Shown: positions 1 through 64,000 of the stretch, piece after piece
How positions within the stretch are numbered: position 1 is the first letter of the stretch
How the letters are laid out: each line of letters opens with the position of its first letter
Source of the DNA: an uncultured Mediterraneibacter sp.
GTDB lineage: Bacteria > Bacillota > Clostridia > Lachnospirales > Lachnospiraceae
NCBI GenBank assembly: GCA_944377745.1
Contig: CALWFV010000012.1
Coordinates: 1-64,000 of the forward strand
Length of the DNA stretch: 64,000 nucleotides
Direction: 5' to 3'
The notes under the pieces: model-generated
Database searches by the model: none
Told to the model about the DNA's origin: nothing
The model's input: only the letters and a program-made list of their open reading frames with translations
Program-made: the position numbers and the translations under genes

Positions 1-75
1 TAGCTACACAGCTCACTGGCGATTACTGTGACCGGACTTACACCGGCTAGTGTGGTCCAGCTTTGCTGGACACAC
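1..75 (-). mobile_element. Group II (class C-like) intron, 5' end, cut by window edge
   Basis: On the minus strand the sequence opens at 75 with GTGTG, matching the GUGYG start of group II introns. It continues into a TCCAGC/GCTGGA hairpin, a second GTGTG-complementary CACAC, and CCGGTGTAAGTCCGGTC. This resembles the domain I start of class C introns of the Oceanobacillus iheyensis type, as I remember that sequence. The intron would run leftwards out of the window. Its start lies directly after the U-run of an intrinsic terminator (80-129), which is the known preferred target of class C introns. No reverse transcriptase can be seen because the window ends. A cobalamin riboswitch was considered and rejected. 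Confidence 0.55.
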
Positions 76-79
76 CGCA

Positions 80-129
80 AAATAAAAGAGAGCAAAACAA
101 AACAACATTTCTGTTGTCCCGTTGCTCTC
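80..129 (-). terminator. Intrinsic terminator next to the intron start
   Basis: Read on the minus strand, GAGAGCAA (122-129) pairs with TTGCTCTC (88-95). An inner ACAAC/GTTGT pair extends the hairpin, and TTTTATTT (80-87) follows. It may end the long operon finishing with miaA, about 490 nt upstream, or a lost gene. Confidence 0.7.
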
Positions 130-362
130 CCATCTCAGCCACTACTCTTAAATTAGTTAAAGTTTATCACATTGCACAATATTTTACAAGAGATTTCAAA
201 AAAAAGGATAGATTTAACCAATTAAACCAAACGAGAGTCTTCATATCCTGCTCCCTTGTCCGGTCATATCTTCCCATAGCTGCCCGGGCTGTTTTGCTTC
301 GGAGAGAATCTGACTTCCATTCCTGCCGGATCAGATGTCCTGCTGTGAGAAGACTGTAGGGC

Positions 363-494
363 ATGAGGGATGCCAAAGATGATCCGAGGGAGATTTATTC
401 CTACACCACTTATGGCCTGCTGGCACCGGAAACAGCAGATGACCAGGTCAACCGTATTCGGAAAGAGATCCGGCTGCTGGATTTTATACCGTAA
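363..494 (+). CDS. Unrecognised 43-residue ORF, possibly a gene remnant
   Basis: This short reading frame has protein-like composition. It starts with MRDAKDDPREIYSY and ends with an amphipathic stretch (QVNRIRKEIRLLDFIP). An in-frame stop lies two codons before the ATG and there is no clear ribosome site, so it may be the 3' end of a decayed gene. It sits alone in the 76-620 gap, on the strand opposite to miaA. I see nothing else coding in that gap. Confidence 0.25.
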   Translation: MRDAKDDPREIYSYTTYGLLAPETADDQVNRIRKEIRLLDFIP

Positions 495-620
495 ATAGTG
501 TCGACCGCACGGTAACTGTAATCTGAATTTCTACGGTGTCAGGGATGTCGAGAGTATCGTACCCCTGCGTTCTCTTACATAAGAATTTTTTTAATTATGT
601 TACGCCCTATCCTAATAAAA

Positions 621-1547
621 TCAAAAGTAACTATTATTGCTTTTCAGAAAACTATCTGATAATTTACTTGCCTGATCAAAGTATTCCTGCTCCATATCGA
701 GCCACCGGATTGTCTTATCTCTTCTAAACCAGGTCATCTGTCTTTTTGCAAACCGCTTAATGGCCTGTGACAAATGATCATAAAACTCTTCAAATGAAGA
801 ATATTTTCCTTCCAGATAGCCCGCTATACAGCGGTATTCCAGTCCAAGACGATATAAGTACTTCGGCGAATTGCCTGCCGCCAGATAGGACTGTACTTCT
901 TCGATCATCCCCTGATCCAGCCTCTGCTTCAGCCTTTCATCAATCCTTCGATGCAAAATACTTTTTTCCCATGTAACGCCAAGCTGCAATGTTTTATATC
1001 GGGGAGAATTCTGCGCTGTCAGTTTTTCTCCGTTCCTGGTCTTTTCCAACAGTCTGATCAGCCGTCTCTTATTGTTTCTGTCAGAGTTATTTTCACCTAC
1101 AACTTCTTTTGCCTCCTCCGAAAGCATATCCTGAAGCTCTTCCAGTGATTTTTTCTCCAGCTCATTCCGATATGCAGCATCTGCCGTCTCCTCCTGAAAG
1201 TCATATCCATACACGACAGAAGACAGATAAAGCCCGGTCCCGCCGACAAGAAAAGGAATATGTCCTCTCTGTAAAATCTGATCGATCACTTCGTATGCTG
1301 CTTTCTGGTAATCTGCAACAGAATAGGGTTCCTCTATATCACAGACATCCAGAAGGTGGTGCGGGACCTGATCCCGTTCTTCTTTTGTTACCTTTCCGCT
1401 GCAAAGATCAAAGCCTCTGTAAACCTGCCTTGAATCTGCTGAAACGATTTCCCCGCCATATTTTTTCGCCAGATCAATCGCCAGGGAACTTTTCCCCGAT
1501 GCATTTGTTCCTGCGATCACTATGATTTTAGATAAATTACTGTTCAT
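621..1547 (-). CDS. miaA: tRNA dimethylallyltransferase
   Basis: This enzyme transfers a dimethylallyl group to N6 of A37 in tRNAs that read UNN codons, the first step of the (ms2)i6A modification. The 308-residue protein has the P-loop GTNASGKSS at residues 13-21 and the substrate-binding SADSRQVYRG motif at about 36-45. The C-terminal tRNA-binding region has the typical KRFAKRQMTWFRRD. Its length is normal for the family. The start overlaps the preceding ORF by 11 nt, so translation is probably coupled. It is the last gene of a run of closely packed minus-strand genes. Confidence 0.96.
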   Translation of the reverse strand: MNSNLSKIIVIAGTNASGKSSLAIDLAKKYGGEIVSADSRQVYRGFDLCSGKVTKEERDQVPHHLLDVCDIEEPYSVADYQKAAYEVIDQILQRGHIPFLVGGTGLYLSSVVYGYDFQEETADAAYRNELEKKSLEELQDMLSEEAKEVVGENNSDRNNKRRLIRLLEKTRNGEKLTAQNSPRYKTLQLGVTWEKSILHRRIDERLKQRLDQGMIEEVQSYLAAGNSPKYLYRLGLEYRCIAGYLEGKYSSFEEFYDHLSQAIKRFAKRQMTWFRRDKTIRWLDMEQEYFDQASKLSDSFLKSNNSYF

Positions 1548-1938
1548 TTTTTCTCCCGCTTATTTCAATATATTTTTTACGGCCCTGTGCTGTTTTTAAC
1601 AAAATATAAGCATTGCCCACATAATCTCCCACATGATCCTTCAGCAGGATTTTTGCATGGTACGGATCAAAATCCACCTTCTGCCTGAGCATATAAAGGA
1701 TATCCGTAAGGAACCGTTCCCGCTGATATGTATCGCCAACACACAATTTTTCAAAATTATCCAGCATTTCAATTTTGATCAGAAATTCTTTTGAGCCGAT
1801 TCTTTCCCGTATATTTATATGTCCGCAGATGACCATTCCAAAATCTGAATCCGGATCGGGATCAGGCAGGCTGCAGATATATGTAGATTCATGCTCCGCT
1901 TTCTGGAATTCATCCAGACATATAAATTCTGAAATCAT
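1537..1938 (-). CDS. Hypothetical protein between rsmD and miaA
   Basis: This 133-residue protein has no family I recognise. The start at 1938 (MISEFICLDEF) is chosen over an upstream ATG because GGAGGG sits 5 nt before it and rsmD stops one base away. The protein is acidic and soluble, with no signal peptide, membrane segment or cysteine motif. It is tightly packed between rsmD (1-nt gap) and miaA (11-nt overlap), so it is very likely expressed with these RNA-modification genes. That placement alone does not show a role in RNA modification. Confidence 0.7.
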   Translation of the reverse strand: MISEFICLDEFQKAEHESTYICSLPDPDPDSDFGMVICGHINIRERIGSKEFLIKIEMLDNFEKLCVGDTYQRERFLTDILYMLRQKVDFDPYHAKILLKDHVGDYVGNAYILLKTAQGRKKYIEISGRKNEQ

Positions 1939-1939
1939 G

Positions 1940-2500
1940 TCATCCCTCCGCTCTGCCATAAAAATGGACACTGGAAATTCCATAAACTTTCTGCCTCATT
2001 TTTTTCAGTTGTTCTATCCTGTCCGGAACTTCCAGCTCTTTTCTTGTACGGATTGCAAATATCCCGTCTCTTTTTAAAAGTTTTGCATTTGAAAGGCGCT
2101 GTATGACAGAATAAAAAATTTGTCCTTCCGTAAAAGGCGGATCAAGGTAGATAATATCAAACACTGCCTCATTCTTTTCAAACCATCCTATCCTCCGGAA
2201 CACATCATCCTGATAAATATCATAACCGGAACGGAAGCCACAGATTTCCAGATTTTTCTTGATCATTTCCACTGCTTTGCGGCTTTTATCCACAAATGCC
2301 ACATGATCCGCGCCACGGCTGAGCGCTTCAATTCCAATACTCCCGCTTCCGGCAAAGAGATCCAGGAAATCAGATCCAGGGATCCTGTCCTGCCAGATAT
2401 TAAAAAGAGCTTCCTTTATCTTTGCTGTGATTGGCCGGGTTTCCATTCCTTTTGGCGCATACAGCCGACGTCCTTTTGCGGTTCCGGCAATCACTCGCAT
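1940..2500 (-). CDS. rsmD: 16S rRNA (guanine(966)-N2)-methyltransferase RsmD
   Basis: RsmD methylates N2 of G966 of 16S rRNA in the assembled small subunit, using S-adenosylmethionine. The 186-residue protein starts with the family signature MRVIAGTAKGRRL. It has the SAM-binding FLDLFAGSGSIGIEAL segment at about 45-60 and the catalytic DPPF motif at 120-123. The length is normal. It overlaps the end of the alpha/beta hydrolase gene by 10 nt, so it is translated within the same operon. Confidence 0.96.
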   Translation of the reverse strand: MRVIAGTAKGRRLYAPKGMETRPITAKIKEALFNIWQDRIPGSDFLDLFAGSGSIGIEALSRGADHVAFVDKSRKAVEMIKKNLEICGFRSGYDIYQDDVFRRIGWFEKNEAVFDIIYLDPPFTEGQIFYSVIQRLSNAKLLKRDGIFAIRTRKELEVPDRIEQLKKMRQKVYGISSVHFYGRAEG

Positions 2501-3504
2501 CCGTCTGCCTCCTGGTTTTCGCTTGTTTTCCTGTCAAAATCTCTCCAAAATTCTAATACGGCTTTTTCGTATCCCTCTTTATCCAGGATATAGCTCATTC
2601 CATGCCCGGCTCCCGGAACGATCAACAGCCTCTTTTCCGCCGCACATGCCTTATAATTTTCATAAGTCATCTCCACCGGCACAAAACCATCATCTGTTCC
2701 ATGAATGAACAATACCGGCACTTTACACACCTTCATGGCATCGATACAGGAATAATCTTTCGGTCCGATCTGTATTTTTGAGCGGCAGATATCTTCTGCG
2801 ATTGCGCTGATCATAGAGTCATACCGAAGATTCAGCCCTTTTTCCACAACGTGTTTCCAGATCGCATGAGGGGAAGTGTATCCGCAGTCTGCAATGATCC
2901 CGCACACATTGGACGGCAGTTCAAATCCGGCTGTCATAAGGACAGTTGACGCCCCCATGGAAATCCCGCACAGATAAATGGGAAGCACTTCAATATCCTG
3001 CCGATTTACCCATTTGATCCATTCGAGGCAGTCATAACGTTCCGTCAGACCGAATCCCATATATTCCCCGCCGCTGTTGTTCTGTCCTCTCTGCTCCGCA
3101 AATAATACGTGGCATTTATTTTGATGGAAGAAATCAGCTATCAACCCAAAGTCTTTTGTCCATGAGGAACGCCAGCCGTGCATTGCAATGATCACCCGCT
3201 CTGCGCCGTCGCATTCCCACCAGTGTCCCACCAGGTTTATTCCATCGTGAGCAGTGATTTCTACTTTCTTACATCCCTTGTTCTCTAATTCTTCTGCGGC
3301 ACGTTCTCTTTCCATTCTGAAATGCTGCATTTCAGGGGAGTCCGGCTCTTTGCCGTTATCGTGAACTATGGGTTCTTCTTCCCCGCGGTCTAATGCGATC
3401 GACACCAGTTTTTTGGTGATCTTATAAGAAATAATCCCTGCAGTAGCAACTGTTCCTGCTACGATCCCTGTTCCTGCCAGCAATCTTTTTAAATTCTTAT
3501 TCAT
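2491..3504 (-). CDS. Alpha/beta hydrolase with N-terminal membrane anchor
   Basis: This is a serine hydrolase of the BAAT/DUF3887-like alpha/beta fold with unknown substrate. From the start at 3504 (GAGGAGG 7 nt upstream) it has 337 residues. A hydrophobic segment at about 10-28 should anchor it in the membrane. The visible triad is Ser182 in GISMGAS, Asp271/272 in IHGTDD and His301 in PGAGHGMS. The oxyanion region is MHGWRSSW at about 108-115. It overlaps the preceding small membrane protein gene by 8 nt and rsmD by 10 nt. A longer ORF starting at 3558 lacks a ribosome site and is not preferred. Confidence 0.85.
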   Translation of the reverse strand: MNKNLKRLLAGTGIVAGTVATAGIISYKITKKLVSIALDRGEEEPIVHDNGKEPDSPEMQHFRMERERAAEELENKGCKKVEITAHDGINLVGHWWECDGAERVIIAMHGWRSSWTKDFGLIADFFHQNKCHVLFAEQRGQNNSGGEYMGFGLTERYDCLEWIKWVNRQDIEVLPIYLCGISMGASTVLMTAGFELPSNVCGIIADCGYTSPHAIWKHVVEKGLNLRYDSMISAIAEDICRSKIQIGPKDYSCIDAMKVCKVPVLFIHGTDDGFVPVEMTYENYKACAAEKRLLIVPGAGHGMSYILDKEGYEKAVLEFWRDFDRKTSENQEADGCE

Positions 3505-3841
3505 AACAATCCTCCTCGTTTTGTTTCTTTTTCTGAATCGCCTGTTTCGCTTTTCCATATAAATTCTTCAGGACAGCAAGCGTCTTTTCATCTTTTGGAA
3601 ACAGCCATCGGAGCAAAGCAATGGAAATGGCAAAAGTCACAATCTTTTCCGGAGATACAGGCAGCCATAAAAAAGCCAGATAAGCGCCGGAAAGCGCTGT
3701 CATCCAACGGATCTTAAAATAAGTCCCCAGCCCAAACATCAGGTATGACCAGCCGTTTGTTATCAGCCATGCAATGACAATGCATAAAAGCAGCCGTGGA
3801 TTTACGATAAATTGTATGATTTTCTTTACTTTTTCTTTCAT
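3497..3841 (-). CDS. Small integral membrane protein, unknown function
   Basis: This 114-residue protein has about three hydrophobic segments (roughly residues 17-38, 47-60 and 66-80) and a lysine-rich C-terminal tail (KAKQAIQKKKQNEED). It looks like a conserved Firmicutes membrane protein, but I cannot assign a function. The ATG at 3841 directly abuts the stop of a 57-codon gene (3842-3844), and its stop overlaps the hydrolase start, so the genes are probably translationally coupled. Confidence 0.7.
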   Translation of the reverse strand: MKEKVKKIIQFIVNPRLLLCIVIAWLITNGWSYLMFGLGTYFKIRWMTALSGAYLAFLWLPVSPEKIVTFAISIALLRWLFPKDEKTLAVLKNLYGKAKQAIQKKKQNEEDCYE

Positions 3842-4015
3842 CTATCGAGTCGCTTCCCTCATTTTCATTATTGACTGAAAAGGTACTTTTCCGTTCCGTT
3901 TTACTGTGATCCAAACTGTTTTTTTAGTTGTGATGAGCGAAGTAATGCCGGCGATTAACACGACACTTCCCAATACCGCTGTCCAACGGAATATTTTTTT
4001 TGCGAATGTTTTCAT
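3842..4015 (-). CDS. 57-residue single-span membrane protein
   Basis: This short gene sits exactly between the zinc-ribbon gene (stop at 4017) and the next membrane gene (start at 3841). AAGGAG lies 10 nt before its ATG. The product has a basic N-terminus (MKTFAKKIFRW), one hydrophobic segment at about residues 12-29, and a basic tail. The stop codon abuts the next ATG with no gap, which supports a real translated gene. I recognise no family. Confidence 0.6.
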   Translation of the reverse strand: MKTFAKKIFRWTAVLGSVVLIAGITSLITTKKTVWITVKRNGKVPFQSIMKMREATR

Positions 4016-4016
4016 A

Positions 4017-4472
4017 TTATACTGTCTCCTTTTCCCTCGAAATGGTGAGATCCGGATCGTTCTTCTCCAAATTTGCTTCCGACTCCTCCTCTGCCTCGCA
4101 TTTTTCTATTTTTTTACCGCAGTAAGGGCAATAAACCGCACTGCGTTCCACAAATTTCCCGCAATATCGGCACGTATCCATATTTTTTATCTTCGCCATT
4201 CTTTTTTTGTACTCCTGGATAGAGGACTTCTTTATTCCCACTGCTGCGATCAAAAGCTTTAGTTTCTCATCTTTCGCGGATTCTTCTTTCATTTCCTCAT
4301 AGACAATCTCTCCGATTTTTTGAAAAATACCGGAAATTTCCCGGTCTTCTTCTCTAATCTGGCTTTGGATCTTCTGCAATGCCATTTCCTCGCTTATCTT
4401 CTGCGCCAGATCGTCTGTTTTTTCTGACACATACCTGCATATATTATCCAAATGTTCAAATAAATCTGCCAT
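4017..4472 (-). CDS. Zinc-ribbon protein with helical N-terminal half
   Basis: The 151-residue protein has a charged helical or coiled-coil N-terminal part (about 1-95). A zinc ribbon follows, formed by Cys101-x2-Cys104 and Cys115-x2-Cys118 (CRYCGK and CPYCGK), and then an acidic tail. Zinc ribbons of this kind usually mediate protein or nucleic acid contacts; no enzyme signature is visible. It lies 3 nt after the GNAT-like gene and 1 nt before the next small gene. Its role is unknown. Confidence 0.7.
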   Translation of the reverse strand: MADLFEHLDNICRYVSEKTDDLAQKISEEMALQKIQSQIREEDREISGIFQKIGEIVYEEMKEESAKDEKLKLLIAAVGIKKSSIQEYKKRMAKIKNMDTCRYCGKFVERSAVYCPYCGKKIEKCEAEEESEANLEKNDPDLTISREKETV

Positions 4473-4475
4473 CTT

Positions 4476-5111
4476 TTATGCCTCCTTCAAATGAAACTGA
4501 TTCTTTCTGTAAAGGGTTTTATAAAACCGAAAGCGCCTGAACTTTGGCTGGATCATAACGTATTTCTCGTCCTGCCTCTCATAGCCCTCTAAATAGCCCG
4601 GTTCTCTCCTCCCGTTGACCACCACATAGGAATAACTGTTTTTATGCGCCTTCACGCAGTCCTCCCAATGGTTCAAAAGTGTCTCGGAGATCTTTGTGTT
4701 CTGATACCGGCGCAGCATCAGGAATAATGACATCAGGTTGGAAGACAGGATCCTGTTTTCTTCCAGCATCTCTTTTTCCATCTTCTCCAGCTCTGACAAA
4801 CATTTCAGCGCATCCCGGTTTCTCTTTTTCATGTTCAGCCGTATATAATAGAGTTTTTCCCTTATTTTTGACAAGACGCCTCTTTTCTTTGTCCTGCTTC
4901 CTACAATAGCGGCTACCATCCGGTCATCCACAAAAGCGCCTTCCGCAAATGCACAGGTGCTTAAACTCCTCTCTGCGACTGCTTTTGCCAGGGTATCCGC
5001 ATCTTTTTCCTCTGAGAAAAACTCATCATATCCTTCCTGCCTTTTCAAAAGCCGGCTTAGCTCTTTTTTATCCCTTCTTTTCAGGCTGCGTATTTCTATT
5101 CTCTGTTTCAT
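4476..5111 (-). CDS. GNAT-like N-acetyltransferase family protein (tentative)
   Basis: The 211-residue protein starts with IEIRSLKRRDKKELSRLL. The strand AFVDDRMVAAIVG and the late pattern ISETLLNHWEDCVKAHKNSY fit the GNAT fold, in which a helix precedes a core strand. The canonical acetyl-CoA loop (Q/RxxGxG/A) is not obvious, because the middle (about 75-110) is a Lys/Arg-rich insertion. It is therefore either a divergent acetyltransferase or an inactive relative. It sits 3 nt downstream of the PAP2 gene in a probable envelope-lipid operon. Confidence 0.5.
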   Translation of the reverse strand: MKQRIEIRSLKRRDKKELSRLLKRQEGYDEFFSEEKDADTLAKAVAERSLSTCAFAEGAFVDDRMVAAIVGSRTKKRGVLSKIREKLYYIRLNMKKRNRDALKCLSELEKMEKEMLEENRILSSNLMSLFLMLRRYQNTKISETLLNHWEDCVKAHKNSYSYVVVNGRREPGYLEGYERQDEKYVMIQPKFRRFRFYKTLYRKNQFHLKEA

Positions 5112-5114
5112 TGT

Positions 5115-5789
5115 TTACGTTTCCTTTCTTTTTCTGTCTCTCCAATATGCTGCAAGGTATGCGATAATGCAGACCGGAACTGCCGCCAGAATATCCAGTA
5201 CCGAGTGCTGTTTCAGAAAAACGGTGGATATGGAAATCAAAAATGCCGAAATCCCAAAAAATATCCTCCATCCCGGCGTGTTTAAGGATTTACAGTTCCA
5301 CCCGCAGATCATGACCGCCACCGAGCCGATCACATGGATGGAGGGGCAGACATTGGTATTGGTATCAAATTGATAAAAACCTTCCAGAAATTTTGTGAAT
5401 ATGTTATCTCTTTCAAAAACCACTGGCCGCAATTCCTGACAGTTTGGAAACAGCATATAGATGAGGATCGCTATTGAGTAGGACACAATGATAAATTTCA
5501 TGAATTTTATAAAAGATTCCGTATCATACAACAGGGTATAAATCTGTATCCCGATCAGGAAAACAAACCATAACAGATAGGGAATAAGGAAGTATTCACA
5601 AAACGGGATCTGATCATCCAGCGGACAGTGGACGGGCGTATAGGATTCCCGGATCCACAGGCGTTCCACCAGGAGAAAAAAGAATCCATACACCGGCCAG
5701 AAGAACAGGTATTTCAGATGTTTAAACTCCAGTGTATTTAACCTGTCCAGCCGGAACCTGCGGTAATCCGTCCCTTTCTCTTTCCACAT
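5115..5789 (-). CDS. PAP2-family membrane phosphatase/phosphotransferase
   Basis: The 224-residue protein has about six membrane segments. The PAP2 motifs are CPSIHV at 148-153 and FLKQHSVLD at 191-199, which carry the catalytic His residues and Asp. An FPNCQELRP stretch near 114-122 takes the place of the usual KxxxxxxRP motif. Members remove or exchange phosphate or phospho-headgroups on lipids at the membrane. The start overlaps the glycosyltransferase gene by 68 nt, an unusually long overlap. No later ATG would keep the first membrane segment, so the long form is retained. The neighbours suggest glycolipid metabolism. Confidence 0.8.
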   Translation of the reverse strand: MWKEKGTDYRRFRLDRLNTLEFKHLKYLFFWPVYGFFFLLVERLWIRESYTPVHCPLDDQIPFCEYFLIPYLLWFVFLIGIQIYTLLYDTESFIKFMKFIIVSYSIAILIYMLFPNCQELRPVVFERDNIFTKFLEGFYQFDTNTNVCPSIHVIGSVAVMICGWNCKSLNTPGWRIFFGISAFLISISTVFLKQHSVLDILAAVPVCIIAYLAAYWRDRKRKET

Positions 5790-6933
5790 AAGCCGTGTCC
5801 TTCCAGTAATTTTTTTTCATATTCAAAAGCTCCATGGTTTCAAAAATCTGTTTCGCCCCCTCTTCCCGTCTGTATTCCCGGAGCGCATTCTCCATTCCCT
5901 GCAATTTTCTTTCTGACTGCAGGATCCGGATACATTGATCGGTAAGTTCTTCCGGGGAATCCGAGGCAACAGCCCCGCCCTTTTTTACAAAGTATTCAAT
6001 ATTATACTGTTCACATCCCGCCACCGCATTGATAAACGCCATTGGCAGATTCTTCACTGCCGCTTCTGTCACGCTTAAGCCTCCCGGTTTCATCAGGCAC
6101 AGATCCGCCGAATCCATATAAAGGGGCATCTGCTGCGTATACCCTTCGATATGGATCTGATCTGCATCCCGGTATTTTCTTTCCAGTTTTTTCCGCAGTC
6201 TCTCATTGGTCCCGCAGATCACGGAAACTTCTGTGTCCTCCGATAAATTTTCATAAAGCCGATCCACCACCCTCTCGATGGGACCGCATCCCATACTTCC
6301 GCACATGACGAGAAGATGCCGGTGTTCCGCCCGGACATTTAAGAGCCGTTTTGCGTCCGCTTTCTCTATCATTTTATAGAATCCTCTGCATACCGGGATC
6401 CGTGCCGCCGAAATCTTCTCCCCGGGGATCCCGCACGCTGCAAATTCCTCTGCCAGGGATCCGTCCGGGATAAAATACCTCTGCAGATCGGTTGCCTTCA
6501 TTCCGGGATAACAGGTATAGTCTGTCATGATCATTGCTGTTTTCAATGCAAGAGGAAATATCTTCTGCATATGGGTCAGCATGATCGCCGAGAGAATGTG
6601 GGTACAGATCACGGTATCAAATTTTTCCTTCGCTATGTACTGATACATCCGCAGGGATCCTGCCGTCAGGATTTTATAGATCAACGTTTTTTCTTTAAAC
6701 AGCGCCGGATGCTTTTTGCTGTATCCATACCCCCAGCGAAACAGCTCCGGGATATGGCGGTACATAAAACTGTGTCCTTCTCCCATAAACCGGGCAAATT
6801 TTTCTGAGACGAAACAGAACGCATCCACTACCGTACATTCCACCTGCTGCCTGTCAAAATATTCCTTTACTGCCCGGGCGCAGGAATTATGTCCCTGCCC
6901 GGTACTGCAGCTTAAGATAAGTGCTTTCTTCAT
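5722..6933 (-). CDS. GT28/MGDG-synthase-like glycosyltransferase
   Basis: The 403-residue protein resembles the MGDG synthase/UgtP family, which moves a sugar from a UDP-sugar to diacylglycerol. The N-terminal MKKALILSCSTGQGHNSCA carries the GxGH loop typical of this group. The C-terminal donor-binding half has LLVMCGSMGCGP (about 208-219) and LMKPGGLSVTEA. There is no signal peptide, so it would act at the inner face of the membrane. It overlaps the acyltransferase-like gene by 47 nt at its start and the PAP2 gene by 68 nt at its end. Glycolipid synthesis is inferred from family and context. Confidence 0.85.
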   Translation of the reverse strand: MKKALILSCSTGQGHNSCARAVKEYFDRQQVECTVVDAFCFVSEKFARFMGEGHSFMYRHIPELFRWGYGYSKKHPALFKEKTLIYKILTAGSLRMYQYIAKEKFDTVICTHILSAIMLTHMQKIFPLALKTAMIMTDYTCYPGMKATDLQRYFIPDGSLAEEFAACGIPGEKISAARIPVCRGFYKMIEKADAKRLLNVRAEHRHLLVMCGSMGCGPIERVVDRLYENLSEDTEVSVICGTNERLRKKLERKYRDADQIHIEGYTQQMPLYMDSADLCLMKPGGLSVTEAAVKNLPMAFINAVAGCEQYNIEYFVKKGGAVASDSPEELTDQCIRILQSERKLQGMENALREYRREEGAKQIFETMELLNMKKNYWKDTAYVERERDGLPQVPAGQVKYTGV

Positions 6934-7423
6934 CGCTTTCCTCCCGTTTTTCTTTCCTGCCCTTTTCTTTTAAGGACTTCAAAATTTTCACCAACTTCGG
7001 GCGGTTGTACCTTTGGATCAGACAATAGGGGATGTTGCCCAGCGCATAAAGGACCGCCGCACAGATCCCTCCGGGACCTTTCCAAAAGAACAGGCATCCC
7101 AGTCCGGTCAGACACAGGAAGCCGTGGACACCTTCCGCAATACAGGTCTCCACGATCATCTCCCGGATCTGTGCCGGGTCAGATTTTCGGGGAAGCTTCT
7201 TTGACGGCATGATCCCGGGGAATATCCTGCTCATATCCGGGAATGACTCCTTCCATTTATGGATCCTGATCTTTCGGTAAATGGCTCCGCCCTGTTCCAG
7301 TTTCCACGTACGCCAGGGAAATCTGTTATAGTGGAACCATTTCTGCGGAAGGATACGTCCCAATAGAAAAGCTGCTATTCCTAAAATTAGCAGATAACAG
7401 ACACACTTTATCAGACCGTCCAT
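6887..7423 (-). CDS. CrtO-like (glycosyl-diaponeurosporenoate acyltransferase family) membrane protein
   Basis: The 178-residue membrane protein has hydrophobic segments at about 5-23 and 100-135. The family pattern seen here is a FPWRTWKLEQGGAIYRKIRI region, then PDMSRIFPGIMPSK and a catalytic-type ETCIAEGVHGFLC with His. Relatives in staphylococci acylate a glycosylated carotenoid. No carotenoid genes are seen here, so a different glycolipid is likely. It is the first gene of the minus-strand run and lies behind the only clear promoter region of that run (7462-7511). Confidence 0.7.
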   Translation of the reverse strand: MDGLIKCVCYLLILGIAAFLLGRILPQKWFHYNRFPWRTWKLEQGGAIYRKIRIHKWKESFPDMSRIFPGIMPSKKLPRKSDPAQIREMIVETCIAEGVHGFLCLTGLGCLFFWKGPGGICAAVLYALGNIPYCLIQRYNRPKLVKILKSLKEKGRKEKREESDEESTYLKLQYRAGT

Positions 7424-7461
7424 CTTTACTCCTCGTTTTTGATTTATTTCTTTTCATTTCT

Positions 7462-7511
7462 GATATATAGAATAACTTTGTATTTTCAACTAAACCTCAA
7501 CAGAACCTCAA
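7462..7511 (-). promoter_or_regulatory. Promoter with three 11-bp tandem repeats upstream of the glycolipid operon
   Basis: On the minus strand three 11-mers follow without gaps: TTGAGGTTCTG (7501-7511), TTGAGGTTTAG (7490-7500) and TTGAAAATACA (7479-7489). The last one provides a -35-like TTGAAA (7484-7489), with TATATC (7462-7467) 16 nt further. Direct repeats with an 11-bp period next to the -35 are typical of OmpR/PhoB-family response regulator sites. Which regulator binds is unknown. Confidence 0.5.
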
Positions 7512-7542
7512 CATTTGTTGATATTCCGGTGATATAACAAAA

Positions 7543-7591
7543 CTCCGCCTTTCAGGTATCCTGTATGATTTTGGATACCTGAAAGGCGGAG
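7543..7591 (-). terminator. Strong hairpin terminator
   Basis: A perfect 19-bp stem (7543-7561 with 7573-7591) carries an 11-nt loop. On the minus strand it is followed by AGTTTTGTTAT, so it would end transcription of the 7620-8214 pseudogene. The plus side also has a T-rich tail. Confidence 0.75.
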
Positions 7592-7619
7592 CCTTTATAT
7601 TTTATTATTCCGGTAGATT

Positions 7620-8214
7620 TTATCTCTGCTCCATCTCTCTGCGGATGGATTCAATCTCATCCTCATTTAATCCGCTTGCTTCTTTGATCGTCTTAATACC
7701 CACACCTGCCTTTAAAAATGCAAAGATCATTTCACGTTTTCCCTGCTCCATCCCCTGTTTCATTCCTTCTGTTCTTCCCTTATTATCCGCCTCTTTCAGC
7801 TCTTCCGCAAACAGTTCATTTAATGCATCACACATCATCTTTTCCACCTCCATCTGTTCCCAGTTTGCCCTTGTGATCAGATTCATCACAGCAACATAAT
7901 CTTTCGATCTCTTTGATCCTGTCTGTGTTGGACTGATAAATACAGGCGTAACCGTATACTTTGTAAAAATCATTCACGCTCAGGCTGTCGTCAGGCGATT
8001 TATACTCTATGATATTATGTTTCCTGAAGATCCGCCCGATCGTCTTCTTTATCTGAACATCCTGCAGTTTTTTAATGATAAGTACATCCACCTGCAGAGG
8101 CTTTTTGCTCAGCAGGTATTCCTCATGCATCTCCAGATACTGCATCTCATCCTGGAGCGTGATACGCAGCGCGGCGCCAAATGCCGGATGCCATTGTAGT
8201 TTTGTTTTATCCAT
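7620..8214 (-). pseudogene. Rpn/PD-(D/E)XK nuclease-family 'transposase', internally deleted and frameshifted
   Basis: The N-terminal half starts at 8214 behind GGGAGA and reads MDKTKLQWHPAFGAALRI ... FRKHNIIEYKSPDDSLSVND. The catalytic-type EYKS core is intact. After YQSNTDRIKEI the frame continues as nonsense. The family's C-terminal part resumes in another frame (ending at 7620) from about KDYVAVMNLITRANWEQM to the helical EGMKQGMEQGKREM tail. Compared with intact relatives, a central segment is missing and the frame is broken. Members of this group promote recombination or act as RecA-independent nucleases. This copy is probably inactive. Confidence 0.75.
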
Positions 8215-8533
8215 TTTCTCTCCCTTAAGTATAATACATCCTGTTTCCATGTCGCAATGTAAAATTTCAGATCGTTTTTACTTCGCTTCTTTCTGCAATG
8301 GCATCACCCCTGTCTCTTTTTCCATTTTCCACTTCTGTGAAAATTCCCTGAATATGCGGGTTTGAAATAATGATAATAAACGACGCGGACGAATGAGCTG
8401 AACGCTCTTCCGCATCGGATAATGATAGGATATCACATTTTTGCCAAATGTGATCCACAATTTTAAAAACATTCTTTTATCGTTGGATGAATAACGGCAC
8501 CGGACCTTATCGGGGATCCGGTGCCTGTTACTA
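8215..8533. other. Non-coding stretch with weak hairpins
   Basis: I see no convincing gene. There is a 7-bp CACATTT/AAATGTG hairpin near 8436-8456 and a 9-bp GGCACCGGA/TCCGGTGCC hairpin (8496-8525). The latter lies just after the toxin remnant and could be a weak terminator, but it has no U-run. Confidence 0.4.
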
Positions 8534-8699
8534 TCAGACTTTCTTTCTGTAGTTTTCCAATTGATGAAAAATGCCCACAACATATACGGAAGATTCCGAT
8601 ACCCGAAATATGATCACATAATCCATCTCTGTCAAAACAGCTTCCCGATATCCCATACGCAGCAAATTCACGTCCGTACTCTCAGGAATCTGAAAGGGA
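8534..8699 (-). pseudogene. RelE/ParE-type toxin, C-terminal remnant
   Basis: A frame open from 8699 to the stop at 8534-8536 reads PESTDVNLLRMGYREAVLTE followed by MDYVIIFRVSE and VYVVGIFHQLENYRKKV. This is the last two strands of a RelE/ParE-fold toxin, including the typical GYRE...YVIIFRV...VGIFH pattern. The N-terminal half is absent: in its place the frame runs into the antitoxin coding sequence. An internal ATG at 8656 could make only 40 residues. A deletion appears to have fused the toxin end to the antitoxin end. Confidence 0.6.
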
Positions 8700-8924
8700 T
8701 TCCCTTGCATCCTTTACCTTTCCTTCTTTGATCTGTCTTTCAGAAACTTCAATATCTTCATACATCTTAAGCTGCTTCATCGTATGCTCATAACTTTCTA
8801 TACTCATAATAACCATATCACCGTAGCCATTTTTAGTAACATATATCGGTTCGTCTGTCCGGTGGCACATTTCCGATATATCAGAAGTGTTTTTCAGATC
8901 CTTTATTGGAATAATCTGTGGCAT
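8682..8924 (-). CDS. Phd/YefM-type antitoxin, orphaned
   Basis: The 80-residue protein has the Phd/YefM start MPQIIPIKDLKNTSDISEM, then EPIYVTKNGYGDMVIMSIE, the conserved strand pair that dimerises and binds DNA. The C-terminal helix would neutralise a RelE/ParE toxin. The ATG at 8924 is preferred over a GTG at 8933 because AGGGAGG lies 8 nt before it. The toxin gene that should follow is truncated, so this is an antitoxin without a working partner here. Confidence 0.85.
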   Translation of the reverse strand: MPQIIPIKDLKNTSDISEMCHRTDEPIYVTKNGYGDMVIMSIESYEHTMKQLKMYEDIEVSERQIKEGKVKDARESLSDS

Positions 8925-8990
8925 TTTATGCACCTCCCTCTTTTAAATAGCTTAATTATACCATTATTATGTTCTTTTTTCAATTATTTT

Positions 8991-10055
8991 CTATGTTTCA
9001 CTTGCCTTTTCATTTTCTTTTACCACCGGAAGGATCACAGAGAAACAGCATCCGCCTGTCCGGCAGTTTTCCACTTCGATCCTTCCCTGATGGATCAGCA
9101 GGATCCTTTGTGCCAGCGCCAGACCAAGCCCGTTTCCTTCTTCCTTGTGGGCGGTGTCTGTCTGATAAAATTTATCGAAAATCCGTTTCAGTTCCGGCTC
9201 CGCGATCCCGCACCCGTGATCCCGCACAGAAACAAGGATATTTTGCTCCGAAGCGGTCAAACGGATCCTTATGCTTCCTCCCTTTGGGCTGAATTTCACA
9301 GCATTATCAATGAGATTCACCCAGACATGCAGAAGGAGAGGCTCATTTCCGGTGTAAGTAACTGTATCTAATTCCGCTTCCAGATCGATCTCTTTTTCCG
9401 TCCACTTTGTCTCCAGAGCCAGAATCGCCTGCCGGATCTGTTCGTCCAGCCGGAATTTCTCCTTTCTGGCAGGGATCGCCTGGTTTTCGATCCTGGAAAG
9501 CAGGAGGATATTGCTGACCAGACCGGACAGCCGTCTCACATTGTATACGATCTTGTCCGTATACTCCGCCTGCTCTTTGGTAAGGTGCGGATCCCCCTGC
9601 AGGAGGGTGGCATATCCGTCTATGGCGCCGATGGGCGTCTTAAATTCATGGGAAACATTGGATATAAAATCCATCTGCAGCGTCTCTGTGGCTGCCAGCT
9701 CTTTTACCATCAGGTTAAAATCCCCGTACAGTTTTCGGATCTCGCTGAGTTTGCTGCCTGTTTCCAGTCTTACAGTGAAATCGCCCTGAGCGACTTTGCT
9801 CATTGCTTTTCCCAGCTTATTGATGGGTGCAAGGATCTTTTTCGAGAGGAAATGGGAAACGGTAGCTCCCAGGGCAATGCACAGCACCACACTGTAGACG
9901 GCTTCCGGTATCTGGACCGTCAGATGAAAAAACTGATACAAAAGAGCGGAGATCAGGGCGGAAACAATGACAATGACCGCAAAAACACAAAGGTTCACCC
10001 AGAAAAAATAAAAATCCAGACTGTAATTCCATTTCCCTTTCCCTGTTTTTTTCAC
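8991..10055 (-). CDS. Sensor histidine kinase
   Basis: The 354-residue protein has two membrane segments (about 15-42 and 50-70) with a very short outside loop, then a HAMP linker (about 72-125). HisKA follows with His136 in SNVSHEFKTP, and a HATPase_c domain with NLIDNAVKFSPKGG and GLGLALAQRI. The short loop suggests that it senses within the membrane or through a partner. It overlaps the response regulator gene by 4 nt. The pair sits directly behind a GPH sugar symporter with a 13-nt gap, so sugar or envelope sensing is possible but not shown. Confidence 0.9.
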   Translation of the reverse strand: MKKTGKGKWNYSLDFYFFWVNLCVFAVIVIVSALISALLYQFFHLTVQIPEAVYSVVLCIALGATVSHFLSKKILAPINKLGKAMSKVAQGDFTVRLETGSKLSEIRKLYGDFNLMVKELAATETLQMDFISNVSHEFKTPIGAIDGYATLLQGDPHLTKEQAEYTDKIVYNVRRLSGLVSNILLLSRIENQAIPARKEKFRLDEQIRQAILALETKWTEKEIDLEAELDTVTYTGNEPLLLHVWVNLIDNAVKFSPKGGSIRIRLTASEQNILVSVRDHGCGIAEPELKRIFDKFYQTDTAHKEEGNGLGLALAQRILLIHQGRIEVENCRTGGCCFSVILPVVKENEKASET

Positions 10056-10723
10056 AGTTTTACCACCTTGTACCCCACGCCCCGGATGGTCACGATCCGA
10101 AAGTCCTGATTTTCCCGGAAACGCTCCCGGAGTCTTCCGATATGAACGTCCACCGTATGGGTATCGCTTTCCGCCTCGTATCCCCAGATATCATCCATGA
10201 TCTGCTGCCTGGTAAAGGTGCGCCCCGGAGAAGAAGCCATCTTATACAGGAGCATAAACTCCTTCTGCGGCAGGACACAGGAATCCTTTTCCGTGACCAC
10301 GGTCAGCGAATCCAGGAGCAGTTCCGTGCCGCCTAAGACCAGCCTCCGCTCATTGATCATCTGGGCACGGCGGAGCAAAGCCCCAACCCGCAAAACCATT
10401 TCGTTGACATTTACAGGTTTTACCATGTAATCGTCCGTGCCCGAAAGGAATCCTTTCCGCATATCATCAAAGGCATCCTTTGCCGTGATCATAAGAACCG
10501 GCGTCTGGATCCCGGATCCACGGAGGGCACGCACCAGTTCGTACCCGTCCATGACCGGCATCATAATATCCGAGATGATCAGATCAGCATACTCTTTTTC
10601 CAATGCCTGTAAAGCCGCTTTCCCGTCCTCCACACCTCTTACACGGTATCCATTTTGAATCAGGACTCGTTGAAAAAGATGCCTTAATTCGTAATCATCT
10701 TCTGCAATTAAAATATTAAACAT
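10052..10723 (-). CDS. OmpR/PhoB-family response regulator
   Basis: The 223-residue protein has a receiver domain with acidic pocket AEDD (7-10), phosphoacceptor Asp52 in LIISDIMMPVMDG, and Lys in MVKPVNVNEM. A winged-helix DNA-binding domain follows (about 125-222) with QQIMDDIWGYEAESDTHTVD and IRGVGYKV. It is translated first, with the kinase start overlapping its stop. Only 13 nt separate it from the symporter stop, and no terminator is visible between them, so it may be read through from the symporter promoter. Confidence 0.92.
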   Translation of the reverse strand: MFNILIAEDDYELRHLFQRVLIQNGYRVRGVEDGKAALQALEKEYADLIISDIMMPVMDGYELVRALRGSGIQTPVLMITAKDAFDDMRKGFLSGTDDYMVKPVNVNEMVLRVGALLRRAQMINERRLVLGGTELLLDSLTVVTEKDSCVLPQKEFMLLYKMASSPGRTFTRQQIMDDIWGYEAESDTHTVDVHIGRLRERFRENQDFRIVTIRGVGYKVVKL

Positions 10724-10736
10724 TCTTCTGTAACTT

Positions 10737-12140
10737 TTACTTGTTCTGTGCCTTTCTCCGGGCGACTTCTTCTCTCATAGCCGGAAGGTCTCTCTCCAGA
10801 TTAAATCTGCTTACAAGCACAAACATAATGATGAAAAATACCAGCGGGATTATGATTGAGAATCCGTAGATCGCCATCTTTGTAGCTGCCGGGGCAACAG
10901 CCAGTGAAGCATTGTATCCGACTGCGCCGAGCATCCAGCCGATCAGGGATGTTCCGATCCCGCTTCCTACTTTTCCGCCGAAGCTGGATGCGCTCTGGGA
11001 TGTTGCGACCATGCGCACGCCATATTTATATTCATTATAATCAATACTCATTGCCGTCATTGTTCCCACGAGACACATCATCGGAATCGTTGAAAATGTT
11101 GTAAAGCATCCGCATACCGCGTAAAGCATGAAGTTCTCTCTTCCGAAAAACATAACTACATATGCGGCGATTCCGATCCCGAAGCTGACAAGAAGCGTTT
11201 TCACTACTCCCAGCTTTTTGATCATCGGACCTACAAGTACAAATCCGAGGATAGTCGGGATCATACCGATGGTTCCCATTAATCCGACCAGGTTGTCATT
11301 GCCGAAGATCCACTTGCAGTAGTAAGTACCTGACGCAGCCTGCAGACCGTATATGATACAGGACAGCAGATTGACGACCAGCACGATCACCCAGTATTTG
11401 TTCTTGAACAGTTTTCCGATCGCTTCTTTAAACGGGATTGCCTTTTCCGTCTCCTGTGCTGAAATATCTACAACAGTGCCTGATTCTGTCGCTGTCTCAC
11501 GGCTTGTAACATAGCAGATCAGCGCCGCAAGGATGACCAGGATACCCATGACAAATCCGAACTTGACCCACGCGCTCTGGTTTCCGCCCATTGCGTTCGT
11601 GATCGGGATCAGACCGATCGCAAAGATCGTTCCGGCGATATATCCCGTAGCGGAACGGAAGGTTCCCATCGTCGCCCTCTCTTCCTGGCTGTTAGTACGG
11701 ACGGTCAGAAGAGACGTATACGGAATTGCCATTGCAGTATAGAAGACTGCCGTAATCAGGATATTTGTGACGGTCGCATAGATCAGTTGTCCGGTAGCTC
11801 CTATATCCGGTACTGTAAACATCAGAACCATCATAATACCGGCGGGGATACCTGCCCGGATCAACCACGGCCTGTATCTTTCTTTTCCCGGCTTTGTATT
11901 GTCAACGATCCTTCCCATGATCAGATCGGTAAATGCATCCAGGACCTTACATACGATCAGCATCGTCGCGATTGCTCCGGCAGCCATACCTACCTTATCT
12001 GTGTAGAAATATGTAAGCTGGCCTACCATAGTTGAAATAGCGTTCAGAGAAAACTGTCCCATTGCATCGCCGAAATAGTCTTTCATACGCATCACTTTCT
12101 GGACGCCGAATTTATCTTTGCCCAATGGTTTCTTACTCAT
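10737..12140 (-). CDS. GPH-family (melibiose carrier-like) sugar:cation symporter
   Basis: The 467-residue protein has about 12 membrane segments. It starts with MKDYFGDAMGQFSLNAISTM and has the DAFTDLIMGRIVDNT signature after segment 2, typical of MelB/GPH carriers that import glycosides with sodium or protons. The start is well supported by AGGAGG 8 nt upstream. It is a paralogue of the 37168-38598 transporter. Its promoter carries the shared direct-repeat operator (12216-12244), so it should be induced together with the hydrolases. Imported sugar: probably a rhamnose-containing or beta-linked glycoside, inferred from neighbours. Confidence 0.9.
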   Translation of the reverse strand: MSKKPLGKDKFGVQKVMRMKDYFGDAMGQFSLNAISTMVGQLTYFYTDKVGMAAGAIATMLIVCKVLDAFTDLIMGRIVDNTKPGKERYRPWLIRAGIPAGIMMVLMFTVPDIGATGQLIYATVTNILITAVFYTAMAIPYTSLLTVRTNSQEERATMGTFRSATGYIAGTIFAIGLIPITNAMGGNQSAWVKFGFVMGILVILAALICYVTSRETATESGTVVDISAQETEKAIPFKEAIGKLFKNKYWVIVLVVNLLSCIIYGLQAASGTYYCKWIFGNDNLVGLMGTIGMIPTILGFVLVGPMIKKLGVVKTLLVSFGIGIAAYVVMFFGRENFMLYAVCGCFTTFSTIPMMCLVGTMTAMSIDYNEYKYGVRMVATSQSASSFGGKVGSGIGTSLIGWMLGAVGYNASLAVAPAATKMAIYGFSIIIPLVFFIIMFVLVSRFNLERDLPAMREEVARRKAQNK

Positions 12141-12190
12141 GATGTTCCTCCTTCTCTCATCGTTTTCTTTTCTTCAGATCTGATGATATC

Positions 12191-12244
12191 AATTTATCAG
12201 ACGATCCGTTTTCCGTATTGTAATATCGGATGAAATATTGTAAT
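12191..12244 (-). promoter_or_regulatory. AraC-type direct-repeat operator and -10, GPH symporter promoter
   Basis: On the plus strand TATTGTAAT occurs twice, at 12216-12224 and 12236-12244, a 20-bp period. On the minus strand the promoter-proximal half-site is followed by exactly 19 nt and TAAATT (12191-12196), a -10-like hexamer. The symporter ATG is 76 nt from the operator. The same arrangement recurs at four other units in this window. Confidence 0.7.
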
Positions 12245-12245
12245 T

Positions 12246-15002
12246 TTAACCTTTCGTCTCTTTTCGATGCTTTTCATTCAGAGCGTCGATCACGGCCTGG
12301 TAGAGCGGACGGGCCTCCGCCGCCATCTGGATCAGATCCGCCACTGTCATGCCGAAGGCAAATTTGATCATGGGATCATCCAGCATTCCCGGACTGAGTT
12401 CGTCGAACATTTTCCTGCCCAGCTCATCTTCCACCAGCTCGCCAAGGGTGGAATCCAGTGAATATTTCTCTGTTTCCAGGCAGGTCTGCGTATCATACTC
12501 ATAGTGATAGTTTCCGGAACCCACCGTGATCTCATCTTCTTTCTCCGGAAGGCGGATCACAGCCGACGTATTCGCGGGGATCTCCACATCCACGCAGATC
12601 TTTCCGCCGCGGCAGCTCCACGCGCTCCGGATCGTGCCGTATATGGATTCAAAGGACGCAGACACCTCTGTCATTCCTTTTGTTAGTGTAGGGCAGATCA
12701 GGATCTTCCTGTACCCCGGCTCCAGGCTCCGGATCCCCGCCACTTTTTCATAGAGCCAGCTTCCGATGGAGCCGTATGCGTAATGGTTCAGGGAATTCAT
12801 GCCGGACTCGTCAAAGTCCCCGTTCGGAAGGATGGAATTCCACCTCTCCCAGATCGTCGTTGCGCCTTTCTTCACGGCATAGAACCATCCGGGGAAATCT
12901 TCTTTCATAAATATCTCATCCGCAAGGTCATGGAGGCCGTTTTCCGACAGGCAGTGGCACAGGTAAGGCGTGCCGACAAAGCCGGTAGTCAGGTGATTGT
13001 GGTGGGCGCCGATATTTGTTTCCAGCGTCTCCAGAATCCGTTTCCGAAATTCCGGTTTTATCAGGTCAAAATGCAGCATCAGCACACAGTCGGTCTGGGT
13101 CTCGCTGACCAGGCGGCCGCTTCCCGTCACGAATTCGAAGTTGATCGCCTCCCGGATCTTCTCATACAGTTTCCCGTATTTTTCAGAATCTTCCTGATAC
13201 CCCAGCTCTCCCGCGGCATCCCGGACGATCCTGGTGGAATAGGCATAGTAGGCGTTGGCGACCAGATATCTGTCCGTTCCGCCGGTACGGTCCGTACTTC
13301 CCGATTCGATATCCAGCGCCAGCCAGTCCCCGTACTGGAACCCGGTCTGCCATAAGCCGTTTTCTGATACTCTGGCGTGGATGTAATCTACCCACTGCCG
13401 CATCATCGGATATTGTTCTCTCAGCATCTCTTTATCCCCGTATACCTGATAGAGGGTCCAGGGGATGATGGTCGCGGCGTCGCTCCATGCCGCCGCGCCG
13501 TCCTGGTTCCCCAGAATGTTTGGCACTACATGGGGAACGCCCCACTGATCCGTGGTTTCCGCAGCCATATCCCGGAGCCACTTCCGGAAGAACCGCGCCG
13601 TGTTGAAATTATAGGAAGCCGTGCCGCAGAATACCTGCGCGTCCCCTGTCCATCCCAGACGCTCGTCCCGCTGCGGGCAGTCGGTGGGGATATCGAGGAA
13701 ATTGCTTCTCTGGCCCCACTGGATGTTGCTCTGAAGCTGGTTGACAAGCGGATTGTCCGAATGAAATGTCCCAGTCTCCTGCATATCCGTATGGAGCGCG
13801 CAGGCCGTAAAGCACTCTGCCTCCACGTCGCTGCCCGCGCCTTCCACACAGATATACCGGAATCCGTGGAACGTAAAGTGCGGCATTACGGTCCTGCCGA
13901 CCATATCCTCACCGTAGATGTAAGTGTCTGTGCATCTTGCGGTGCGCAGATTTTCCGTATAGAAATTTCCGTCTTTATCCAGCGTCTCCGCATGGCGGAT
14001 GACCAGTCTGTCCCCAGTCAGTTTCGGCAGTTTTACTTCTACCAGTCCCGCCATGTTCTGCCCGAAATCAAAAACGATTTCTCCTTTGGGCGTCACGATC
14101 TTCTCTTTTGGGGCAAACCGCCGGGTCACGCGGACCGGTTCGGATTCCTGTGCCGTGATATGTCCGGGTTTCTCCGGCTCACCAAAGAGGACCGCGGCTC
14201 CCGCTTCCTGCTTTTCTACCGTATAGTCCTGGGTTTCTCCGTGGTAGATCTCTGAGAAACGGATTGCTCCCGTCTCTACTTTCCAGTCCGTATCTGTCAC
14301 GATCTCTTCCATATTCCCGTCCTCATATTCGATCCGGATCATCGCGGACAGAGCGGTTTTCTTCCCGTAATTATCCGGCTTGGCGTCAAAGCCCAGTTCT
14401 CCCTTATACCAGCCGTTTCCCACAGTGACAGCGATCTCGTTTTCTCTTTCCAGAAGTTCCGTGATATCATAGGTCTGGTACTGGATCCGGTTGTGGTAAG
14501 AAGTCCAGCCCGGCGCCAGAAAGCAGTCTCCCGCTTTCTTCCCGTTGACACTGGCTTCATACACGCCGCAGGCAGTCGCATAGAGCCTCGCCCGTTTTAC
14601 CGGCTTCTCTGCCGTAAAATGTCTGACATACACCGGACACGCCGTTTCCTCCTCCGGCAGAGAATGGGTGATCCATTTTCCTTTCCAGTTCTCCTCCCGC
14701 AGGATCCCCGTTTCAAAGGCGCCTGTCGCCTGCTCCAGCCCGCCGGTATTATCCAGGACACTGACCTGGACCTGGTATACGCTCATGGGCTCCAGCGGCT
14801 TTCCCCCGTAGGGGATCAGAACAGACTGATCACTTTTTACGCAGCCGCTGTCCCACATCAGCTTTCCGCCTCCGGTCACCTGGATCTGATAAGCTGTCTG
14901 CACCAGATCCTGGCGGCTGCTTTTGATCTTCCACGAAAAACGCGGGGGATTGTCAATCCCGATAGGGTTCTCTCTGTACTCGATCCTGAAATCATATAAC
15001 AT
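12246..15002 (-). CDS. Alpha-L-rhamnosidase, GH78
   Basis: This 918-residue cytoplasmic enzyme should release terminal alpha-L-rhamnose from glycosides by inversion. Domains in order are N-terminal beta-sandwiches (about 1-330), the (alpha/alpha)6 catalytic barrel (about 400-760) and a C-terminal beta-domain. The acidic DCPQRDERLGWTGDAQ cluster lies near 438-452, and the catalytic-base type Glu is in ATTIWERWNS near 715. No signal peptide is present. After the normal C-terminal domain there is an extra helical tail (about 845-918, DSTLGELVEDELG ... MLDDPMIKFAFGM) that is shared with the paralogue at 34308. It is co-directional with GH3 (72-nt gap). Confidence 0.93.
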   Translation of the reverse strand: MLYDFRIEYRENPIGIDNPPRFSWKIKSSRQDLVQTAYQIQVTGGGKLMWDSGCVKSDQSVLIPYGGKPLEPMSVYQVQVSVLDNTGGLEQATGAFETGILREENWKGKWITHSLPEEETACPVYVRHFTAEKPVKRARLYATACGVYEASVNGKKAGDCFLAPGWTSYHNRIQYQTYDITELLERENEIAVTVGNGWYKGELGFDAKPDNYGKKTALSAMIRIEYEDGNMEEIVTDTDWKVETGAIRFSEIYHGETQDYTVEKQEAGAAVLFGEPEKPGHITAQESEPVRVTRRFAPKEKIVTPKGEIVFDFGQNMAGLVEVKLPKLTGDRLVIRHAETLDKDGNFYTENLRTARCTDTYIYGEDMVGRTVMPHFTFHGFRYICVEGAGSDVEAECFTACALHTDMQETGTFHSDNPLVNQLQSNIQWGQRSNFLDIPTDCPQRDERLGWTGDAQVFCGTASYNFNTARFFRKWLRDMAAETTDQWGVPHVVPNILGNQDGAAAWSDAATIIPWTLYQVYGDKEMLREQYPMMRQWVDYIHARVSENGLWQTGFQYGDWLALDIESGSTDRTGGTDRYLVANAYYAYSTRIVRDAAGELGYQEDSEKYGKLYEKIREAINFEFVTGSGRLVSETQTDCVLMLHFDLIKPEFRKRILETLETNIGAHHNHLTTGFVGTPYLCHCLSENGLHDLADEIFMKEDFPGWFYAVKKGATTIWERWNSILPNGDFDESGMNSLNHYAYGSIGSWLYEKVAGIRSLEPGYRKILICPTLTKGMTEVSASFESIYGTIRSAWSCRGGKICVDVEIPANTSAVIRLPEKEDEITVGSGNYHYEYDTQTCLETEKYSLDSTLGELVEDELGRKMFDELSPGMLDDPMIKFAFGMTVADLIQMAAEARPLYQAVIDALNEKHRKETKG

Positions 15003-15074
15003 CTCTGTTTCCTCCGATTCTTTTCTTATTCTGTTAAAGTCGTGCTTAACCTGTTGAAGCAGTTTTTGATCTTG

Positions 15075-17738
15075 TCATGCAAATCTCGCCATTGTGCGGA
15101 TCAGCGCCGCCACATTTTCCCTGAGTCTGGCAGGATCGATCCTGCCCTCTTCCAGACCTTTTAAAATCTGGTCTGTGTAAGTATTGTCATTCGATCCCGG
15201 CGTAATCCAGCATTTTCCCGCCTGGACCATGGCGGCGACATCCACCGTGTCATAGGTGGTCCAGTCTGTCATGACAAAACCGTCAAACCCGTTCTCTTCT
15301 CTTAAGAGTCCCATGATCAGCTCTTCGTCCGCTGCCGTCGGACAGCCGTTCACTGCATTGTACGCGGTCATAACGCTTGCCGGCATATGGATCTCCATGG
15401 CATATTCAAATGTGCGGAAATATATTTCCCGAATCGCTCTCTCGGAGATCAGACTCTGGTTCCGCTTTCTGGATGATTCGCAGTTGTTTCCGATCAGATG
15501 TTTATAACAGCCTGCGGTTCCCGCGCTCTCCATCCCCCTGGCGTAGTATCCTGCCATCACGCCTGACAGGTACGGGTCTTCCGAAAAATATTCCGGCTGG
15601 CGTCCGTTCAGGGGATTGCGGTGGATGTTAAACGCCGGCGCAAGGATCAACGGGATCCCCAGCTCTTTTGCCTCCTCCCCGATCACCTTTCCGGTCTCTT
15701 CGCAGAGCGCTTTGTTAAAGGATGCGCAAAGCACCGCGCCGGAAGGCATCCCGATATTTTTTACATTCAGATTGACGCCGCTGTTCCCGTCGCTTACCGG
15801 GAAATCCGGAAGGCCGTACCCTTCCAGCCGGAAGACTCTCCCGGCTTCCCCGATCCCTTCCATTCCCCATCCCGCAGAGGCACAGACCGTAAGGCGCGCC
15901 AGCTCAGCGGGCGTAAGCTGCTCTGCGAATGCTCCGGCGAGCTTCGGGTCTTTCCGTACCTCATCGAACATGATCCTGGAGCCCTGCTCCTGAATGCGTT
16001 CCTGAATGCGTTCGGTCAGGCTCTTTCCTGCAGCATAGCTGCAGCGCTCCTGATAGGGCAGGAAAGTCGTTTTCCCGGGTACGACTCCCGAAAATTCTCC
16101 CGCGGGCCATGTGCCTTCAGGATCTTTTCTGGACAGGCGGGGAAAGGTTTTCCCGCACTTCATCAGATGCTCCGTCTTCTTAACGATTCTTTTTTCACTT
16201 ACGGAAACGCTGCCGCACTGTTCCGCGTCCGCACTGTTTCCCGCATAGATCCGGTACTCTCCGGCTGAAAGAATGTAAGCTTTCTCCTCCTCGGAAAAGG
16301 AGGTCAGCATTTTTACCGGCACATAGATACCGATCCTCTGTTCCTCTCCCGGTGCCAGTTCCTTGGTCTTCTCAAAAAATACCAGCTCTTTTTCCGGCTG
16401 TTCCAGATCGGTTTCCGGCTTCCCGATATAGATCTGAAGCACTTCTTTTCCGGCTCGCTCTCCTGTATTTTGGATCACCGCCTCCGCTTTCAGCGCTTCT
16501 CCGTCAAAAGAGAATGCCCCGCACCGGGTCTCGAACTCCGTATAGCTCAGACCGAATCCGAAGGGATAAGCTTCCTTCTTCCCAAAGGTTTTAAAATACC
16601 GGTAGCCAACGTAGATATCTTCCTCATAACAGGTGTCGATATAAACCGTATCCTCCGACGTCAGGCGGGGCTTGTCCGCGCAGTCGTAGAAGTTTTTTGA
16701 CGACGGAATGTCAAAATAGTCCAGCGCCCATGTATCCGGGAGTTTTCCCGACGGATTCACATTCCCGCTCAGGATATCCAGCAGCGCCGGTCCCGCGAGC
16801 ATCCCTGCAAATCCCAGATATACAAGCCCTTTCACCTGATACTTTTCAGCAAATGCGACGTCGATCGGGTACCCTGTATTTAACACGGCGATGGTGTTGG
16901 GAAATACTTCTGAGACTCCCCGAATCAGATTCTCTTCCTCATCGTTCAGGTAATATTCTCCCTTTGCGGACGATGCGTCCTGATTCTCCCCCGCCGCCCG
17001 GGTCAGGAAAATGATCGCCGTATCCGAGACTTCTTTCGCCCTCTCCATCATCTCCGCCGGAGGAAGAACGTCCCGGTCGCAGCCGTAGAAAGAGACAAGC
17101 TCCTCATTCAGCGAATAATCCCGGTCTGCCCGGACAGCTTCCAGAAAGTTCACGCTGTATCTCGGATTGATCTTGCCTGCTCCGACGGCGCCGATGCGGA
17201 ATTCATGGACGCCTTTCCCAAACAGGTTCAGCACGGAACCTTTCGCAAGCGGCAGGATATTTCCTTCATTTTTCAGAAGCACGATCCCTTCCCTTGCAGC
17301 CTGAAGCGCTGTCTGTTCGTGTGCGGCATACTCCGGTTTTGGTTCTGTCTTTTCCACTCCCCGGACGGTGAAATCCTGCGGTTCCATCACATTGCCGTCT
17401 GCGTCCGCATAGCCTTCGATATGGAGCTGATAACTCTTTCCATATTCGGTAACCCTGCCGCGAAGGGGGAGCCCCAGCACCCACATATTCCCCATGACCG
17501 CCATATACTGGCTGACACAGCCTTCCACCGGCGCCCCGTCCAGCAGCACTGTGCCCTCCGCATTTGGATCCATCGGCTTGGTCCACATCAGCAGCAGACA
17601 GCCGGACAGCTTCCGGTCCAGCATATAGTACAGCCCGTCAATATCGTGGAAATCATATTCCAGCGGACTGATCTCAAAAAGCATCGGTTTCTGATCTTTC
17701 GCAGTAAGGATCTCACCGATCGCATCTTCCATTCCCAT
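15075..17738 (-). CDS. GH3 beta-glycosidase with inverted domain order
   Basis: The 887-residue enzyme has GH3 domains in swapped order. The (alpha/beta)6 sandwich domain comes first, with AAREGIVLLKNEGNILPLAK near 150. The fibronectin-III-like domain follows (YPFGFGLSYTEFE near 390). The (alpha/beta)8 barrel is last, with DGNSGVN, the KH pair in CYKHLIGNNCE near 745, and the nucleophile Asp in FVMTDWTTYD near 823. This permuted layout is known from Ruminococcus albus-type beta-glucosidases. No signal peptide is seen. The start at 17738 has GGAGG 9-10 nt upstream. It is the first gene behind operator 17876-17904; the exact sugar is unknown. Confidence 0.9.
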   Translation of the reverse strand: MGMEDAIGEILTAKDQKPMLFEISPLEYDFHDIDGLYYMLDRKLSGCLLLMWTKPMDPNAEGTVLLDGAPVEGCVSQYMAVMGNMWVLGLPLRGRVTEYGKSYQLHIEGYADADGNVMEPQDFTVRGVEKTEPKPEYAAHEQTALQAAREGIVLLKNEGNILPLAKGSVLNLFGKGVHEFRIGAVGAGKINPRYSVNFLEAVRADRDYSLNEELVSFYGCDRDVLPPAEMMERAKEVSDTAIIFLTRAAGENQDASSAKGEYYLNDEEENLIRGVSEVFPNTIAVLNTGYPIDVAFAEKYQVKGLVYLGFAGMLAGPALLDILSGNVNPSGKLPDTWALDYFDIPSSKNFYDCADKPRLTSEDTVYIDTCYEEDIYVGYRYFKTFGKKEAYPFGFGLSYTEFETRCGAFSFDGEALKAEAVIQNTGERAGKEVLQIYIGKPETDLEQPEKELVFFEKTKELAPGEEQRIGIYVPVKMLTSFSEEEKAYILSAGEYRIYAGNSADAEQCGSVSVSEKRIVKKTEHLMKCGKTFPRLSRKDPEGTWPAGEFSGVVPGKTTFLPYQERCSYAAGKSLTERIQERIQEQGSRIMFDEVRKDPKLAGAFAEQLTPAELARLTVCASAGWGMEGIGEAGRVFRLEGYGLPDFPVSDGNSGVNLNVKNIGMPSGAVLCASFNKALCEETGKVIGEEAKELGIPLILAPAFNIHRNPLNGRQPEYFSEDPYLSGVMAGYYARGMESAGTAGCYKHLIGNNCESSRKRNQSLISERAIREIYFRTFEYAMEIHMPASVMTAYNAVNGCPTAADEELIMGLLREENGFDGFVMTDWTTYDTVDVAAMVQAGKCWITPGSNDNTYTDQILKGLEEGRIDPARLRENVAALIRTMARFA

Positions 17739-17804
17739 TTCTGATATCCTCCTTCCTATACCTGCCTGTCCCTAGTGACAGGCTGAATTTATCTTTCATT
17801 TTGT

Positions 17805-17836
17805 AACAGTTCAGACCGCGCCTGGGCTGAACTGTT
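17805..17836. promoter_or_regulatory. Perfect 10-bp inverted repeat in the GH3/AraC divergent region
   Basis: AACAGTTCAG (17805-17814) and CTGAACTGTT (17827-17836) are exact inverses separated by 12 nt. The repeat lies between the GH3 start and its -10 hexamer, so on the minus strand it would be in the 5' leader. It could be an operator or a leader hairpin. A short U-run is not present. Confidence 0.4.
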
Positions 17837-17850
17837 CCTTCATTTTCTGC

Positions 17851-17904
17851 AGGATATCAAAATATGAGCGCTTTGTATTACATTATTGAATTTAAAATTG
17901 TAAT
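17851..17904 (-). promoter_or_regulatory. AraC-type direct-repeat operator and -10, GH3/GH78 promoter
   Basis: Half-sites TATTACATT (17876-17884) and AATTGTAAT (17896-17904) have a 20-bp period. The distal half and its flank (AATTGTAATTTTGACC) closely match the symporter operator. On the minus strand 19 nt separate the proximal half from TATCCT (17851-17856). The proximal half is the weakest match of the five operators. Confidence 0.65.
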
Positions 17905-17911
17905 TTTGACC

Positions 17912-17940
17912 TTGAATATTCATTTTCAGACTTCTATAAT
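17912..17940 (+). promoter_or_regulatory. Sigma-A promoter of the AraC regulator
   Basis: TTGAAT (17912-17917) is followed, 17 nt later, by a perfect TATAAT (17935-17940). The AraC start codon is 36 nt downstream. The -35 begins 8 nt after the divergent operator, so the regulator could influence its own gene. Confidence 0.7.
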
Positions 17941-17975
17941 GAAGACAGATCTTAAAAGAAAAAGGAGAAATTGCC

Positions 17976-19172
17976 ATGATCACTGATTTAGAAGCGTTCT
18001 GCCGCCTGTTTTATGCATCCTTCGCGATCCCCGTCAGCTATTATCATATTCCCTCCGGGGACAGCGGTTCTTTTCCTGCTGTCCTGGGCGATCAGTCCCT
18101 TTTTAAAAATCCCCCTTCCGGATTTTTCCATTTTCAACAAAATCCGGATTATTTTATCTCGGAGTCGTTTGGATATTTCGGAAGCATCCAGGTTCCCTCT
18201 AAGGAAAGCGTGATCACCGTTGGCCCGGTTTTCAGCACGCCCGTGTCGGACGCTGCGCTCCACAGCTTCATGCTGGAGTGGGCGATCAGTTCCGATCGCA
18301 AGGAGGAGCTCTCACAGATTTTATCGACGATCCCTCTTCTGTCCATCAATCAGTTCCTTCAGACCCTTGCGTATCTTCATCTCTGTCTGAATGATGAGCA
18401 GATCGACATCGGATCTCATTTCGGGCTTGAGAGTGCGAAGGTAGTCAGCAGTTTTTCCAACATCCATTCGAATGAAGTGATCCGTGCGAAGGAAACCCGG
18501 CATTTCCATAACACCTATTTCTTTGAACGCCAACTGACAAAGTGTATCCAGGACGGGGACCTTCCCGGCCTGAACAGGCTGTTGGAAGATTCCGCGGAAC
18601 TGTCCGGGGGCGTCCTTGCCGATAATTCTCTCCGGCAGGAAAAGAATATCTTCATCACGACCATCGCTCTGGTGACCAGAAGCGCCATCTCCGGAGGGAT
18701 GGACATGGAACAGGCCTATATGCTGGCCGACCTGTATATCCAGGAATGCGAGCGTTCCCAGGATATCGCCCATATCTCCACTTTGAACTACACCATGCTG
18801 GCAGACTTTACGGAGCGGGTGTCCCAGACCAAGATCCCCCAGGGAATGTCCCCGGAAGTCTTCAAATGCATCCAGTTTATCTCCCACCATATCAATGAAC
18901 CGATCCAGGTGGGGGACGTGGCGGAACACATCGGCAGGAGCCGCTCCTATCTGACAAATAAATTTAAGAAAGAACTCGGGTTTGACGTGAGCAGTTTTAT
19001 CATGAGATGCCGTCTGGAAGAAGCAAAGAGCCTTCTCACCTATTCGGATAAAACATTAAGCGAGATCAGCGCCTATCTCTGCTTCTCCAGCCAGTCCTAT
19101 TTTCAGAATATATTTAAAAAGAAATACGGTGTCACGCCTCTGAACTACCGGAAGCAGACTCAGAAGGTGTGA
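17976..19172 (+). CDS. AraC-family transcriptional regulator, carbohydrate module 1
   Basis: The 398-residue protein has a sensory N-terminal domain of a type I do not recognise (about 1-130). A helical middle region follows (about 175-285, with HFHNTYFFERQLTK). The two helix-turn-helix motifs of AraC proteins come last (about 290-393: QVGDVAEHIGRSRSYLTNKF and YLCFSSQSYFQNIFKKKYG). AAAGGAG lies 8 nt before the ATG. It is divergent from the GH3/GH78 unit. Its DNA-binding half is nearly the same as that of the regulator at 43872, so both probably read the 20-bp-spaced repeats. The effector is unknown, presumably a glycoside or sugar. Confidence 0.9.
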   Translation: MITDLEAFCRLFYASFAIPVSYYHIPSGDSGSFPAVLGDQSLFKNPPSGFFHFQQNPDYFISESFGYFGSIQVPSKESVITVGPVFSTPVSDAALHSFMLEWAISSDRKEELSQILSTIPLLSINQFLQTLAYLHLCLNDEQIDIGSHFGLESAKVVSSFSNIHSNEVIRAKETRHFHNTYFFERQLTKCIQDGDLPGLNRLLEDSAELSGGVLADNSLRQEKNIFITTIALVTRSAISGGMDMEQAYMLADLYIQECERSQDIAHISTLNYTMLADFTERVSQTKIPQGMSPEVFKCIQFISHHINEPIQVGDVAEHIGRSRSYLTNKFKKELGFDVSSFIMRCRLEEAKSLLTYSDKTLSEISAYLCFSSQSYFQNIFKKKYGVTPLNYRKQTQKV

Positions 19173-19253
19173 ACAATCCGGATTGTTTTCTAATAGGCTA
19201 CTGTTCACAGCAATTCTAATATGTAAAATCTTATTATTTTATAGTATATATTC

Positions 19254-19287
19254 TTGCTATCCGCATACGATAGCGCTATAATTATAG
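19254..19287 (+). promoter_or_regulatory. Promoter with palindromic operator of the RelB/YoeB operon
   Basis: TTGCTA (19254-19259), a 17-nt spacer and TATAAT (19277-19282) form a good promoter. The -10 lies inside the palindrome CTATAATTATAG (19276-19287), a likely site for antitoxin autorepression. Confidence 0.7.
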
Positions 19288-19316
19288 TAAATAGAACACA
19301 GAAAGGAGAGATTTCT

Positions 19317-19586
19317 ATGGCTATGACAACCTTAACTGCAAGAGTAGACCAGAAAGATAAACTCGATTTTGACAAATTCTGCGCCAACGTTGGACTAAAT
19401 ACCTCCACTGCTATCAACCTTTTTGTGAAAGCAGTTCTGCGCGAAAAACGTATCCCGTTTGAAATCGTCCAATCTCCCGACCCTTTTTTCTCTGAGGAGA
19501 ACATGGCTTATGTAAAAAAATCTGTTCAGGAACTGCGTGAGGGAAAAGGCACTGTACATGAGCTGATCGAGGTGGACGATGAGTGA
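19317..19586 (+). CDS. RelB/DinJ-family antitoxin
   Basis: The 89-residue protein has the ribbon-helix-helix start MAMTTLTARVDQKDKLDFDK and the following helix NVGLNTSTAINLFVKAVLRE, typical of RelB/DinJ antitoxins. The C-terminal tail (about 55-89) should wrap around the toxin. The ATG at 19317 is supported by AAAGGAG; an in-frame ATG at 19254 lies upstream of the promoter. It overlaps the toxin gene by 8 nt. Confidence 0.9.
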   Translation: MAMTTLTARVDQKDKLDFDKFCANVGLNTSTAINLFVKAVLREKRIPFEIVQSPDPFFSEENMAYVKKSVQELREGKGTVHELIEVDDE

Positions 19587-19848
19587 AAAAATCTGGTCTG
19601 ATGATGCCTGGGAAGATTACCTTTACTGGCAGAGTCAGGACAAAAAAACAATCAAACGCATTAACCAACTCATTAAAGATATTGAACGCAACGGCTGTAT
19701 GAAAGGGATCGGAAAGCCAGAACCCTTAACCGGCGATCTGCAGGGGGAGTATAGCCGCAGGATCAATGACAAAGACCGTCTGGTCTATCATATGGAAAAC
19801 GGACGCATCTATATTGCTCACTGCCGCGGTCACTACGGCAACAAATAA
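19579..19848 (+). CDS. yoeB: Txe/YoeB-family addiction-module toxin
   Basis: This 89-residue ribosome-dependent mRNA endonuclease has the YoeB pattern WSDDAWEDYLYWQSQDKKT at the start. GKPEPLTGDLQGEYSRRIND and a C-terminal CRGHYGNK follow, the latter containing the catalytic-type His and aromatic residue. The length is normal and all conserved regions are present, so unlike the other toxin-antitoxin loci in this window this pair looks intact. It is followed by a plus-strand terminator. Confidence 0.93.
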   Translation: MSEKIWSDDAWEDYLYWQSQDKKTIKRINQLIKDIERNGCMKGIGKPEPLTGDLQGEYSRRINDKDRLVYHMENGRIYIAHCRGHYGNK

Positions 19849-19855
19849 ACCTCTG

Positions 19856-19887
19856 CATCCCGCCCTGTCAGGGCGGGATGTTTTGTT
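19856..19887 (+). terminator. Terminator of the RelB/YoeB operon
   Basis: CATCCCGCCCTG (19856-19867) pairs with CAGGGCGGGATG (19869-19880), giving about 10-11 bp around a tight loop. TTTTGTTT follows. Confidence 0.85.
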
Positions 19888-19896
19888 TAAGAGCGT

Positions 19897-22452
19897 TTAG
19901 AATTTCCGAACATCCAGTTTCACACGCTCCGGCGCGCATCCTTCGGCAGTGACGACAACCTCTGCATCCCCGGGCGTCCCTGCTGCCCGGACCACCGCCA
20001 TCACTGCTCCGTCGTAGCTCTGCCACGTCTGATCCTGGTAGCTGCCTTCGCAGCTCGGATCCGCGCTGCCGAACCCCTGCAGGGTGATATTTCCTTTTAT
20101 CTCTATGGAAATTTTCCTGCTCTCCTGACGGTTGATGATGCCGTCTTTATCCGCAAGATATATTTTTATAAATGCAAGGCTTTCCCCGTCCGCCGGAAGG
20201 CTGGTCCGGTCAGGCTGTACCAGCAGTCTTTCGATCTTGCCGGCGGTCTGAAGAATCGTACTTCCCGCTTTCCTGCCGTCCACATAGCTGACAGCCTCCA
20301 GTTTTCCCGGCGAGTAAGGAACTTCGTAGGTAGCGATATATCCACCGTTCAGCGCTCTTCTCCCGAGACTTTCGCCGTTCAGGAAAAGCTCTGTTTCATC
20401 CGCATTTGCATAGACGTCTACACTGGCGGTCTGTCCCTCATATCCGCTCCATGTCCAGCTCGCAATATTATCTTTCCACATCCACGGTGTTTTCTCCACT
20501 TTCTTTCCGGCTTTATCCATGCGGAGTACCCCGATCGCCGGATCATGCCCGATGCCGAAAACAGCCTGCCGCAGATAGCTGATCGGTTTCCTGTCTCCAA
20601 GGATATCGATGTCTCCGATGCCTGCCAGTCTGTCCGGCCAGTGGGCGGAAAAATTCACGCCGCCGTCATAATGAAAGATCCCGCATCCGGCTTCTCCGAG
20701 ATAATCGTATCCCGTCCACGTAAAATCGCCCAGCACATGATGGTTCCTTTTTACGATATCCCACAGACGGACGATATCCGCCGGAAATGTTTCCGTTCCC
20801 AGCACGACCCGGTTAGGATGCCGGTTATGGTCTTCCTCGTGCAGGGCGGTCAGATAGTTATATCCGGTCACGTCATTGACTGACGCGAACTCATCGATCA
20901 GCTCTTCCAGGATCGGACTTACGGCGATCGCATCGGCAAGCGCACCTTCCATGACCGACGCCATCCCGTTGACCGCGTCAGCGCCGCCCTGATCTCCGGT
21001 CTGACCGGAACCGTTTTCTCCGGCTTCTTCGGTTTCCCCCGCTTCTCCCGCATTTCCGGCTTCTCCTGCAGCCTCCTGCGCCATCATCGCTTCCAGTTCC
21101 TCCGGGCTCATGCCGCTTGCCTGGCACAGGATCTCTCCCATCCGGTCTGATGCTGCCATGAGTCCGTTAATGCCGCTTGTCGTGTATCTTGTGGAATCCA
21201 GCCGTTTGATCTCGTCATTCAGTTTACGGTTCCACTCTGCACCTCTCGGCGTTCCCGCCTCCGGGATCTCATTTCCCGTAGAATACATGATCACACTGGG
21301 ATGATTCCAGTCCTTTTCCACCATCGCATAGATATCCTGCTTCCACGTCATGGGGAAATAATTGGCATAGTCATGGGGATTCTTCGTCCTGGTCCACATA
21401 TCGCCAAGCTCGTCCAGAACGAGCATTCCCAGGCGGTCACAGGCGTCCAGCATGGCTTTTCCCATGGGATGATGGGAACTGCGCACCGCGTTAAAACCGG
21501 CTTCTTTCAGTTGCCGGCACCTGCGGTACTCTGCGTCAGGGAAAGCCGCCGCGCCAATGATCCCGTTATCGTGATGGATACAGGTTCCCCGCAGTTTGAT
21601 CTCTTTCCCGTTGAGCCTCAGACCCTGCTTTGCATTAAGACTCAGCGTGCGAAGCCCGACAGGGTGACTGCTGCGGTCGACCAGATTCTCTCCTTCGTAG
21701 AGCTCGATCGTACAGGTGTACAGATTCGGGGTCTCATCACTCCATAATTCCGGACGCTCTACCGTCAGCCGCTGGCGGCACACCTGTGTGCTCCCTCCAT
21801 ATACGGTCACGGTCATCTGCTCTCTTGACGCTTCCTTCCCGTCCGGTCCGCACAGAGCAACCACGGCACGGATCCGTCTGGAATCCATGCCGCAACAGCA
21901 GACCGGGAATTCCACTTCCACCGATGCCGCTTCCCGGTCTGCTTCCTCTGTGCGGATATGCACGCCCTGCGCCGGGATATGGACCGGACCTCCTGCCCAC
22001 GCATACACAGGCCTGTATAATCCGGCTCCGCTGTACCAGCGGCTGGACTGCTCGACACTCCGCACTTCAACTTTCAGTTCATTCTCCTGCCCCCATTTCA
22101 GATACCCCGTCACATCCACAAAAATGCTCGTATACGGATTATAGTGCTCCGCAACCAGATCGCCGTTGCAGTAGATGCGGCAGGTATCTGCGATCCCTTC
22201 AAATTCAAGCACGATCTTATGGTCTCTCCACGCTTCCGGTACGTCCCATTTTTTCAGATAGGTATATTCTCCGCCGGGATAGAATCCTGTCTGATGGGCA
22301 TTTTTCGTACCCGGATCCCTTTCCTGACAGATCATGGCGTCGTGCGGTAGGTCCACTTTTTCGATTTTTTCTCCCCTGCCGGTAAACAGTTCCATCATTG
22401 TGATCGTACCTTTAGCAAAAAGCCATTCATGGTTTAGCGATATTTTCTTCAT
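19897..22452 (-). CDS. GH2 glycoside hydrolase (beta-galactosidase-like) with a low-complexity insert
   Basis: The 851-residue enzyme has the GH2 order of sugar-binding jelly roll, immunoglobulin-like domain and TIM barrel, followed by extra beta-domains (DUF4982-like region and a big Ig-like end). The acid/base Glu is in MYSTGNEIPEAG near 393. The nucleophile Glu is in VLGTETFPAD near 554. Between them (about 455-497) is a Gly/Ala/Glu-rich insert with GEAGNAGEAGETEEAGENG. There is no signal peptide. The start has AAGGAGG 5-6 nt upstream and lies 108 nt from the shared operator 22560-22588. Beta-galactosidase or a related exo-activity is possible. Confidence 0.88.
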   Translation of the reverse strand: MKKISLNHEWLFAKGTITMMELFTGRGEKIEKVDLPHDAMICQERDPGTKNAHQTGFYPGGEYTYLKKWDVPEAWRDHKIVLEFEGIADTCRIYCNGDLVAEHYNPYTSIFVDVTGYLKWGQENELKVEVRSVEQSSRWYSGAGLYRPVYAWAGGPVHIPAQGVHIRTEEADREAASVEVEFPVCCCGMDSRRIRAVVALCGPDGKEASREQMTVTVYGGSTQVCRQRLTVERPELWSDETPNLYTCTIELYEGENLVDRSSHPVGLRTLSLNAKQGLRLNGKEIKLRGTCIHHDNGIIGAAAFPDAEYRRCRQLKEAGFNAVRSSHHPMGKAMLDACDRLGMLVLDELGDMWTRTKNPHDYANYFPMTWKQDIYAMVEKDWNHPSVIMYSTGNEIPEAGTPRGAEWNRKLNDEIKRLDSTRYTTSGINGLMAASDRMGEILCQASGMSPEELEAMMAQEAAGEAGNAGEAGETEEAGENGSGQTGDQGGADAVNGMASVMEGALADAIAVSPILEELIDEFASVNDVTGYNYLTALHEEDHNRHPNRVVLGTETFPADIVRLWDIVKRNHHVLGDFTWTGYDYLGEAGCGIFHYDGGVNFSAHWPDRLAGIGDIDILGDRKPISYLRQAVFGIGHDPAIGVLRMDKAGKKVEKTPWMWKDNIASWTWSGYEGQTASVDVYANADETELFLNGESLGRRALNGGYIATYEVPYSPGKLEAVSYVDGRKAGSTILQTAGKIERLLVQPDRTSLPADGESLAFIKIYLADKDGIINRQESRKISIEIKGNITLQGFGSADPSCEGSYQDQTWQSYDGAVMAVVRAAGTPGDAEVVVTAEGCAPERVKLDVRKF

Positions 22453-22534
22453 TTTTCCTCCTTATTCGCCCCACATCCGATCATACATCAATGTGCGGCT
22501 GCAATTCTGTTTTCAGATTTCCTGTGATATCATT

Positions 22535-22588
22535 ACTCTACTGTTATGGATCTGTTTTGTATTGTAAATACAAACAAAAAATTGTAAT
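22535..22588 (-). promoter_or_regulatory. AraC-type direct-repeat operator and -10, GH2 promoter
   Basis: TATTGTAAA (22560-22568) and AATTGTAAT (22580-22588) have a 20-bp period. On the minus strand 19 nt lie between the proximal half and TAGAGT (22535-22540). This ties the GH2 gene to the same regulon although two toxin-antitoxin genes separate it from the AraC gene. Confidence 0.7.
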
Positions 22589-22597
22589 TGGGAGTTA

Positions 22598-22626
22598 TTG
22601 ATTCGGACAAACTTACAATATATGAT
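22598..22626 (+). promoter_or_regulatory. Promoter of the DUF3791 operon
   Basis: TTGATT (22598-22603), a 17-nt spacer and TATGAT (22621-22626) precede the first gene by 35 nt. It begins 10 nt after the GH2 operator. Confidence 0.6.
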
Positions 22627-22661
22627 AAACAGGAAGTCAAATTAACGGAGGTATAACATCC

Positions 22662-22901
22662 ATGTTGGATAATGCTGTCATAAAAAATGCGGACGAACTG
22701 GAATTTGCCGTTTTCTGTATTGAAAATATCGCCATCAGGCTGGGAAAGAATGCTGAGGATATCTACCGGGCACTGGCGGAAAAAAGCGATATCCTGAACA
22801 GCTACATCATACCGGAATATGAGGTGCTGCACACTCAAAGCAAAGATTATATCGTGGATAACATTATAAGCCTGATGGAGGAAAGGGGGATCCGGGTATG
22901 A
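22662..22901 (+). CDS. DUF3791-family small protein
   Basis: The 79-residue helical protein has ELEFAVFCIENIAIRLGKNA, a YRALAEKSDILNSYIIPEYE core and an end with DYIVDNIISLMEERG. This matches DUF3791 proteins that flank DUF3990 (ADP-ribosyltransferase-like) genes in Lachnospiraceae, by recall. Such clusters look like toxin-antitoxin modules, though that role is an inference. Its stop overlaps the next ATG (ATGA at 22898-22901). Confidence 0.65.
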   Translation: MLDNAVIKNADELEFAVFCIENIAIRLGKNAEDIYRALAEKSDILNSYIIPEYEVLHTQSKDYIVDNIISLMEERGIRV

Positions 22902-22930
22902 TCGTTTATGAAGGGAGTGAACAGATTTGA
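22898..22930 (+). pseudogene. DUF3990 gene reduced to a 10-codon remnant
   Basis: A start codon overlapping the DUF3791 stop opens a frame of only ten codons, MIVYEGSEQI, then a stop. The first residues match the usual MIVYHGS-like start of DUF3990 proteins. Its stop overlaps the TTG start of the next gene by 4 nt. This suggests that an in-frame deletion removed nearly the whole gene while leaving both couplings. A functional leader peptide is an alternative. Confidence 0.4.
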
Positions 22931-23160
22931 CTGCCAATCCTATTTTACTGCAAAAAAAATACGCACGGATCATTGAACTTTTTTCCAAAAAGGAACATCT
23001 CTCATTGGATGACGCTCTGAGTTTCTTCTATCACTCGACCCTTTACCGCCAGATCAGTGAAGGGGTTTCTGACCTGCACTGTATGAGCGATGAATATCTG
23101 ACGGAGGATATGATTTCCGAGTATAAAGAAAACAACGATAGCAGAAGAAGCGCGGAGTAA
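22927..23160 (+). CDS. DUF3791-like small protein, TTG start
   Basis: The 77-residue protein reads TANPILLQKKYARIIELFS, then LDDALSFFYHSTLYRQISEG and DLHCMSDEYLTEDMISEYK. It resembles the second DUF3791-type protein found after DUF3990 genes. The start is TTG at 22927, with GGGAG upstream, overlapping the previous stop. The last codons form the left arm of the terminator, so the gene ends inside the hairpin. Confidence 0.6.
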   Translation: MTANPILLQKKYARIIELFSKKEHLSLDDALSFFYHSTLYRQISEGVSDLHCMSDEYLTEDMISEYKENNDSRRSAE

Positions 23161-23177
23161 TGTCTCCGCGCTTCTTC
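23144..23177. terminator. Hairpin terminator between convergent units
   Basis: A perfect 14-bp stem is formed by GAAGAAGCGCGGAG (23144-23157) and CTCCGCGCTTCTTC (23164-23177) with a 6-nt loop. The plus-side tail is only moderately T-rich (ACTGTTTTCTTTT, after about 14 nt). Confidence 0.6.
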
Positions 23178-23538
23178 AGTCACTATTACTACTGTTTTCT
23201 TTTATGATTTCTACCCGGCAGTCATGCTTTTTTAGTTTCTTATCATAAGCAATCCCTACCGCCAGAATTCTTCCGGTATACCGCGCTTTTTCTCCAAGCT
23301 TTCCCCTGAACTTCAGCGCATATTTCCTGTCTTTTATCTGTTGGAGAGCTTCCTCGGGCGTATGCCCGGCTTTCAGTTCAAGGATAATGCAGTCGTCGTC
23401 TTTCCGATAAGGGTAGAATATAAAGTCCACAAACCCTGTTCCCGCTTTTTCTTCCCTCTATACCGAATAACTGTCTCTTGCAGAAAGATATACAAGATTT
23501 ACGATCATCGTCAGTTCCGCTTCATTTAAAAATTTGAG
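23176..23538 (-). pseudogene. AAA-ATPase-like/DUF1703 (PD-(D/E)XK) protein, C-terminal remnant with TAG
   Basis: The surviving frame reads FLNEAELTMIVNLVYLSARD, DSYSV, then TAG (23458-23460). It resumes in the same frame as REEKAGTGFVDFIFYPYRKD, the nuclease-type CIILELKAG, and ends CRVEII. The large N-terminal ATPase part is missing. Homologues have a Glu-type codon where the TAG stands, so a single change could have made it. A full-length relative is present at 48799-50382. The gene is dead in this copy. Confidence 0.7.
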
Positions 23539-23579
23539 CTAAAACTGAATATAAGATACAATGAAAAAGAATTTGTTTC

Positions 23580-23618
23580 TGTGAGGTTTTTGTGACATTC
23601 TGTTGATACCCTATTTTA
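23580..23618 (+). promoter_or_regulatory. Promoter with 11-bp repeats, two-component/ABC cassette
   Basis: TGTGAGGTTTT (23580-23590), TGTGACATTCT (23591-23601) and GTTGATACCCT (23602-23612) follow with an 11-bp period. TTGTGA (23590-23595) and TATTTT (23612-23617), 16 nt apart, could be -35 and -10. The TGTGACATT word reappears at 25365 and 25406, so it is a candidate site for the cassette's response regulator. Confidence 0.5.
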
Positions 23619-23639
23619 TAAAGAAAAGGATGTGAGTGA

Positions 23640-24323
23640 ATGAGAATTTTAGTGGTTGAGGATGACCGCCTTTTGAATAAGACCCTTTGCTATAACCTGT
23701 CTGCCGCAGGCTATGAAGTAGATGCTGCCCTGACGAAAAGCGGTGCCGAACGGTTTTGCAGAAAACAAGAGTATGATCTGATTGTCCTTGACATCAACCT
23801 GCCGGACGGCAATGGGTTTGACTTTTGCCGGGATATTAAGGACAGCCACCCGGACACCGCTGTAATCTTCTTGACGGCAAACGATATGGAAAGCGATATG
23901 CTCAAAGGCTATGAACTGGGGGCAGATGATTATGTGACAAAGCCTTTTCCCATGAACGTGTTTCAGAAAAAAGTGTCTGCGCTTCTGGCCCGGATCAGGA
24001 AACACTCTGGCGGCGACTTCTACAATGACGGCAACCTGTTTATCAACTTTACGGAAATGACCGCAACGCTGGGCGGGGAAAGCATCTCTTTTACCCCGAT
24101 GGAATACCGGCTTTTGAAAATCCTAATAAAAAATCCTCGAACCGTATTAACTCGACAAATGTTGTTGGAAAAGCTATGGGATATAGACGGTAATTTTGTG
24201 GATGAACACGCGCTGACTTCCACAATCAGCCGGGTACGAAGCAAAATTGAAAATCCAGGTCATGCCTATATCAAAACCGTCTACGGCATGGGCTATATGT
24301 GGATTGGGGGCGGTAACAAATGA
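23640..24323 (+). CDS. OmpR-family response regulator of the ABC cassette
   Basis: The 227-residue protein has a receiver domain with VEDD (6-9), phosphoacceptor Asp51 in LIVLDINLPDGNGF and Lys in YVTKPFPMNV. The winged helix (about 130-225) has QMLLEKLWDIDGNFVDEHAL and TVYGMGYMWIGG. It is most like regulators of Bce/Vex-type peptide-antibiotic systems. The kinase start overlaps its stop (ATGA). Confidence 0.92.
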   Translation: MRILVVEDDRLLNKTLCYNLSAAGYEVDAALTKSGAERFCRKQEYDLIVLDINLPDGNGFDFCRDIKDSHPDTAVIFLTANDMESDMLKGYELGADDYVTKPFPMNVFQKKVSALLARIRKHSGGDFYNDGNLFINFTEMTATLGGESISFTPMEYRLLKILIKNPRTVLTRQMLLEKLWDIDGNFVDEHALTSTISRVRSKIENPGHAYIKTVYGMGYMWIGGGNK

Positions 24324-25351
24324 GGACGAAAAAACTCTCGGTCAATAAAGTGTGTATGGTCGTGTGTGCAGCCCTTTTCCTACTTTCGGTCACTATGCCA
24401 TGTACCATATACTTTTTAACAAGGAACGTATTGGCGCTATGCTGTGGATTGTTTTATGCGGTTTTCGTCGCCGGGTGCATGGTAGCTTTTCTGGCCTTTG
24501 TGCGTCGGAAATTGACGCTGTTTTCGGACGCTCTATGCAAGCTGCTGGATGATATGATGTCATCAGATCAGGCCCCGCCGCAGTACACAGAGGAAGAAAA
24601 TCTGTTTTATAAAATCTATCACCGACTTTCACGGCTTTATGAAGTGCTGCGGGAAAGCAAAAGCAGTATTGCAAAGGAACGGGCCGCCTTGCAGGAATTG
24701 ATTTCGGACATTTCCCATCAGGTCAAAACACCGATTGCAAACCTGAAAATGCTGGACGCTACTTTGTTAGAGCAAAATGTATCGCCGGAAAAGCAGAAAG
24801 AATTTCTTCTGGCAATGGACAGTCAGTTAGACAAATTGGATTTTCTCATGCAGGCAATGATTAAAACATCACGGCTGGAAGCCGGGGTGATTGCTTTGGA
24901 GCCGAAGCCGCAGGCCATCTATGATACCCTTGCTGCGGCGCTGGGCGGTATTCTGCTGAACGCAGAACAGAAAAAGATTGCGGTCACGGTGGATTGCCCG
25001 GAAACGGTAACTGCGACCCATGATCGGAAATGGACAACCGAAGCCCTGTTCAACATTCTGGATAATGCGGCGAAGTACACGCCAGAGGGCGGGAAAATCC
25101 ATGTGGCTGTGGTGTGCTGGGAAATGTTTGTGAAGATTGATATTTCCGATACGGGTATCGGTATTCCAGAACAACATCAAGGAACGATTTTCAAGCGGTT
25201 CTACCGTGAGGAAAGGGTGCATGACGCCCCCGGTATTGGAATTGGTTTATATCTTACCCGTGAGATTATCACCCGGCAAGGGGGCTTTATCCGCGTTGCC
25301 TCGGAAGTCGGCACCGGCTCCACCTTTTCGGTGTTCCTGCCCCATTCTTGA
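24320..25351 (+). CDS. Sensor histidine kinase of the ABC cassette
   Basis: The 343-residue protein has two closely spaced membrane segments (about 11-32 and 38-61) and almost no outside loop. HisKA follows with His133 in SDISHQVKTPIANL, and HATPase_c has NILDNAAKYTPEGG and DTGIGIPEQHQG. Kinases with this intramembrane-sensing shape usually get their signal from a partner ABC permease, which is encoded just downstream. The stop codon lies inside the left arm of the inverted repeat at 25347-25378. Confidence 0.92.
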   Translation: MRTKKLSVNKVCMVVCAALFLLSVTMPCTIYFLTRNVLALCCGLFYAVFVAGCMVAFLAFVRRKLTLFSDALCKLLDDMMSSDQAPPQYTEEENLFYKIYHRLSRLYEVLRESKSSIAKERAALQELISDISHQVKTPIANLKMLDATLLEQNVSPEKQKEFLLAMDSQLDKLDFLMQAMIKTSRLEAGVIALEPKPQAIYDTLAAALGGILLNAEQKKIAVTVDCPETVTATHDRKWTTEALFNILDNAAKYTPEGGKIHVAVVCWEMFVKIDISDTGIGIPEQHQGTIFKRFYREERVHDAPGIGIGLYLTREIITRQGGFIRVASEVGTGSTFSVFLPHS

Positions 25352-25438
25352 AATGTCACAGGATTGTGACATTTCAAGGCATTTAAGGGAAATTTCAAGA
25401 ACCGTCGTGACATTTCTGCGAGGATTTCCCTTTACAAT
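25347..25438 (+). promoter_or_regulatory. Inverted repeat and promoter ahead of the ABC transporter genes
   Basis: CTTGAAATGTCACA (25347-25360) and TGTGACATTTCAAG (25365-25378) form a perfect 14-bp inverted repeat with a 4-nt loop. A further CGTGACATTT lies at 25406-25415, 41 bp on. TACAAT (25433-25438) is a good -10, and GTGACA (25407-25412) could serve as a poor -35 with a 20-nt spacer, fitting activation by the response regulator. The repeat might also act as a terminator behind the kinase gene, but it has no U-run. Confidence 0.55.
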
Positions 25439-25469
25439 GGAACCATCAAAAAGAAAGGTGGTAGAACTT

Positions 25470-26135
25470 ATGCCTATTTTACAGACAACAGATTTGAAAA
25501 AATACTATGGGGTCGAGCCGAATATTACAAAGGCTCTGGACGGCGTTTCTCTCTCGGTAGAACGCGGGGAATTTGTCGCTATCGTCGGCACATCTGGAAG
25601 CGGCAAGTCCACGTTGCTGAATATGATCGGCGGTCTGGATGTTCCTACTTCCGGCAAGGTTATTGTGGATGGCAAAGACTTGTCTACGCTGAAAGACGAG
25701 CAGCTTACCATTTTCCGCAGACGGAAAATCGGTTTTATCTTTCAGAATTACAACCTTGTCCCCGTTCTCAATGTTTACGAGAATATCGTCTTACCTGTGG
25801 AACTGGACGGCGATCAGGTAGACAAAAAATATATGCAGGAAGTTGTTTGTATGCTGGGTTTGGAAGATAAGCTGAATAATATGCCGAACAATCTTTCCGG
25901 CGGTCAGCAGCAGCGCGTTGCCATTGCCCGCGCCCTGGTATCTAAACCGGCGATCGTGCTGGCAGACGAGCCGACTGGCAATCTTGATAGCCGGACGAGC
26001 GGCGATGTCCTCGGTCTGCTGAAAGTCACCAGTCAAAAATTTCATCAAACCCTCGTAATGATTACCCACAATAACGAGATTGCCCAGCTTGCAGATCGGA
26101 TTATCCGTATTGAGGATGGGAAAATTACGGAGTAA
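25470..26135 (+). CDS. ABC transporter ATP-binding protein (MacB/Bce-type)
   Basis: The 221-residue ATPase has Walker [10 protein letters not shown] (40-48), the Q-loop in [20 protein letters not shown], signature LSGGQQQR (142-149) and Walker B IVLADEP (162-168). The start at 25470 has AAAGGTGG upstream and follows the promoter at 25433. A longer frame from 25137 lies inside the kinase gene and is rejected. It pairs with the FtsX-like permease 12 nt downstream. Confidence 0.93.
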
Positions 26136-26147
26136 GGGGGCTGGAAA

Positions 26148-28658
26148 ATGAATGACATATTATTTGGAAACAATAATCAGACGGTCATTAAACATCTTGC
26201 AAAAAAGAGTTACCGTTCTAATAAACGCAGAAATATGATTGTTATCGTTGCACTGGCCTTGACTGCTTTTATGATAACATCGGTATTTAGTCTGGGGTGC
26301 AGTTACTTTGAAACTTTCCAAATGCAGCAAACCCGTTCTATGGGAACAACAGCAGACGTAGCAATTAGAAACCTTACAGAAGCCCAGATAGAAGAATTGA
26401 AACGCTCTGATTTAGTAACTGCCGTTGGCATTAGTCAAAGGTTGGGACGTGTTGACACAGCAGATATAGGGGACGCTTTACTGGGGATTTCATGGATAGA
26501 TGAAATTGAATGGGAACAACATCGTGTCCCGACAATATCAGATGTGTATGGCAATTACCCGCAGGCTGAAAACGAAGTTATGCTGCCCGTTTGGGCATTA
26601 AACAAGATGGGTATATCTAATCCTCAAATAGGGATGAATATAACCTTGTCTTATCAACTCGGAAACAATTATCAGTATATAACAGATGAATTTCAGCTAT
26701 CAGGTTATTATACGGATTATACCGTCTCGCGTGTAGGAAACCGAGGTTCGGTTTATGTATCCGAAATTTTTGCCGAGCATTCAGGTCTTACATTTAGTGA
26801 TATAACCAGCGGGATGCTTTCTTTTTCCGGCAATGATGACGTTGAGCGTTCCTGCGAAAAGTTAAAAGATGAGATAACTTTCACAGAGGGACAAACTTTT
26901 GAAATCGTCCCATCGACCCAAAGCAATTCTGCGTCTATTATTGCTGCAATGGCCTTTGTTATTGCAGTAATTATTATCAGCGGTTATCTGCTAATTTATA
27001 ATATTCTTTATATCTCAATTTCAAAAGATACTCGTTTTTATGGGCAGCTTAAAACAATAGGTGCAACGAAAAGGCAAATCAAAAAACTTGTTCGCTGGCA
27101 AGTGTTCAGAACATCTGTTATAGGTATTCCCGTAGGGCTTCTTGTGGGAGCGCTTGTTTCGTTAATCATTGTACCTTTTGCAATGAATATGATGTATTCG
27201 GGCAATAGCACTCTTGGAGTAAAAGTGTCTTTCTCGCCTATTATTTTCATCGGAGCAGCTATTTTTACACTCTTAACTGCGGTTATCGGCAGTATGAAGC
27301 CCGCTAAAATTGCAGGGAGCATATCGCCTATCGCCGCTTCACAATACAATGCTGTGTCTGTCAAGAATATGAAAAAGAGAAAAGCCCATAGATTAAGATT
27401 GTCCAGAATGGCTTTGAGCAACATTTTTAGAAATCCGAAAAGTGCAGTCTTGACATTTACATCTCTGTTTTTGGGTTTAATGCTATTTTTGATTGCGTCG
27501 GGTCTTTTGTCGAGTTTAAGTGCGGAAAATTTTGTCAGCCAATGGGGAGAAAGTGATTTTGCAGTAACTTACAGTATTCAGGAAGAAGAAAATTTGATCA
27601 CTGATGAAATATTGAAAGAAATCGAGGCAATAGATGGTATCGAAAATATGCGCGTCACATACTCGGCTTCTCCGCAAACAACAATGCCTGTTATCTACGA
27701 TCAAGATGTATTCGGCAAATATATTGACTCTCTCAATGGTGTGTCCGGGCTTGATTTTTCAGACGCAGAAACATTGAAAAACTATACCGATAATTTTTTT
27801 AGCGGCGTCTATGGGATTGATACAAAATATGTAAAAGAAGTCAATAGCAGCCTTGAAATGCCTATTGATCTGAATGCTTTTGAAAATGGTGATGTTGTAT
27901 TATTGTCTGCTATGACAGATGATGATGGAAATCCTTTAATCCAGCCAGGACAGTCTATTACTGTGATTGGAGAAACAGGAAAACATACTTTTACAGTGGC
28001 AAGCGGTTTTTTGGATGCGGATTTTCAAAGCGGACGCGGCAACGAAAGAGGAACAGCCCCCGATTTGTATATCAGCCAGCAAGCATTAAAGATGCTCTCA
28101 CCCGAAGTAAAGATATTCCGCATAGCATTTGATACAATCAACAGCAAGAACGATGAAAGGATTTTATCAGAACTTCAAACAATAACGGCTTCTTCTTCCG
28201 GGATTGATATTCAATCAAGATATGAGCGCGGAAAAGAAATAGAAAGTTATCTTTTTACTTCACGGGTTTTGGCAATGGGGCTATCGTCCGTACTTTTGCT
28301 CATTGGGATAATGAACTTTATCAATACGATGTTTGTTAGTGTTAACACGCGAAAGCATGAATTTGCTACTCTTGAAAGTATTGGAATGACAAAAAAGCAA
28401 ATCCGCCAGGTTTTACTATTCGAGGGCGGGTATCATTGGATTATCTCTTTTTTACTGCTTGCCACGTTAGGAACTGGAATATATCTACCGTTGTACGCAG
28501 CCTTTAGGCAAGTTGCTTCCTATGCGGCTTTTAGCTATCCGATAATTCCTTTGGTAATTGCAGCATTTATAATCCTTGCCATTTGTCTTGCGGTTCCTAT
28601 TTTAACCTTCCGCATGGATATTAAAGCATCTGTTACGGAACGATTGCAGCAAAGTTAA
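26148..28658 (+). CDS. FtsX-like ABC transporter permease
   Basis: The 836-residue membrane protein has about eight membrane segments in two FtsX-type sets. They are near 31-53, 265-290, 325-350 and 363-383, then 435-455, 700-720, 765-790 and 795-820. Two large outside domains (about 54-260 and 456-690) separate them. This layout fits MacB/Vex-type permeases that act on peptides or envelope stress rather than sugars. The gene is visibly richer in A and T than the flanking carbohydrate genes, consistent with transfer. The substrate is unknown; antimicrobial peptide resistance or sensing is an inference from the kinase and ABC layout. Confidence 0.88.
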   Translation: MNDILFGNNNQTVIKHLAKKSYRSNKRRNMIVIVALALTAFMITSVFSLGCSYFETFQMQQTRSMGTTADVAIRNLTEAQIEELKRSDLVTAVGISQRLGRVDTADIGDALLGISWIDEIEWEQHRVPTISDVYGNYPQAENEVMLPVWALNKMGISNPQIGMNITLSYQLGNNYQYITDEFQLSGYYTDYTVSRVGNRGSVYVSEIFAEHSGLTFSDITSGMLSFSGNDDVERSCEKLKDEITFTEGQTFEIVPSTQSNSASIIAAMAFVIAVIIISGYLLIYNILYISISKDTRFYGQLKTIGATKRQIKKLVRWQVFRTSVIGIPVGLLVGALVSLIIVPFAMNMMYSGNSTLGVKVSFSPIIFIGAAIFTLLTAVIGSMKPAKIAGSISPIAASQYNAVSVKNMKKRKAHRLRLSRMALSNIFRNPKSAVLTFTSLFLGLMLFLIASGLLSSLSAENFVSQWGESDFAVTYSIQEEENLITDEILKEIEAIDGIENMRVTYSASPQTTMPVIYDQDVFGKYIDSLNGVSGLDFSDAETLKNYTDNFFSGVYGIDTKYVKEVNSSLEMPIDLNAFENGDVVLLSAMTDDDGNPLIQPGQSITVIGETGKHTFTVASGFLDADFQSGRGNERGTAPDLYISQQALKMLSPEVKIFRIAFDTINSKNDERILSELQTITASSSGIDIQSRYERGKEIESYLFTSRVLAMGLSSVLLLIGIMNFINTMFVSVNTRKHEFATLESIGMTKKQIRQVLLFEGGYHWIISFLLLATLGTGIYLPLYAAFRQVASYAAFSYPIIPLVIAAFIILAICLAVPILTFRMDIKASVTERLQQS

Positions 28659-28667
28659 AATATATAG

Positions 28668-28817
28668 ATAGAGGTGAAACGTATTTATGCCCATTTCATT
28701 CTCGGCATGACCAAAAAGGATATTGCCCAGGCAGAAGGCGTCCATGAGAAAGTCGTGCGGGTCGCCATCGAGCGGGGTCTGCGAAGCCTGGAAAAAATTT
28801 TGAAAAAAGTTCTGTAA
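28668..28817 (+). pseudogene. Sigma-70 region 4 remnant from a mobile element
   Basis: The frame contains RIYAHFILGMTKKDIAQAEG and VHEKVVRVAIERGLRSLEKI, followed by a stop. This is the helix-turn-helix end of small sigma factors carried by conjugative elements of Clostridia. The upstream domain is missing: a stop lies at 28665-28667, and the GTG at 28674 has no ribosome site. It directly follows the ABC permease and suggests that the cassette came with an integrative element now mostly lost. Confidence 0.6.
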
Positions 28818-28871
28818 GGCGTACCGATTTAGGTCAAAAAATGAAATGGTATATGAGAGGCAGTCAAAGCC

Positions 28872-28890
28872 TCGGGCCACATTGGCCCGA
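28872..28890 (-). terminator. Possible terminator of the GH3/small-protein operon
   Basis: TCGGGCCA (28872-28879) and TGGCCCGA (28883-28890) form an 8-bp stem with a 3-nt loop. On the minus strand GGCTTT follows, a weak U-run. It lies 24 nt beyond the last gene of the operon. Confidence 0.4.
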
Positions 28891-28913
28891 AGTTCAGACA
28901 AGCCTTCCATCAT

Positions 28914-29054
28914 TTAAAACAAAATCTTTCTTCGGGCAATCAGAAGCCGGATCCCGCTCACCAGGGCAGACGCTCCCACAGCAATCGCAAAGATCCCTGC
29001 CACTACATTCATAATTCCCGAACTCTTAACTATATTATAAATTTTTTCTTTCAT
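28914..29054 (-). CDS. 46-residue membrane protein coupled to GH3
   Basis: Its ATG overlaps the GH3 stop (ATGA at 29051-29054), so translation should be coupled. The product starts MKEKIYNIVKSSGIMN and continues with a hydrophobic VVAGIFAIAVGASALVSG segment and a basic end (IRLLIARRKILF). A single-span or hairpin membrane protein is likely. I recall similar short proteins in Lachnospiraceae but know no function. Because GH3 is cytoplasmic, this peptide might anchor the enzyme or the symporter at the membrane, but that is speculation. Confidence 0.65.
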   Translation of the reverse strand: MKEKIYNIVKSSGIMNVVAGIFAIAVGASALVSGIRLLIARRKILF

Positions 29055-31621
29055 ATTTCTGTTTCTTTCTCTATTCCGTGAATCCTGTGCAGCATACTCA
29101 GCAGATGTCCTGCTGCCGTCTCCATCTGTTCCCTCGTCACTCTTCCTTCCTCATATCCTTTCAGGATCTGGCGGATTACCAGCGGTCCGCCCGGCATGAC
29201 GATATCATTTCCCGCAGCCACAGCGTCCGCTCCGTCCACCACGACGTCCATATCGCCCCAGTCTGTCACCACAGCGCCTTCAAATCCCCACTCTTCCCGC
29301 AGGATATGGGTACACAGATCCTTACTCCCTCCGGCGAAGACGCCGTTGATCTTGTTGAACGACGTCATGATACAGGCGATATGCGCTTCTCTCACCAGCA
29401 TCTCAAAAGGCTTCAGGTAAAGTTCCCTCGCGGAGCGCTCTGTCAGTATGGAGTCAACAGCGTCCACATTTTTCCCTGCATTTCCCCTGCGGAACGTCTC
29501 CTGCTCATTGACCGCGAAATGCTTCGGACACACGATGACCGGACGGCCTTCCTGCACTCCTTTTGCGATCTCGCAGGCGCATACGCCGGTCAGGTACGGG
29601 TCTTCGGAGAAGTATTCAAAGTTCCTGCCGCACAGAGGATTCCGATGGAGGTTCACCGCCGGGGCAAGCCAGACGTTCACTTGCTGTTCCTCGCACTCCG
29701 CTCCCGCTGCGTCCCCGAACATCCGCCACACTTTCCGGTCGAAGGAGCAGGCGATGAGCATCTCCGTAGGCCATGCGATGCCGCCGGTTCCCGCAGGACC
29801 GTCTTTGTAGAAGACGGATTCGATCCCCTTTCTCTCGATCGCCGGAGAAACGTACCCCGGATAGCCGGTGGGATGACTGTTGGTCGTCAGCGGATTCCCG
29901 TCTGCGTCGAAGATCGTGGACGGGTCGCTGCGGTTGCCTACCGCCGCGAAAGGCGTTCCCGGACCGTAACCCACGCAGAGGGCGGAGAGTTCTTCAATAG
30001 ACAGATTGGAAAGATTCTCTCTGTATTCCGTCTCCGACAACTGCTTCTTCCCGTCAGCTAAGTTCTCTTTTTTGGCACGGATGCTTTCCCATTGCTCACA
30101 GATATCCTCTGACGTGATATGAAGCACGAGCCTTCCGCTCATTTCTCGAGTATCCGCCGCTGCCTGCGTTCCCTTCAGCTCTGCTCTATGCCCTGCCCTC
30201 TTTCCTTTCTGCGTCAGGAACTCCACTTTCCCTCTGTTGCATTCCGCGATGCCCAGACGGTTCGCGCACTGCTCCACAAGGATCGTTTCATCCGCACAGA
30301 TCATACCTGCCGGAGAGGTATCTGCAGATGAGTTTCCCATCCGCAGGAGATATGCGCCCTCATCGATCACCCACGCTGCCCGCTTCTCATCATAGGCAGC
30401 CAGTTCCCGCCACGGGATGAGGATCCTCAGAGTCTCTGTTCTGCCCGGAGCCAGCAGGGACGTCTTTTCAAATCCTTTCAGCTCCTGATATGGGCGTTCT
30501 ATCGTATTCGTCTGCCCGCCATCGTTTTCCTGACCAACTTCATTCTCCTGATCACATGCGGACAGATAGATCTGGACGACTTCCTTTCCTGCTCTGTCCC
30601 CGGTATTCTTGACTCTGGCAGTCACCTCTATGCCGTCAGCGGTCTTCTTCATCCCGGAAGTGCTGATCTCAAAAGAGGTATAAGAAAGACCGAAGCCGAA
30701 GGGGTAAAGGACAGGTTTCCCAAAGGTGTCAAAATACCGGTAGCCTGTATAGATATCCTCCCGGTACAAGGTCACCGGGCTTTTCACAAATCCCCTGCTC
30801 CCGTTTTCTTCCGCAGAAAGCCCATATGTCTCGTAGTCCGCAATCTGATCCAGATGTTCTTTGTCCCATGAAAAATATTTTGCCGACGGATAATCTTCGT
30901 AATGCTCCGCCACGGTCACTGCCATTTTCCCCGAAGGGGTGACCTGTCCGGTCAGTATCTCCGCCAGCGCTGCAGCTCCCTCTTCTCCGGGGATCCCCAG
31001 AAATACCAGGCTTTTGATCTCCGGATATTTCCCAATCCACGACAGATCGATCAGTCCGTTTACGTTGAGGATGACCGCCACGTCTGCAAAATGGGTGCAC
31101 ACCTCTTTCACCAGCTTTTCTTCGGTTTTTGTCAGGTAATAGTCTTCCGTGAGATGCCGGTCGCACTCTTCTCCGCCGGAATTCCTGCCGATTACAAGCA
31201 CCGCCGTATCTGTTTTCTCCGCCGCCTGATAGATCAGCGTGCCCGGCACCTCATACTCTTCAAGGGGCGGGCGGTATTTCCCGAAGATCTCGTACATGAT
31301 CCCGCTGTTGACCATCTCGCTGACCTTTGTCCAGTCAAACTCGTCCTGCTCCGTCACCGGTTCTGTCTCTGCTTTATATTGATAAAAGCCTTTCAGCAGA
31401 GGCTCCGCGGTCAGCCCCCGTTTCTCGCACTCTTCCAGGATCGTGCCGCAGCCCGCCACATTTGCGCCGCCGGACCCGTTCCCGGAATACAGCGTGCCGA
31501 TCTGCGTCCTGCCGAAAAAGGCGACCATCTTCCCCTCGTCAAAGGGCAGAAGACGACCGTCATTTTTCAGCAGCACGATAGATTCCTCCGCAATCTTTCT
31601 CGCAATTAACTTTCTGTCCAT
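29051..31621 (-). CDS. GH3 beta-glycosidase with inverted domain order
   Basis: From the start at 31621 (AAGGAG 6 nt upstream) the enzyme has 856 residues. The sandwich domain comes first (KIAEESIVLLKNDGRLLPFD at about 7-26), then the Fn3-like domain (LYPFGFGLSYTSFE). The TIM barrel is last, with KDGPAGTGG, KHFAVNEQE and the nucleophile Asp in GAVVTDWGDM near 786. This is the permuted GH3 type, like the gene at 15075. There is no signal peptide. The 76-nt gap before it holds a GC-rich hairpin. An N-terminal extension to 31750 is out of keeping with the family and is not used. Specificity is unknown. Confidence 0.9.
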   Translation of the reverse strand: MDRKLIARKIAEESIVLLKNDGRLLPFDEGKMVAFFGRTQIGTLYSGNGSGGANVAGCGTILEECEKRGLTAEPLLKGFYQYKAETEPVTEQDEFDWTKVSEMVNSGIMYEIFGKYRPPLEEYEVPGTLIYQAAEKTDTAVLVIGRNSGGEECDRHLTEDYYLTKTEEKLVKEVCTHFADVAVILNVNGLIDLSWIGKYPEIKSLVFLGIPGEEGAAALAEILTGQVTPSGKMAVTVAEHYEDYPSAKYFSWDKEHLDQIADYETYGLSAEENGSRGFVKSPVTLYREDIYTGYRYFDTFGKPVLYPFGFGLSYTSFEISTSGMKKTADGIEVTARVKNTGDRAGKEVVQIYLSACDQENEVGQENDGGQTNTIERPYQELKGFEKTSLLAPGRTETLRILIPWRELAAYDEKRAAWVIDEGAYLLRMGNSSADTSPAGMICADETILVEQCANRLGIAECNRGKVEFLTQKGKRAGHRAELKGTQAAADTREMSGRLVLHITSEDICEQWESIRAKKENLADGKKQLSETEYRENLSNLSIEELSALCVGYGPGTPFAAVGNRSDPSTIFDADGNPLTTNSHPTGYPGYVSPAIERKGIESVFYKDGPAGTGGIAWPTEMLIACSFDRKVWRMFGDAAGAECEEQQVNVWLAPAVNLHRNPLCGRNFEYFSEDPYLTGVCACEIAKGVQEGRPVIVCPKHFAVNEQETFRRGNAGKNVDAVDSILTERSARELYLKPFEMLVREAHIACIMTSFNKINGVFAGGSKDLCTHILREEWGFEGAVVTDWGDMDVVVDGADAVAAGNDIVMPGGPLVIRQILKGYEEGRVTREQMETAAGHLLSMLHRIHGIEKETEI

Positions 31622-31636
31622 ATCTGCTCCTTCCGG

Positions 31637-31657
31637 CCGCCGGCATAGGGCCGGCGG
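31637..31657 (-). other. GC-rich intercistronic hairpin between two GH3 genes
   Basis: CCGCCGGC (31637-31644) pairs with GCCGGCGG (31650-31657) around a 5-nt loop, just before the ribosome site of the downstream GH3. No U-run follows, so stabilisation or modulation of the mRNA is more likely than termination. Confidence 0.4.
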
Positions 31658-31697
31658 ACCTTCTCCAGTGTTTCTCCTGTCTTCTTCTGTCTTTCTT

Positions 31698-34262
31698 CTA
31701 CCTTTTCGCTTCCGTCTCAACTCCGGCGTAAAATGTCCGCTCCGCTCCATTGATCCACCCGTCTCGTGTGATCCGGAATTCTCCTGTTAAGCGGATATCC
31801 TCGGAAGAGCTTCCGATCTCCACGTCGATATCCCCGCGCTCCACTTTCCAGCGCATTTCTCTGTCAAGGAACGCCGTCTGATCCGCCTTTACCGTAAATG
31901 TCACCCGGATCTTCTCTTTCGGTTCTATGTGGATCCGGCAGAAACCTGCAAGTTCTTTCACCGGTCTTGTCATACTGGCGAAGCGGTCCCTCAGATAAAG
32001 CTGTACCACCTCGTCGCCTGCCCGGTCTCCGGCGTTTTCTACCGTACAGCGGATCCTGACTTCCCCGTCCGGCTCCACTTCTGCTTTATTGATCTCCAGA
32101 TCCCCATAAGAAAATCTGGTGTAGGACAGTCCGTGCCCGAAGCAGTATCTCGGCGTATGGGGCAGATCCACGTAATTGACGAATCCGATGCTCTCCTGCT
32201 GATGCCATGCCGACCCGTTGGGGTGGTTATAAAAGACTGGGATCTGTCCCGCGTTATATGCCACCGATACGGGCAGTTTTCCGCCCGGATTGTATGCACC
32301 CAGCAGGACGTCTGCCACGGCCTGTGCCCCGGACTCTGCCGGGCTCCACGCCTCCACGATCGCGTCCAGATACCGGTCCGCTGTATCGCTGGAGATCGGT
32401 CTGCCGTCAAAGTGGACGCCGATCAGAGTCTTTCCACATGCCGCCGCTGCCCGGATAAACGCATCCTGACACTCCGGCAGATTAATATTTGCCGCGTCCA
32501 CTCCTTCTCCCATGGTCGCCATGGAACAGGTGCCGTGCTTTCCTCCCAGTGTCAGGATCACCGCATCGGCTTCCTTCACTGCTTTCAGGGCTTCCTCGAA
32601 TCCGCTTTCGTCCGCCCCTGCCACCGGGTAGCCGTAAGCATACAGGATCTCTGTGTCCGGCATCCGCAGTTTCAGTTCTTCCAGCAGACTCCTGCACTCC
32701 GGTTTCTGCAGACACAGGATATCGTCGAAGAGCTTCGCCTCATCGGACTGGATCTGCGTCCCCGGCACATACTCCACCGGTTCTCCGTCGGGCAGCACCG
32801 CACTGGCGGGCAGCACCTCGCCGCCGGACCGCACCTCGCCACCGGACGTCCCGGACTGATCTGTCTGTGCATCGCTTTTCACCGGTTCCGTATCCAGCCG
32901 TCCCGACTCCGGGCTGTCCTCCACTCCTGCGATGGAGCTTTTCACGGCATAGACGGACTCCATCATGCACAGATGGGTGTATCCCCCGAAGAACTTCCGG
33001 GCGCAGTCTGCATGGGGACCGATGACAGCCAGCTTCCGTATCTTCCCTGACAGCGGGAGCGCTCCGTTATTTTTCAGAAGGATCATGGACTCTCTCGCAG
33101 ACTGGAGGGACAGTTCCGCACCCTCTGGCTTATGGAAGATCCTGTGCAGTTCCTCTTCGTCTGCCGCAAAGGGATGCTCAAAGAGCCCCATTCGGAATTT
33201 GGCTTCCAGCACCCGCAGCACCGTTCGGTCCAGAAGCTTAATATCCGCCTGTCCGCTGCGGAACATCTCCTTTAGTTCTTCTCCATAACCGGCGGCTTTC
33301 GGCATCTCCATGTCCATCCCCGCCTCCATTGCCAGCAGTCCGGTCTCTGCCATAGTCTCCCCGATACGCTGTACTTCATGGGCGTTGCTTATCCCGCCGT
33401 AATCGCTGACAGCCAGTCCGTCGAATCCCATCCTCTCCCGCAGAAGTTCTGTCAGGAGACGACGGGAGACAGAGGCAGGTTCTCCGTCGATGGAGTTGTA
33501 GCAGGGCATGATGCCTTTTAACCCGGATTCTGTGATCGCAGCCTGAAACGGCTTCCCGTAGATTTCTTCCAGCAGCCGGGGCGGCGTATCGCTCTGGCTT
33601 CCGTGGATCCCGCCCTGGGAATTGTGGAATCCGAGGAAATGCTTCGCCACGCTCTCAGGCCTCCTGCCGTCCGCCTGTGTGGTCTGCACACCTCTTGTAT
33701 ATGCCGCTCCAAGGGCAGAGGCAAGAGCCGGGTCTTCTCCGTAAGTCTCCCCCTGCCTGCCCATTCTGGAATCCCGGGAAATATCAAGCACCGGGGCAAG
33801 TATATGAGTGATCCCGCAGGCAGCCTCCTGCTCTGCCACGATCCCCGCAATCTTCTCCTCCAGCTCCGGGTCCCAGCCCGAGCCCCGGGCGATCCCTGAC
33901 GGGAAGCTGGTGCTCTCCTGGATAAATCCGCCGCACAGTCCTTCCATATGGAAGATTGCAGGGATGTGATGGGGGCTCTGCGCCATGACCGTCTCCTGCA
34001 TCTTTCGCTGCCACGCCGCAGCTTCGTCCAGTAAATGGATCCTGCGCATCTCCAGCGTGCTCACCTGTCCGATCCCGTAAGGTATCTCTTTTGCCTGCTG
34101 TTTCATATCGTCAAAGCTGTCTCCAAAGGGGAAGATGCACGTAAGCTGCGCCATCTTTTCCTCCAGCGTAAGCTCTGCCAAAAGTTCCCGTGCCCGCTCC
34201 GCCGGACTTTTTGTCGTGTCCCTGTATCCTGTGTCTCTGTATTCTGTCTTCCTGCTCATCAT
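31698..34262 (-). CDS. GH3 beta-glucosidase/xylosidase-like enzyme, canonical order
   Basis: The 854-residue enzyme has the usual GH3 order. The TIM barrel comes first (ELTLEEKMAQLTCIFPFGD; GRQGETYGEDP; KHFLGFHNSQGG; nucleophile Asp in DGLAVSDYGG near 284). The sandwich domain follows (ARESMILLKNNGALPLSG), and an Fn3-like domain ends it (YCFGHGLSYTRFSYGDLE). A Ser/Gly-rich insert near 450-490 contains SGGEVRSGGEV. There is no signal peptide. It lies 45 nt behind the GH78 gene in a multi-gene unit with the upstream symporter. The barrel resembles xylan 1,4-beta-xylosidase and BglX groups. Confidence 0.9.
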   Translation of the reverse strand: MMSRKTEYRDTGYRDTTKSPAERARELLAELTLEEKMAQLTCIFPFGDSFDDMKQQAKEIPYGIGQVSTLEMRRIHLLDEAAAWQRKMQETVMAQSPHHIPAIFHMEGLCGGFIQESTSFPSGIARGSGWDPELEEKIAGIVAEQEAACGITHILAPVLDISRDSRMGRQGETYGEDPALASALGAAYTRGVQTTQADGRRPESVAKHFLGFHNSQGGIHGSQSDTPPRLLEEIYGKPFQAAITESGLKGIMPCYNSIDGEPASVSRRLLTELLRERMGFDGLAVSDYGGISNAHEVQRIGETMAETGLLAMEAGMDMEMPKAAGYGEELKEMFRSGQADIKLLDRTVLRVLEAKFRMGLFEHPFAADEEELHRIFHKPEGAELSLQSARESMILLKNNGALPLSGKIRKLAVIGPHADCARKFFGGYTHLCMMESVYAVKSSIAGVEDSPESGRLDTEPVKSDAQTDQSGTSGGEVRSGGEVLPASAVLPDGEPVEYVPGTQIQSDEAKLFDDILCLQKPECRSLLEELKLRMPDTEILYAYGYPVAGADESGFEEALKAVKEADAVILTLGGKHGTCSMATMGEGVDAANINLPECQDAFIRAAAACGKTLIGVHFDGRPISSDTADRYLDAIVEAWSPAESGAQAVADVLLGAYNPGGKLPVSVAYNAGQIPVFYNHPNGSAWHQQESIGFVNYVDLPHTPRYCFGHGLSYTRFSYGDLEINKAEVEPDGEVRIRCTVENAGDRAGDEVVQLYLRDRFASMTRPVKELAGFCRIHIEPKEKIRVTFTVKADQTAFLDREMRWKVERGDIDVEIGSSSEDIRLTGEFRITRDGWINGAERTFYAGVETEAKR

Positions 34263-34307
34263 TCTTCTCCCTGCTGCTCATTCTTATTTTTTTATTTTTC
34301 CGGCTTA

Positions 34308-37055
34308 TCATTCTTCCGGCTGCTCGTTCAGCGCTTTTAAAACCGCCTCGTAGACCGGACGGATCTCCGGTGCGGAACTGATGCCTTCTGAGAGCGCCAT
34401 CCGTTTCGCATATTCGATCATCGGATTGTGCACAAGATCCGGCACCATCTGCTCCATCATTTCCATGCCAAGGGGTTCTGCCAGGATCTCTCCCAGCTTG
34501 CTGTCCATCGTAAACTTAAGTTCTCTCAGACAAGTCGTCGTCTCATATTCGTAGCTGTAAGTTCCCGAGCCGAGTTCCAGCGCCTCTTCCTTCTCCGGCA
34601 GGTACAGGACCGCCGTCGTGTTTGCCGGTATCTGCACCTCCACACGGATCTTCCCTTTCCGGCAGCTCCAGCGGGAGACGATTTTCCCGTAGGGGGATTC
34701 CAGCTCTGTCCTCGCCTCCTCGATCCCCTGGACGAACATGGGTCTGATATAGAACCTGTGATATCCCGCTTCGATCTGGTTGATGCCGCCGATCTTCCGG
34801 TACATCCAGTCCCCGATGGCTCCGTTTGCATAATGGTTCATGGAGTTTAATCCCGGATCCTGCATGGTACCGTCGGGAAGGATGGCGTCCCATCTCTCCC
34901 AGAGCGTGGTCGCTCCTTTGTTGACCGCGTAGAGCCACGAGGGCAGGTCTTCCCTCATAAACAGGACGGATGCGGTATCGTGGGCGCCGTTGTCCGAGAG
35001 GGCGTGGCACAGATAAGGCGTCCCCACGAATCCTGTCGTCAGATGGTTCTTATGGTTCTCTATGTTTGTGACCAGAGCTTTCGTGATCGTCTCCCTGTCT
35101 TTTTCCTTTGCAAGTCCGAAGTGCAGGGACAGCACGCACCCGGTCTGTGTCTCGCTGACGATGCGCCCCCTGGATGTATAATATTCCTCCCGGAATGACT
35201 GGAGCGTTTCTTCTCTCAGCACTTCATAGTAAGCCGCTTCTCCCGGTTTTTTCAGCACACGGGCGGTCTTTGCGACAAGATCTGTCACATAGATATAGTA
35301 GGCATTCGCCACCAGATAGATATCCGTAGCCCCCACGCTCTTATCGCCCATCTCCCGGTCAAGTGCCAGCCAGTCGCCGTACTGATAGCCGCTCATCCAC
35401 AGCCCGTTCTCATTGACGTGGTTGTGGATGTAATCTACCCACTCATGCATACACTTCCAGTTTTCCTCTAATATCCGCACATCACCGTAAGTCTGATATA
35501 CCACCCAGGGGATGATGACCGCCGCATCGCTCCATGCAGCAGAGCTGTAAGTTCCCTGGATATCCGGCACGATATGAGGGACACCCTGCTCCAGGGAAGA
35601 GGCAGCCGATACGTCCCGCATCCATTTGGTAAAGAACAGCGCCGTCTCCCGGTTGAACGCCGCTGTCCACGAGAAGACCTGGGCATCTCCCATCCATCCG
35701 AGCCGCTCGTCTCTCTGGGGGCAGTCGGAGGGGATGTCGAAGAAGTTATCTCTTAGCCCCCATGTAATATTGCTCTGGAGCTGATTGACCTTTTCATTGG
35801 AGCAGTGGAAATCTCCGGTCTTTCTCATATCCGAATGCATCACGCAGGCGGTAAACATCTCCGGCTTCGGATCCTTGATCCCTGTCACGGCCGCATAGCG
35901 GAACCCGTGGAATGTAAAATGGGGCATCAGCACCTGTTCTTCCCCGTTTAAAATATAAGTATCCTCGGACTTCGCCGTGCGCAGGGTATCCGGATAGAAT
36001 ACGCCGTCTTTATCGAGAACTTCCGCATGGCGGACCGTGATCTTCTGTCCCGCTTCTCCTTTGATCCGGATCTCCACCAGACCGGTCAGGTTCTGTCCGA
36101 AATCTACAAGGACATTCCCCGCCGGATCCGTGAACACCCGCTTCGCTTCCAGCCTTTCGGTCACCCGCACCGGTTCGTTGACCTGAGGCGTCAGCACCGC
36201 CGGGTCAAACTCCGGTTCCAGTACAGCCGATACGCTGCCTTCCCGGATCTCCGGCGCATTCGTATCGATGGTCTCGCCATTGTATATCTCGCTGTACCGG
36301 ATCTGGCCAGTGCGCACCTGCCACGTCTCATCCGTGGCGATCACTTCCACTGTGCCGTCCTCATAGGTGACATGAAGCTCCGCCCATGCGGCGGTTCTGT
36401 CGCCGTACCGGTCCGGTTTGCAGTCGAAGCTTAAGATTCCCTTGTACCAGCCGTTCCCGACGGTCAGTTCCAGCAGGTTCTCCCCTGTATGGGTTCTCAG
36501 CTCTTCTGTCACATCATAAAACTGATACTGGAGGATCTTGTGGTAATCCGTCCATCCGGGAGCCATATATGCGTCTCCCGCTTTCTTCCCGTTTACATAC
36601 GCCTCATATACTCCATGGGCCGTCGCATAGAGATACGCCGACTTCACCGGCTTTTTCGGCTCAAATCTGCGGGAAAAGACCGGACACGCCGTCTCTTCCT
36701 TCGGGAAATCGTGAGTGATCATCTTTGCCCGGAAATGCGTACTGTCAAATATCCCCGTAGTAAAGACCGCCTCTGCCTGTGCGCTGCTGCCGTAGTTATC
36801 CGTGATCTGCAGGGATACGCGGTACTCCTTCTCTTCTTCCAGCTCCGGTCCGCCGTAGGGAACTAAGACTGACTGATCACTTTCCACTTTCCCGCTGTCC
36901 CAGACGCAGCTTCCATCGCATTCCACAACGATCCGCCGGGAAGTCTGCACCACATCCTTCTCATCCGATGCGATCTTCCACGAAAAGCGGGGGATCCTCA
37001 CCGCAAGTCCTTTCGGCTGTTCTCTGTATTCAATCCTGAAATCATAAATCTTCAT
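34308..37055 (-). CDS. Alpha-L-rhamnosidase, GH78 (paralogue)
   Basis: The 915-residue protein is alignable with the GH78 at 12246 over its whole length. Features are the N-terminal sandwiches, the DCPQRDERLGWMGDAQ acidic cluster near 440-455 and the catalytic Glu in ATTLWERWDA near 719. It ends with the same helical extension (DSKLGEILAEPLG ... LVHNPMIEYAKRM, about 845-915). There is no signal peptide, so it acts on imported rhamnosides. AAAAGGAG precedes the start. It belongs to the symporter-GH78-GH3-GH3 unit of module 2. Confidence 0.93.
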   Translation of the reverse strand: MKIYDFRIEYREQPKGLAVRIPRFSWKIASDEKDVVQTSRRIVVECDGSCVWDSGKVESDQSVLVPYGGPELEEEKEYRVSLQITDNYGSSAQAEAVFTTGIFDSTHFRAKMITHDFPKEETACPVFSRRFEPKKPVKSAYLYATAHGVYEAYVNGKKAGDAYMAPGWTDYHKILQYQFYDVTEELRTHTGENLLELTVGNGWYKGILSFDCKPDRYGDRTAAWAELHVTYEDGTVEVIATDETWQVRTGQIRYSEIYNGETIDTNAPEIREGSVSAVLEPEFDPAVLTPQVNEPVRVTERLEAKRVFTDPAGNVLVDFGQNLTGLVEIRIKGEAGQKITVRHAEVLDKDGVFYPDTLRTAKSEDTYILNGEEQVLMPHFTFHGFRYAAVTGIKDPKPEMFTACVMHSDMRKTGDFHCSNEKVNQLQSNITWGLRDNFFDIPSDCPQRDERLGWMGDAQVFSWTAAFNRETALFFTKWMRDVSAASSLEQGVPHIVPDIQGTYSSAAWSDAAVIIPWVVYQTYGDVRILEENWKCMHEWVDYIHNHVNENGLWMSGYQYGDWLALDREMGDKSVGATDIYLVANAYYIYVTDLVAKTARVLKKPGEAAYYEVLREETLQSFREEYYTSRGRIVSETQTGCVLSLHFGLAKEKDRETITKALVTNIENHKNHLTTGFVGTPYLCHALSDNGAHDTASVLFMREDLPSWLYAVNKGATTLWERWDAILPDGTMQDPGLNSMNHYANGAIGDWMYRKIGGINQIEAGYHRFYIRPMFVQGIEEARTELESPYGKIVSRWSCRKGKIRVEVQIPANTTAVLYLPEKEEALELGSGTYSYEYETTTCLRELKFTMDSKLGEILAEPLGMEMMEQMVPDLVHNPMIEYAKRMALSEGISSAPEIRPVYEAVLKALNEQPEE

Positions 37056-37078
37056 TCTGTCATTCTCCTTTTACCAGC

Positions 37079-37116
37079 AAAGCCGGCACTCCGGTCGTTC
37101 CGGAAGCGCCGGCTTT
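37079..37116. terminator. Two-tier hairpin between symporter and GH78
   Basis: AAAGCCGGC (37079-37087) pairs with GCCGGCTTT (37108-37116), and an inner TCCGG/CCGGA extends the stem. A T6 run follows on the plus strand, where nothing is transcribed. On the minus strand, the coding direction, only TTTGCTGG follows. It is thus a weak or partial terminator that could lower GH78/GH3 expression relative to the symporter. Confidence 0.5.
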
Positions 37117-37167
37117 TTTAGTCTGCTCTTTCTCCACAGGGCGGTCAGCCCGTTTCCTATGTATCTC

Positions 37168-38598
37168 TTATTTTGTCTCGTTCTTTGCAGCCCTGCGCGC
37201 TGCGATTTCTTCTCTCATCTTCGGCAGTTTCTCTTCCAGGTCGAACTTCAGGAAGATCACGAACATGATCAGGTTGATCACCACCGGAAGATAGTTTGAA
37301 AATCCGTAGATGGAATATCTCATGGATGTGGTAGCCACTTCCAGTGTGGCGTCGTATGCGCCGATGGCAAGGAATGCGGACAGGATCGCCGCTCCGAGAC
37401 CGTTTCCTACTTTGCTTCCGAATCCGATGGCGCCGCCGGACATTGCCACCAGCTTCTTGTCATATTTCCACTCGTTGTAATCGATAGTCATAGAAGTCAG
37501 CACACCGTACAGACTCATCATCGGGATCTGTATGAAGCTTCCGAGAAGGCTTGTGACCACAAAAACCGTAAAGTTCGTCGGCACAAAGCAGCGGATGCCC
37601 GCAAGTACGGCTGCGCCCAGCAGTCCGATGGAAATCGTTCTCTTGATCCCCAGTCCTGCGATGATCGGCTTGGAAAGCACGAACCCCACAATTGTCGCCA
37701 GCATTCCCACTGTACCAATAATACCTACCAGGTTATCATTTCCGAAGATCCATTTACAATAATATGTACCGCCGGACGCTGAGATCCCGCTTGTGATGCT
37801 CGTGATCAGATTGAACAGCAGGATGATCACCCAGTATTTGTTTTTCAGAAGCATGGTCATTGCTTCTTTAAACGGTACCGGCTCCTCCTCTTCCTCCGGC
37901 TGCCCTTCTGCCTCGTCCTCTTCATAATCACAGGCAAATTTTGACTTCATACCGTTGTGGCAGCAGATCGCGAACAGGACAAGTACGAGTACTGCCAGCA
38001 CTACGCCGTATTTGACCCATGCTGACTGTGTGCCGCCCAGCATATTTGTAACCGGGATCGTCAGGATCGAGATCAGCATTCCCGCGCCGTAGTTGGCAAC
38101 CGCACGGAACAGTCCGATGCTTCCCCTCTCGCTTAAACTCCGTGTACGCACTGTCATAACTGCCGCGAACGGAGTTGCGATAAATGTATACAATCCTGCT
38201 GATAAGATCAGGTTTGTTACCAGCGCGTAGATCACGCCCGGGATCTGCCCTGCCTGGATCGGCACGGTAAACATCAGCACAACGATGGCGGCAGCCGGTA
38301 TGATCTGTGGGAAGATCCATTTAAAATACTTATGGTCTCCGCCTTTTGAATGATCGATCAGATTTCCTGCGATGACGTCCGTAAAGGCGTCGATCACTTT
38401 TGAAATCGCCAGTATAATGCCGACGCTTCCTACCGCCAGCCCTACTTTATCTGTATAAAAGTAGTTTAACTGTCCCACGATGTTTGCCATCAGGCCCAGC
38501 GCCAACTGGCCGCTGAAGTCAGAGAAATAATCTCTTTTGCGCATGACGCGCCTTGCCCCCTGCTTGTCGTACCGGGGTGCGTTCTTGTCTTTTGCCAT
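37168..38598 (-). CDS. GPH-family sugar:cation symporter (paralogue)
   Basis: The 476-residue carrier with about 12 membrane segments starts at 38598 (GGAGGAGAGG upstream). It has MRKRDYFSDFSGQLALGLMA and the DAFTDVIAGNLIDHSKGG motif after segment 2. An acidic loop (YEEDEAEGQPEEEEE) lies in the middle cytoplasmic loop. It is a paralogue of the 10737 carrier. The operator/promoter 38732-38785 precedes it by about 160 nt, so it leads a unit with GH78 and two GH3 enzymes. Imported substrate: probably a rhamnose-bearing glycoside. Confidence 0.9.
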   Translation of the reverse strand: MAKDKNAPRYDKQGARRVMRKRDYFSDFSGQLALGLMANIVGQLNYFYTDKVGLAVGSVGIILAISKVIDAFTDVIAGNLIDHSKGGDHKYFKWIFPQIIPAAAIVVLMFTVPIQAGQIPGVIYALVTNLILSAGLYTFIATPFAAVMTVRTRSLSERGSIGLFRAVANYGAGMLISILTIPVTNMLGGTQSAWVKYGVVLAVLVLVLFAICCHNGMKSKFACDYEEDEAEGQPEEEEEPVPFKEAMTMLLKNKYWVIILLFNLITSITSGISASGGTYYCKWIFGNDNLVGIIGTVGMLATIVGFVLSKPIIAGLGIKRTISIGLLGAAVLAGIRCFVPTNFTVFVVTSLLGSFIQIPMMSLYGVLTSMTIDYNEWKYDKKLVAMSGGAIGFGSKVGNGLGAAILSAFLAIGAYDATLEVATTSMRYSIYGFSNYLPVVINLIMFVIFLKFDLEEKLPKMREEIAARRAAKNETK

Positions 38599-38731
38599 CT
38601 TTCCTCTCCTCCTGTCTCCGATGCATCCGCCGCACAATGCCTTTCCCCTCGCTGCCTGTAGTCAGAGCGTGCCTTCGGAAAATTTATTTTTCTCTGCGGA
38701 CTGTTGATCTGTTCCGCTCTCTTCGATCATT

Positions 38732-38785
38732 ACTATATCGCTTTACGTTTCAATTTTATTGCAAAATAATTCTCAGAATTGTAAT
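38732..38785 (-). promoter_or_regulatory. AraC-type direct-repeat operator and -10, symporter/GH78/GH3 unit
   Basis: TATTGCAAA (38757-38765) and AATTGTAAT (38777-38785) have a 20-bp period. On the minus strand 19 nt separate the proximal half from TATAGT (38732-38737), a good -10. There is no -35 match, as expected for an activator-dependent promoter. Confidence 0.72.
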
Positions 38786-38838
38786 TTCCGTCATTCTTTA
38801 AAATATTTTCAATGCGTACGCCTGTATCCTTTTTGTCC

Positions 38839-41169
38839 TTATCTCAGCAGGACTTCAATCTCGTGAGTCCTGCCGTCCTCGTAGACCGGAAGCGTCTCCC
38901 TGTCACAGGGTTTCCCGTCCGCTATGATGACCGGCTTCCCGTTTTCGATCCATTCCGGATTGCGGATCACGATATGGTAGTCCGCTCCACGGAAATGTCT
39001 GGTCACTTCCGCCTCTTCCCACTCTGCCGGGAAACAGGGCGAGATCCGCAGTCCCTCATAATCCCTCTTCACGCCCAGGACGCCTTCATACAGTCCCATC
39101 AGGCACCATGCGGACGTCCCGGTGGTCCAGGACTGGTAGGACTTCCCGTAATATCCCGGATTGGTGGAATAGCAGTTGGTAAACACATAGGGCTCTGCTC
39201 CGGACCGCACGGACGGATTCTTCTCACTGTCCGGCATGATCTTCTTTAACGTCTCCACCGCTTTCGTCCCTCTGCCTGCACAGCAGTCCATCAGGATCTT
39301 GAAGCCTGTGGCATGGCAGTACACGCCTCCGTTCTCAAAGAGTCCCGGCAGCATACCGGACATACGCCCCACATGGGGATCGTACTCCGGGTAAGGAGGC
39401 AGATTCAGCGGGAATCCGAAATCCTGTTCCATACTATCCACCGCTTCCAGAACTTTCGGCAGCTTTTCTTCGTCCGTCACGCCGGCAAGCACCGCCCATG
39501 TCTGGGCGTTCAGGTAGATCCTGCTGCCCCTGCTCTCTTTGCTTCCTATATTTCCCTTCTCGCTCAAAGCCCTTGCATACCAGTTTCCGTCCCATGCATG
39601 CCGGTTGATATCTGCTTTCAGTTTATCATATTCATCTCTCAGAAAGCGGGCATATCCCTTATCCCCTGCATACTCCATCAGCCGCGCCAGCTCCCGCAGC
39701 GCCAGGCAGAACTGGTGGGACAGCATCACAGACTCCGCCTCCGGATCGTCCGTAACATTGAGCGCGTCGTTCCAGTCGGCAAAATAGATCTTCACCAGAC
39801 CGTGTTTCCCTTTGTCGATGATCAGACGGTCCACCGCCGCTTTCACATGCTCCAGTACGGACGCCTCGCCGCCGTCCTGCCACTCCACGCTTTTCGTAAG
39901 GAGCGAACAGTCGCCTGTCTCCTTGATCAGCTCGCACACCGCCCAGATGATCCAGAAGGGCTGGTCGGAGTAACGCGTGTCATCATATGGATACCATGTG
40001 AGCACGCCATGCCCGTCCCGGAACTGATGCCGCAGGCACTCCAGGATCTCTTCCTGCGCTTTCTCCTGCCGGTAGTTTAAAAGCCCCACTGCGATCTGCA
40101 GGTTGTCCCTCACGCCTTTCTTCCCGACAATGCAGAAATCCGCCTGTTTTTTCACCCAGTTGTTCATGATGTGATTGATCTTCTCATCCGGCGTCTTCAC
40201 GGAGAGAGACCGGATCTTCTCATAATTGTATGCTTCCGCCTCTCGCCACTCCTGCTCTGTGCTCTCTGCATCCGCATACCGCTCCATCGTACGGCACGCT
40301 TCCTCACAGGAGGCGCTGATCCCGAATACGACCCGGATCTCTTTTTCCTCTCCGGGCTTCAGTGTGATCTTATGCTGCAGCACGCCGCCCAGGATAAACA
40401 GGGACGCCTCCGAATCCGTACAGTCTCTCCCCTGCATGACCACATCCGGTCTCTGGAACAGGGCGCAGGCGGATGCATCCGGCAGCGTCAGCGTACTGGT
40501 CGTCCCGCAGAATTTCGTCAGATCTCCGTCCCATGCGTACACCGGTTCCGAAGACGCCAGAAAGCCGTTGTACAGTCCGTGGGGTGCAAATGGATGAGAG
40601 GAAGCACAGTAGACGCCGTTTAACTTCCGGTCAAATCTTGTCTTCATACAGCGGTACATTTCATAATATCTTGGATAGGAAAATCCCTCCAGATTGAAGC
40701 TCACTGCGGAAAATACACTGAGATTCTTCTCTTCTTCCGCCGTATTTTTCAGCTTCAGTGTCCATACCTCGTGATGACCGCTTTTCGGCACAAAGATCCG
40801 CCAGCTTCCCTCGACACCGTTCTTTTTTGATCGGATCAGGGAATGCCCGATGCTGTGGGTGCAGCAGTAATCCTCCACCTCTGTATTCAGCGGTCCGAGG
40901 CCGATGTTCCAGCACTCGTTGCTCTCATCATCCCGCAGATAGACGTATCTGGCGTCGTCCCGGTTGATCATGCACATCTCTGCCTTCTCGCTTAAGTAAT
41001 AGCTGCGCCCGTGACCCACCTGGGAAATCTGGGCGCAGTAGCGGTCCTCATTCCACAGGTAGTTGTACCAGTACCGGGGCGTCCTCGGATCATAGATCCG
41101 ACAGCCGTTCCCGTCTTCCGTGAACTCATACAGTTTTCTGTCCTCTGCCTGTTTCGTCTCAACACTCAT
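38839..41169 (-). CDS. GH94-family glycoside phosphorylase
   Basis: The 776-residue protein matches GH94, which splits beta-linked disaccharides with phosphate. Domains are an N-terminal beta-sandwich (YGxGxx-type strands, about 10-300), a helical linker and an (alpha/alpha)6 barrel. The catalytic Asp is in IYFADWNDAL near 464. The later QSWTTGTSAWCLMGLYE segment is typical of phosphorylases. A signal peptide is absent. Cellobiose, laminaribiose and other beta-glucosyl donors are possible and cannot be separated by eye. A phosphorylase saves ATP when sugars are imported intact, which fits the symporters. Confidence 0.85.
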   Translation of the reverse strand: MSVETKQAEDRKLYEFTEDGNGCRIYDPRTPRYWYNYLWNEDRYCAQISQVGHGRSYYLSEKAEMCMINRDDARYVYLRDDESNECWNIGLGPLNTEVEDYCCTHSIGHSLIRSKKNGVEGSWRIFVPKSGHHEVWTLKLKNTAEEEKNLSVFSAVSFNLEGFSYPRYYEMYRCMKTRFDRKLNGVYCASSHPFAPHGLYNGFLASSEPVYAWDGDLTKFCGTTSTLTLPDASACALFQRPDVVMQGRDCTDSEASLFILGGVLQHKITLKPGEEKEIRVVFGISASCEEACRTMERYADAESTEQEWREAEAYNYEKIRSLSVKTPDEKINHIMNNWVKKQADFCIVGKKGVRDNLQIAVGLLNYRQEKAQEEILECLRHQFRDGHGVLTWYPYDDTRYSDQPFWIIWAVCELIKETGDCSLLTKSVEWQDGGEASVLEHVKAAVDRLIIDKGKHGLVKIYFADWNDALNVTDDPEAESVMLSHQFCLALRELARLMEYAGDKGYARFLRDEYDKLKADINRHAWDGNWYARALSEKGNIGSKESRGSRIYLNAQTWAVLAGVTDEEKLPKVLEAVDSMEQDFGFPLNLPPYPEYDPHVGRMSGMLPGLFENGGVYCHATGFKILMDCCAGRGTKAVETLKKIMPDSEKNPSVRSGAEPYVFTNCYSTNPGYYGKSYQSWTTGTSAWCLMGLYEGVLGVKRDYEGLRISPCFPAEWEEAEVTRHFRGADYHIVIRNPEWIENGKPVIIADGKPCDRETLPVYEDGRTHEIEVLLR

Positions 41170-41257
41170 CGTCTCTATAACTCTCCTGTCTACTGTTTTT
41201 ATGATCGGTGCTTTTCATAATTCCGGTTTTGTAATTTCCGGTTTTTCACCGCCGCGC

Positions 41258-43687
41258 TTATCCGAGAACGATCCGGTACTGGATCCCCGGTACGGAGCCG
41301 TCCAGTGCGAACCGGACTTCGTCTCCGCATTTCTCTCCGGCCATTTCCGCGATCACTTCGCCCACCGGATCTAAGATCTCAAGCTTCGCGTCATCCGCTT
41401 TTACGCAGATACCGCCCTCGAGCGTCTCAGCGTAGAGCTTTCCTTTAAATTCCACTGCGGCAAAGGGGATGCCCATCATCTCCGGTCCCTGTCCATATAC
41501 CGTCTCGTCCATACCGGTAGTGCCCATTGCCGTCAGGACATACTCTTTCGTCCCGTCAAGCCGCGCCTCATCTTTCGCGATCAGGGCAAGGGTGATCCTT
41601 TCATTTTGCGATTCCACGGTTACCCGTTCTGACAGCCGGATCTCTCTTTCCGGCGAGCCGCTGAAATACCCGCAGTACGGTGTATGTACGGCGAAACGTG
41701 CATGATCCGGATCAAAGACGATCTCTTTTGTATCCGAGATCAGTTTCCCATCCACATATCCTGTGCCGTCCGGGAGAACGCCCCATTCTTTCATGGCTCC
41801 GTCCATGATCTTCGCCAGATTCCGGTAATCTCCGCCCTCTGACGTCTCTGCGATCTTGTCAAATACAAGCGCTTTCTCTCCAAGATGGACGCCCGGGCAG
41901 ATCTCTCTCGTATCTTTCGCCGCCTTTTTCAGACGGTTTTCTTCTTTGTATCTGCGGAATGCGTCCCTGTATTCTGACCATGCATAATATACCCCATGCT
42001 TTGCGTCAGAAAGGTCCGCCCCGTTGAAGAATCCGGCATTTACTGCCACGTCTGCATTTCCCTGATAGCTGTCCCCGCCGTCCAGAAACACATTTCTCAT
42101 AGAGGTGATATACGGGAAAAATGTTGTCGGCATGGAGTGAAACAAAGGCAGCGACTTCAGGTCATTCTGCGTATATACCACATCCACACAGTGCTCTGCC
42201 ACGGACACCAGACCTTTCAGGAATACGGAAGCCATGAATCCCCACTGGCACGCCACCGCCGGATCATTGTATGCGTCAAATACATTCAGGATCTCGTCTG
42301 CCGGCTGATCGTCCCATTTCTCGGAAGTATGGTGGTTGTAGAGGATCAGGCCGTCCCAGTCATTTAAGCAGGCGTAGGCAATGGTCTGTACAAAGGCTGT
42401 GGAGTGGAAGGGATGCAGGCCGTACTCGTTCCATTCACTGAGCATGAACGGCTTCCCGTTTACGACAGCCACGGAACCGAGACTTAAAAGCGTAGTCCCC
42501 ATAGATCCGACCCCTCTCTGCATGGTCAGCGGATTTGCGGACACATACTCCGCCGGACCCGCCACCAGATAAGTATTGCCCTGCACCGGAAGGAGCGGAT
42601 GGTTAAAATAACAGTTGTTCTCCATCAGATCCCCGTCCGTATGCCCGTACACGTCCGCTGCCCCGGCGATCAGGTTGCTGGTAACGATCGGCACTTTCGC
42701 TCCCAGAGAATGGATATAGTCTTTCATATCCTGATAAAATTTCCGGTTCATATAGATCCCGAATTCCATAAAGTCCGCATATCTCGCCGGACCTTCCGCC
42801 GCATCCCACTGCCCCTGCGGGTCGTTCACAGGCTGATAGAAGCTTCCCTCAATCCCCCGCACGGTTCCCTGTGCCGGATCCTCTTCTTCTCCCAGTGCGC
42901 AGCATCCGTCATAAGTCCATGCCTCTTTGAGACGCTCCCTCGTATAATACTTCATCAGCAGGAACTCATTGAAGCGCTTCTGCACTTCCTCGCGGTACGG
43001 CTTCATCTCCTCTTCCGCGTCGCCGCCCATATTTCCCTTGATCGCCGTGTCCTCGTTGTTGATCTGGATCGTCACCACCGCCGGGTCGTCGATCAGCGCC
43101 ATGCCGGTATAGGGGTTCACATGGCAGAGAAGCTCTTTCGCGTACTCTTTCTGCAGTTGGATCATACGCTCGTTGTACATATAGTAGCGCTTCATACAGG
43201 AAGGGCCTTTCCCCGGATAGTCCAGTCCGTCCGCCTCCTGGAATTCACGCGCCACGATCAGGTCGATATGCAAGTAGATACCCTTCTCTTTCAGCTTCGC
43301 GGCAAAGTAGTCGAAGCGGTCAAGCCCCTCCGGGTTGAATTTCCTGCTTGTTCCCGAGGCATAGTCAAGAAGGGGCGCCTCCCTGCAACTGCTCCAGCTT
43401 CCCGGCTCTTCCCCCACCGGCGCGTCCGCCGCGTGCAGGCGGATGATATTGACGCCCATGCTTGCAAAACGCTCCGCCATCTTGTCCGCCGTCTCGTGGT
43501 CCGGCGTGTTGGAACGTGCCGCCACGTTGAATCCTAAGAATCTCGCCCTTGTGCCGTCCTCAAAATACAGGTGTCCTTTCCTCGTCTCCACAAACCCGTG
43601 CTTTCCCGCCGGGGCGTCCAACAGATGCGAATAGTCGAGGATTCCCCGGTTCGGCTCCGCTTTGTGGATGCGTATGTGCTGTTTCAT
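41258..43687 (-). CDS. Clan GH-A glycoside hydrolase, family not assigned
   Basis: The 809-residue protein has a clan GH-A TIM barrel (about 50-430). An acid/base-type Glu is in VTIQINNEDT near 211, and a nucleophile-type Glu is in FMLSEWNEYG near 417. FLGFNVAARSNTPDHETADK and NIIRLHAAD mark the first strands. The C-terminal third is beta-rich. It resembles GH5-like and newer beta-galactosidase-type families, but I cannot assign one. There is no signal peptide. The start has GGAGG 8 nt upstream and follows operator 43806-43834; it is 88 nt ahead of the GH94 gene, so the pair is likely one unit. Confidence 0.75.
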   Translation of the reverse strand: MKQHIRIHKAEPNRGILDYSHLLDAPAGKHGFVETRKGHLYFEDGTRARFLGFNVAARSNTPDHETADKMAERFASMGVNIIRLHAADAPVGEEPGSWSSCREAPLLDYASGTSRKFNPEGLDRFDYFAAKLKEKGIYLHIDLIVAREFQEADGLDYPGKGPSCMKRYYMYNERMIQLQKEYAKELLCHVNPYTGMALIDDPAVVTIQINNEDTAIKGNMGGDAEEEMKPYREEVQKRFNEFLLMKYYTRERLKEAWTYDGCCALGEEEDPAQGTVRGIEGSFYQPVNDPQGQWDAAEGPARYADFMEFGIYMNRKFYQDMKDYIHSLGAKVPIVTSNLIAGAADVYGHTDGDLMENNCYFNHPLLPVQGNTYLVAGPAEYVSANPLTMQRGVGSMGTTLLSLGSVAVVNGKPFMLSEWNEYGLHPFHSTAFVQTIAYACLNDWDGLILYNHHTSEKWDDQPADEILNVFDAYNDPAVACQWGFMASVFLKGLVSVAEHCVDVVYTQNDLKSLPLFHSMPTTFFPYITSMRNVFLDGGDSYQGNADVAVNAGFFNGADLSDAKHGVYYAWSEYRDAFRRYKEENRLKKAAKDTREICPGVHLGEKALVFDKIAETSEGGDYRNLAKIMDGAMKEWGVLPDGTGYVDGKLISDTKEIVFDPDHARFAVHTPYCGYFSGSPEREIRLSERVTVESQNERITLALIAKDEARLDGTKEYVLTAMGTTGMDETVYGQGPEMMGIPFAAVEFKGKLYAETLEGGICVKADDAKLEILDPVGEVIAEMAGEKCGDEVRFALDGSVPGIQYRIVLG

Positions 43688-43780
43688 CGTATTTTCCTCC
43701 TTTTTCCGGCCGACCTGTGCACGGTAAATCTGCCCGGAGCCACGTTCCGGATTACCGCCTGAGGTAACCTTTGTGGAGAT

Positions 43781-43834
43781 ATCATAGCATCGTATTTTTA
43801 TTTAATATTGCAAAATTCTTCTTAGAATTGTAAG
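43781..43834 (-). promoter_or_regulatory. AraC-type direct-repeat operator and -10, GH-A/GH94 promoter
   Basis: TATTGCAAA (43806-43814) and AATTGTAAG (43826-43834) have a 20-bp period. On the minus strand 19 nt lead to TATGAT (43781-43786). On the plus strand TTGCAA (43808-43813), 17 nt and TAAGAT (43831-43836) could form the promoter of the AraC gene. The operator then covers it, which suggests autorepression. Confidence 0.7.
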
Positions 43835-43871
43835 ATAAGGGATAAATAAAGAGAAAAGGAAGAGATGCATT

Positions 43872-45068
43872 ATGGATATGGATTACATCGCCTTGTGCAG
43901 AAATTTTTATTCAGCTACAAACATTCCGGTAACTCTGACAAAAGGCAATCGTGCAGTATATTCCTCTTTGGACGATATCCTTGGCACGACGCCCGCATAT
44001 TACCGGGAGCTGTTTCCCATGGATGAGCAGCACAATCCCAGCTTCTGCGGGGATTACCCGGATATCGAATACGGCCGCATCATGGTCGAGGGCACCGGAT
44101 ATGACGTGATCCTCGGCCCTGTCTTCAGCGTTCCCGTCACGGACGAGATCATCCGGCAGGCTGTAAAAGGCGCTGCCGTATCTCTGGATCAGCGGGAACG
44201 GTTTATTGAAATGATGTATGCAGTGCCGCGCCTCAGCCAGACTCAGTTTGCCCAGTACCTTGCGCTTCTGCATCAATGCCTCAACCACAAGACAGTCGAT
44301 ATGGAAAAATTCTTCTCAGAGGATGATATATTCATCCGAAGCCGGAAAGAGCAGCAGACCGGCCGCATGGCGGAGGATCAGGAAGAGGAAAACACACACA
44401 ATTCCTATTATTTTGAACTGGAATTATATCAGCTTGTCAAAGAAGGAAATACCGAAAAACTGAAGAAATTTCTGAGCGCCACAAGACCGCCCTTAAAAGA
44501 AGGAAAAATGGCGGCATCTCCCCTGCGCCATGCAAAGAATCTGTTTATCACTACCGTGTCAAAAGCAGGGATGATGGGCGCCATACCCGGCGGAGTGGAT
44601 GTGGAAAAGACTTATCAGCTCATAGATTATTACATACAGGAATGTGAACAGATGACCACCATTGAAAGGATCAATCAGCTTCAGTACGTCATGCTCATGG
44701 ATTTCTGCCAGCGCTCCGGCGAGAATCACATTCCGGATGGTATCTCTCCCGACGTCTACAAGTGTATGACCTACATCCGGGAGCATACCAACGAATCCAT
44801 TTCCATCGAGGACGCTGCCGCTCACGTAAATCGGAGCAGTTCCTATATGATGAAGCATTTTAAGAACGAGCTGGGTATCAATATGGGAGCGTATATCATG
44901 AGATGCAAATTAGAAGAGGCAAAAAGCCTTCTCACCTACAGCGAAAAAAGCCTGGCCGAGATCAGCAGCTTTCTCTGCTTCTCCAGCCAGTCCTATTTTC
45001 AGAATGTATTTAAGAAACAGTACGGGGTGACGCCGCTGCAGTACCGGAAACAGACGAAACATTCATGA
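43872..45068 (+). CDS. AraC-family transcriptional regulator, carbohydrate module 2
   Basis: The 398-residue paralogue of the 17976 regulator has the same three parts: an N-terminal sensor of unknown type, a helical middle with NTHNSYYFELELYQ, and two helix-turn-helix motifs (IEDAAAHVNRSSSYMMKHFK and FLCFSSQSYFQNVFKKQYG, about 290-393). The second motif is nearly identical between the two proteins, whereas the sensors differ more. That pattern predicts shared DNA sites but different effectors. It is divergent from GH-A/GH94, with one operator in the gap. Confidence 0.9.
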   Translation: MDMDYIALCRNFYSATNIPVTLTKGNRAVYSSLDDILGTTPAYYRELFPMDEQHNPSFCGDYPDIEYGRIMVEGTGYDVILGPVFSVPVTDEIIRQAVKGAAVSLDQRERFIEMMYAVPRLSQTQFAQYLALLHQCLNHKTVDMEKFFSEDDIFIRSRKEQQTGRMAEDQEEENTHNSYYFELELYQLVKEGNTEKLKKFLSATRPPLKEGKMAASPLRHAKNLFITTVSKAGMMGAIPGGVDVEKTYQLIDYYIQECEQMTTIERINQLQYVMLMDFCQRSGENHIPDGISPDVYKCMTYIREHTNESISIEDAAAHVNRSSSYMMKHFKNELGINMGAYIMRCKLEEAKSLLTYSEKSLAEISSFLCFSSQSYFQNVFKKQYGVTPLQYRKQTKHS

Positions 45069-45106
45069 TCCGTCTGCTGAAACAGGAAGCCGAAAAATTT
45101 TCCCGG

Positions 45107-45931
45107 CTATCTCAGTACCACGCTCTGCCTTCCGCGGGATTCATAAACGTCTTCAAATTGCTCTTTATCATATTCCATGAATCCCGAAATCGGATCGGCA
45201 ATTGTCACCGTATCTTCCGAATAGCCAATTAAAACCGCGCCGTGGTCATTCATACTCTAGTCTACATATTCGCCCTGCTCTGTGTACCACCCCTGTGCAG
45301 CCTGTCTGTCAGCCATCCCGATTGTAATCCACACCACAACAGGAACGTTTTCAGAAACCAGTTGATAGAGCTGCTCAGGTTCTGTCCCCGTTATATCTTC
45401 TGCGCGAAGCTCGCTTCCCGCCTCAGCCAAATAACTGTCTGCCGCGGTTACAATTGCCCCTGTTCCGCAGATATAACCGAGTTCTGTTGTGGGATCTCCC
45501 ACAAAATATTCGTTCAGGTCACTGCCATAGAGCAGACCGTCACTTCCATAGTGTAAATTTGCAGAAGCAGTCGGAAGGTACTGCGCTGCCATTGTTACTT
45601 TATCTGCCTCATAACCATAGTAATTTACAGCCATTGTCAACGCCGTGATCTCGCATCCTGTGGGCAGTTCCGGCATCTGATTTATGATCGGGAAATTTTC
45701 AATCCTGTATTCAGCCGGCGCCTGTATTTTTATCGTCTGTTCCAGTCGGATCTCATCTTCCGTATCCGGGACAGGTTCAGATATCTGCTGTTCTTTTAAC
45801 TGTAATCCTGCCGAACATTTCTGATTTTCTGTTTGGCTTTCTGCCTGCTTTATCGCCTGTTCGGAAGCACATGCAGATAAAATAACTGTTGTCAGACATA
45901 ATCCGGCAATAACTGTTTTTTTCATATTCAT
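45107..45931 (-). pseudogene. C39-like peptidase lipoprotein interrupted by an in-frame TAG
   Basis: The lipoprotein signal (MKKTVIAGLCLTTVILSAC, lipobox LSAC) and the papain-like catalytic Cys in PTGCEITALTMAVNYYG near 92 are present. After GWYTEQGEYVD a TAG (45257-45259) stops translation. The same frame then goes on with SMNDHGAVLIGYSEDTVT, holding the catalytic His, IADPISGFMEYD, and a natural stop at 45107. Relatives carry Trp (TGG) at the TAG, so a single G-to-A change separates Cys from His. The truncated 224-residue product should be inactive. It could instead be a sequencing error. Confidence 0.8.
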
Positions 45932-45996
45932 TTGTCCACCTGTACTAAAATGAAAACATCGTCCGAAGATTACTTTTATTATTATTTTCAGGTATT

Positions 45997-46863
45997 TTAC
46001 AGACTGGTCAGGACAGGATTCTCCAGATAGTCATATACCCTTTTCACTTCACTGATCTTTCTTGTATCCAGCATGGAAGGACAGTTTTTATCCAGAGACG
46101 CGATCTGTTCCATATCCGCATCGTCCAGTTTAAAATCCCATATCCCGAGATTTTCTCTCATCCGCTCCCTGTGGACAGATTTGGGGATGACGATCACATC
46201 CTGCTGCACATTCCATCGCAGGATCACCTGTGCCGACGTCTTCCCATGCTTTTCCGCGATTGCCTTCAATACCGGCTCGCCAAACATGCCTTTCAGTCCT
46301 TCCGCGAAAGGCGCCCATGCCTGGGGCTGCACTCCCAGTTCCTTCATGATCTCAAGATCTTCTTTCCTTTGATAATGAGGATGACGCTCGATCTGGTTGA
46401 TCTGCGGTCTGATCTCCACGTTATAGCACAGATCAAGAAGGCGGTCCGGGAGAAAATTGCAGACGCCTATGGCGCGGATCTTTCCAGCTTTATACAGTTC
46501 TTCCAGTGCTCTCCAGGACCCGTAATAATCTCCAAACGGCATATGGATCAGATAGAGATCAAGATATTCCAGCCCCAGTTTCTCCAGCGATCCTTCAAAT
46601 GCTTCCTTTGTATTCTCATATCCCATCTGCTGGATATATGCTTTCGTTGTGATAAACAGTTCTTCTCTGGGAACGCCGCATCTGCGGATCGCTCTTCCCA
46701 CCGCCTCTTCATTCTGATACGAACTTGCCGTATCGATCAGCCGGTATCCTTCTTCAATGGCAGTTCTTACTGCCTCTTCACAGTCTTCCTCCGGGATCTG
46801 GAAAACGCCGAAGCCTTCCATCGGCATTTCGATCCCGTTATTTAATTTTATTCTTTCTATCAT
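45997..46863 (-). CDS. Aldo/keto reductase
   Basis: This NADPH-dependent carbonyl reductase has 288 residues from the start at 46863 (GGAGG upstream). The AKR tetrad is visible: Asp and Tyr in LIDTASSYQNEEAVG, Lys in FITTKAYI and His in DLYLIHMPFG. The cofactor-binding IPKSVHRERMRENLG lies near 235-249. The substrate is unknown. It is the last of three minus-strand redox genes (33 nt after the FMN reductase gene). Confidence 0.92.
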   Translation of the reverse strand: MIERIKLNNGIEMPMEGFGVFQIPEEDCEEAVRTAIEEGYRLIDTASSYQNEEAVGRAIRRCGVPREELFITTKAYIQQMGYENTKEAFEGSLEKLGLEYLDLYLIHMPFGDYYGSWRALEELYKAGKIRAIGVCNFLPDRLLDLCYNVEIRPQINQIERHPHYQRKEDLEIMKELGVQPQAWAPFAEGLKGMFGEPVLKAIAEKHGKTSAQVILRWNVQQDVIVIPKSVHRERMRENLGIWDFKLDDADMEQIASLDKNCPSMLDTRKISEVKRVYDYLENPVLTSL

Positions 46864-46896
46864 AATCGCCTCCATAAAGCCAAAGCCATGAGACTT

Positions 46897-47433
46897 TTAA
46901 TTCAGTTTCTTTCCAAGTTCATATGCTTTTCCCGGATATTTTGAATGCTGTGTCATAGGCGGCGTACCGCAGCCTTTTCCCAGCACCATCCCCATATCTT
47001 TCAGGTTCAGATAATGTACCAGTGTCTTATAATGTGCCTCCAAAGCGTCAAATGTCCAGCCGTCGCTGTTCCATGCTGCCGCCAGAAGAGCGGACTTCAT
47101 ATGTTTGCGCTGAATGCTGCTGTTAAAAGCGCAGAAACGGTCGATCAGTATCTTCAACTGAGCCGACATCCCATAATAGTACAGCGGTGTGACAAACACC
47201 ATCATATCCGCCTCCAGAATGTCCTGCCGGAACTGTTCCACATCGTCTTTCTGCACACACGGTCCTTCATATCCGCAGTGGATGCACCCGATGCATGGAT
47301 GGATATCTGCATGGGCCGCGTCGATCACCTTGACTGTATGTCCGGCTTCTTCTGCACCCCGGATAAACTGATCCGCCAGCATATTAGAAGAGCCGTGCTG
47401 ATTCGGACTTCCCTCCAGAACTATGATCTTCAT
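46897..47433 (-). CDS. NAD(P)H-dependent FMN reductase, Cys-rich type
   Basis: The 178-residue flavodoxin-fold protein has LEGSPNQHGSSNMLADQFI, the FMN phosphate-binding start. A cysteine cluster CIGCIHCGYEGPCVQKDD lies near 48-65, and FVTPLYYYGMSAQLKILIDR follows. The cluster is typical of the iron-sulfur flavoprotein-like group. The start at 47433 is chosen because GGAGG is 7 nt before it. It lies between two aldo/keto reductases and may provide reducing power for them. The exact reaction is unknown. Confidence 0.85.
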   Translation of the reverse strand: MKIIVLEGSPNQHGSSNMLADQFIRGAEEAGHTVKVIDAAHADIHPCIGCIHCGYEGPCVQKDDVEQFRQDILEADMMVFVTPLYYYGMSAQLKILIDRFCAFNSSIQRKHMKSALLAAAWNSDGWTFDALEAHYKTLVHYLNLKDMGMVLGKGCGTPPMTQHSKYPGKAYELGKKLN

Positions 47434-47473
47434 TTTCATGCCTCCAATCTGACAGGTTTTCTTTTGCTGCTCC

Positions 47474-48415
47474 TTATTTCATTTCTTTTTCCCAGTAGCG
47501 GATGACATTGACCTGTGTCTCATCGCCCAGCTTCTCCAGGGTCTCGATCTCTTCAGCGGACAGTTCCACTGCCGCGGCCTTCACCGCATCTTCTACCTGG
47601 TAAACCTTTGTCACGCCGATGATCGGCAGGGTTCCTTTCGCGATAACCCATGCGACCGGGATCTGAGCAGTCGCTACGTGGTGGCGGTCAGCGATCTCCT
47701 CCAGTCCTTTGTTCAGTTTCTCCAGCTTCGGAAGCATCGGATTGTATGTCCTGCCCCTGTCGGAATCCTCCGGGAAGGGATGCTCTGTGTCATATTTTCC
47801 GGTCAGCGCGCCCTGTTCCAGTACCATATAAGAGAAGAAAGTGATGTCATTCTCTTTGCAGTAGTCCAGGATACCTGACGTCTCGGATGAACGGTTCAGC
47901 AGACTGTAGTGGTTCTGGATCGCTGAGATCTTCAGCCCTTCTTTTGCAAGGATATCAGCCGCCTCTTTGATCTCTGCCAGACTGTGGTTGGAAAGACCGA
48001 TCTTACCGATCTTGCCGCTCTTTGCAAGGGGGATCAGTTCTGTCACCCACTTCGGAGCATCCATCGGATTGTGGATCCAGTAGAAATCCATGTAGTCTGT
48101 ACCAAGAAGCTCCGCGCTCTTCTCATACAGCGCTGTCACCGCGTTCTCCGCTGATGGATCCGCACACTGGGGCGTGAACTTATCCGAGATCAGATAGCTG
48201 TCTCTCGGAACTGTCGCCAGGAACTCTCCCAATACCTTCTCTGAGGTTCCCATTCCGTATGCATACGCTGTATCCCAGAGGTTGAGTCCCTCTTTCATCG
48301 CTGTATCAAATACCGGCTTTAACGCTTCAGAGGTAAGATTTCCTCCGAATGTACCGTCATTTCCCCACGCCCATGCTCCGAGAGCGATCTTCGGCATTTT
48401 CTTCATTTCTGTCAT
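47474..48415 (-). CDS. Aldo/keto reductase (second type)
   Basis: The 313-residue protein starts at 48415, behind AGGAGG. It shows GTDYMDFYWIHNPMDAP with catalytic His, Asp/Tyr in LWDTAYAYGMGTSE, and Lys in LISDKFTP. The C-terminal cofactor region is PIIGVTKVYQVEDAV. It belongs to the YajO/Tas-like part of the superfamily rather than the group of the 45997 gene. It is first in a three-gene unit; its leader region holds the structured element 48458-48635. Confidence 0.9.
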   Translation of the reverse strand: MTEMKKMPKIALGAWAWGNDGTFGGNLTSEALKPVFDTAMKEGLNLWDTAYAYGMGTSEKVLGEFLATVPRDSYLISDKFTPQCADPSAENAVTALYEKSAELLGTDYMDFYWIHNPMDAPKWVTELIPLAKSGKIGKIGLSNHSLAEIKEAADILAKEGLKISAIQNHYSLLNRSSETSGILDYCKENDITFFSYMVLEQGALTGKYDTEHPFPEDSDRGRTYNPMLPKLEKLNKGLEEIADRHHVATAQIPVAWVIAKGTLPIIGVTKVYQVEDAVKAAAVELSAEEIETLEKLGDETQVNVIRYWEKEMK

Positions 48416-48457
48416 ATTCTTTGTCCTCCTGATTTCTGATTTTGCAATGATAAAATT

Positions 48458-48635
48458 CAAGACTCGCTTGCGAGTCTTGGCGCGGGATTCGGGTCAGCTT
48501 TAGCTGACATAATACATCTCCGAATCCCTGCGCATCCTCGCGGAGCGTATATCAGATGGGGGATTGACACCCGCCACTGATACTGATTTATCACTCACCA
48601 CCTGTAGAGGCGGGAGTCATCCCACATCTGATATA
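48458..48635. repeat. Dense nested inverted-repeat element of unknown class
   Basis: About 180 bp contain three structures in a row. First, CAAGACTCGC/GCGAGTCTTG (48458-48479). Second, GCGCGGGATTCGG (48480-48492) pairs with CCGAATCCC-t-GCGC (48520-48533), enclosing GTCAGC/GCTGAC (48493-48508). Third, TATATCAGATG (48548-48558) pairs with CATCTGATATA (48625-48635), enclosing CCCGCC/GGCGGG (48570-48614). A gene is not present. It lies in the leader of the aldo/keto reductase unit and upstream of the AAA gene. It could be a miniature mobile element or a structured RNA. Confidence 0.6.
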
Positions 48636-48730
48636 TCCTTTCGCTATGTCTATTTTACTCTGCGCAAACGTTCTGTTCCAATACTTGTAGGCAATGACAA
48701 ATCATACATTTTATGAATGAAACAGTGGTG

Positions 48731-48759
48731 TTTACTTTTCCGGATAATTCTCCTATAAT
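48731..48759 (+). promoter_or_regulatory. Sigma-A promoter of the AAA-ATPase-like gene
   Basis: TTTACT (48731-48736), a 17-nt spacer and a perfect TATAAT (48754-48759) lie 40 nt before the start. Confidence 0.7.
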
Positions 48760-48798
48760 TGTATCAGACCTGAGGATCACAGAAGGGAGAGTGCGGAA

Positions 48799-50382
48799 TT
48801 GAGCAGATATCTGAATTTAGGAAATGCAGGATTTCAGTCTATACGAAAAGGACTGTATGTGGATAAAACAGGCTTGATCGAATATATAAACAGTACGCTT
48901 GGCACTAAAGATAAACTGACATGCGTGAGCAGACCGAGACGGTTTGGGAAATCATTCGCGACTCAGATGCTGTGTGCCTATTATGACAGAAGCTGCAGTT
49001 CCGAAAAACTTTTTCAGGATCTGGACATTGCCTCCTCTGATGATTTTGAAACGCACTTAAATCATTATCCGGTGATCTATCTTGATATCACATGGTTTAT
49101 CTCAACCGCGGAACACATTACGGAAACCGTGAAATATCTGCAGAAAGAGGTAATGAAAGAGTTAAACGATGAGTATCCCGGCGCAACAGAAGAACAGCGT
49201 TCTCTCCCCATTGCCTTAAGCGATATCAGCGATGCCTCAGGAGATAAATTTATTATTATCATCGACGAATGGGATGCGCTTTTCCGGGAAGCCAGGGCTG
49301 ACGTCGATCTTCAAAAAGAATATCTGCAGCTTCTCCGCGGACTCTTTAAAAGCAGTCTGACGGATAAAATGATCGAAGCTGCATATATGACAGGGATTCT
49401 GCCAATAAAAAAATACGGGACCCAGTCCGCCTTAACAGACTTTCGGGAATACACCATGATACAGCCGCAGAGACTCGCCGAATATGTCGGATTTACCGAA
49501 AAGGAAGTAAAAGAACTCTGTGAAAAATTTGAAATGGATTTTGACGAGGCAAAGAAGTGGTATGACGGATATTCTTTTAGTAAAATGCATTCTGTTTACA
49601 GTCCCAACTCAATTATCCAGGCAATAAAAAACAATGAGTTCGGTGATTACTGGACGGAAACTGAGACATACGAGTCCTTAAAATACTATATAGATATGGA
49701 TCTGGACGGATTAAAAGAAGCTATCGTATCTATGCTGGGCGGTCTGCACTGTAAGATCAATACGCGTACCTTCCAAAACGATATGCTGAATATAAACGGA
49801 AAAGACGATGTCCTGACTCTTTTGATCCACCTTGGATATCTTGCGTATGACTCAGAGAAGAAAGAAATCTATATTCCCAATCAGGAAGTTGCGGATGAAT
49901 TCAAAAACACTGTGGAGTTCAGCGGATGGAAGGGAATATCATCCGCGCTGGCCGCATCGGATAAACTTCTGGACGCGACGATCCGGCTGGAAGCGGATAT
50001 TGTGGCGGAAGAACTGGACCGTGCCCATATGGAGAACACTTCTATCTTAACGTATAATAATGAAACCGCGTTAAGCTGCGTGATAACAATTGCCTATTAC
50101 ACGGCGCAGAAAGACTATACCCTGATCAGAGAATGTCCGGCGGGAAAAGGCTTCGCAGATATGGCATTTATTCCCAGAAAACACACTAGAAAGCCTGCCA
50201 TGCTGGTGGAACTGAAATGGGCTCGCTCAGCGCAGGGGGCAATCCAGCAGATTAAAGAGAAAAATTATAAAGGTGTGCTGGATGAATATAAAGATAATCT
50301 GCTGCTTGTTGGAATCAATTATAACAGACACACGAAAAAGCATGAATGTATCATTGAAAAATACAATTCATGCCAGGCTTAA
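48799..50382 (+). CDS. AAA-ATPase-like / DUF1703 PD-(D/E)XK nuclease protein
   Basis: The 527-residue protein has an N-terminal ATPase-like part (FQSIRKGLYVDKTGLIEYIN; the degenerate P-loop RPRRFGKSFATQML near 43-56; Walker B-like FIIIIDEWDALF near 152-163). A C-terminal nuclease-like part follows, with GFADMAFIP, the LVELKWA core near 473-479 and a Lys-rich end. The start is TTG at 48799, with GGGAGA 8 nt upstream. Such genes are numerous in anaerobe genomes and their role is uncertain (possibly mobile-element related). A decayed relative lies at 23176. Confidence 0.88.
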   Translation: MSRYLNLGNAGFQSIRKGLYVDKTGLIEYINSTLGTKDKLTCVSRPRRFGKSFATQMLCAYYDRSCSSEKLFQDLDIASSDDFETHLNHYPVIYLDITWFISTAEHITETVKYLQKEVMKELNDEYPGATEEQRSLPIALSDISDASGDKFIIIIDEWDALFREARADVDLQKEYLQLLRGLFKSSLTDKMIEAAYMTGILPIKKYGTQSALTDFREYTMIQPQRLAEYVGFTEKEVKELCEKFEMDFDEAKKWYDGYSFSKMHSVYSPNSIIQAIKNNEFGDYWTETETYESLKYYIDMDLDGLKEAIVSMLGGLHCKINTRTFQNDMLNINGKDDVLTLLIHLGYLAYDSEKKEIYIPNQEVADEFKNTVEFSGWKGISSALAASDKLLDATIRLEADIVAEELDRAHMENTSILTYNNETALSCVITIAYYTAQKDYTLIRECPAGKGFADMAFIPRKHTRKPAMLVELKWARSAQGAIQQIKEKNYKGVLDEYKDNLLLVGINYNRHTKKHECIIEKYNSCQA

Positions 50383-50391
50383 AATTCAGAA

Positions 50392-50435
50392 GGGGCATAT
50401 CGCATGAGGAATTTATTCTCTCATGCGACAGCCCC
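50392..50435. terminator. Terminator between convergent genes
   Basis: GGGGC/GCCCC (50392-50396, 50431-50435) and TCGCATGAG/CTCATGCGA (50400-50408, 50420-50428) form a two-part stem with an 11-nt loop. A perfect U-run is missing, but it sits just after the AAA gene stop and before the flavodoxin stop at 50466. Confidence 0.6.
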
Positions 50436-50465
50436 ATCTTTACTACTCCCCTGTATTTTTCAGTT

Positions 50466-51152
50466 TTATCCTGCCAGACCGATACTGTTCAGCCATCCTG
50501 AAACCGTATCAGCGCAGTCTTCCGCCTCACTGCTTCCCAGTGAGAGACCTTCTGTGATCTCCGCCTCCGGCTCCATCTCCGCAATGGTGTCAAGGGAGCC
50601 GGAAAATCCGCTGCCGCCGCTTGTATTAAACGGAGCGATCGTCTTGCCGGAGAGATCATACTCATCCAGAAATGTATACATGATCATTGGCATATCTCCC
50701 CACCAGTTAGGGAATCCGAGATACACGGTGTCATATGCCGAGAGATCCACCGTCTCCGCGATCGCCGGGCGGGCGTCGCTGCTCTGTTCCTCCTGCGCGA
50801 TATCAAGAAGCTCGTCGTAATCGTCTGTGTAAGGTTCCGCCGGAACTATCTCAAACAGATCCGCCCCTGTCTGGCTCTGGATCTCCTGAGCTACGGCTTC
50901 CGTATTCCCTGACCAGGAAAAATAAGCGACCAGCGCGCCGCCTTCTCCTTCCGCCGCATCGGTGGCTTCTTCTGCGTCAGGCTCCTGTGCGGCGTCCGTA
51001 TCTTCTGCTTCCGCCTGTACCTCTGTACTTTCTTCTGTCTGAGTCTCCGCCGGTTCCTCTGTATCAGTTCCGCCGCTGCACGCGGCAAGTCCGAGGACTG
51101 CTGTGCCGATAATCATGACCGAAAGCAGTTTTTTCATCCATTTTGATTTCAT
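50466..51152 (-). CDS. Flavodoxin-domain lipoprotein
   Basis: From the start at 51152 (GGAGG 6 nt upstream) the protein has 228 residues. It has a lipoprotein signal (MKKLLSVMIIGTAVLGLAAC), an acidic Glu/Thr/Ala-rich linker (about 30-70) and a flavodoxin fold with ALVAYFSWSGNTEAVAQEI near 73-91. TVYLGFPNWWGDMPMIMYTF and the TSGGSGFSGSL loop follow. It should be anchored outside the cell with FMN, acting as an extracytoplasmic electron carrier. It lies 37 nt behind the flavin reductase gene. Confidence 0.9.
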   Translation of the reverse strand: MKSKWMKKLLSVMIIGTAVLGLAACSGGTDTEEPAETQTEESTEVQAEAEDTDAAQEPDAEEATDAAEGEGGALVAYFSWSGNTEAVAQEIQSQTGADLFEIVPAEPYTDDYDELLDIAQEEQSSDARPAIAETVDLSAYDTVYLGFPNWWGDMPMIMYTFLDEYDLSGKTIAPFNTSGGSGFSGSLDTIAEMEPEAEITEGLSLGSSEAEDCADTVSGWLNSIGLAG

Positions 51153-51189
51153 AAGCATCCTCCTGCATTTTAATTCTTTCCGCCTGCCG

Positions 51190-51732
51190 TTATTTATCAA
51201 GGTTCATGCATTTTCCGATGACGTCCCCTGTGCGGAGATACTCATAGGTCGGCATCTCGAAGAGCACCGGTTTCAGCGTGTGATAGTCGATCTTTCCAGC
51301 CTCATTTAATACGCTCTCTTCCGCATATACGCCGTCGATCTTGCAGATAAAGCTCTCGAACCCTTCTGTCTCGTAGATATCGTCCACTGTGCAGTCCATA
51401 ACCACCGGAGCTTCATCGATCACCGGTGCTCCCGTTCCTTCTGTGTGGAACCGGAACATATCTGATTTATCCACTTTGTTTCCGCTGACGCAGCCGGCCC
51501 GGTCTGCTTTCTTCAGCATAGCCTCATCTACAATGTTCACAGTCAGAGCTTTTGTCTCTTTGATCCCCTGGTTTGTGTAGTGGGGTTTCGCAAGGCTGAC
51601 CATGATCCGGTCATGTCCGATGATCCCAACGTGTCCTACCAGGACGTAATTCGGTTTTCCGTTTACCATAGTTCCTACCACTACCAGCGGAGTAGGATAA
51701 AGCGCAAGGCTCTTTCCGATATTCTTCTTCAT
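51190..51732 (-). CDS. Flavin reductase-like domain protein
   Basis: The 180-residue protein has the flavin reductase fold: LALYPTPLVVVGTMVNGKPN, then FMN-contact AGCVSGNKVDKSDMFRFHT and the end GDVIGKCMNL. The start at 51732 leaves 8 nt to AAGGAAG; an ATG two codons earlier is too close. It may reduce or bind FMN and feed the flavodoxin lipoprotein encoded next. A LysR-type box lies about 90 nt upstream. Confidence 0.88.
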   Translation of the reverse strand: MKKNIGKSLALYPTPLVVVGTMVNGKPNYVLVGHVGIIGHDRIMVSLAKPHYTNQGIKETKALTVNIVDEAMLKKADRAGCVSGNKVDKSDMFRFHTEGTGAPVIDEAPVVMDCTVDDIYETEGFESFICKIDGVYAEESVLNEAGKIDYHTLKPVLFEMPTYEYLRTGDVIGKCMNLDK

Positions 51733-51818
51733 GTTCATTACTTCCTTTCAAATTTGCTTTTTACAGGTCTGCTGTTCCTGCCTTCAAACATATTGTAGGC
51801 GGAACTGCGTCCAAAGTC

Positions 51819-51837
51819 TAATACCTGTCATTTATCA
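51819..51837. promoter_or_regulatory. LysR-type T-N11-A box, flavin reductase promoter region
   Basis: TAATA-CCTGTCATT-TATCA is an imperfect dyad with the T-N11-A spacing. Together with the flanking GTC it is 19/20 identical to the box before the flavodoxin operon (55443-55462). Confidence 0.55.
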
Positions 51838-51865
51838 TCTTTCATTCGTTTTAGGAATGGCAGAC

Positions 51866-52024
51866 TTACTTTTCAAACTCTGCCGCCACATCTTCCAGCA
51901 GATTTCTGATAGGAAGATGCTGGGGGCAGATCTTCTCGCATTTTCCGCATTTGATACAGTCGGACGCTTTCCCGTGGTCTACCATATGGATGCTGTTATA
52001 GTCGACATTTTCAAAAATATCCAT
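51866..52024 (-). CDS. Small [4Fe-4S] protein, likely aldo/keto reductase C-terminal remnant
   Basis: The 52-residue product (MDIFENVDYNSIHMVDHGKA) has one cluster motif, DCIKCGKCEKICPQHLPIRN, with four Cys. The sequence matches the C-terminal Fe-S extension of some aldo/keto reductases; the catalytic barrel is absent. It has an ATG and a purine-rich leader and follows the permease gene by 22 nt, so it may still be translated as a mini-ferredoxin. Either a remnant or a working small carrier is possible. Confidence 0.5.
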   Translation of the reverse strand: MDIFENVDYNSIHMVDHGKASDCIKCGKCEKICPQHLPIRNLLEDVAAEFEK

Positions 52025-52046
52025 ATTCTCACACTCTCTTTCTCTT

Positions 52047-52946
52047 TTATAACACCCGGTCCATCGCAAGTCCGATCACCAGGGAGGTCGCGATCACATA
52101 GAGCAGATAAAGCCCGAACCGCTTTGCCCCCAGCACGATCTTCAGCGCTCCCAGGTTGGTGATCTTGGTGGCTGGACCGGTGATCATGAACGCCGCTGCC
52201 GATCCCATGCTCATCCCGGAAGCCAGCCACTGCTGCAGTAAAGGAACAGTGCCTCCGCCGCAGGCGTAGAGGGGGACTCCGATGGTGGCGGCAAGCAGCA
52301 CGCCGAACCCTTCCTGTTCCCCGAAGAGCCGGGCGAAGTCCTCAGCCGGCACATATCTCTGGAACAGGGCGGAGAGCAGCACCCCCGCCAGGAACCAGGG
52401 AGCGGTAGCCCGGATATTTCTTCCCAGGTTCTTTAAGAACCGCATCGCCGGGTTCGGGTCGGTATCCCGGCTTTTCCTTTCCGAGAAGCCGGTGAAGTTA
52501 AAATAACTTCTGTCCCTGTAGAAAAACCGCACGCAGAGCCCGGCTCCGATTCCCACCAGAAAGGCGGAGAGAAACCGCACCGTTACTGCCTCCGGACCCA
52601 GGATCCCGCTTGTGATCAGAAGCTGGGGATTCAGAAGGATCGAACTCATCATGAACGCCGCCAGCATATCGTCTTTCATCCCTTTCTGGGAAAAGGACGC
52701 CGCAATGGGAATGGTCCCGTACATGCACAGGGGCGATGCGATCCCCAGAAGACTTGCCGGGATCAGTCCCAGAACCCCAAGCTTTTTCCTGCCCAGCGTC
52801 TGAAAGGCTCCATGGATCTTCCCCTTTCCAAACACAGAGATGGCGGAACCGATCACCATGCCCAGCGCCCAGTAGAAAAATACCTGTTCCAACTGGATGC
52901 TGAAATAATACCAGATGTAAATGAACTCTCTTCTCAGAATCTCCAT
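52047..52946 (-). CDS. Permease of the ArsP_1/UPF0718 family
   Basis: The 299-residue membrane protein has about eight to nine segments. The family marks are ASLLGIASPLCMYGTIPIAA with the conserved Cys, MMSSILLNPQLL, VPLYACGGGTVPLLQQWLAS with a second Cys, and a late AFMITGPATKITNLGAL. Relatives export organoarsenicals or metal species; the substrate here is unknown. It is part of a unit with flavodoxin, DUF4405 and DUF362 proteins, suggesting a redox- or metal-linked job. Confidence 0.85.
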   Translation of the reverse strand: MEILRREFIYIWYYFSIQLEQVFFYWALGMVIGSAISVFGKGKIHGAFQTLGRKKLGVLGLIPASLLGIASPLCMYGTIPIAASFSQKGMKDDMLAAFMMSSILLNPQLLITSGILGPEAVTVRFLSAFLVGIGAGLCVRFFYRDRSYFNFTGFSERKSRDTDPNPAMRFLKNLGRNIRATAPWFLAGVLLSALFQRYVPAEDFARLFGEQEGFGVLLAATIGVPLYACGGGTVPLLQQWLASGMSMGSAAAFMITGPATKITNLGALKIVLGAKRFGLYLLYVIATSLVIGLAMDRVL

Positions 52947-53005
52947 ACTGCCGTATCCTTTCTATCTGCCTGCCGGAAGTTCAGCTTTCCTTCCGTCAGG
53001 TATCC

Positions 53006-54073
53006 TTATCCGTCAATGCTGACCAGCTCATAGGTCCTGCTTCCCAGTCCGATCTCCTCCGCATGTTCCAGGGTATGCAGACCGTTTCTGGACTCGATCC
53101 GCTCCACCAGGGAACCGCCGTCCTCCGCGCTGTAGACCAGATCGATGCAGGTCTGATCCAGTGCCACCGGATCGTAGGAAGCCAGGATCCCGATATCATG
53201 CATATCCGGCTCCGCCGGGTTGCTGTTACAGTCGCAGTCCACAGAAAGCCGGTTCATCACATTGATGTACAGGATATTCCCGTCCAGATAATCCACTACA
53301 GACTTTCCGGCTTCCGCCATGGACTCCAGGAACGCGTCCTGCTCCCCGCTCCACATACTGCCGCCTGTGCCGCCGCTGTGGATATTTGCTTTTCCTTCGG
53401 AAGATGCAATGCCGATGGAAATATTCTTGATGGCGCCGCCGTAGCCCGCCATAGCATGACCTTTGAAGTGGGAAAGCACCACATAATAATCATAGTTTTC
53501 AAAATGGCTGCCCACATAATTCTCTTCCAGGTTCGTTCCCCCTGTCACAGGCAGGGTCATGGAACCGTCCTCGTCCATGATATCCACATCCGCGATCTCT
53601 GTATAGCCGTGGTCCTCTGCCACCTGGTAATGCATGGCTGTACTGGAGCGGGAACCGCCGTATGCCGTATTGCACTCCACAATGGTAGGATCCTCGAAGG
53701 ACTGTACCAGATCTCCGATCAGATCAGTCCGCAGATAGTTGCTCCCCGGTTCTCCTGTGGAGAGCTTCACAGCGATCCTGCCCTCGGGGACCGCCTGAAG
53801 GGCGTCATAGACGGCGATCAGTCCGTCGGAACTGATATCTGTTGTCATATAGACAGCAGGCGCTCCTGCGGCGCTGTCGCTGTCTGTCTCCGCACTCCCC
53901 GCAGACGCATCCGCCGACTCCGTCTGTGCCTCTTCCTCTTCTGTTTCGTTTTCCGTCTGCTCAGAAGCCGCAGCAGAGGTTTCCTCTGCCGGTTCCTCTG
54001 TCCTGCCGCATCCGGAAAATAAAGACGCCGCTGTTACAGCAGCGATCAGGGTAATCACAACTTTTTTTCTCAT
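53006..54073 (-). CDS. DUF362 domain lipoprotein
   Basis: The 355-residue protein starts with a lipoprotein signal (ITLIAAVTAASLFSGC) and a long acidic Glu/Ser/Thr/Ala linker (about 25-70). The DUF362 domain follows, with RIAVKLSTGEPGSNYLRTDL, YVVLSHFKGHAMAGYGGAIK and a Cys pair in SVDCDCNSNPAEPD. DUF362 proteins are often joined to Fe-S domains and act in redox settings; the reaction is unknown. The Cys-rich Fe-S tail common in the family is missing here. AAAAGGAGGAG precedes the start. Confidence 0.88.
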   Translation of the reverse strand: MRKKVVITLIAAVTAASLFSGCGRTEEPAEETSAAASEQTENETEEEEAQTESADASAGSAETDSDSAAGAPAVYMTTDISSDGLIAVYDALQAVPEGRIAVKLSTGEPGSNYLRTDLIGDLVQSFEDPTIVECNTAYGGSRSSTAMHYQVAEDHGYTEIADVDIMDEDGSMTLPVTGGTNLEENYVGSHFENYDYYVVLSHFKGHAMAGYGGAIKNISIGIASSEGKANIHSGGTGGSMWSGEQDAFLESMAEAGKSVVDYLDGNILYINVMNRLSVDCDCNSNPAEPDMHDIGILASYDPVALDQTCIDLVYSAEDGGSLVERIESRNGLHTLEHAEEIGLGSRTYELVSIDG

Positions 54074-54107
54074 GGCTCCTCCTTTTTTGAAACGTTAATA
54101 TGAAATG

Positions 54108-54875
54108 TTACATTTTCAGCTTATCGGTTTTCTCATTTTCCGGCCTTACGGAAACTGTTCTCTCATTCACCGAGGGGATTTTTCTGCCCGCTCTAAGGAG
54201 TATCACGGACAGATAGTGTGCGATCCAGATAAACAGCCCCATCATGGCCAGATAATCTATATAAAAAGATATCGGGGACTCACTGTAATCCAGGAACACG
54301 AACTGTGTCCTCAGGAACATGTAAGTCGCCAGATCTCTTGTCACAAATGCATACAGACCGTAGCCTGCAGCTAAAACGACGGCGATCCGGAGAACGGTAC
54401 GCCGGATCCCGGAGCTCCTGTCCATCCCGAAGATCTGCCGGAACCGTGCCAGCATCATCCCCCAGTGAAGCCCCAGATGGAAAGCCATCAGCACGAATCC
54501 CCAGTAGCATGCAGCCATGTGGACCAGCCTTGCTGTCCCCATCCCGCCGCTGATGGGCAGAAAGGCAAACACATGCCTGGACATCATAATGCCGCTTGCC
54601 ATCAGGCAGATCATTACCGCCAGAAGCACCAGATCCGCCGCGCTTGTAAGGATCCGGATCCCGGTATATTTTCCCCGGAACAGATTCCGATACCAGGCGG
54701 CATTCAGCACATGGTGGGCGAGAAAGAGCACAAGCATGATTGCGCCCGCCCACTCATGAGCCGTTTCTCCCCAAAGCTGATATCCCATCAAAAAGAGGAG
54801 CGCCAGCGTCATCAGAAGATCCACTGCCAGTTTGATCCTTGCCTTTGGTTTCATCTTTTTCTTTGCTTTCTCCAT
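54108..54875 (-). CDS. DUF4405/cytochrome b561-like membrane protein
   Basis: The 255-residue protein has about six membrane segments with His residues in the right places for haem: HEWAGAIMLVLFLAHHVLNA, MMSRHVFAF, RLVHMAACYWGFVLMAFHLG and LHWG. DUF4405 members are thought to carry b-type haem. Together with the cell-surface DUF362 protein and the cytoplasmic flavodoxin it could move electrons across the membrane. That role is inferred from fold and context. It lies 3 nt after the flavodoxin gene. Confidence 0.82.
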   Translation of the reverse strand: MEKAKKKMKPKARIKLAVDLLMTLALLFLMGYQLWGETAHEWAGAIMLVLFLAHHVLNAAWYRNLFRGKYTGIRILTSAADLVLLAVMICLMASGIMMSRHVFAFLPISGGMGTARLVHMAACYWGFVLMAFHLGLHWGMMLARFRQIFGMDRSSGIRRTVLRIAVVLAAGYGLYAFVTRDLATYMFLRTQFVFLDYSESPISFYIDYLAMMGLFIWIAHYLSVILLRAGRKIPSVNERTVSVRPENEKTDKLKM

Positions 54876-54878
54876 AAC

Positions 54879-55385
54879 TTACGCTTCCTTTCTCCCTTCA
54901 CGGAATTCGCAGCCGTTCTGCTCCAGCCATATCCTCACCGTCTCTTCCAGGTTCTCTCTCCGATTCTCCAGTACGTACAGGCTGCTTCCCACTTTTGCGT
55001 CCGGGCAGAGTTCCCGGACCGCCTGCTCCATCCCCTTGTCCTCTCCGCCGCAGTGGCTGAAGAAGGGAAGGAGGATCTTCCCGGTCAGGTCGTTCGCTCT
55101 CAGCCATGCCGCCAGCGGGGGCGCGATCGTTCCGCACCAGTTGGGCGTGCCGGCAAAGATGATATCATACCCGTCCGCCCGCTCTGTAAGAGGCAGAAGA
55201 GACGGGAAGATTTTGGTTCTGTTTTCCGCCCGCACCTGCTCCAGAAGCAGTTCAAAATCTGCCGGATAAGGCTGTCTCGGGTAGATCCGGCTGTATGTTC
55301 CATCTGTCAGTCTCCGTATCGTCTCCGCGATCCTGCGTGTATTCCCGGAATAGGAATAACAGACGATCAAACTATTTTTCCTCAT
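54879..55385 (-). CDS. Flavodoxin
   Basis: The 168-residue cytoplasmic flavodoxin has the FMN phosphate loop in IVCYSYSGNTRRIAETI near 7-23. DIIFAGTPNWCGTIAPPLAA and a PFFSHCGGEDKGME loop follow. It lacks the signal peptide and linker of the flavodoxin lipoproteins at 50466 and 57939. It is the first gene of a five-gene minus-strand unit that continues with DUF4405, DUF362, the permease and the small Fe-S protein. A LysR-type box lies about 60 nt upstream. Confidence 0.9.
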   Translation of the reverse strand: MRKNSLIVCYSYSGNTRRIAETIRRLTDGTYSRIYPRQPYPADFELLLEQVRAENRTKIFPSLLPLTERADGYDIIFAGTPNWCGTIAPPLAAWLRANDLTGKILLPFFSHCGGEDKGMEQAVRELCPDAKVGSSLYVLENRRENLEETVRIWLEQNGCEFREGRKEA

Positions 55386-55445
55386 ATATCAATCATCCTT
55401 TGCTTCTTCTTTGCGTCCATTATCCTATGATTCCGGCGTACTGTC

Positions 55446-55464
55446 TAATACCTGTCTTTTATTA
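55446..55464. promoter_or_regulatory. LysR-type T-N11-A box, flavodoxin operon
   Basis: TAATA-CCTGTCTTT-TATTA is a perfect 5-bp dyad with a 9-nt centre, fitting T-N11-A. It is the best of three similar boxes near flavin or flavodoxin genes. The LysR gene is convergent and begins 1.1 kb away. Confidence 0.6.
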
Positions 55465-55575
55465 CAAATCATTCCTTCTATGTATGATAAAATCCGTTTT
55501 CGTTTTATCCGATGTACGCTGCCGGGTAAATATCTGTTCCTGCAGGCATGGCAGCCGTCTGCGGGCTTATCGTGC

Positions 55576-55629
55576 AAAAAAATGGTTATGACACCATCAG
55601 CAGACTGGACTGACGTCATAACCATTTTT
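55576..55629 (-). terminator. Terminator of the LysR gene
   Basis: A perfect 15-bp stem (55578-55592 with 55615-55629) carries a 22-nt loop. On the minus strand the U-run TTTTTTT follows. It starts 9 nt after the LysR stop. Confidence 0.8.
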
Positions 55630-55637
55630 CATCTTTT

Positions 55638-56510
55638 TTACTGCTCCTGTATCGTCTGTATAAACAAAGAAACGGCCTGAGAAAACAGGTGGTTCTTTTT
55701 CCACAGGAGAACGCTCCGGGTCACATGCTCCGGAAGGATCTTCCGGAAGCACAGCTCCGGATCCGCATGGATGGACAGCGCCCCGTCCAGACAGACTGCG
55801 CATCCCATCCCTGCTGCCACCAGCAGGGCGGCATTGGAAAGGATATTGTAATAAGCCGGTATATCCAGGTGGCGTTCTTCACAATGCATCCAGTGCAGGA
55901 TCTTCTCTTTCGCGTTTTCCCTTCCCGGCATGATCAGAGGGTATTTTTTTATGTCATCTAAGGTCACGGATTCTTTTTTTGCCAGTTCGTGATCCCGGCG
56001 GAGAAGGACGCCCCACGTTTCTTTCTGGGGAAGTCTGACATATTCAAACTTTGCTGTATCGATCGGCTCGATCACAAGTCCCAGATCCAGCAGACCGCGC
56101 TCGATCATCTCTTTGATATTGTCCGCCATCCCATTGTAGAGGTCAAACTGAACATCCGGATATCTCTCCCGGAATTCTTTCATCCGGTCTGCCAGGACCC
56201 GGCCGCCCACCGCTTCCGCGGCTCCGATCCGGATCGTCCCGCAGATCACATCCTTCCGATCTCTGAACGTGTGCTCCAGCTTATCCGACAGTTCTACGAT
56301 CGTCTCTGCCTGCTGCTTGAACAGATATCCTTCGTCAGTCAATGTAACGGAACGCTTTCCCCTGACCAGAAGGGGCGTTCCCATCTCATCCTCCAGCTCC
56401 ATCAGTTGACGGCTGAGGGTAGGCTGGGTGACGTGCAGGATATCCGCAGCTCTCGTAATATTGCCTTCATCCGCTACCGTAAGAAAGTATTTCAGTACAC
56501 GCAGTTCCAT
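55638..56510 (-). CDS. LysR-family transcriptional regulator
   Basis: The 290-residue protein has the N-terminal winged helix (VADEGNITRAADILHVTQPT and LSRQLMELEDEMGTPLLVRG). A type 2 periplasmic-binding-like effector domain follows (about 90-290; IRIGAAEAVGGRVLADRMKE near 95-115). LysR proteins bind T-N11-A sites, and three such boxes occur in front of redox genes in this block, making them candidate targets. The effector is unknown; a redox-active or aldehyde compound would suit the neighbours. Confidence 0.92.
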   Translation of the reverse strand: MELRVLKYFLTVADEGNITRAADILHVTQPTLSRQLMELEDEMGTPLLVRGKRSVTLTDEGYLFKQQAETIVELSDKLEHTFRDRKDVICGTIRIGAAEAVGGRVLADRMKEFRERYPDVQFDLYNGMADNIKEMIERGLLDLGLVIEPIDTAKFEYVRLPQKETWGVLLRRDHELAKKESVTLDDIKKYPLIMPGRENAKEKILHWMHCEERHLDIPAYYNILSNAALLVAAGMGCAVCLDGALSIHADPELCFRKILPEHVTRSVLLWKKNHLFSQAVSLFIQTIQEQ

Positions 56511-56718
56511 GCTGTTTCCTCCTTCCGATCATCATGATTATCTGTCTTCCAAACTGCGAAACAGGTTCCGGGGATTGATACGGTTCAGAGAACACTATCA
56601 ATCGTCTGAATTATATCATTTGAACATGATAATGGCAATTTACAATATTTTTTACGATTCTGTATATAGACTTTTTCCGCGTTTTGTCTCTTTTGATTTG
56701 ATCTGCTGTTACCGCAAA

Positions 56719-56763
56719 AGAGACTGAGTAAGACGGCGTCATTGCCATTCCTTCTCAGTCTCT
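56719..56763 (-). terminator. Probable terminator behind the TetR gene
   Basis: AGAGACTGAG (56719-56728) pairs with CTCAGTCTCT (56754-56763) with a 25-nt loop. On the minus strand TTTTGCGG follows. The rest of the 56511-56805 gap shows AT-rich dyads (TTGATA-N15-TATCAA near 56577) that may belong to the LysR promoter. Confidence 0.5.
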
Positions 56764-56805
56764 GCCGATTATTCGTATTTATGATGCCTGGGCAAAAGCC
56801 CCCAA

Positions 56806-57405
56806 CTATGATACCTGCGGATTTCCGTAGGGGTGTTCACCTTTATCTTCTGTATCTTTCAGAAATTTTCCCAGCCCGATCCTCCTCAGATTTGTGATCC
56901 GCTTCGCCATGATCTCCGGGGAGACCGGCATGTCTTCTTTGATCCATTCGATGGTCATGCCGGCGGATGCGATGGAATGGTACTTTGTAAAGAAGCGGAG
57001 TTCTTCCATCACCGGCTTTTCCCCGGCATTTTTCTCATACCATTTTTCATGATACTGCAGATCCCACTCAAAGGGATGTTCCAGCATATAGCTCTTCAGA
57101 CAGTTCTGTCCGCACAGCATGACAGCAGGTTTCAGGAAGAAATGATACTTCTCCGCCCGCAGGAAATAATCTCTCAGGTTTTCATAGTATCCCCTGTTTT
57201 CATCTACTTCATGAAAATTTGTCATCACACGGTCATAATAGATCCAGTGGATCAGATCGTCTTTATCTTTGAAATGATTATAAAATCCCTGTCTGCTGAC
57301 TCCTGTTTTCTCCCGGATATCTTTGATCGTAATGGCTTTCAGTTCTTTTGTCCTGCACAGATCCAGCAAAGCGTCCGCCACGATTTCTTTGATGTTGATC
57401 GCCAT
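56806..57405 (-). CDS. TetR/AcrR-family regulator (DhaS-like)
   Basis: The 199-residue protein has the TetR helix-turn-helix (AITIKDIREKTGVSRQGFYN followed by HFKDKDDLIHWIYYDR). The C-terminal region resembles the TetR_C_8/DhaS type. It lies 1 nt after the FMN reductase gene, so it is co-transcribed with it and may control that unit. The ligand is unknown. Confidence 0.9.
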   Translation of the reverse strand: MAINIKEIVADALLDLCRTKELKAITIKDIREKTGVSRQGFYNHFKDKDDLIHWIYYDRVMTNFHEVDENRGYYENLRDYFLRAEKYHFFLKPAVMLCGQNCLKSYMLEHPFEWDLQYHEKWYEKNAGEKPVMEELRFFTKYHSIASAGMTIEWIKEDMPVSPEIMAKRITNLRRIGLGKFLKDTEDKGEHPYGNPQVS

Positions 57406-57406
57406 C

Positions 57407-57937
57407 TTATTTCCCGATCCCTTTCCCTGCCAGATAAGCTTCTTCCATCGCCTTTGTCCCGATCACTTCGCCCTTCTGCCAGACGCGCTCGCCCCAGATG
57501 ATCTGCCGCACCCGGTCTCCCAGATTCTCCAGGATCTGTGCCAGATCCTCCGCGTTTCTCTTCAGACCGCCCCTGCCGTCATGTCCTGTCACGATCACGT
57601 AGGCGTCCTTGCCTCCCAGCCCCTGCCATTTCGGGAGAAGCCGGTCGATCATCACTTTCATCTGACCGCTCATGGTCAGGAAATAAGTGGGCGAGGCGAG
57701 AAGGAGCACATCGGCAGCTTCCGCCTTGTCAAGGATTTCTGCCATATCGTCTTTCTGAACGCAGGTCCCGGTTCTGAAACAGGCGTAACACGCCCTGCAC
57801 GGCGCGATCTCTTTCTCCCTGAGAGAAATCTTCTCCACCTGATGTCCTGCTTCCTGTGCGCCCCGGATAAACTCGTCGCAAAGAAGATCCGAATTTCCTT
57901 TCGCCCGAGGGCTTCCGTTGATTGCCAGTACTTTCAT
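57407..57937 (-). CDS. NAD(P)H-dependent FMN reductase, Cys-rich type
   Basis: The 176-residue flavodoxin-fold protein has LAINGSPRAKGNSDLLCDEF, the cysteine cluster PCRACYACFRTGTCVQKDD near 45-63 and ASPTYFLTMSGQMKVMIDRL. It resembles the 46897 protein. The ATG at 57937 leaves 9 nt to AGGAG, whereas an earlier ATG touches it. It lies 1 nt after the flavodoxin-cyclophilin gene and 1 nt before the TetR gene. Confidence 0.85.
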   Translation of the reverse strand: MKVLAINGSPRAKGNSDLLCDEFIRGAQEAGHQVEKISLREKEIAPCRACYACFRTGTCVQKDDMAEILDKAEAADVLLLASPTYFLTMSGQMKVMIDRLLPKWQGLGGKDAYVIVTGHDGRGGLKRNAEDLAQILENLGDRVRQIIWGERVWQKGEVIGTKAMEEAYLAGKGIGK

Positions 57938-57938
57938 T

Positions 57939-59033
57939 TCACTCATCTCCTATATCTGCAAGATCAATTATGATCGTTCCTGTCATTTCCCCGATCTGTT
58001 CTGCACCCGACACTGCCTGCCCCAGCTCAAACAGGGAGGGATTTTCATTATAATCGTCATAATACATGACCACATCTCCCCACGGGGCGTAGTATGCCAG
58101 CGTGCCGGCGCCGCCTTCCGCAGCAGGAGTATCACTAGTATCCAGTTCCTGCGGCGGGTAGAAGATCTTTTCATTCGTGCTGAAATCTTCCACTTCCACC
58201 GTGATCGGAAGCTGTTCGCCGAGCGAAGCGGCTGCGGGGCTGTCATTAAGCTCATAGATCACTGTATTATCGCCGAACTGAACCGAGATCCGCTGCGCTG
58301 CCGACTGCTCCGCACTTTCTTCCGCTGCTTCCTGACCGGCTCCCGCGATCTCTCCTGCCCAGCTCTGAATCTCCTCCTGGGAAGAAGCTGAGTCCTCCTC
58401 ATAGCAGTCGAAAATATTATCCGAGATCACAGCGTCCGGCGCCGCCTCCGTGATCTGTTCCACACTCTGTGCCAGCCCGCCGGTCCCGTGGGAACAGAAC
58501 AGATACACCTGCTTGCCCGACAAGTCGTTCTCCCCCAGGAATGTCAGAAGAGGCATGGGGGCGCCGTACCACCAGTTAGGATAGCCCAGGAATACGGTGT
58601 CATATTCCTCCAGATTTTCCACCTGCTCTTCCAGCTCGGGTCTGGCGTTCTCTCCGCGCTCCTCATTGGCTCGGTCCAGACACTCGTCCCAGTCGCTGGG
58701 ATATGGGTCCGTCACGCGGATCGTAAAGAGATCGCCGCCGGTCTCCTCCTGCACCCAGCCTGCCAACTGCTGCACATTTCCCGGCGGGATCACGCTGGGG
58801 GAAGTTACTGCATCCACATCATCCTCCAGTACCGCATTGTCCGCCCATGAGAAATAAGCGACGAGGATCTTCCCGGGGGAACTGTTCCTCTCCGATTCTT
58901 CTGCCACTGTGTTCTCCGTAATATTCTCTGGCATGGTTTCTGCCGCCTCCTCTTCTGCGCCGCCGGAACTGCTGCATCCGACTGCTCCGAGGACCATACT
59001 GATACAGATTGCCGCTAAGATTTTTCTTCTCAT
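57939..59033 (-). CDS. Lipoprotein with flavodoxin and cyclophilin-like domains
   Basis: The 364-residue protein has a lipoprotein signal (MRRKILAAICISMVLGAVGC), an acidic linker and a flavodoxin domain. That domain has KILVAYFSWADNAVLEDDV near 55-73, VFLGYPNWWYGAPMPLLTFL and the CSHGTGGLAQSV loop. After a second Ala/Glu-rich linker (about 228-245) a cyclophilin-like beta-domain follows (VQFGDNTVIYELNDSPAA ... GTLAYYAPWGDVVMYYDDY). The FMN loop is extended compared with simple flavodoxins. It should work outside the membrane. AGGAGG precedes the start. Confidence 0.9.
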   Translation of the reverse strand: MRRKILAAICISMVLGAVGCSSSGGAEEEAAETMPENITENTVAEESERNSSPGKILVAYFSWADNAVLEDDVDAVTSPSVIPPGNVQQLAGWVQEETGGDLFTIRVTDPYPSDWDECLDRANEERGENARPELEEQVENLEEYDTVFLGYPNWWYGAPMPLLTFLGENDLSGKQVYLFCSHGTGGLAQSVEQITEAAPDAVISDNIFDCYEEDSASSQEEIQSWAGEIAGAGQEAAEESAEQSAAQRISVQFGDNTVIYELNDSPAAASLGEQLPITVEVEDFSTNEKIFYPPQELDTSDTPAAEGGAGTLAYYAPWGDVVMYYDDYNENPSLFELGQAVSGAEQIGEMTGTIIIDLADIGDE

Positions 59034-59125
59034 ATTGCCTCCTGTGATCGCACATACTCAAGTCAACAGTTTCCAAGCATTTTGCTCTTTCTGTATTTAC
59101 TGTACCAGTTTGCCCGGCGGGAGAC

Positions 59126-59144
59126 AAATGCCTATATTTTATTG
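59126..59144. promoter_or_regulatory. Candidate LysR-type box, flavodoxin-cyclophilin promoter region
   Basis: AAATGCCTATATTTTATTG matches 14 of 19 positions of the box at 55446-55464, in the same orientation and at a similar distance (about 93 nt) before the start at 59033. It is weaker because the dyad ends are changed. Confidence 0.4.
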
Positions 59145-59167
59145 TTTACTATTGATGGCAGACATGG

Positions 59168-59204
59168 AAAAAGGACGCATCCTCTTTTGCTTTTGGACAC
59201 GTCC
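59168..59204 (-). terminator. Terminator of the GH3/YesL/GH51/DUF6171 operon
   Basis: On the minus strand GGACGTGTCC (59195-59204) pairs with GGATGCGTCC (59173-59182), a 10-bp stem with two G-U pairs. TTTTT follows (59168-59172). The rest of the 59034-59290 gap appears non-coding. Confidence 0.75.
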
Positions 59205-59290
59205 CATGCTCAATTTCAATATTTTTAATCTTCTGCAATCTCTGAGAAAAGGAACAGCGTATAATCCGCCCCGGCAGCAGATCCTTCGCC

Positions 59291-59566
59291 CTACCACTCC
59301 GGAGGACTGCCGGGACAGTGCCGCAGGGCAATGGCGGCACGCATTTCCACAAAGCAGCCGCAGAGTCTGCACATCCCGTTCAGCAGATGATCACACTCTC
59401 TGCACTTTGACAGTCTCCGCTCATATTCTTCTTTCCCGGTTCTGTCATCTTCCGGAAGGTTGGCAATATAAACATACATGTTTTGAAAATAGTCTTTCTC
59501 AGACAGGTCTTTTAACAGGCATTTCCTGCAGACCCGGTATTTTTCCTTCTCCACGCCCTCGCACAT
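59291..59566 (-). CDS. DUF6171-like cysteine-rich protein
   Basis: The 91-residue protein has VCRKCLLKDLSEKDYFQNMY, EEYERRLSKCRECDHLLNG, MCRLCGCFVEMRAAI and an end HCPGSPPEW. The Cys pairs suggest zinc binding. I recall this as DUF6171, a widespread Lachnospiraceae family of unknown function. It starts 1 nt after the GH51 stop, so it is translated as the last gene of that operon, probably by chance of location. Confidence 0.75.
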   Translation of the reverse strand: MCEGVEKEKYRVCRKCLLKDLSEKDYFQNMYVYIANLPEDDRTGKEEYERRLSKCRECDHLLNGMCRLCGCFVEMRAAIALRHCPGSPPEW

Positions 59567-59567
59567 C

Positions 59568-61070
59568 CTATCTCATCTCAAGATGAAGTACACTGCAGGG
59601 CGGAATCGTGAACCGTATCCCTTTCCCTGTGATCTGCGCCCCGCTGTAAGGCTTCACCCCGACACGTTCCGGATCTTCAAAGGTATTTTTCGCATGCATT
59701 TCTTCTGTGATGATCTCCCCTGTCACCGACATGATCTTTCTGTCCACGACCGCGCTGTCTATCTCATAGCTCTCTTCAATGGAAAGATTGGTCATAGTGA
59801 GATGGATCGTCCCATCGGAATCCACAGACACCGATTCTGTCAGATTCGGCACCCGCCATTTTTCCTCCGCGCCGATCTGTTCCGTCTCAATGCTGCTGTA
59901 TGCAAGTTCCGCGTCCTGATGATATTTATACAGATCAAATACATGATATGTAGGGGTTTTTATCATCTTCTCTCCCTCGGTGAGGATGACGGCCTGCAGC
60001 ACATTGACGATCTGCGCCAGATTGGCCATCTTCACCCGGTCACAGTGCCTGTTGAAGATATTCAGCGTAATGCCTGCCACAAGAGCATCTCTCATTGTGT
60101 TCTGCTGATAGAGGAATCCTGGATTTGTCCCTGGCTCACAGGTGTACCAGGTGCCCCATTCGTCCACGATCATGCCGATCTTTTTCTCCGGATCGTACTG
60201 ATCCATGATCTCACCGTGCCTGCGGATCAGCTCATCTATATACACAGCCTTGTTCAGAGTCTTATACCACATCTTTTCGTCAAAATCCGTGGAACTTCCC
60301 TTTGTCTCGATCCCCTCCGGATACACATAATAGTGGAGGGAAAGTCCGTCCATAAAACCATGCTGTTCTTCCGGCGCTCTCCGGAAACAGGTGGCGAGGA
60401 CTTCTCTTGTCCAGTCATAGTCCTCGTGAGGCGCTCCGCAGCAGATCCTCTGAATATGTCTGGCACTGTCATAATCGCGGACAAAGGTCTGATATCTTCG
60501 ATATTCATTGGCGTAATAGTCCGGGTTCATGTTCCCTCCGCATCCCCAGTTCTCATTGCCGATCCCGAAGAAATCGACCTTCCAGGGATCCTTCCGTCCG
60601 TTTTTCTTTCTCAGTTCGGACATGGGTGATACCCCGTCAAACGTCATATACTCGATCCATTCGGACATCTCTCTGACGGTCCCGCTTCCCAGATTCCCGT
60701 TGATATATGTTTCACAGCCAAGCTGCCGGCACAGTTCAAAATATTCATGGGTTCCAAAGCTGTTGTCCTCGACAACGCCTCCCCAGTTTGTGTTGACCAT
60801 CTTTTTTCTGGTATCCGCCGGACCGATCCCGTCCATCCAGTGATACTCATCGGCAAAGCATCCTCCCGGCCACCGGAGCACCGGTACCCGGATCTGCCTG
60901 AGAGCTTCCACCACATCCGTTCTCATTCCGTTGACATTATCAATGGGAGAATCTTTTCCCACATAGATTCCCTCATAAATGCATCTTCCCAGATGTTCCG
61001 AAAAATGCCCGTAGATTTCTTTATTGATCCTGCCCAGTTTCCTGTTCGGATCGATCACCATTCTCGTCAT
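59568..61070 (-). CDS. Alpha-L-arabinofuranosidase, GH51
   Basis: The 500-residue cytoplasmic enzyme should remove arabinofuranose from arabinoxylan or arabinan oligosaccharides with retention. It has the family pattern [20 protein letters not shown] and [15 protein letters not shown]. The acid/base Glu is in [13 protein letters not shown] near 172, and the nucleophile Glu is in [10 protein letters not shown] near 302. The C-terminal beta-domain is complete. The start at 61070 is supported by GGAGG 8 nt upstream; an in-frame ATG at 61097 overlaps the previous gene. It follows YesL by 1 nt. Confidence 0.95.
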
Positions 61071-61071
61071 T

Positions 61072-61698
61072 TCAACGTCCTCCTTCTTCTGATTCATACT
61101 GCCTGAAAACTCTCACAAGCAGCAGCGATTTTATATAAGCGCACACTGAGAATCCGCACACCATCATAAAGACCCAGACGCTTTTCGTAAAGATCATAAG
61201 CAGGATCACTGCTGCCGAGATCAAGGCCAGCAGGATCGTCTCCTTCAGATGAAAGACGGCCAGGATCAAAGCGTTTTTTACCGTTTTCAGGACAGTGTTG
61301 TCGAAACGGGCGGACAGGGCAAACACATAGAGCAGGGAAAAAGCGCAGATCAGCGCAAATGCTCCCGTGATAACGAGCATAACCTGGTCAGCTGTGGAGA
61401 ATCCCGGTCTCATCCGCCAGAATCTCAGTCCGAAGGCAAGGACCGTGCCGACCAGCACATAGAAGATCGACAAGAGCAGGGACTGCCTGAAATTATCTTT
61501 AAACGCTTTCAGAAATGGTTTGAAAATATAACCTCCCTCGTGCCTTGCCTCCCGCATGGTCACAGTATACAGCGCGGTCACTGCCGGTCCTGCCGTGACG
61601 GCCGGTGCGCAGCACAGGATAAACAGAATATTCAGTATCATAAAATCCGCCACTGTAGCCAGAAAGGCAAGGACCGGACTGTCCAGATTAATCTTCAT
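61072..61698 (-). CDS. YesL-family (DUF624) membrane protein
   Basis: The 208-residue protein has about five to six membrane segments. It starts with the family pattern [43 protein letters not shown]624/YesL proteins are found beside sugar ABC transporters and plant polysaccharide enzymes; their role is unknown. It lies 6 nt after the GH3 gene and 1 nt before GH51. Confidence 0.88.
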
Positions 61699-61704
61699 AG
61701 CTTT

Positions 61705-63837
61705 TTATCCCTCTTTCCCGTTCTTGATCCCGATCTTCTCCCTTATAAATTCTTTCTGAACAGGACTCATTCCCGTGAGTTCCCTGCTTCTTGCGTCCGG
61801 CTGAGAGAAACCGGCGTATATCATATAGTGTCTTCCTCCCGGAATGCGCTGGCCATCTTCGTTCACAACCGTAAATGCCTCTTCCGGGATCCGGACCGTC
61901 GCGTTCCTGCTTTCTCCCCCCGGCAGTTCAACTCTTTTGAAAGCGCACAGCCGGGGATTGGGAACCGCGTAAACCGAATCCATACATTTGATATAAATCT
62001 GAAGCACCTCGCAGATATCTCTTTTTCCCGTATTTTCCATCTGTACAGAGATTTCCGCTCCCGCCCCCTTCTCGGAGATCTCCGCGGAAACAGTCCGTGC
62101 TTCCCCATAGGTCAGCCCGTATCCGAAAGGATACTGGGCTTTTCCTTTCATGTATCTGTATGTGCGTCCCTCCATCGAATAATCCTCAAACGGAGGAAGC
62201 TCTTCCAGTGTCTCATAAAAAGTCACGGGAAGTTTCCCGGAGGGAGATTCCTTTCCGAACAGGATCTCCGCCGCAGCATTCCCTCCCCGGGCGCCCGGAT
62301 ACCAGAGCTGAAGGATCCCCGCAAAATGTTCATTTGCAAAACTCATGTCAATGTCACTGCCTGCCAGCATACAAAGTACAACCGGTTTTCCCGCACCTGC
62401 GATCGCCTCCATCAGCCTCCGCTGGCACATCGGGAGCTGAAGATCCTCTTTATCGCCGGATGCATAACTGTTCCCCGTGTCTCCTTCCTCTCCCTCCAGG
62501 GTCTCATCCAGCCCCAGGCAGAGGATCACCACGTCGCTGTTTTCCGCCACGGTCACAGCTTCTGAGATACGGTCCATATCCCGGGCGAGGGGTTCTGTCT
62601 TATCCCGGAACAGATCACAGCCTTGGGAATAGAGAATATGTATTCCTTCCCCTGCGTATCTCCGGATGCCTTCCAGCACCGTCACATATTCCGATGATGT
62701 TCCATGATAATTCCCGATCAGGGCAGCCCTGCTGTCCGCGTTCGGTCCGATGACGCCTATTGTTCTTATCTGCTCCCTGTTCAGAGGAAGGATCCCGTTT
62801 TCATTCTTCAGAAGGACAACGCTCTCCAGAGCCGCCCTGTGAGCCGTCCTGAGATGTTCTTCACACTCTGTCTTTTCATAGGGAATGTTATCGTATTCAC
62901 TTCCGTCAAAAAGTCCCAGCAGGAAACGGGTGGTGAACAGGCGGACCGCCGCTTCCGTAATAGCCTCTTCTGTGACCATGCCGTGATAGTACGCATTCAG
63001 AATGTGAAGATACGTATTTCCGCAGTTCAGGTCACATCCTGCATTCAGCGCCATCGCCGCAGATTCCATGGGAGTTCCCGTGACCATGTGATTCTCATGA
63101 AAATCCCGGATCGCCCAGCAGTCAGAAACAAAATGGCCTTCGAATCCCCATTCCTCCCGCAGTTTGTTTTTGATCAGTGTGGTACTGCCGCAGCACGGTT
63201 CCCCGTTCACCCGGTTATAGGCTCCCATGACCGCTTCCACATGGGCTTCCTCCACAAGTGCACGGAAAGCCGGAAGATAGGTTTCTTCCAGATCCTTCTG
63301 CGATACTTCCGCGTCAAACTCATGGCGCAGAGCCTCCGGACCGGAATGTACGGCAAAGTGTTTTGCGCAGGCGGCCGCTTTCATGGTCTCTCCGTCCCCC
63401 TGAAGTCCCTCTACATATGCTTTGCCGAGTACGGCGGTCAGATATGGGTCTTCACCGTATGTCTCATGTCCTCTTCCCCAGCGGGGATCACGGAAAATAT
63501 TCACATTGGGGGACCAGAAGGTAAGTCCTTTATAAATATCCCGGTCTCCCTTTGCGGAAGCGGCATTATATTTTGCCCTTCCTTCCACAGCGATGACATT
63601 CCCCACTTCCCGGATCAGATCTTCATCGAAAGACGCCGCCATTCCGATTGCCTGGGGAAACACTGTGGCGGTACCTGCTCTTGCCACCCCGTGAAGACCT
63701 TCATTCCACCAGTTATATTCCGGAATCCCAAGCCGCGGGATCCCGGGGGAATCATATCTGAGCTGGGAAGCCTTCTCCTCTGTCGTCATTTTTGAGACCA
63801 GTTCCTGCGCTTTCTGTCTCGCTTTTTTTCTTTCCAT
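61705..63837 (-). CDS. GH3 beta-xylosidase/arabinofuranosidase-type enzyme
   Basis: The 710-residue enzyme has the canonical GH3 order and belongs to the group near plant BXL and bacterial XynB3 xylosidases. It shows NWWNEGLHGVARAGTATVFP, PNVNIFRDPRWGRGHETYG and CAKHFAVHSGPEALRHEF. The nucleophile Asp is in GHFVSDCWAIRDFH near 238. The sandwich domain starts at about 340 (ALESVVLLKNENGILPLN), and an Fn3-like domain is last. There is no signal peptide. The GH51 gene and an ABC sugar permease as neighbours point to arabinoxylo-oligosaccharides. Confidence 0.92.
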   Translation of the reverse strand: MERKKARQKAQELVSKMTTEEKASQLRYDSPGIPRLGIPEYNWWNEGLHGVARAGTATVFPQAIGMAASFDEDLIREVGNVIAVEGRAKYNAASAKGDRDIYKGLTFWSPNVNIFRDPRWGRGHETYGEDPYLTAVLGKAYVEGLQGDGETMKAAACAKHFAVHSGPEALRHEFDAEVSQKDLEETYLPAFRALVEEAHVEAVMGAYNRVNGEPCCGSTTLIKNKLREEWGFEGHFVSDCWAIRDFHENHMVTGTPMESAAMALNAGCDLNCGNTYLHILNAYYHGMVTEEAITEAAVRLFTTRFLLGLFDGSEYDNIPYEKTECEEHLRTAHRAALESVVLLKNENGILPLNREQIRTIGVIGPNADSRAALIGNYHGTSSEYVTVLEGIRRYAGEGIHILYSQGCDLFRDKTEPLARDMDRISEAVTVAENSDVVILCLGLDETLEGEEGDTGNSYASGDKEDLQLPMCQRRLMEAIAGAGKPVVLCMLAGSDIDMSFANEHFAGILQLWYPGARGGNAAAEILFGKESPSGKLPVTFYETLEELPPFEDYSMEGRTYRYMKGKAQYPFGYGLTYGEARTVSAEISEKGAGAEISVQMENTGKRDICEVLQIYIKCMDSVYAVPNPRLCAFKRVELPGGESRNATVRIPEEAFTVVNEDGQRIPGGRHYMIYAGFSQPDARSRELTGMSPVQKEFIREKIGIKNGKEG

Positions 63838-63858
63838 CCTGTAACCTCCGGTTATCTG

Positions 63859-64000
63859 TTATTCTTTTACGCCTCCCAGGGTAAGTCCCGTTACAAAGTA
63901 TCTCTGCAGGAACGGATAAATGCAGATGATGGGAAGCATGGTAAGGATCGATGCCGCCGCCCTCACTGTCTCCGGTGTGACGGAACCGGCTGCGTTCTTC
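63859..64000 (-). CDS. Carbohydrate ABC transporter permease (MalG type), C-terminal end
   Basis: Only the last 46 residues are in the window. The frame ends with SVTPETVRAAASILTMLPII, then CIYPFLQRYFVTGLTLGGVK and a stop. This is the typical end of MalG-type sugar permeases. The gene starts beyond 64000. It lies 21 nt before the GH3 gene, so the operon couples oligosaccharide import to GH3 and GH51. Confidence 0.88.
   Translation of the reverse strand, partial: KNAAGSVTPETVRAAASILTMLPIICIYPFLQRYFVTGLTLGGVKE

What the first reader, a model, noticed from the sequence alone, without database searches (positions are those of the whole stretch)
12191..43834. A five-member operator set with fixed promoter geometry defines an AraC regulon for both carbohydrate modules
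Seen directly: TATTGYAAW-N11-AATTGTAAK-like direct repeats with a 20-bp period occur at 12216, 17876, 22560, 38757 and 43806, each before a minus-strand carbohydrate unit (symporter; GH3-GH78; GH2; symporter-GH78-GH3-GH3; GH-A-GH94). In all five, exactly 19 nt separate the proximal half-site from a -10-like hexamer (TAAATT, TATCCT, TAGAGT, TATAGT, TATGAT). A fixed offset to the promoter is hard to explain by chance in AT-rich gaps. Known: AraC proteins bind two directly repeated half-sites about 21 bp apart that overlap the -35 of activated promoters. Inferred: the two AraC paralogues bind these sites.
Basis: partly seen in the sequence, partly recalled or inferred. Interest (0 to 1): 0.9.

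Follow-up and report, generated by a model that had tools for sequence, protein, structure and literature searches.

The report
Two AraC operator codes, one geometry
Five DNA sites with identical spacing stand before five runs of sugar-breakdown and sugar-uptake genes, and the same layout recurs beside related regulator genes in dozens of other bacterial genomes; two sister AraC proteins likely each bind their own version of the site and would switch on their own set of genes.

Summary
TTRYAAT-N13-TTRYAAT followed by TANNNT exactly 20 nt later occurs at all five places. The exact pattern has four hits in the 3.67-Mb genome, all in this window; the fifth site has one mismatch. In 80 loci holding relatives of the two AraC proteins, the 20-bp period appears upstream of araC in 50, against at most 6 for any other period from 8 to 35. 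In 42 dereplicated sites chosen by the half-sites alone, the -10 core sits at offset 20 in 34, against at most 6 elsewhere; a likely start A follows at a fixed place in 36.

The interpretation needs one correction: probably not one regulon shared by both modules. The sites split into two subtypes that follow the AraC clade, also in two genomes that hold both clades. Sites 12217, 17877 and 22561 are type I (AraC at 17976); 38758 and 43807 are type II (AraC at 43872). Mechanism, inferred: AraC class II activation, helix-turn-helix 2 reading the shared box and helix-turn-helix 1 the variable flank. A one-residue version of that code failed on new loci. Binding and activation are untested. The kind is known; this subfamily's operator was not found in the papers searched.

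The parts
12191..12243 (-). Type I site and predicted promoter: TTACAAT-N13-TTACAAT, -10 TAAATT with upstream TG; predicted start A at 12184
   Evidence: LLR +19.5; +16.0
10737..12140 (-). GPH/MFS_2 sugar symporter behind the site at 12217
   Evidence: Pfam PF13347; TIGR00792 above cut-off
17851..17903 (-). Type I site and predicted promoter: TTACAAT-N13-ATGTAAT, -10 TATCCT with upstream TG
   Evidence: 1 mismatch; LLR +14.2; +11.7
15075..17738 (-). GH3 with permuted domain order, first gene behind the site at 17877
12246..15002 (-). GH78 alpha-L-rhamnosidase, second gene behind the site at 17877
17976..19172 (+). AraC-type regulator 1 (clade I), divergent from the GH3-GH78 genes; likely reader of the type I sites
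22535..22587 (-). Type I site and predicted promoter: TTACAAT-N13-TTACAAT, -10 TAGAGT
   Evidence: LLR +15.4; +10.5
19897..22452 (-). GH2 glycosidase behind the site at 22561
38732..38784 (-). Type II site and predicted promoter: TTACAAT-N13-TTGCAAT, -10 TATAGT
   Evidence: LLR -16.0; -12.5
29051..38637 (-). Symporter, GH78, GH3, permuted GH3 behind the site at 38758
43781..43833 (-). Type II site and predicted promoter: TTACAAT-N13-TTGCAAT, -10 TATGAT with upstream TG; predicted start A at 43774
   Evidence: LLR -19.7; -17.9
38839..43687 (-). 809-aa protein without Pfam or NCBIfam family (weak GH5 likeness) and GH94 phosphorylase behind the site at 43807
43872..45068 (+). AraC-type regulator 2 (clade II), divergent from the 809-aa protein and GH94 genes; likely reader of the type II sites

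Best explanation
The five sites are direct repeats with one fixed geometry, TTRYAAT-N13-TTRYAAT-N20-TANNNT, in two sequence subtypes, and two sister AraC proteins likely bind one subtype each and would activate their own carbohydrate module. Shown by the calls: the sites, the fixed period and offset, their recurrence beside AraC relatives, and the split into subtypes that follows the AraC clade. Inferred: a dimer places one subunit on each half-site; with a usual 17-base spacer the promoter-side half-site overlaps the place of a -35 box by three to four bases; the protein then contacts RNA polymerase and transcription starts about 33 nt after CAAT, when the N-terminal domain meets an inducing glycoside or sugar. 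Inferred: helix-turn-helix 2, whose reading helix is nearly the same in all 82 proteins aligned, reads the shared ACAAT box; helix-turn-helix 1, which differs between the clades, reads the bases just upstream, which also differ. In the window the AraC at 17976 would serve the sites at 12217, 17877 and 22561, and the AraC at 43872 those at 38758 and 43807.
For: Genome-wide rarity of the full pattern and of the strict pair. Period 20 upstream of araC in 50 of 80 loci at up to one mismatch, at most 6 for other periods from 8 to 35, Markov control 0-1; 50 reading away from araC, 7 toward it. -10 core at offset 20 in 34 of 42 dereplicated sites chosen without regard to a -10, other offsets from 5 to 37 at most 6; TG one base upstream in 19 of 42; A at +33 in 36 of 42, pyrimidine before it in 30 of 42; no conserved -35 hexamer other than the half-site itself. 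Full-flank scan: 111 sites with pair and -10 in 68 of 80 loci (85 after removing near-copies), 4 inside an ORF of 250 aa or more. Of 20 downstream genes that I picked for spread, 17 are glycoside hydrolases or MFS_2 symporters, 2 have no family, 1 is a radical SAM protein. Exact full pattern in 58 congeneric genomes: 15 hits, all near a close AraC relative. Twelve further AraC relatives: 10 carry the full layout, 3 of those 10 near-copies of loci already seen. Subtypes: leave-one-locus-out 44 of 48, window 5 of 5; two genomes with both clades, left out of training: 7 of 7, one of them barely (+1.5). Clade support 100/99 and 100/100.
Against: No binding, expression or start-site data. The two clades are essentially one split on the tree, so subtype and helix 1 differ together partly by descent. 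A single-residue rule (Arg 323 with a pyrimidine at base 16) fitted but failed on new loci: Arg 3 of 5, Ser 1 of 2. Four of 48 sites are misassigned. Of 28 sites from the other clades, 24 score as type I and 4 as type II, so type I may be the family's default rather than a private code. Thirty of 80 loci lack a strict site upstream of araC. Besides the 111 sites with a -10 there are 107 pairs without one in the same flanks; 72 overlap a site with a -10, mostly the same site on the other strand, 35 do not. Cross-binding is not excluded, since the ACAAT box is shared. Activation rather than repression is inferred from layout.
Confidence: 0.78

Rival explanations
1. One shared regulon: both AraC proteins bind all five sites, so that either inducer would turn on both modules.
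For: The ACAAT box, period and offset are the same at all five sites and the helix-2 reading helix is nearly identical in both proteins.
Against: Subtypes differ at bases 16, 17, 19, 20 (divergence 0.71-0.77) and follow the linked AraC in the window (5 of 5) and in two genomes that hold both clades (7 of 7). Of the two clades G002 has only II and its two sites are type II; G069 has only I and its three sites are type I (these genomes share loci with the training set, so this is not independent).
Confidence: 0.15
2. The sites are bound by a different, global regulator, and the AraC genes are neighbours by chance.
For: AT-rich tandem repeats are not proof of an AraC site; no binding was tested.
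Against: Exact full-pattern sites occur only beside a close AraC relative: 15 of 15 in 58 genomes. A third AraC paralogue with a changed helix 2 has a changed half-site (TTACTAT/TTGCTAT) in the same geometry, kept in 5 of 6 genomes that hold it.
Confidence: 0.04
3. The sites are repressor operators: AraC binding over the -35 region blocks RNA polymerase until the inducer arrives.
For: The proximal half-site lies where a -35 would be.
Against: The aligned sites show no conserved -35 apart from the half-site, and a TG before the -10 in 19 of 42, which suits an activator-dependent promoter; in Caldicellulosiruptor AraC tandem sites lie upstream of the promoter elements and are read as activator sites (PMC8579813, passages).
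Confidence: 0.07

Closest known systems
AraC/XylS-family class II activated promoters (E. coli AraC at araI1-I2; SoxS, RamA, Rob complexes)
   Same: Two half-sites about two DNA turns apart, the promoter-side one next to or over the -35, double helix-turn-helix protein; the DNA-binding domain matches AraC, SoxS, RamA and Rob structures. The araI1-I2 details are recalled.
   Different: Period 20, TTRCAAT boxes, one fixed offset in dozens of genomes, often an extended -10; the N-terminal domain (residues 1-150) has no confident match to a solved fold.
AraC-family rhamnose regulators of Bacillales, Bacteroides and Enterococcus predicted by comparative genomics (PMC3870299)
   Same: Direct-repeat motifs of AraC-family regulators of sugar genes (passages).
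   Different: Their motifs are given as unique with 21-bp periodicity; no fixed -10 offset and no paralogue split in the passages seen.
TIGR04094, regulators beside YSIRK surface proteins (EbrB of Enterococcus, Spy1337 of Streptococcus)
   Same: Best NCBIfam match, over residues 74-392 and 77-392; divergent or adjacent target gene.
   Different: Scores 170.2 and 161.7 lie below the cut-off of 200; targets here are sugar enzymes and symporters. The EbrB paper reports no obvious binding site (PMC3669262, passages); the Spy1337 paper notes two ATTTTT repeats (PMC7098570, passages).
AraC regulators beside glucuronide transporters in gut metagenomes (PMC4732671)
   Same: AraC proteins whose best homologues are YSIRK-type regulators, next to glucuronide transporter and beta-glucuronidase genes (passages).
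   Different: No operator or geometry in the passages seen; other substrate.
AraC tandem-repeat regulons of Caldicellulosiruptor (PMC8579813)
   Same: Tandem repeats upstream of promoters of sugar-use genes, predicted activators (passages).
   Different: Other regulators and motifs; no paralogue-specific split in the passages seen.

Membership tests
AraC/XylS family | C-terminal double helix-turn-helix domain above the Pfam cut-off | tested here: met
   PF12833 70.6 and 66.9 bits against 33.6; PF00165 58.5 and 69.5 against 26.6
AraC class II activated promoter | Half-sites about two turns apart, promoter-side half at the -35 position | tested here: met
   Period 20, -10 core at offset 20
AraC class II activated promoter | Activation through contact with RNA polymerase | not testable with these tools
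   needs transcription assays
TIGR04094 (adjacent_YSIRK) | Score at or above the curated cut-off of 200 bits | tested here: not met
   170.2 and 161.7 bits
TIGR04094 (adjacent_YSIRK) | Neighbouring gene for a YSIRK surface protein | tested here: not met
   the divergent neighbours are a GH3 and an 809-aa protein with weak GH5 likeness
One shared regulon of both AraC proteins | Same operator sequence at both modules | tested here: not met
   two subtypes, window LLR +14.2 to +19.5 and -16.0, -19.7; the ACAAT boxes are shared
One shared regulon of both AraC proteins | Each protein binds all five sites | not testable with these tools
   needs binding assays

The most novel reading that the evidence does not exclude
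A whole subfamily of gut-bacterial AraC activators uses one rigid promoter frame (half-site, 20-bp period, half-site, 20 nt, extended -10, start at A) in which helix-turn-helix 2 fixes the shared box and helix-turn-helix 1 sets a private subtype, so that duplicated regulators become insulated by changing helix 1 alone and the targets of hundreds of uncharacterised sugar loci can be read from DNA.
Probability: 0.4. Interest if true: 0.68.

Novelty: new member of a known kind. Interest (0 to 1): 0.52.

Why it matters
If right, the frame gives a computable operator for a large group of AraC regulators that sit beside glycoside hydrolases and symporters; for one related regulator in print, EbrB, no obvious site was found. 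It would let one predict which genes of a gut bacterium answer to which regulator, and it gives a natural pair of sister regulators, kept side by side in one genome, in which to test how operator insulation evolves after duplication.

Tried and rejected
Single-residue code: residue 323 against base 16 fitted 37 of 40 loci with Arg (pyrimidine) and 18 of 18 with Ser, Thr or Asp (purine), near-copies not removed, with 8 loci (Pro, Tyr, Lys) outside the rule; on new loci it failed, so I claim nothing beyond the clade level. The count 'res323 vs base-4' printed is mis-indexed by one base and is not used.

Sensor domain: the model of residues 1-150 is confident (pLDDT 89.2) but Foldseek gave no match at E 0.001 or below; weak likeness to PAS/dCache folds is not used. 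The full-length model has pTM 0.45, so only its helix limits are used.

araC-side promoter: a TATAAT-like hexamer lies 30-32 nt from the outer site edge in 14 of 34 sites, which hints at two-way control; not pursued.

Other own-genome paralogues: 30 loci (L028-L057) were searched for the frame with any repeat of 7 of 8 bases. That test is insensitive: it missed both window AraC loci, which were in it. It showed L034, L038 and L040; only L034 was checked in other genomes and held in 5 of 6. L038 and L040 were not followed.

Dropped rows: the window's own loci and repeats of the same loci were left out, 12 of 19 loci kept. In one search, six sites resembling window sites were removed before training (54 to 48).

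Literature: eight answered searches found no paper describing this operator; the library lacks most subscription papers. Six papers were seen in passages only.

Full report
What is there. The window carries two AraC-type regulators, 17976-19172 and 43872-45068 on the plus strand, 40-41% identical, among minus-strand glycoside hydrolases and two GPH-type symporters (the second symporter scores below the TIGR00792 cut-off but above Pfam's). Each regulator is divergent from hydrolase-type genes. In promoter direction they read TTACAAT, 13 bases, TTRCAAT (ATGTAAT at 17877), 20 bases, then a TANNNT hexamer.

More than chance. In the window the repeat gives 9 rows with up to one mismatch against 0.20 expected. 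In the 3.67-Mb genome the strict pair TTRCAAT-N13-TTRCAAT has four exact matches, all here. A search of TTRYAAT pairs with 3 to 33 bases between them gave 36 rows, against 17 for the reversed pattern. Loosened to one mismatch the TTRYAAT pair alone is not selective: 27 rows against 17.

Relatives. A scan of named genomes with an eight-protein alignment found 244 relatives, of which the best 80 were kept. In the 400 bases upstream of araC the TTRCAAT pair at up to one mismatch occurs at period 20 in 50 of 80 loci, at other periods from 8 to 35 in at most 6, and in Markov sequence in 0 or 1. With TTRYAAT 59 sites passed, 42 after removing near-copies. In these, picked without looking for a -10, TANNNT begins 20 nt after CAAT in 34 of 42; the next best offset has 6. 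TG stands one base before it in 19 of 42. An A lies 33 nt after CAAT in 36 of 42, with a pyrimidine before it in 30 of 42. That is where a start is expected; four of the five window sites have the A (read; 38758 has a C). Over the full flanks of the 80 loci, 111 sites in 68 loci show pair and -10, 85 after removing near-copies; four lie inside a long ORF. A further 107 pairs lack the -10; 72 of them overlap a site that has it. Of 20 downstream genes that I picked for spread, 17 are hydrolases (GH1, 2, 3, 5, 43, 78, 106) or MFS_2 symporters, two have no family, one is a radical SAM protein.

Control by genome. In 58 genomes of the genus, own included, the exact full pattern has 15 hits in seven genomes, each within about 10 kb of a close AraC relative; these are the same seven that match the second regulator at E 1e-60. 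The other 51, five of them with more distant AraC relatives, have none. With one mismatch there are 36 rows: 22 in those clusters, 6 elsewhere in the seven genomes, 8 in the other 51; the reversed pattern has 11. So only the near-exact pattern is a safe predictor. Twelve further AraC relatives, found with two distant family members as queries, give a partly outside test: 10 of 12 show the full layout divergent from araC; three of the ten are near-copies of loci already seen.

Two subtypes. The tree of 82 proteins (78 different) puts the two regulators in separate, fully supported clades. Their sites differ. By majority type I reads YAAAA-TTACAAT-AC at the promoter-side half, type II GTATT-TTRCAAT-AT; bases 16, 17, 19 and 20 differ most, and the base four upstream of the box differs in both half-sites (type I pyrimidine 23 of 28 distal and 27 of 28 proximal; type II purine 21 of 26 and 21 of 26). 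Those sites were chosen with a -10, so the -10 letters are fixed by choice. A matrix test with sites resembling the window removed (26 and 22 left) places 44 of 48 correctly by leave-one-locus-out. It assigns the window sites at 12217, 17877 and 22561 to type I and those at 38758 and 43807 to type II. Of 28 sites from other clades, 24 score as type I, so type I may be the older form. Lachnoclostridium sp. An169 and Candidatus Blautia faecipullorum hold both clades; left out of training, their 7 sites are all assigned to the linked clade, one with a score of only +1.5. The further lines for G002, G008, G046 and G069 agree but are not independent of the training loci.

Protein side. In the model of the first regulator the two reading helices are residues 323-334 and 373-384. 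The second, FSSQSYFQN-FKK, is nearly unchanged in the family, as is the ACAAT box. The first differs between clades at 320, 323, 326, 327 and 328. A third paralogue elsewhere in the genome, with STESYFIR in helix 2, has TTACTAT/TTGCTAT in the same frame, kept in 5 of 6 genomes. This fits helix 2 reading the box and helix 1 the flank, as recalled for AraC. It remains an inference, and a one-residue version of it failed on new loci.

How it likely works. A dimer on the two half-sites, nearly on one face of the DNA, would touch RNA polymerase at the -35 position and recruit it to a -10 that often carries the TG extension. The trigger is unknown; GH78, GH3, GH2 and GH94 enzymes beside symporters suggest rhamnose-bearing or beta-linked plant glycosides. 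Which sugar is inference only, and signal peptides were not tested.

Place among known things. By family these are AraC/XylS proteins closest to, but below the cut-off of, TIGR04094. The layout is that of class II AraC promoters; AraC-family rhamnose regulators with 21-bp direct repeats are already in print (PMC3870299, passages). The new parts are the site of this subfamily, its rigid frame, and the split between sister regulators. The eight answered searches named under Tried and rejected found no description of it.

Noticed in passing
G000:C1:35009-35875 (L034, L189, L219): A third AraC paralogue with a changed helix 2 (STESYFIR) has TTACTAT/TTGCTAT half-sites in the same 20-bp and 20-nt frame, kept in 5 of 6 genomes.
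   Followed up: partly
15075-17738 and 29051-31750: Two GH3 proteins have the C-terminal domain before the N-terminal domain (permuted order).
   Followed up: no
41258-43687: 809-aa protein without Pfam or NCBIfam family; weak sequence likeness to GH5 mannanases only. ORFs of about 806-813 aa follow type II sites in several genomes; their homology was not tested.
   Followed up: partly
8991-10723: A two-component system follows the symporter on the same strand with a 13-base gap, so the predicted promoter at 12191 may also drive it.
   Followed up: no
23640-28658: A response regulator, histidine kinase, ABC ATPase and FtsX-type permease cassette lies between the two modules on the other strand.
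   Followed up: no
L077 (G046:C46) and G008:C10:5226-6417: The clade II regulator of G046 is open only from about residue 42 and the clade I regulator of G008 is split in two frames, although sites of both subtypes remain in their clusters.
   Followed up: no
divergent araC promoters of L103-L182: A TATAAT-like hexamer toward araC lies 30-32 nt from the outer site edge in 14 of 34 sites, hinting at control of araC from the same site.
   Followed up: partly
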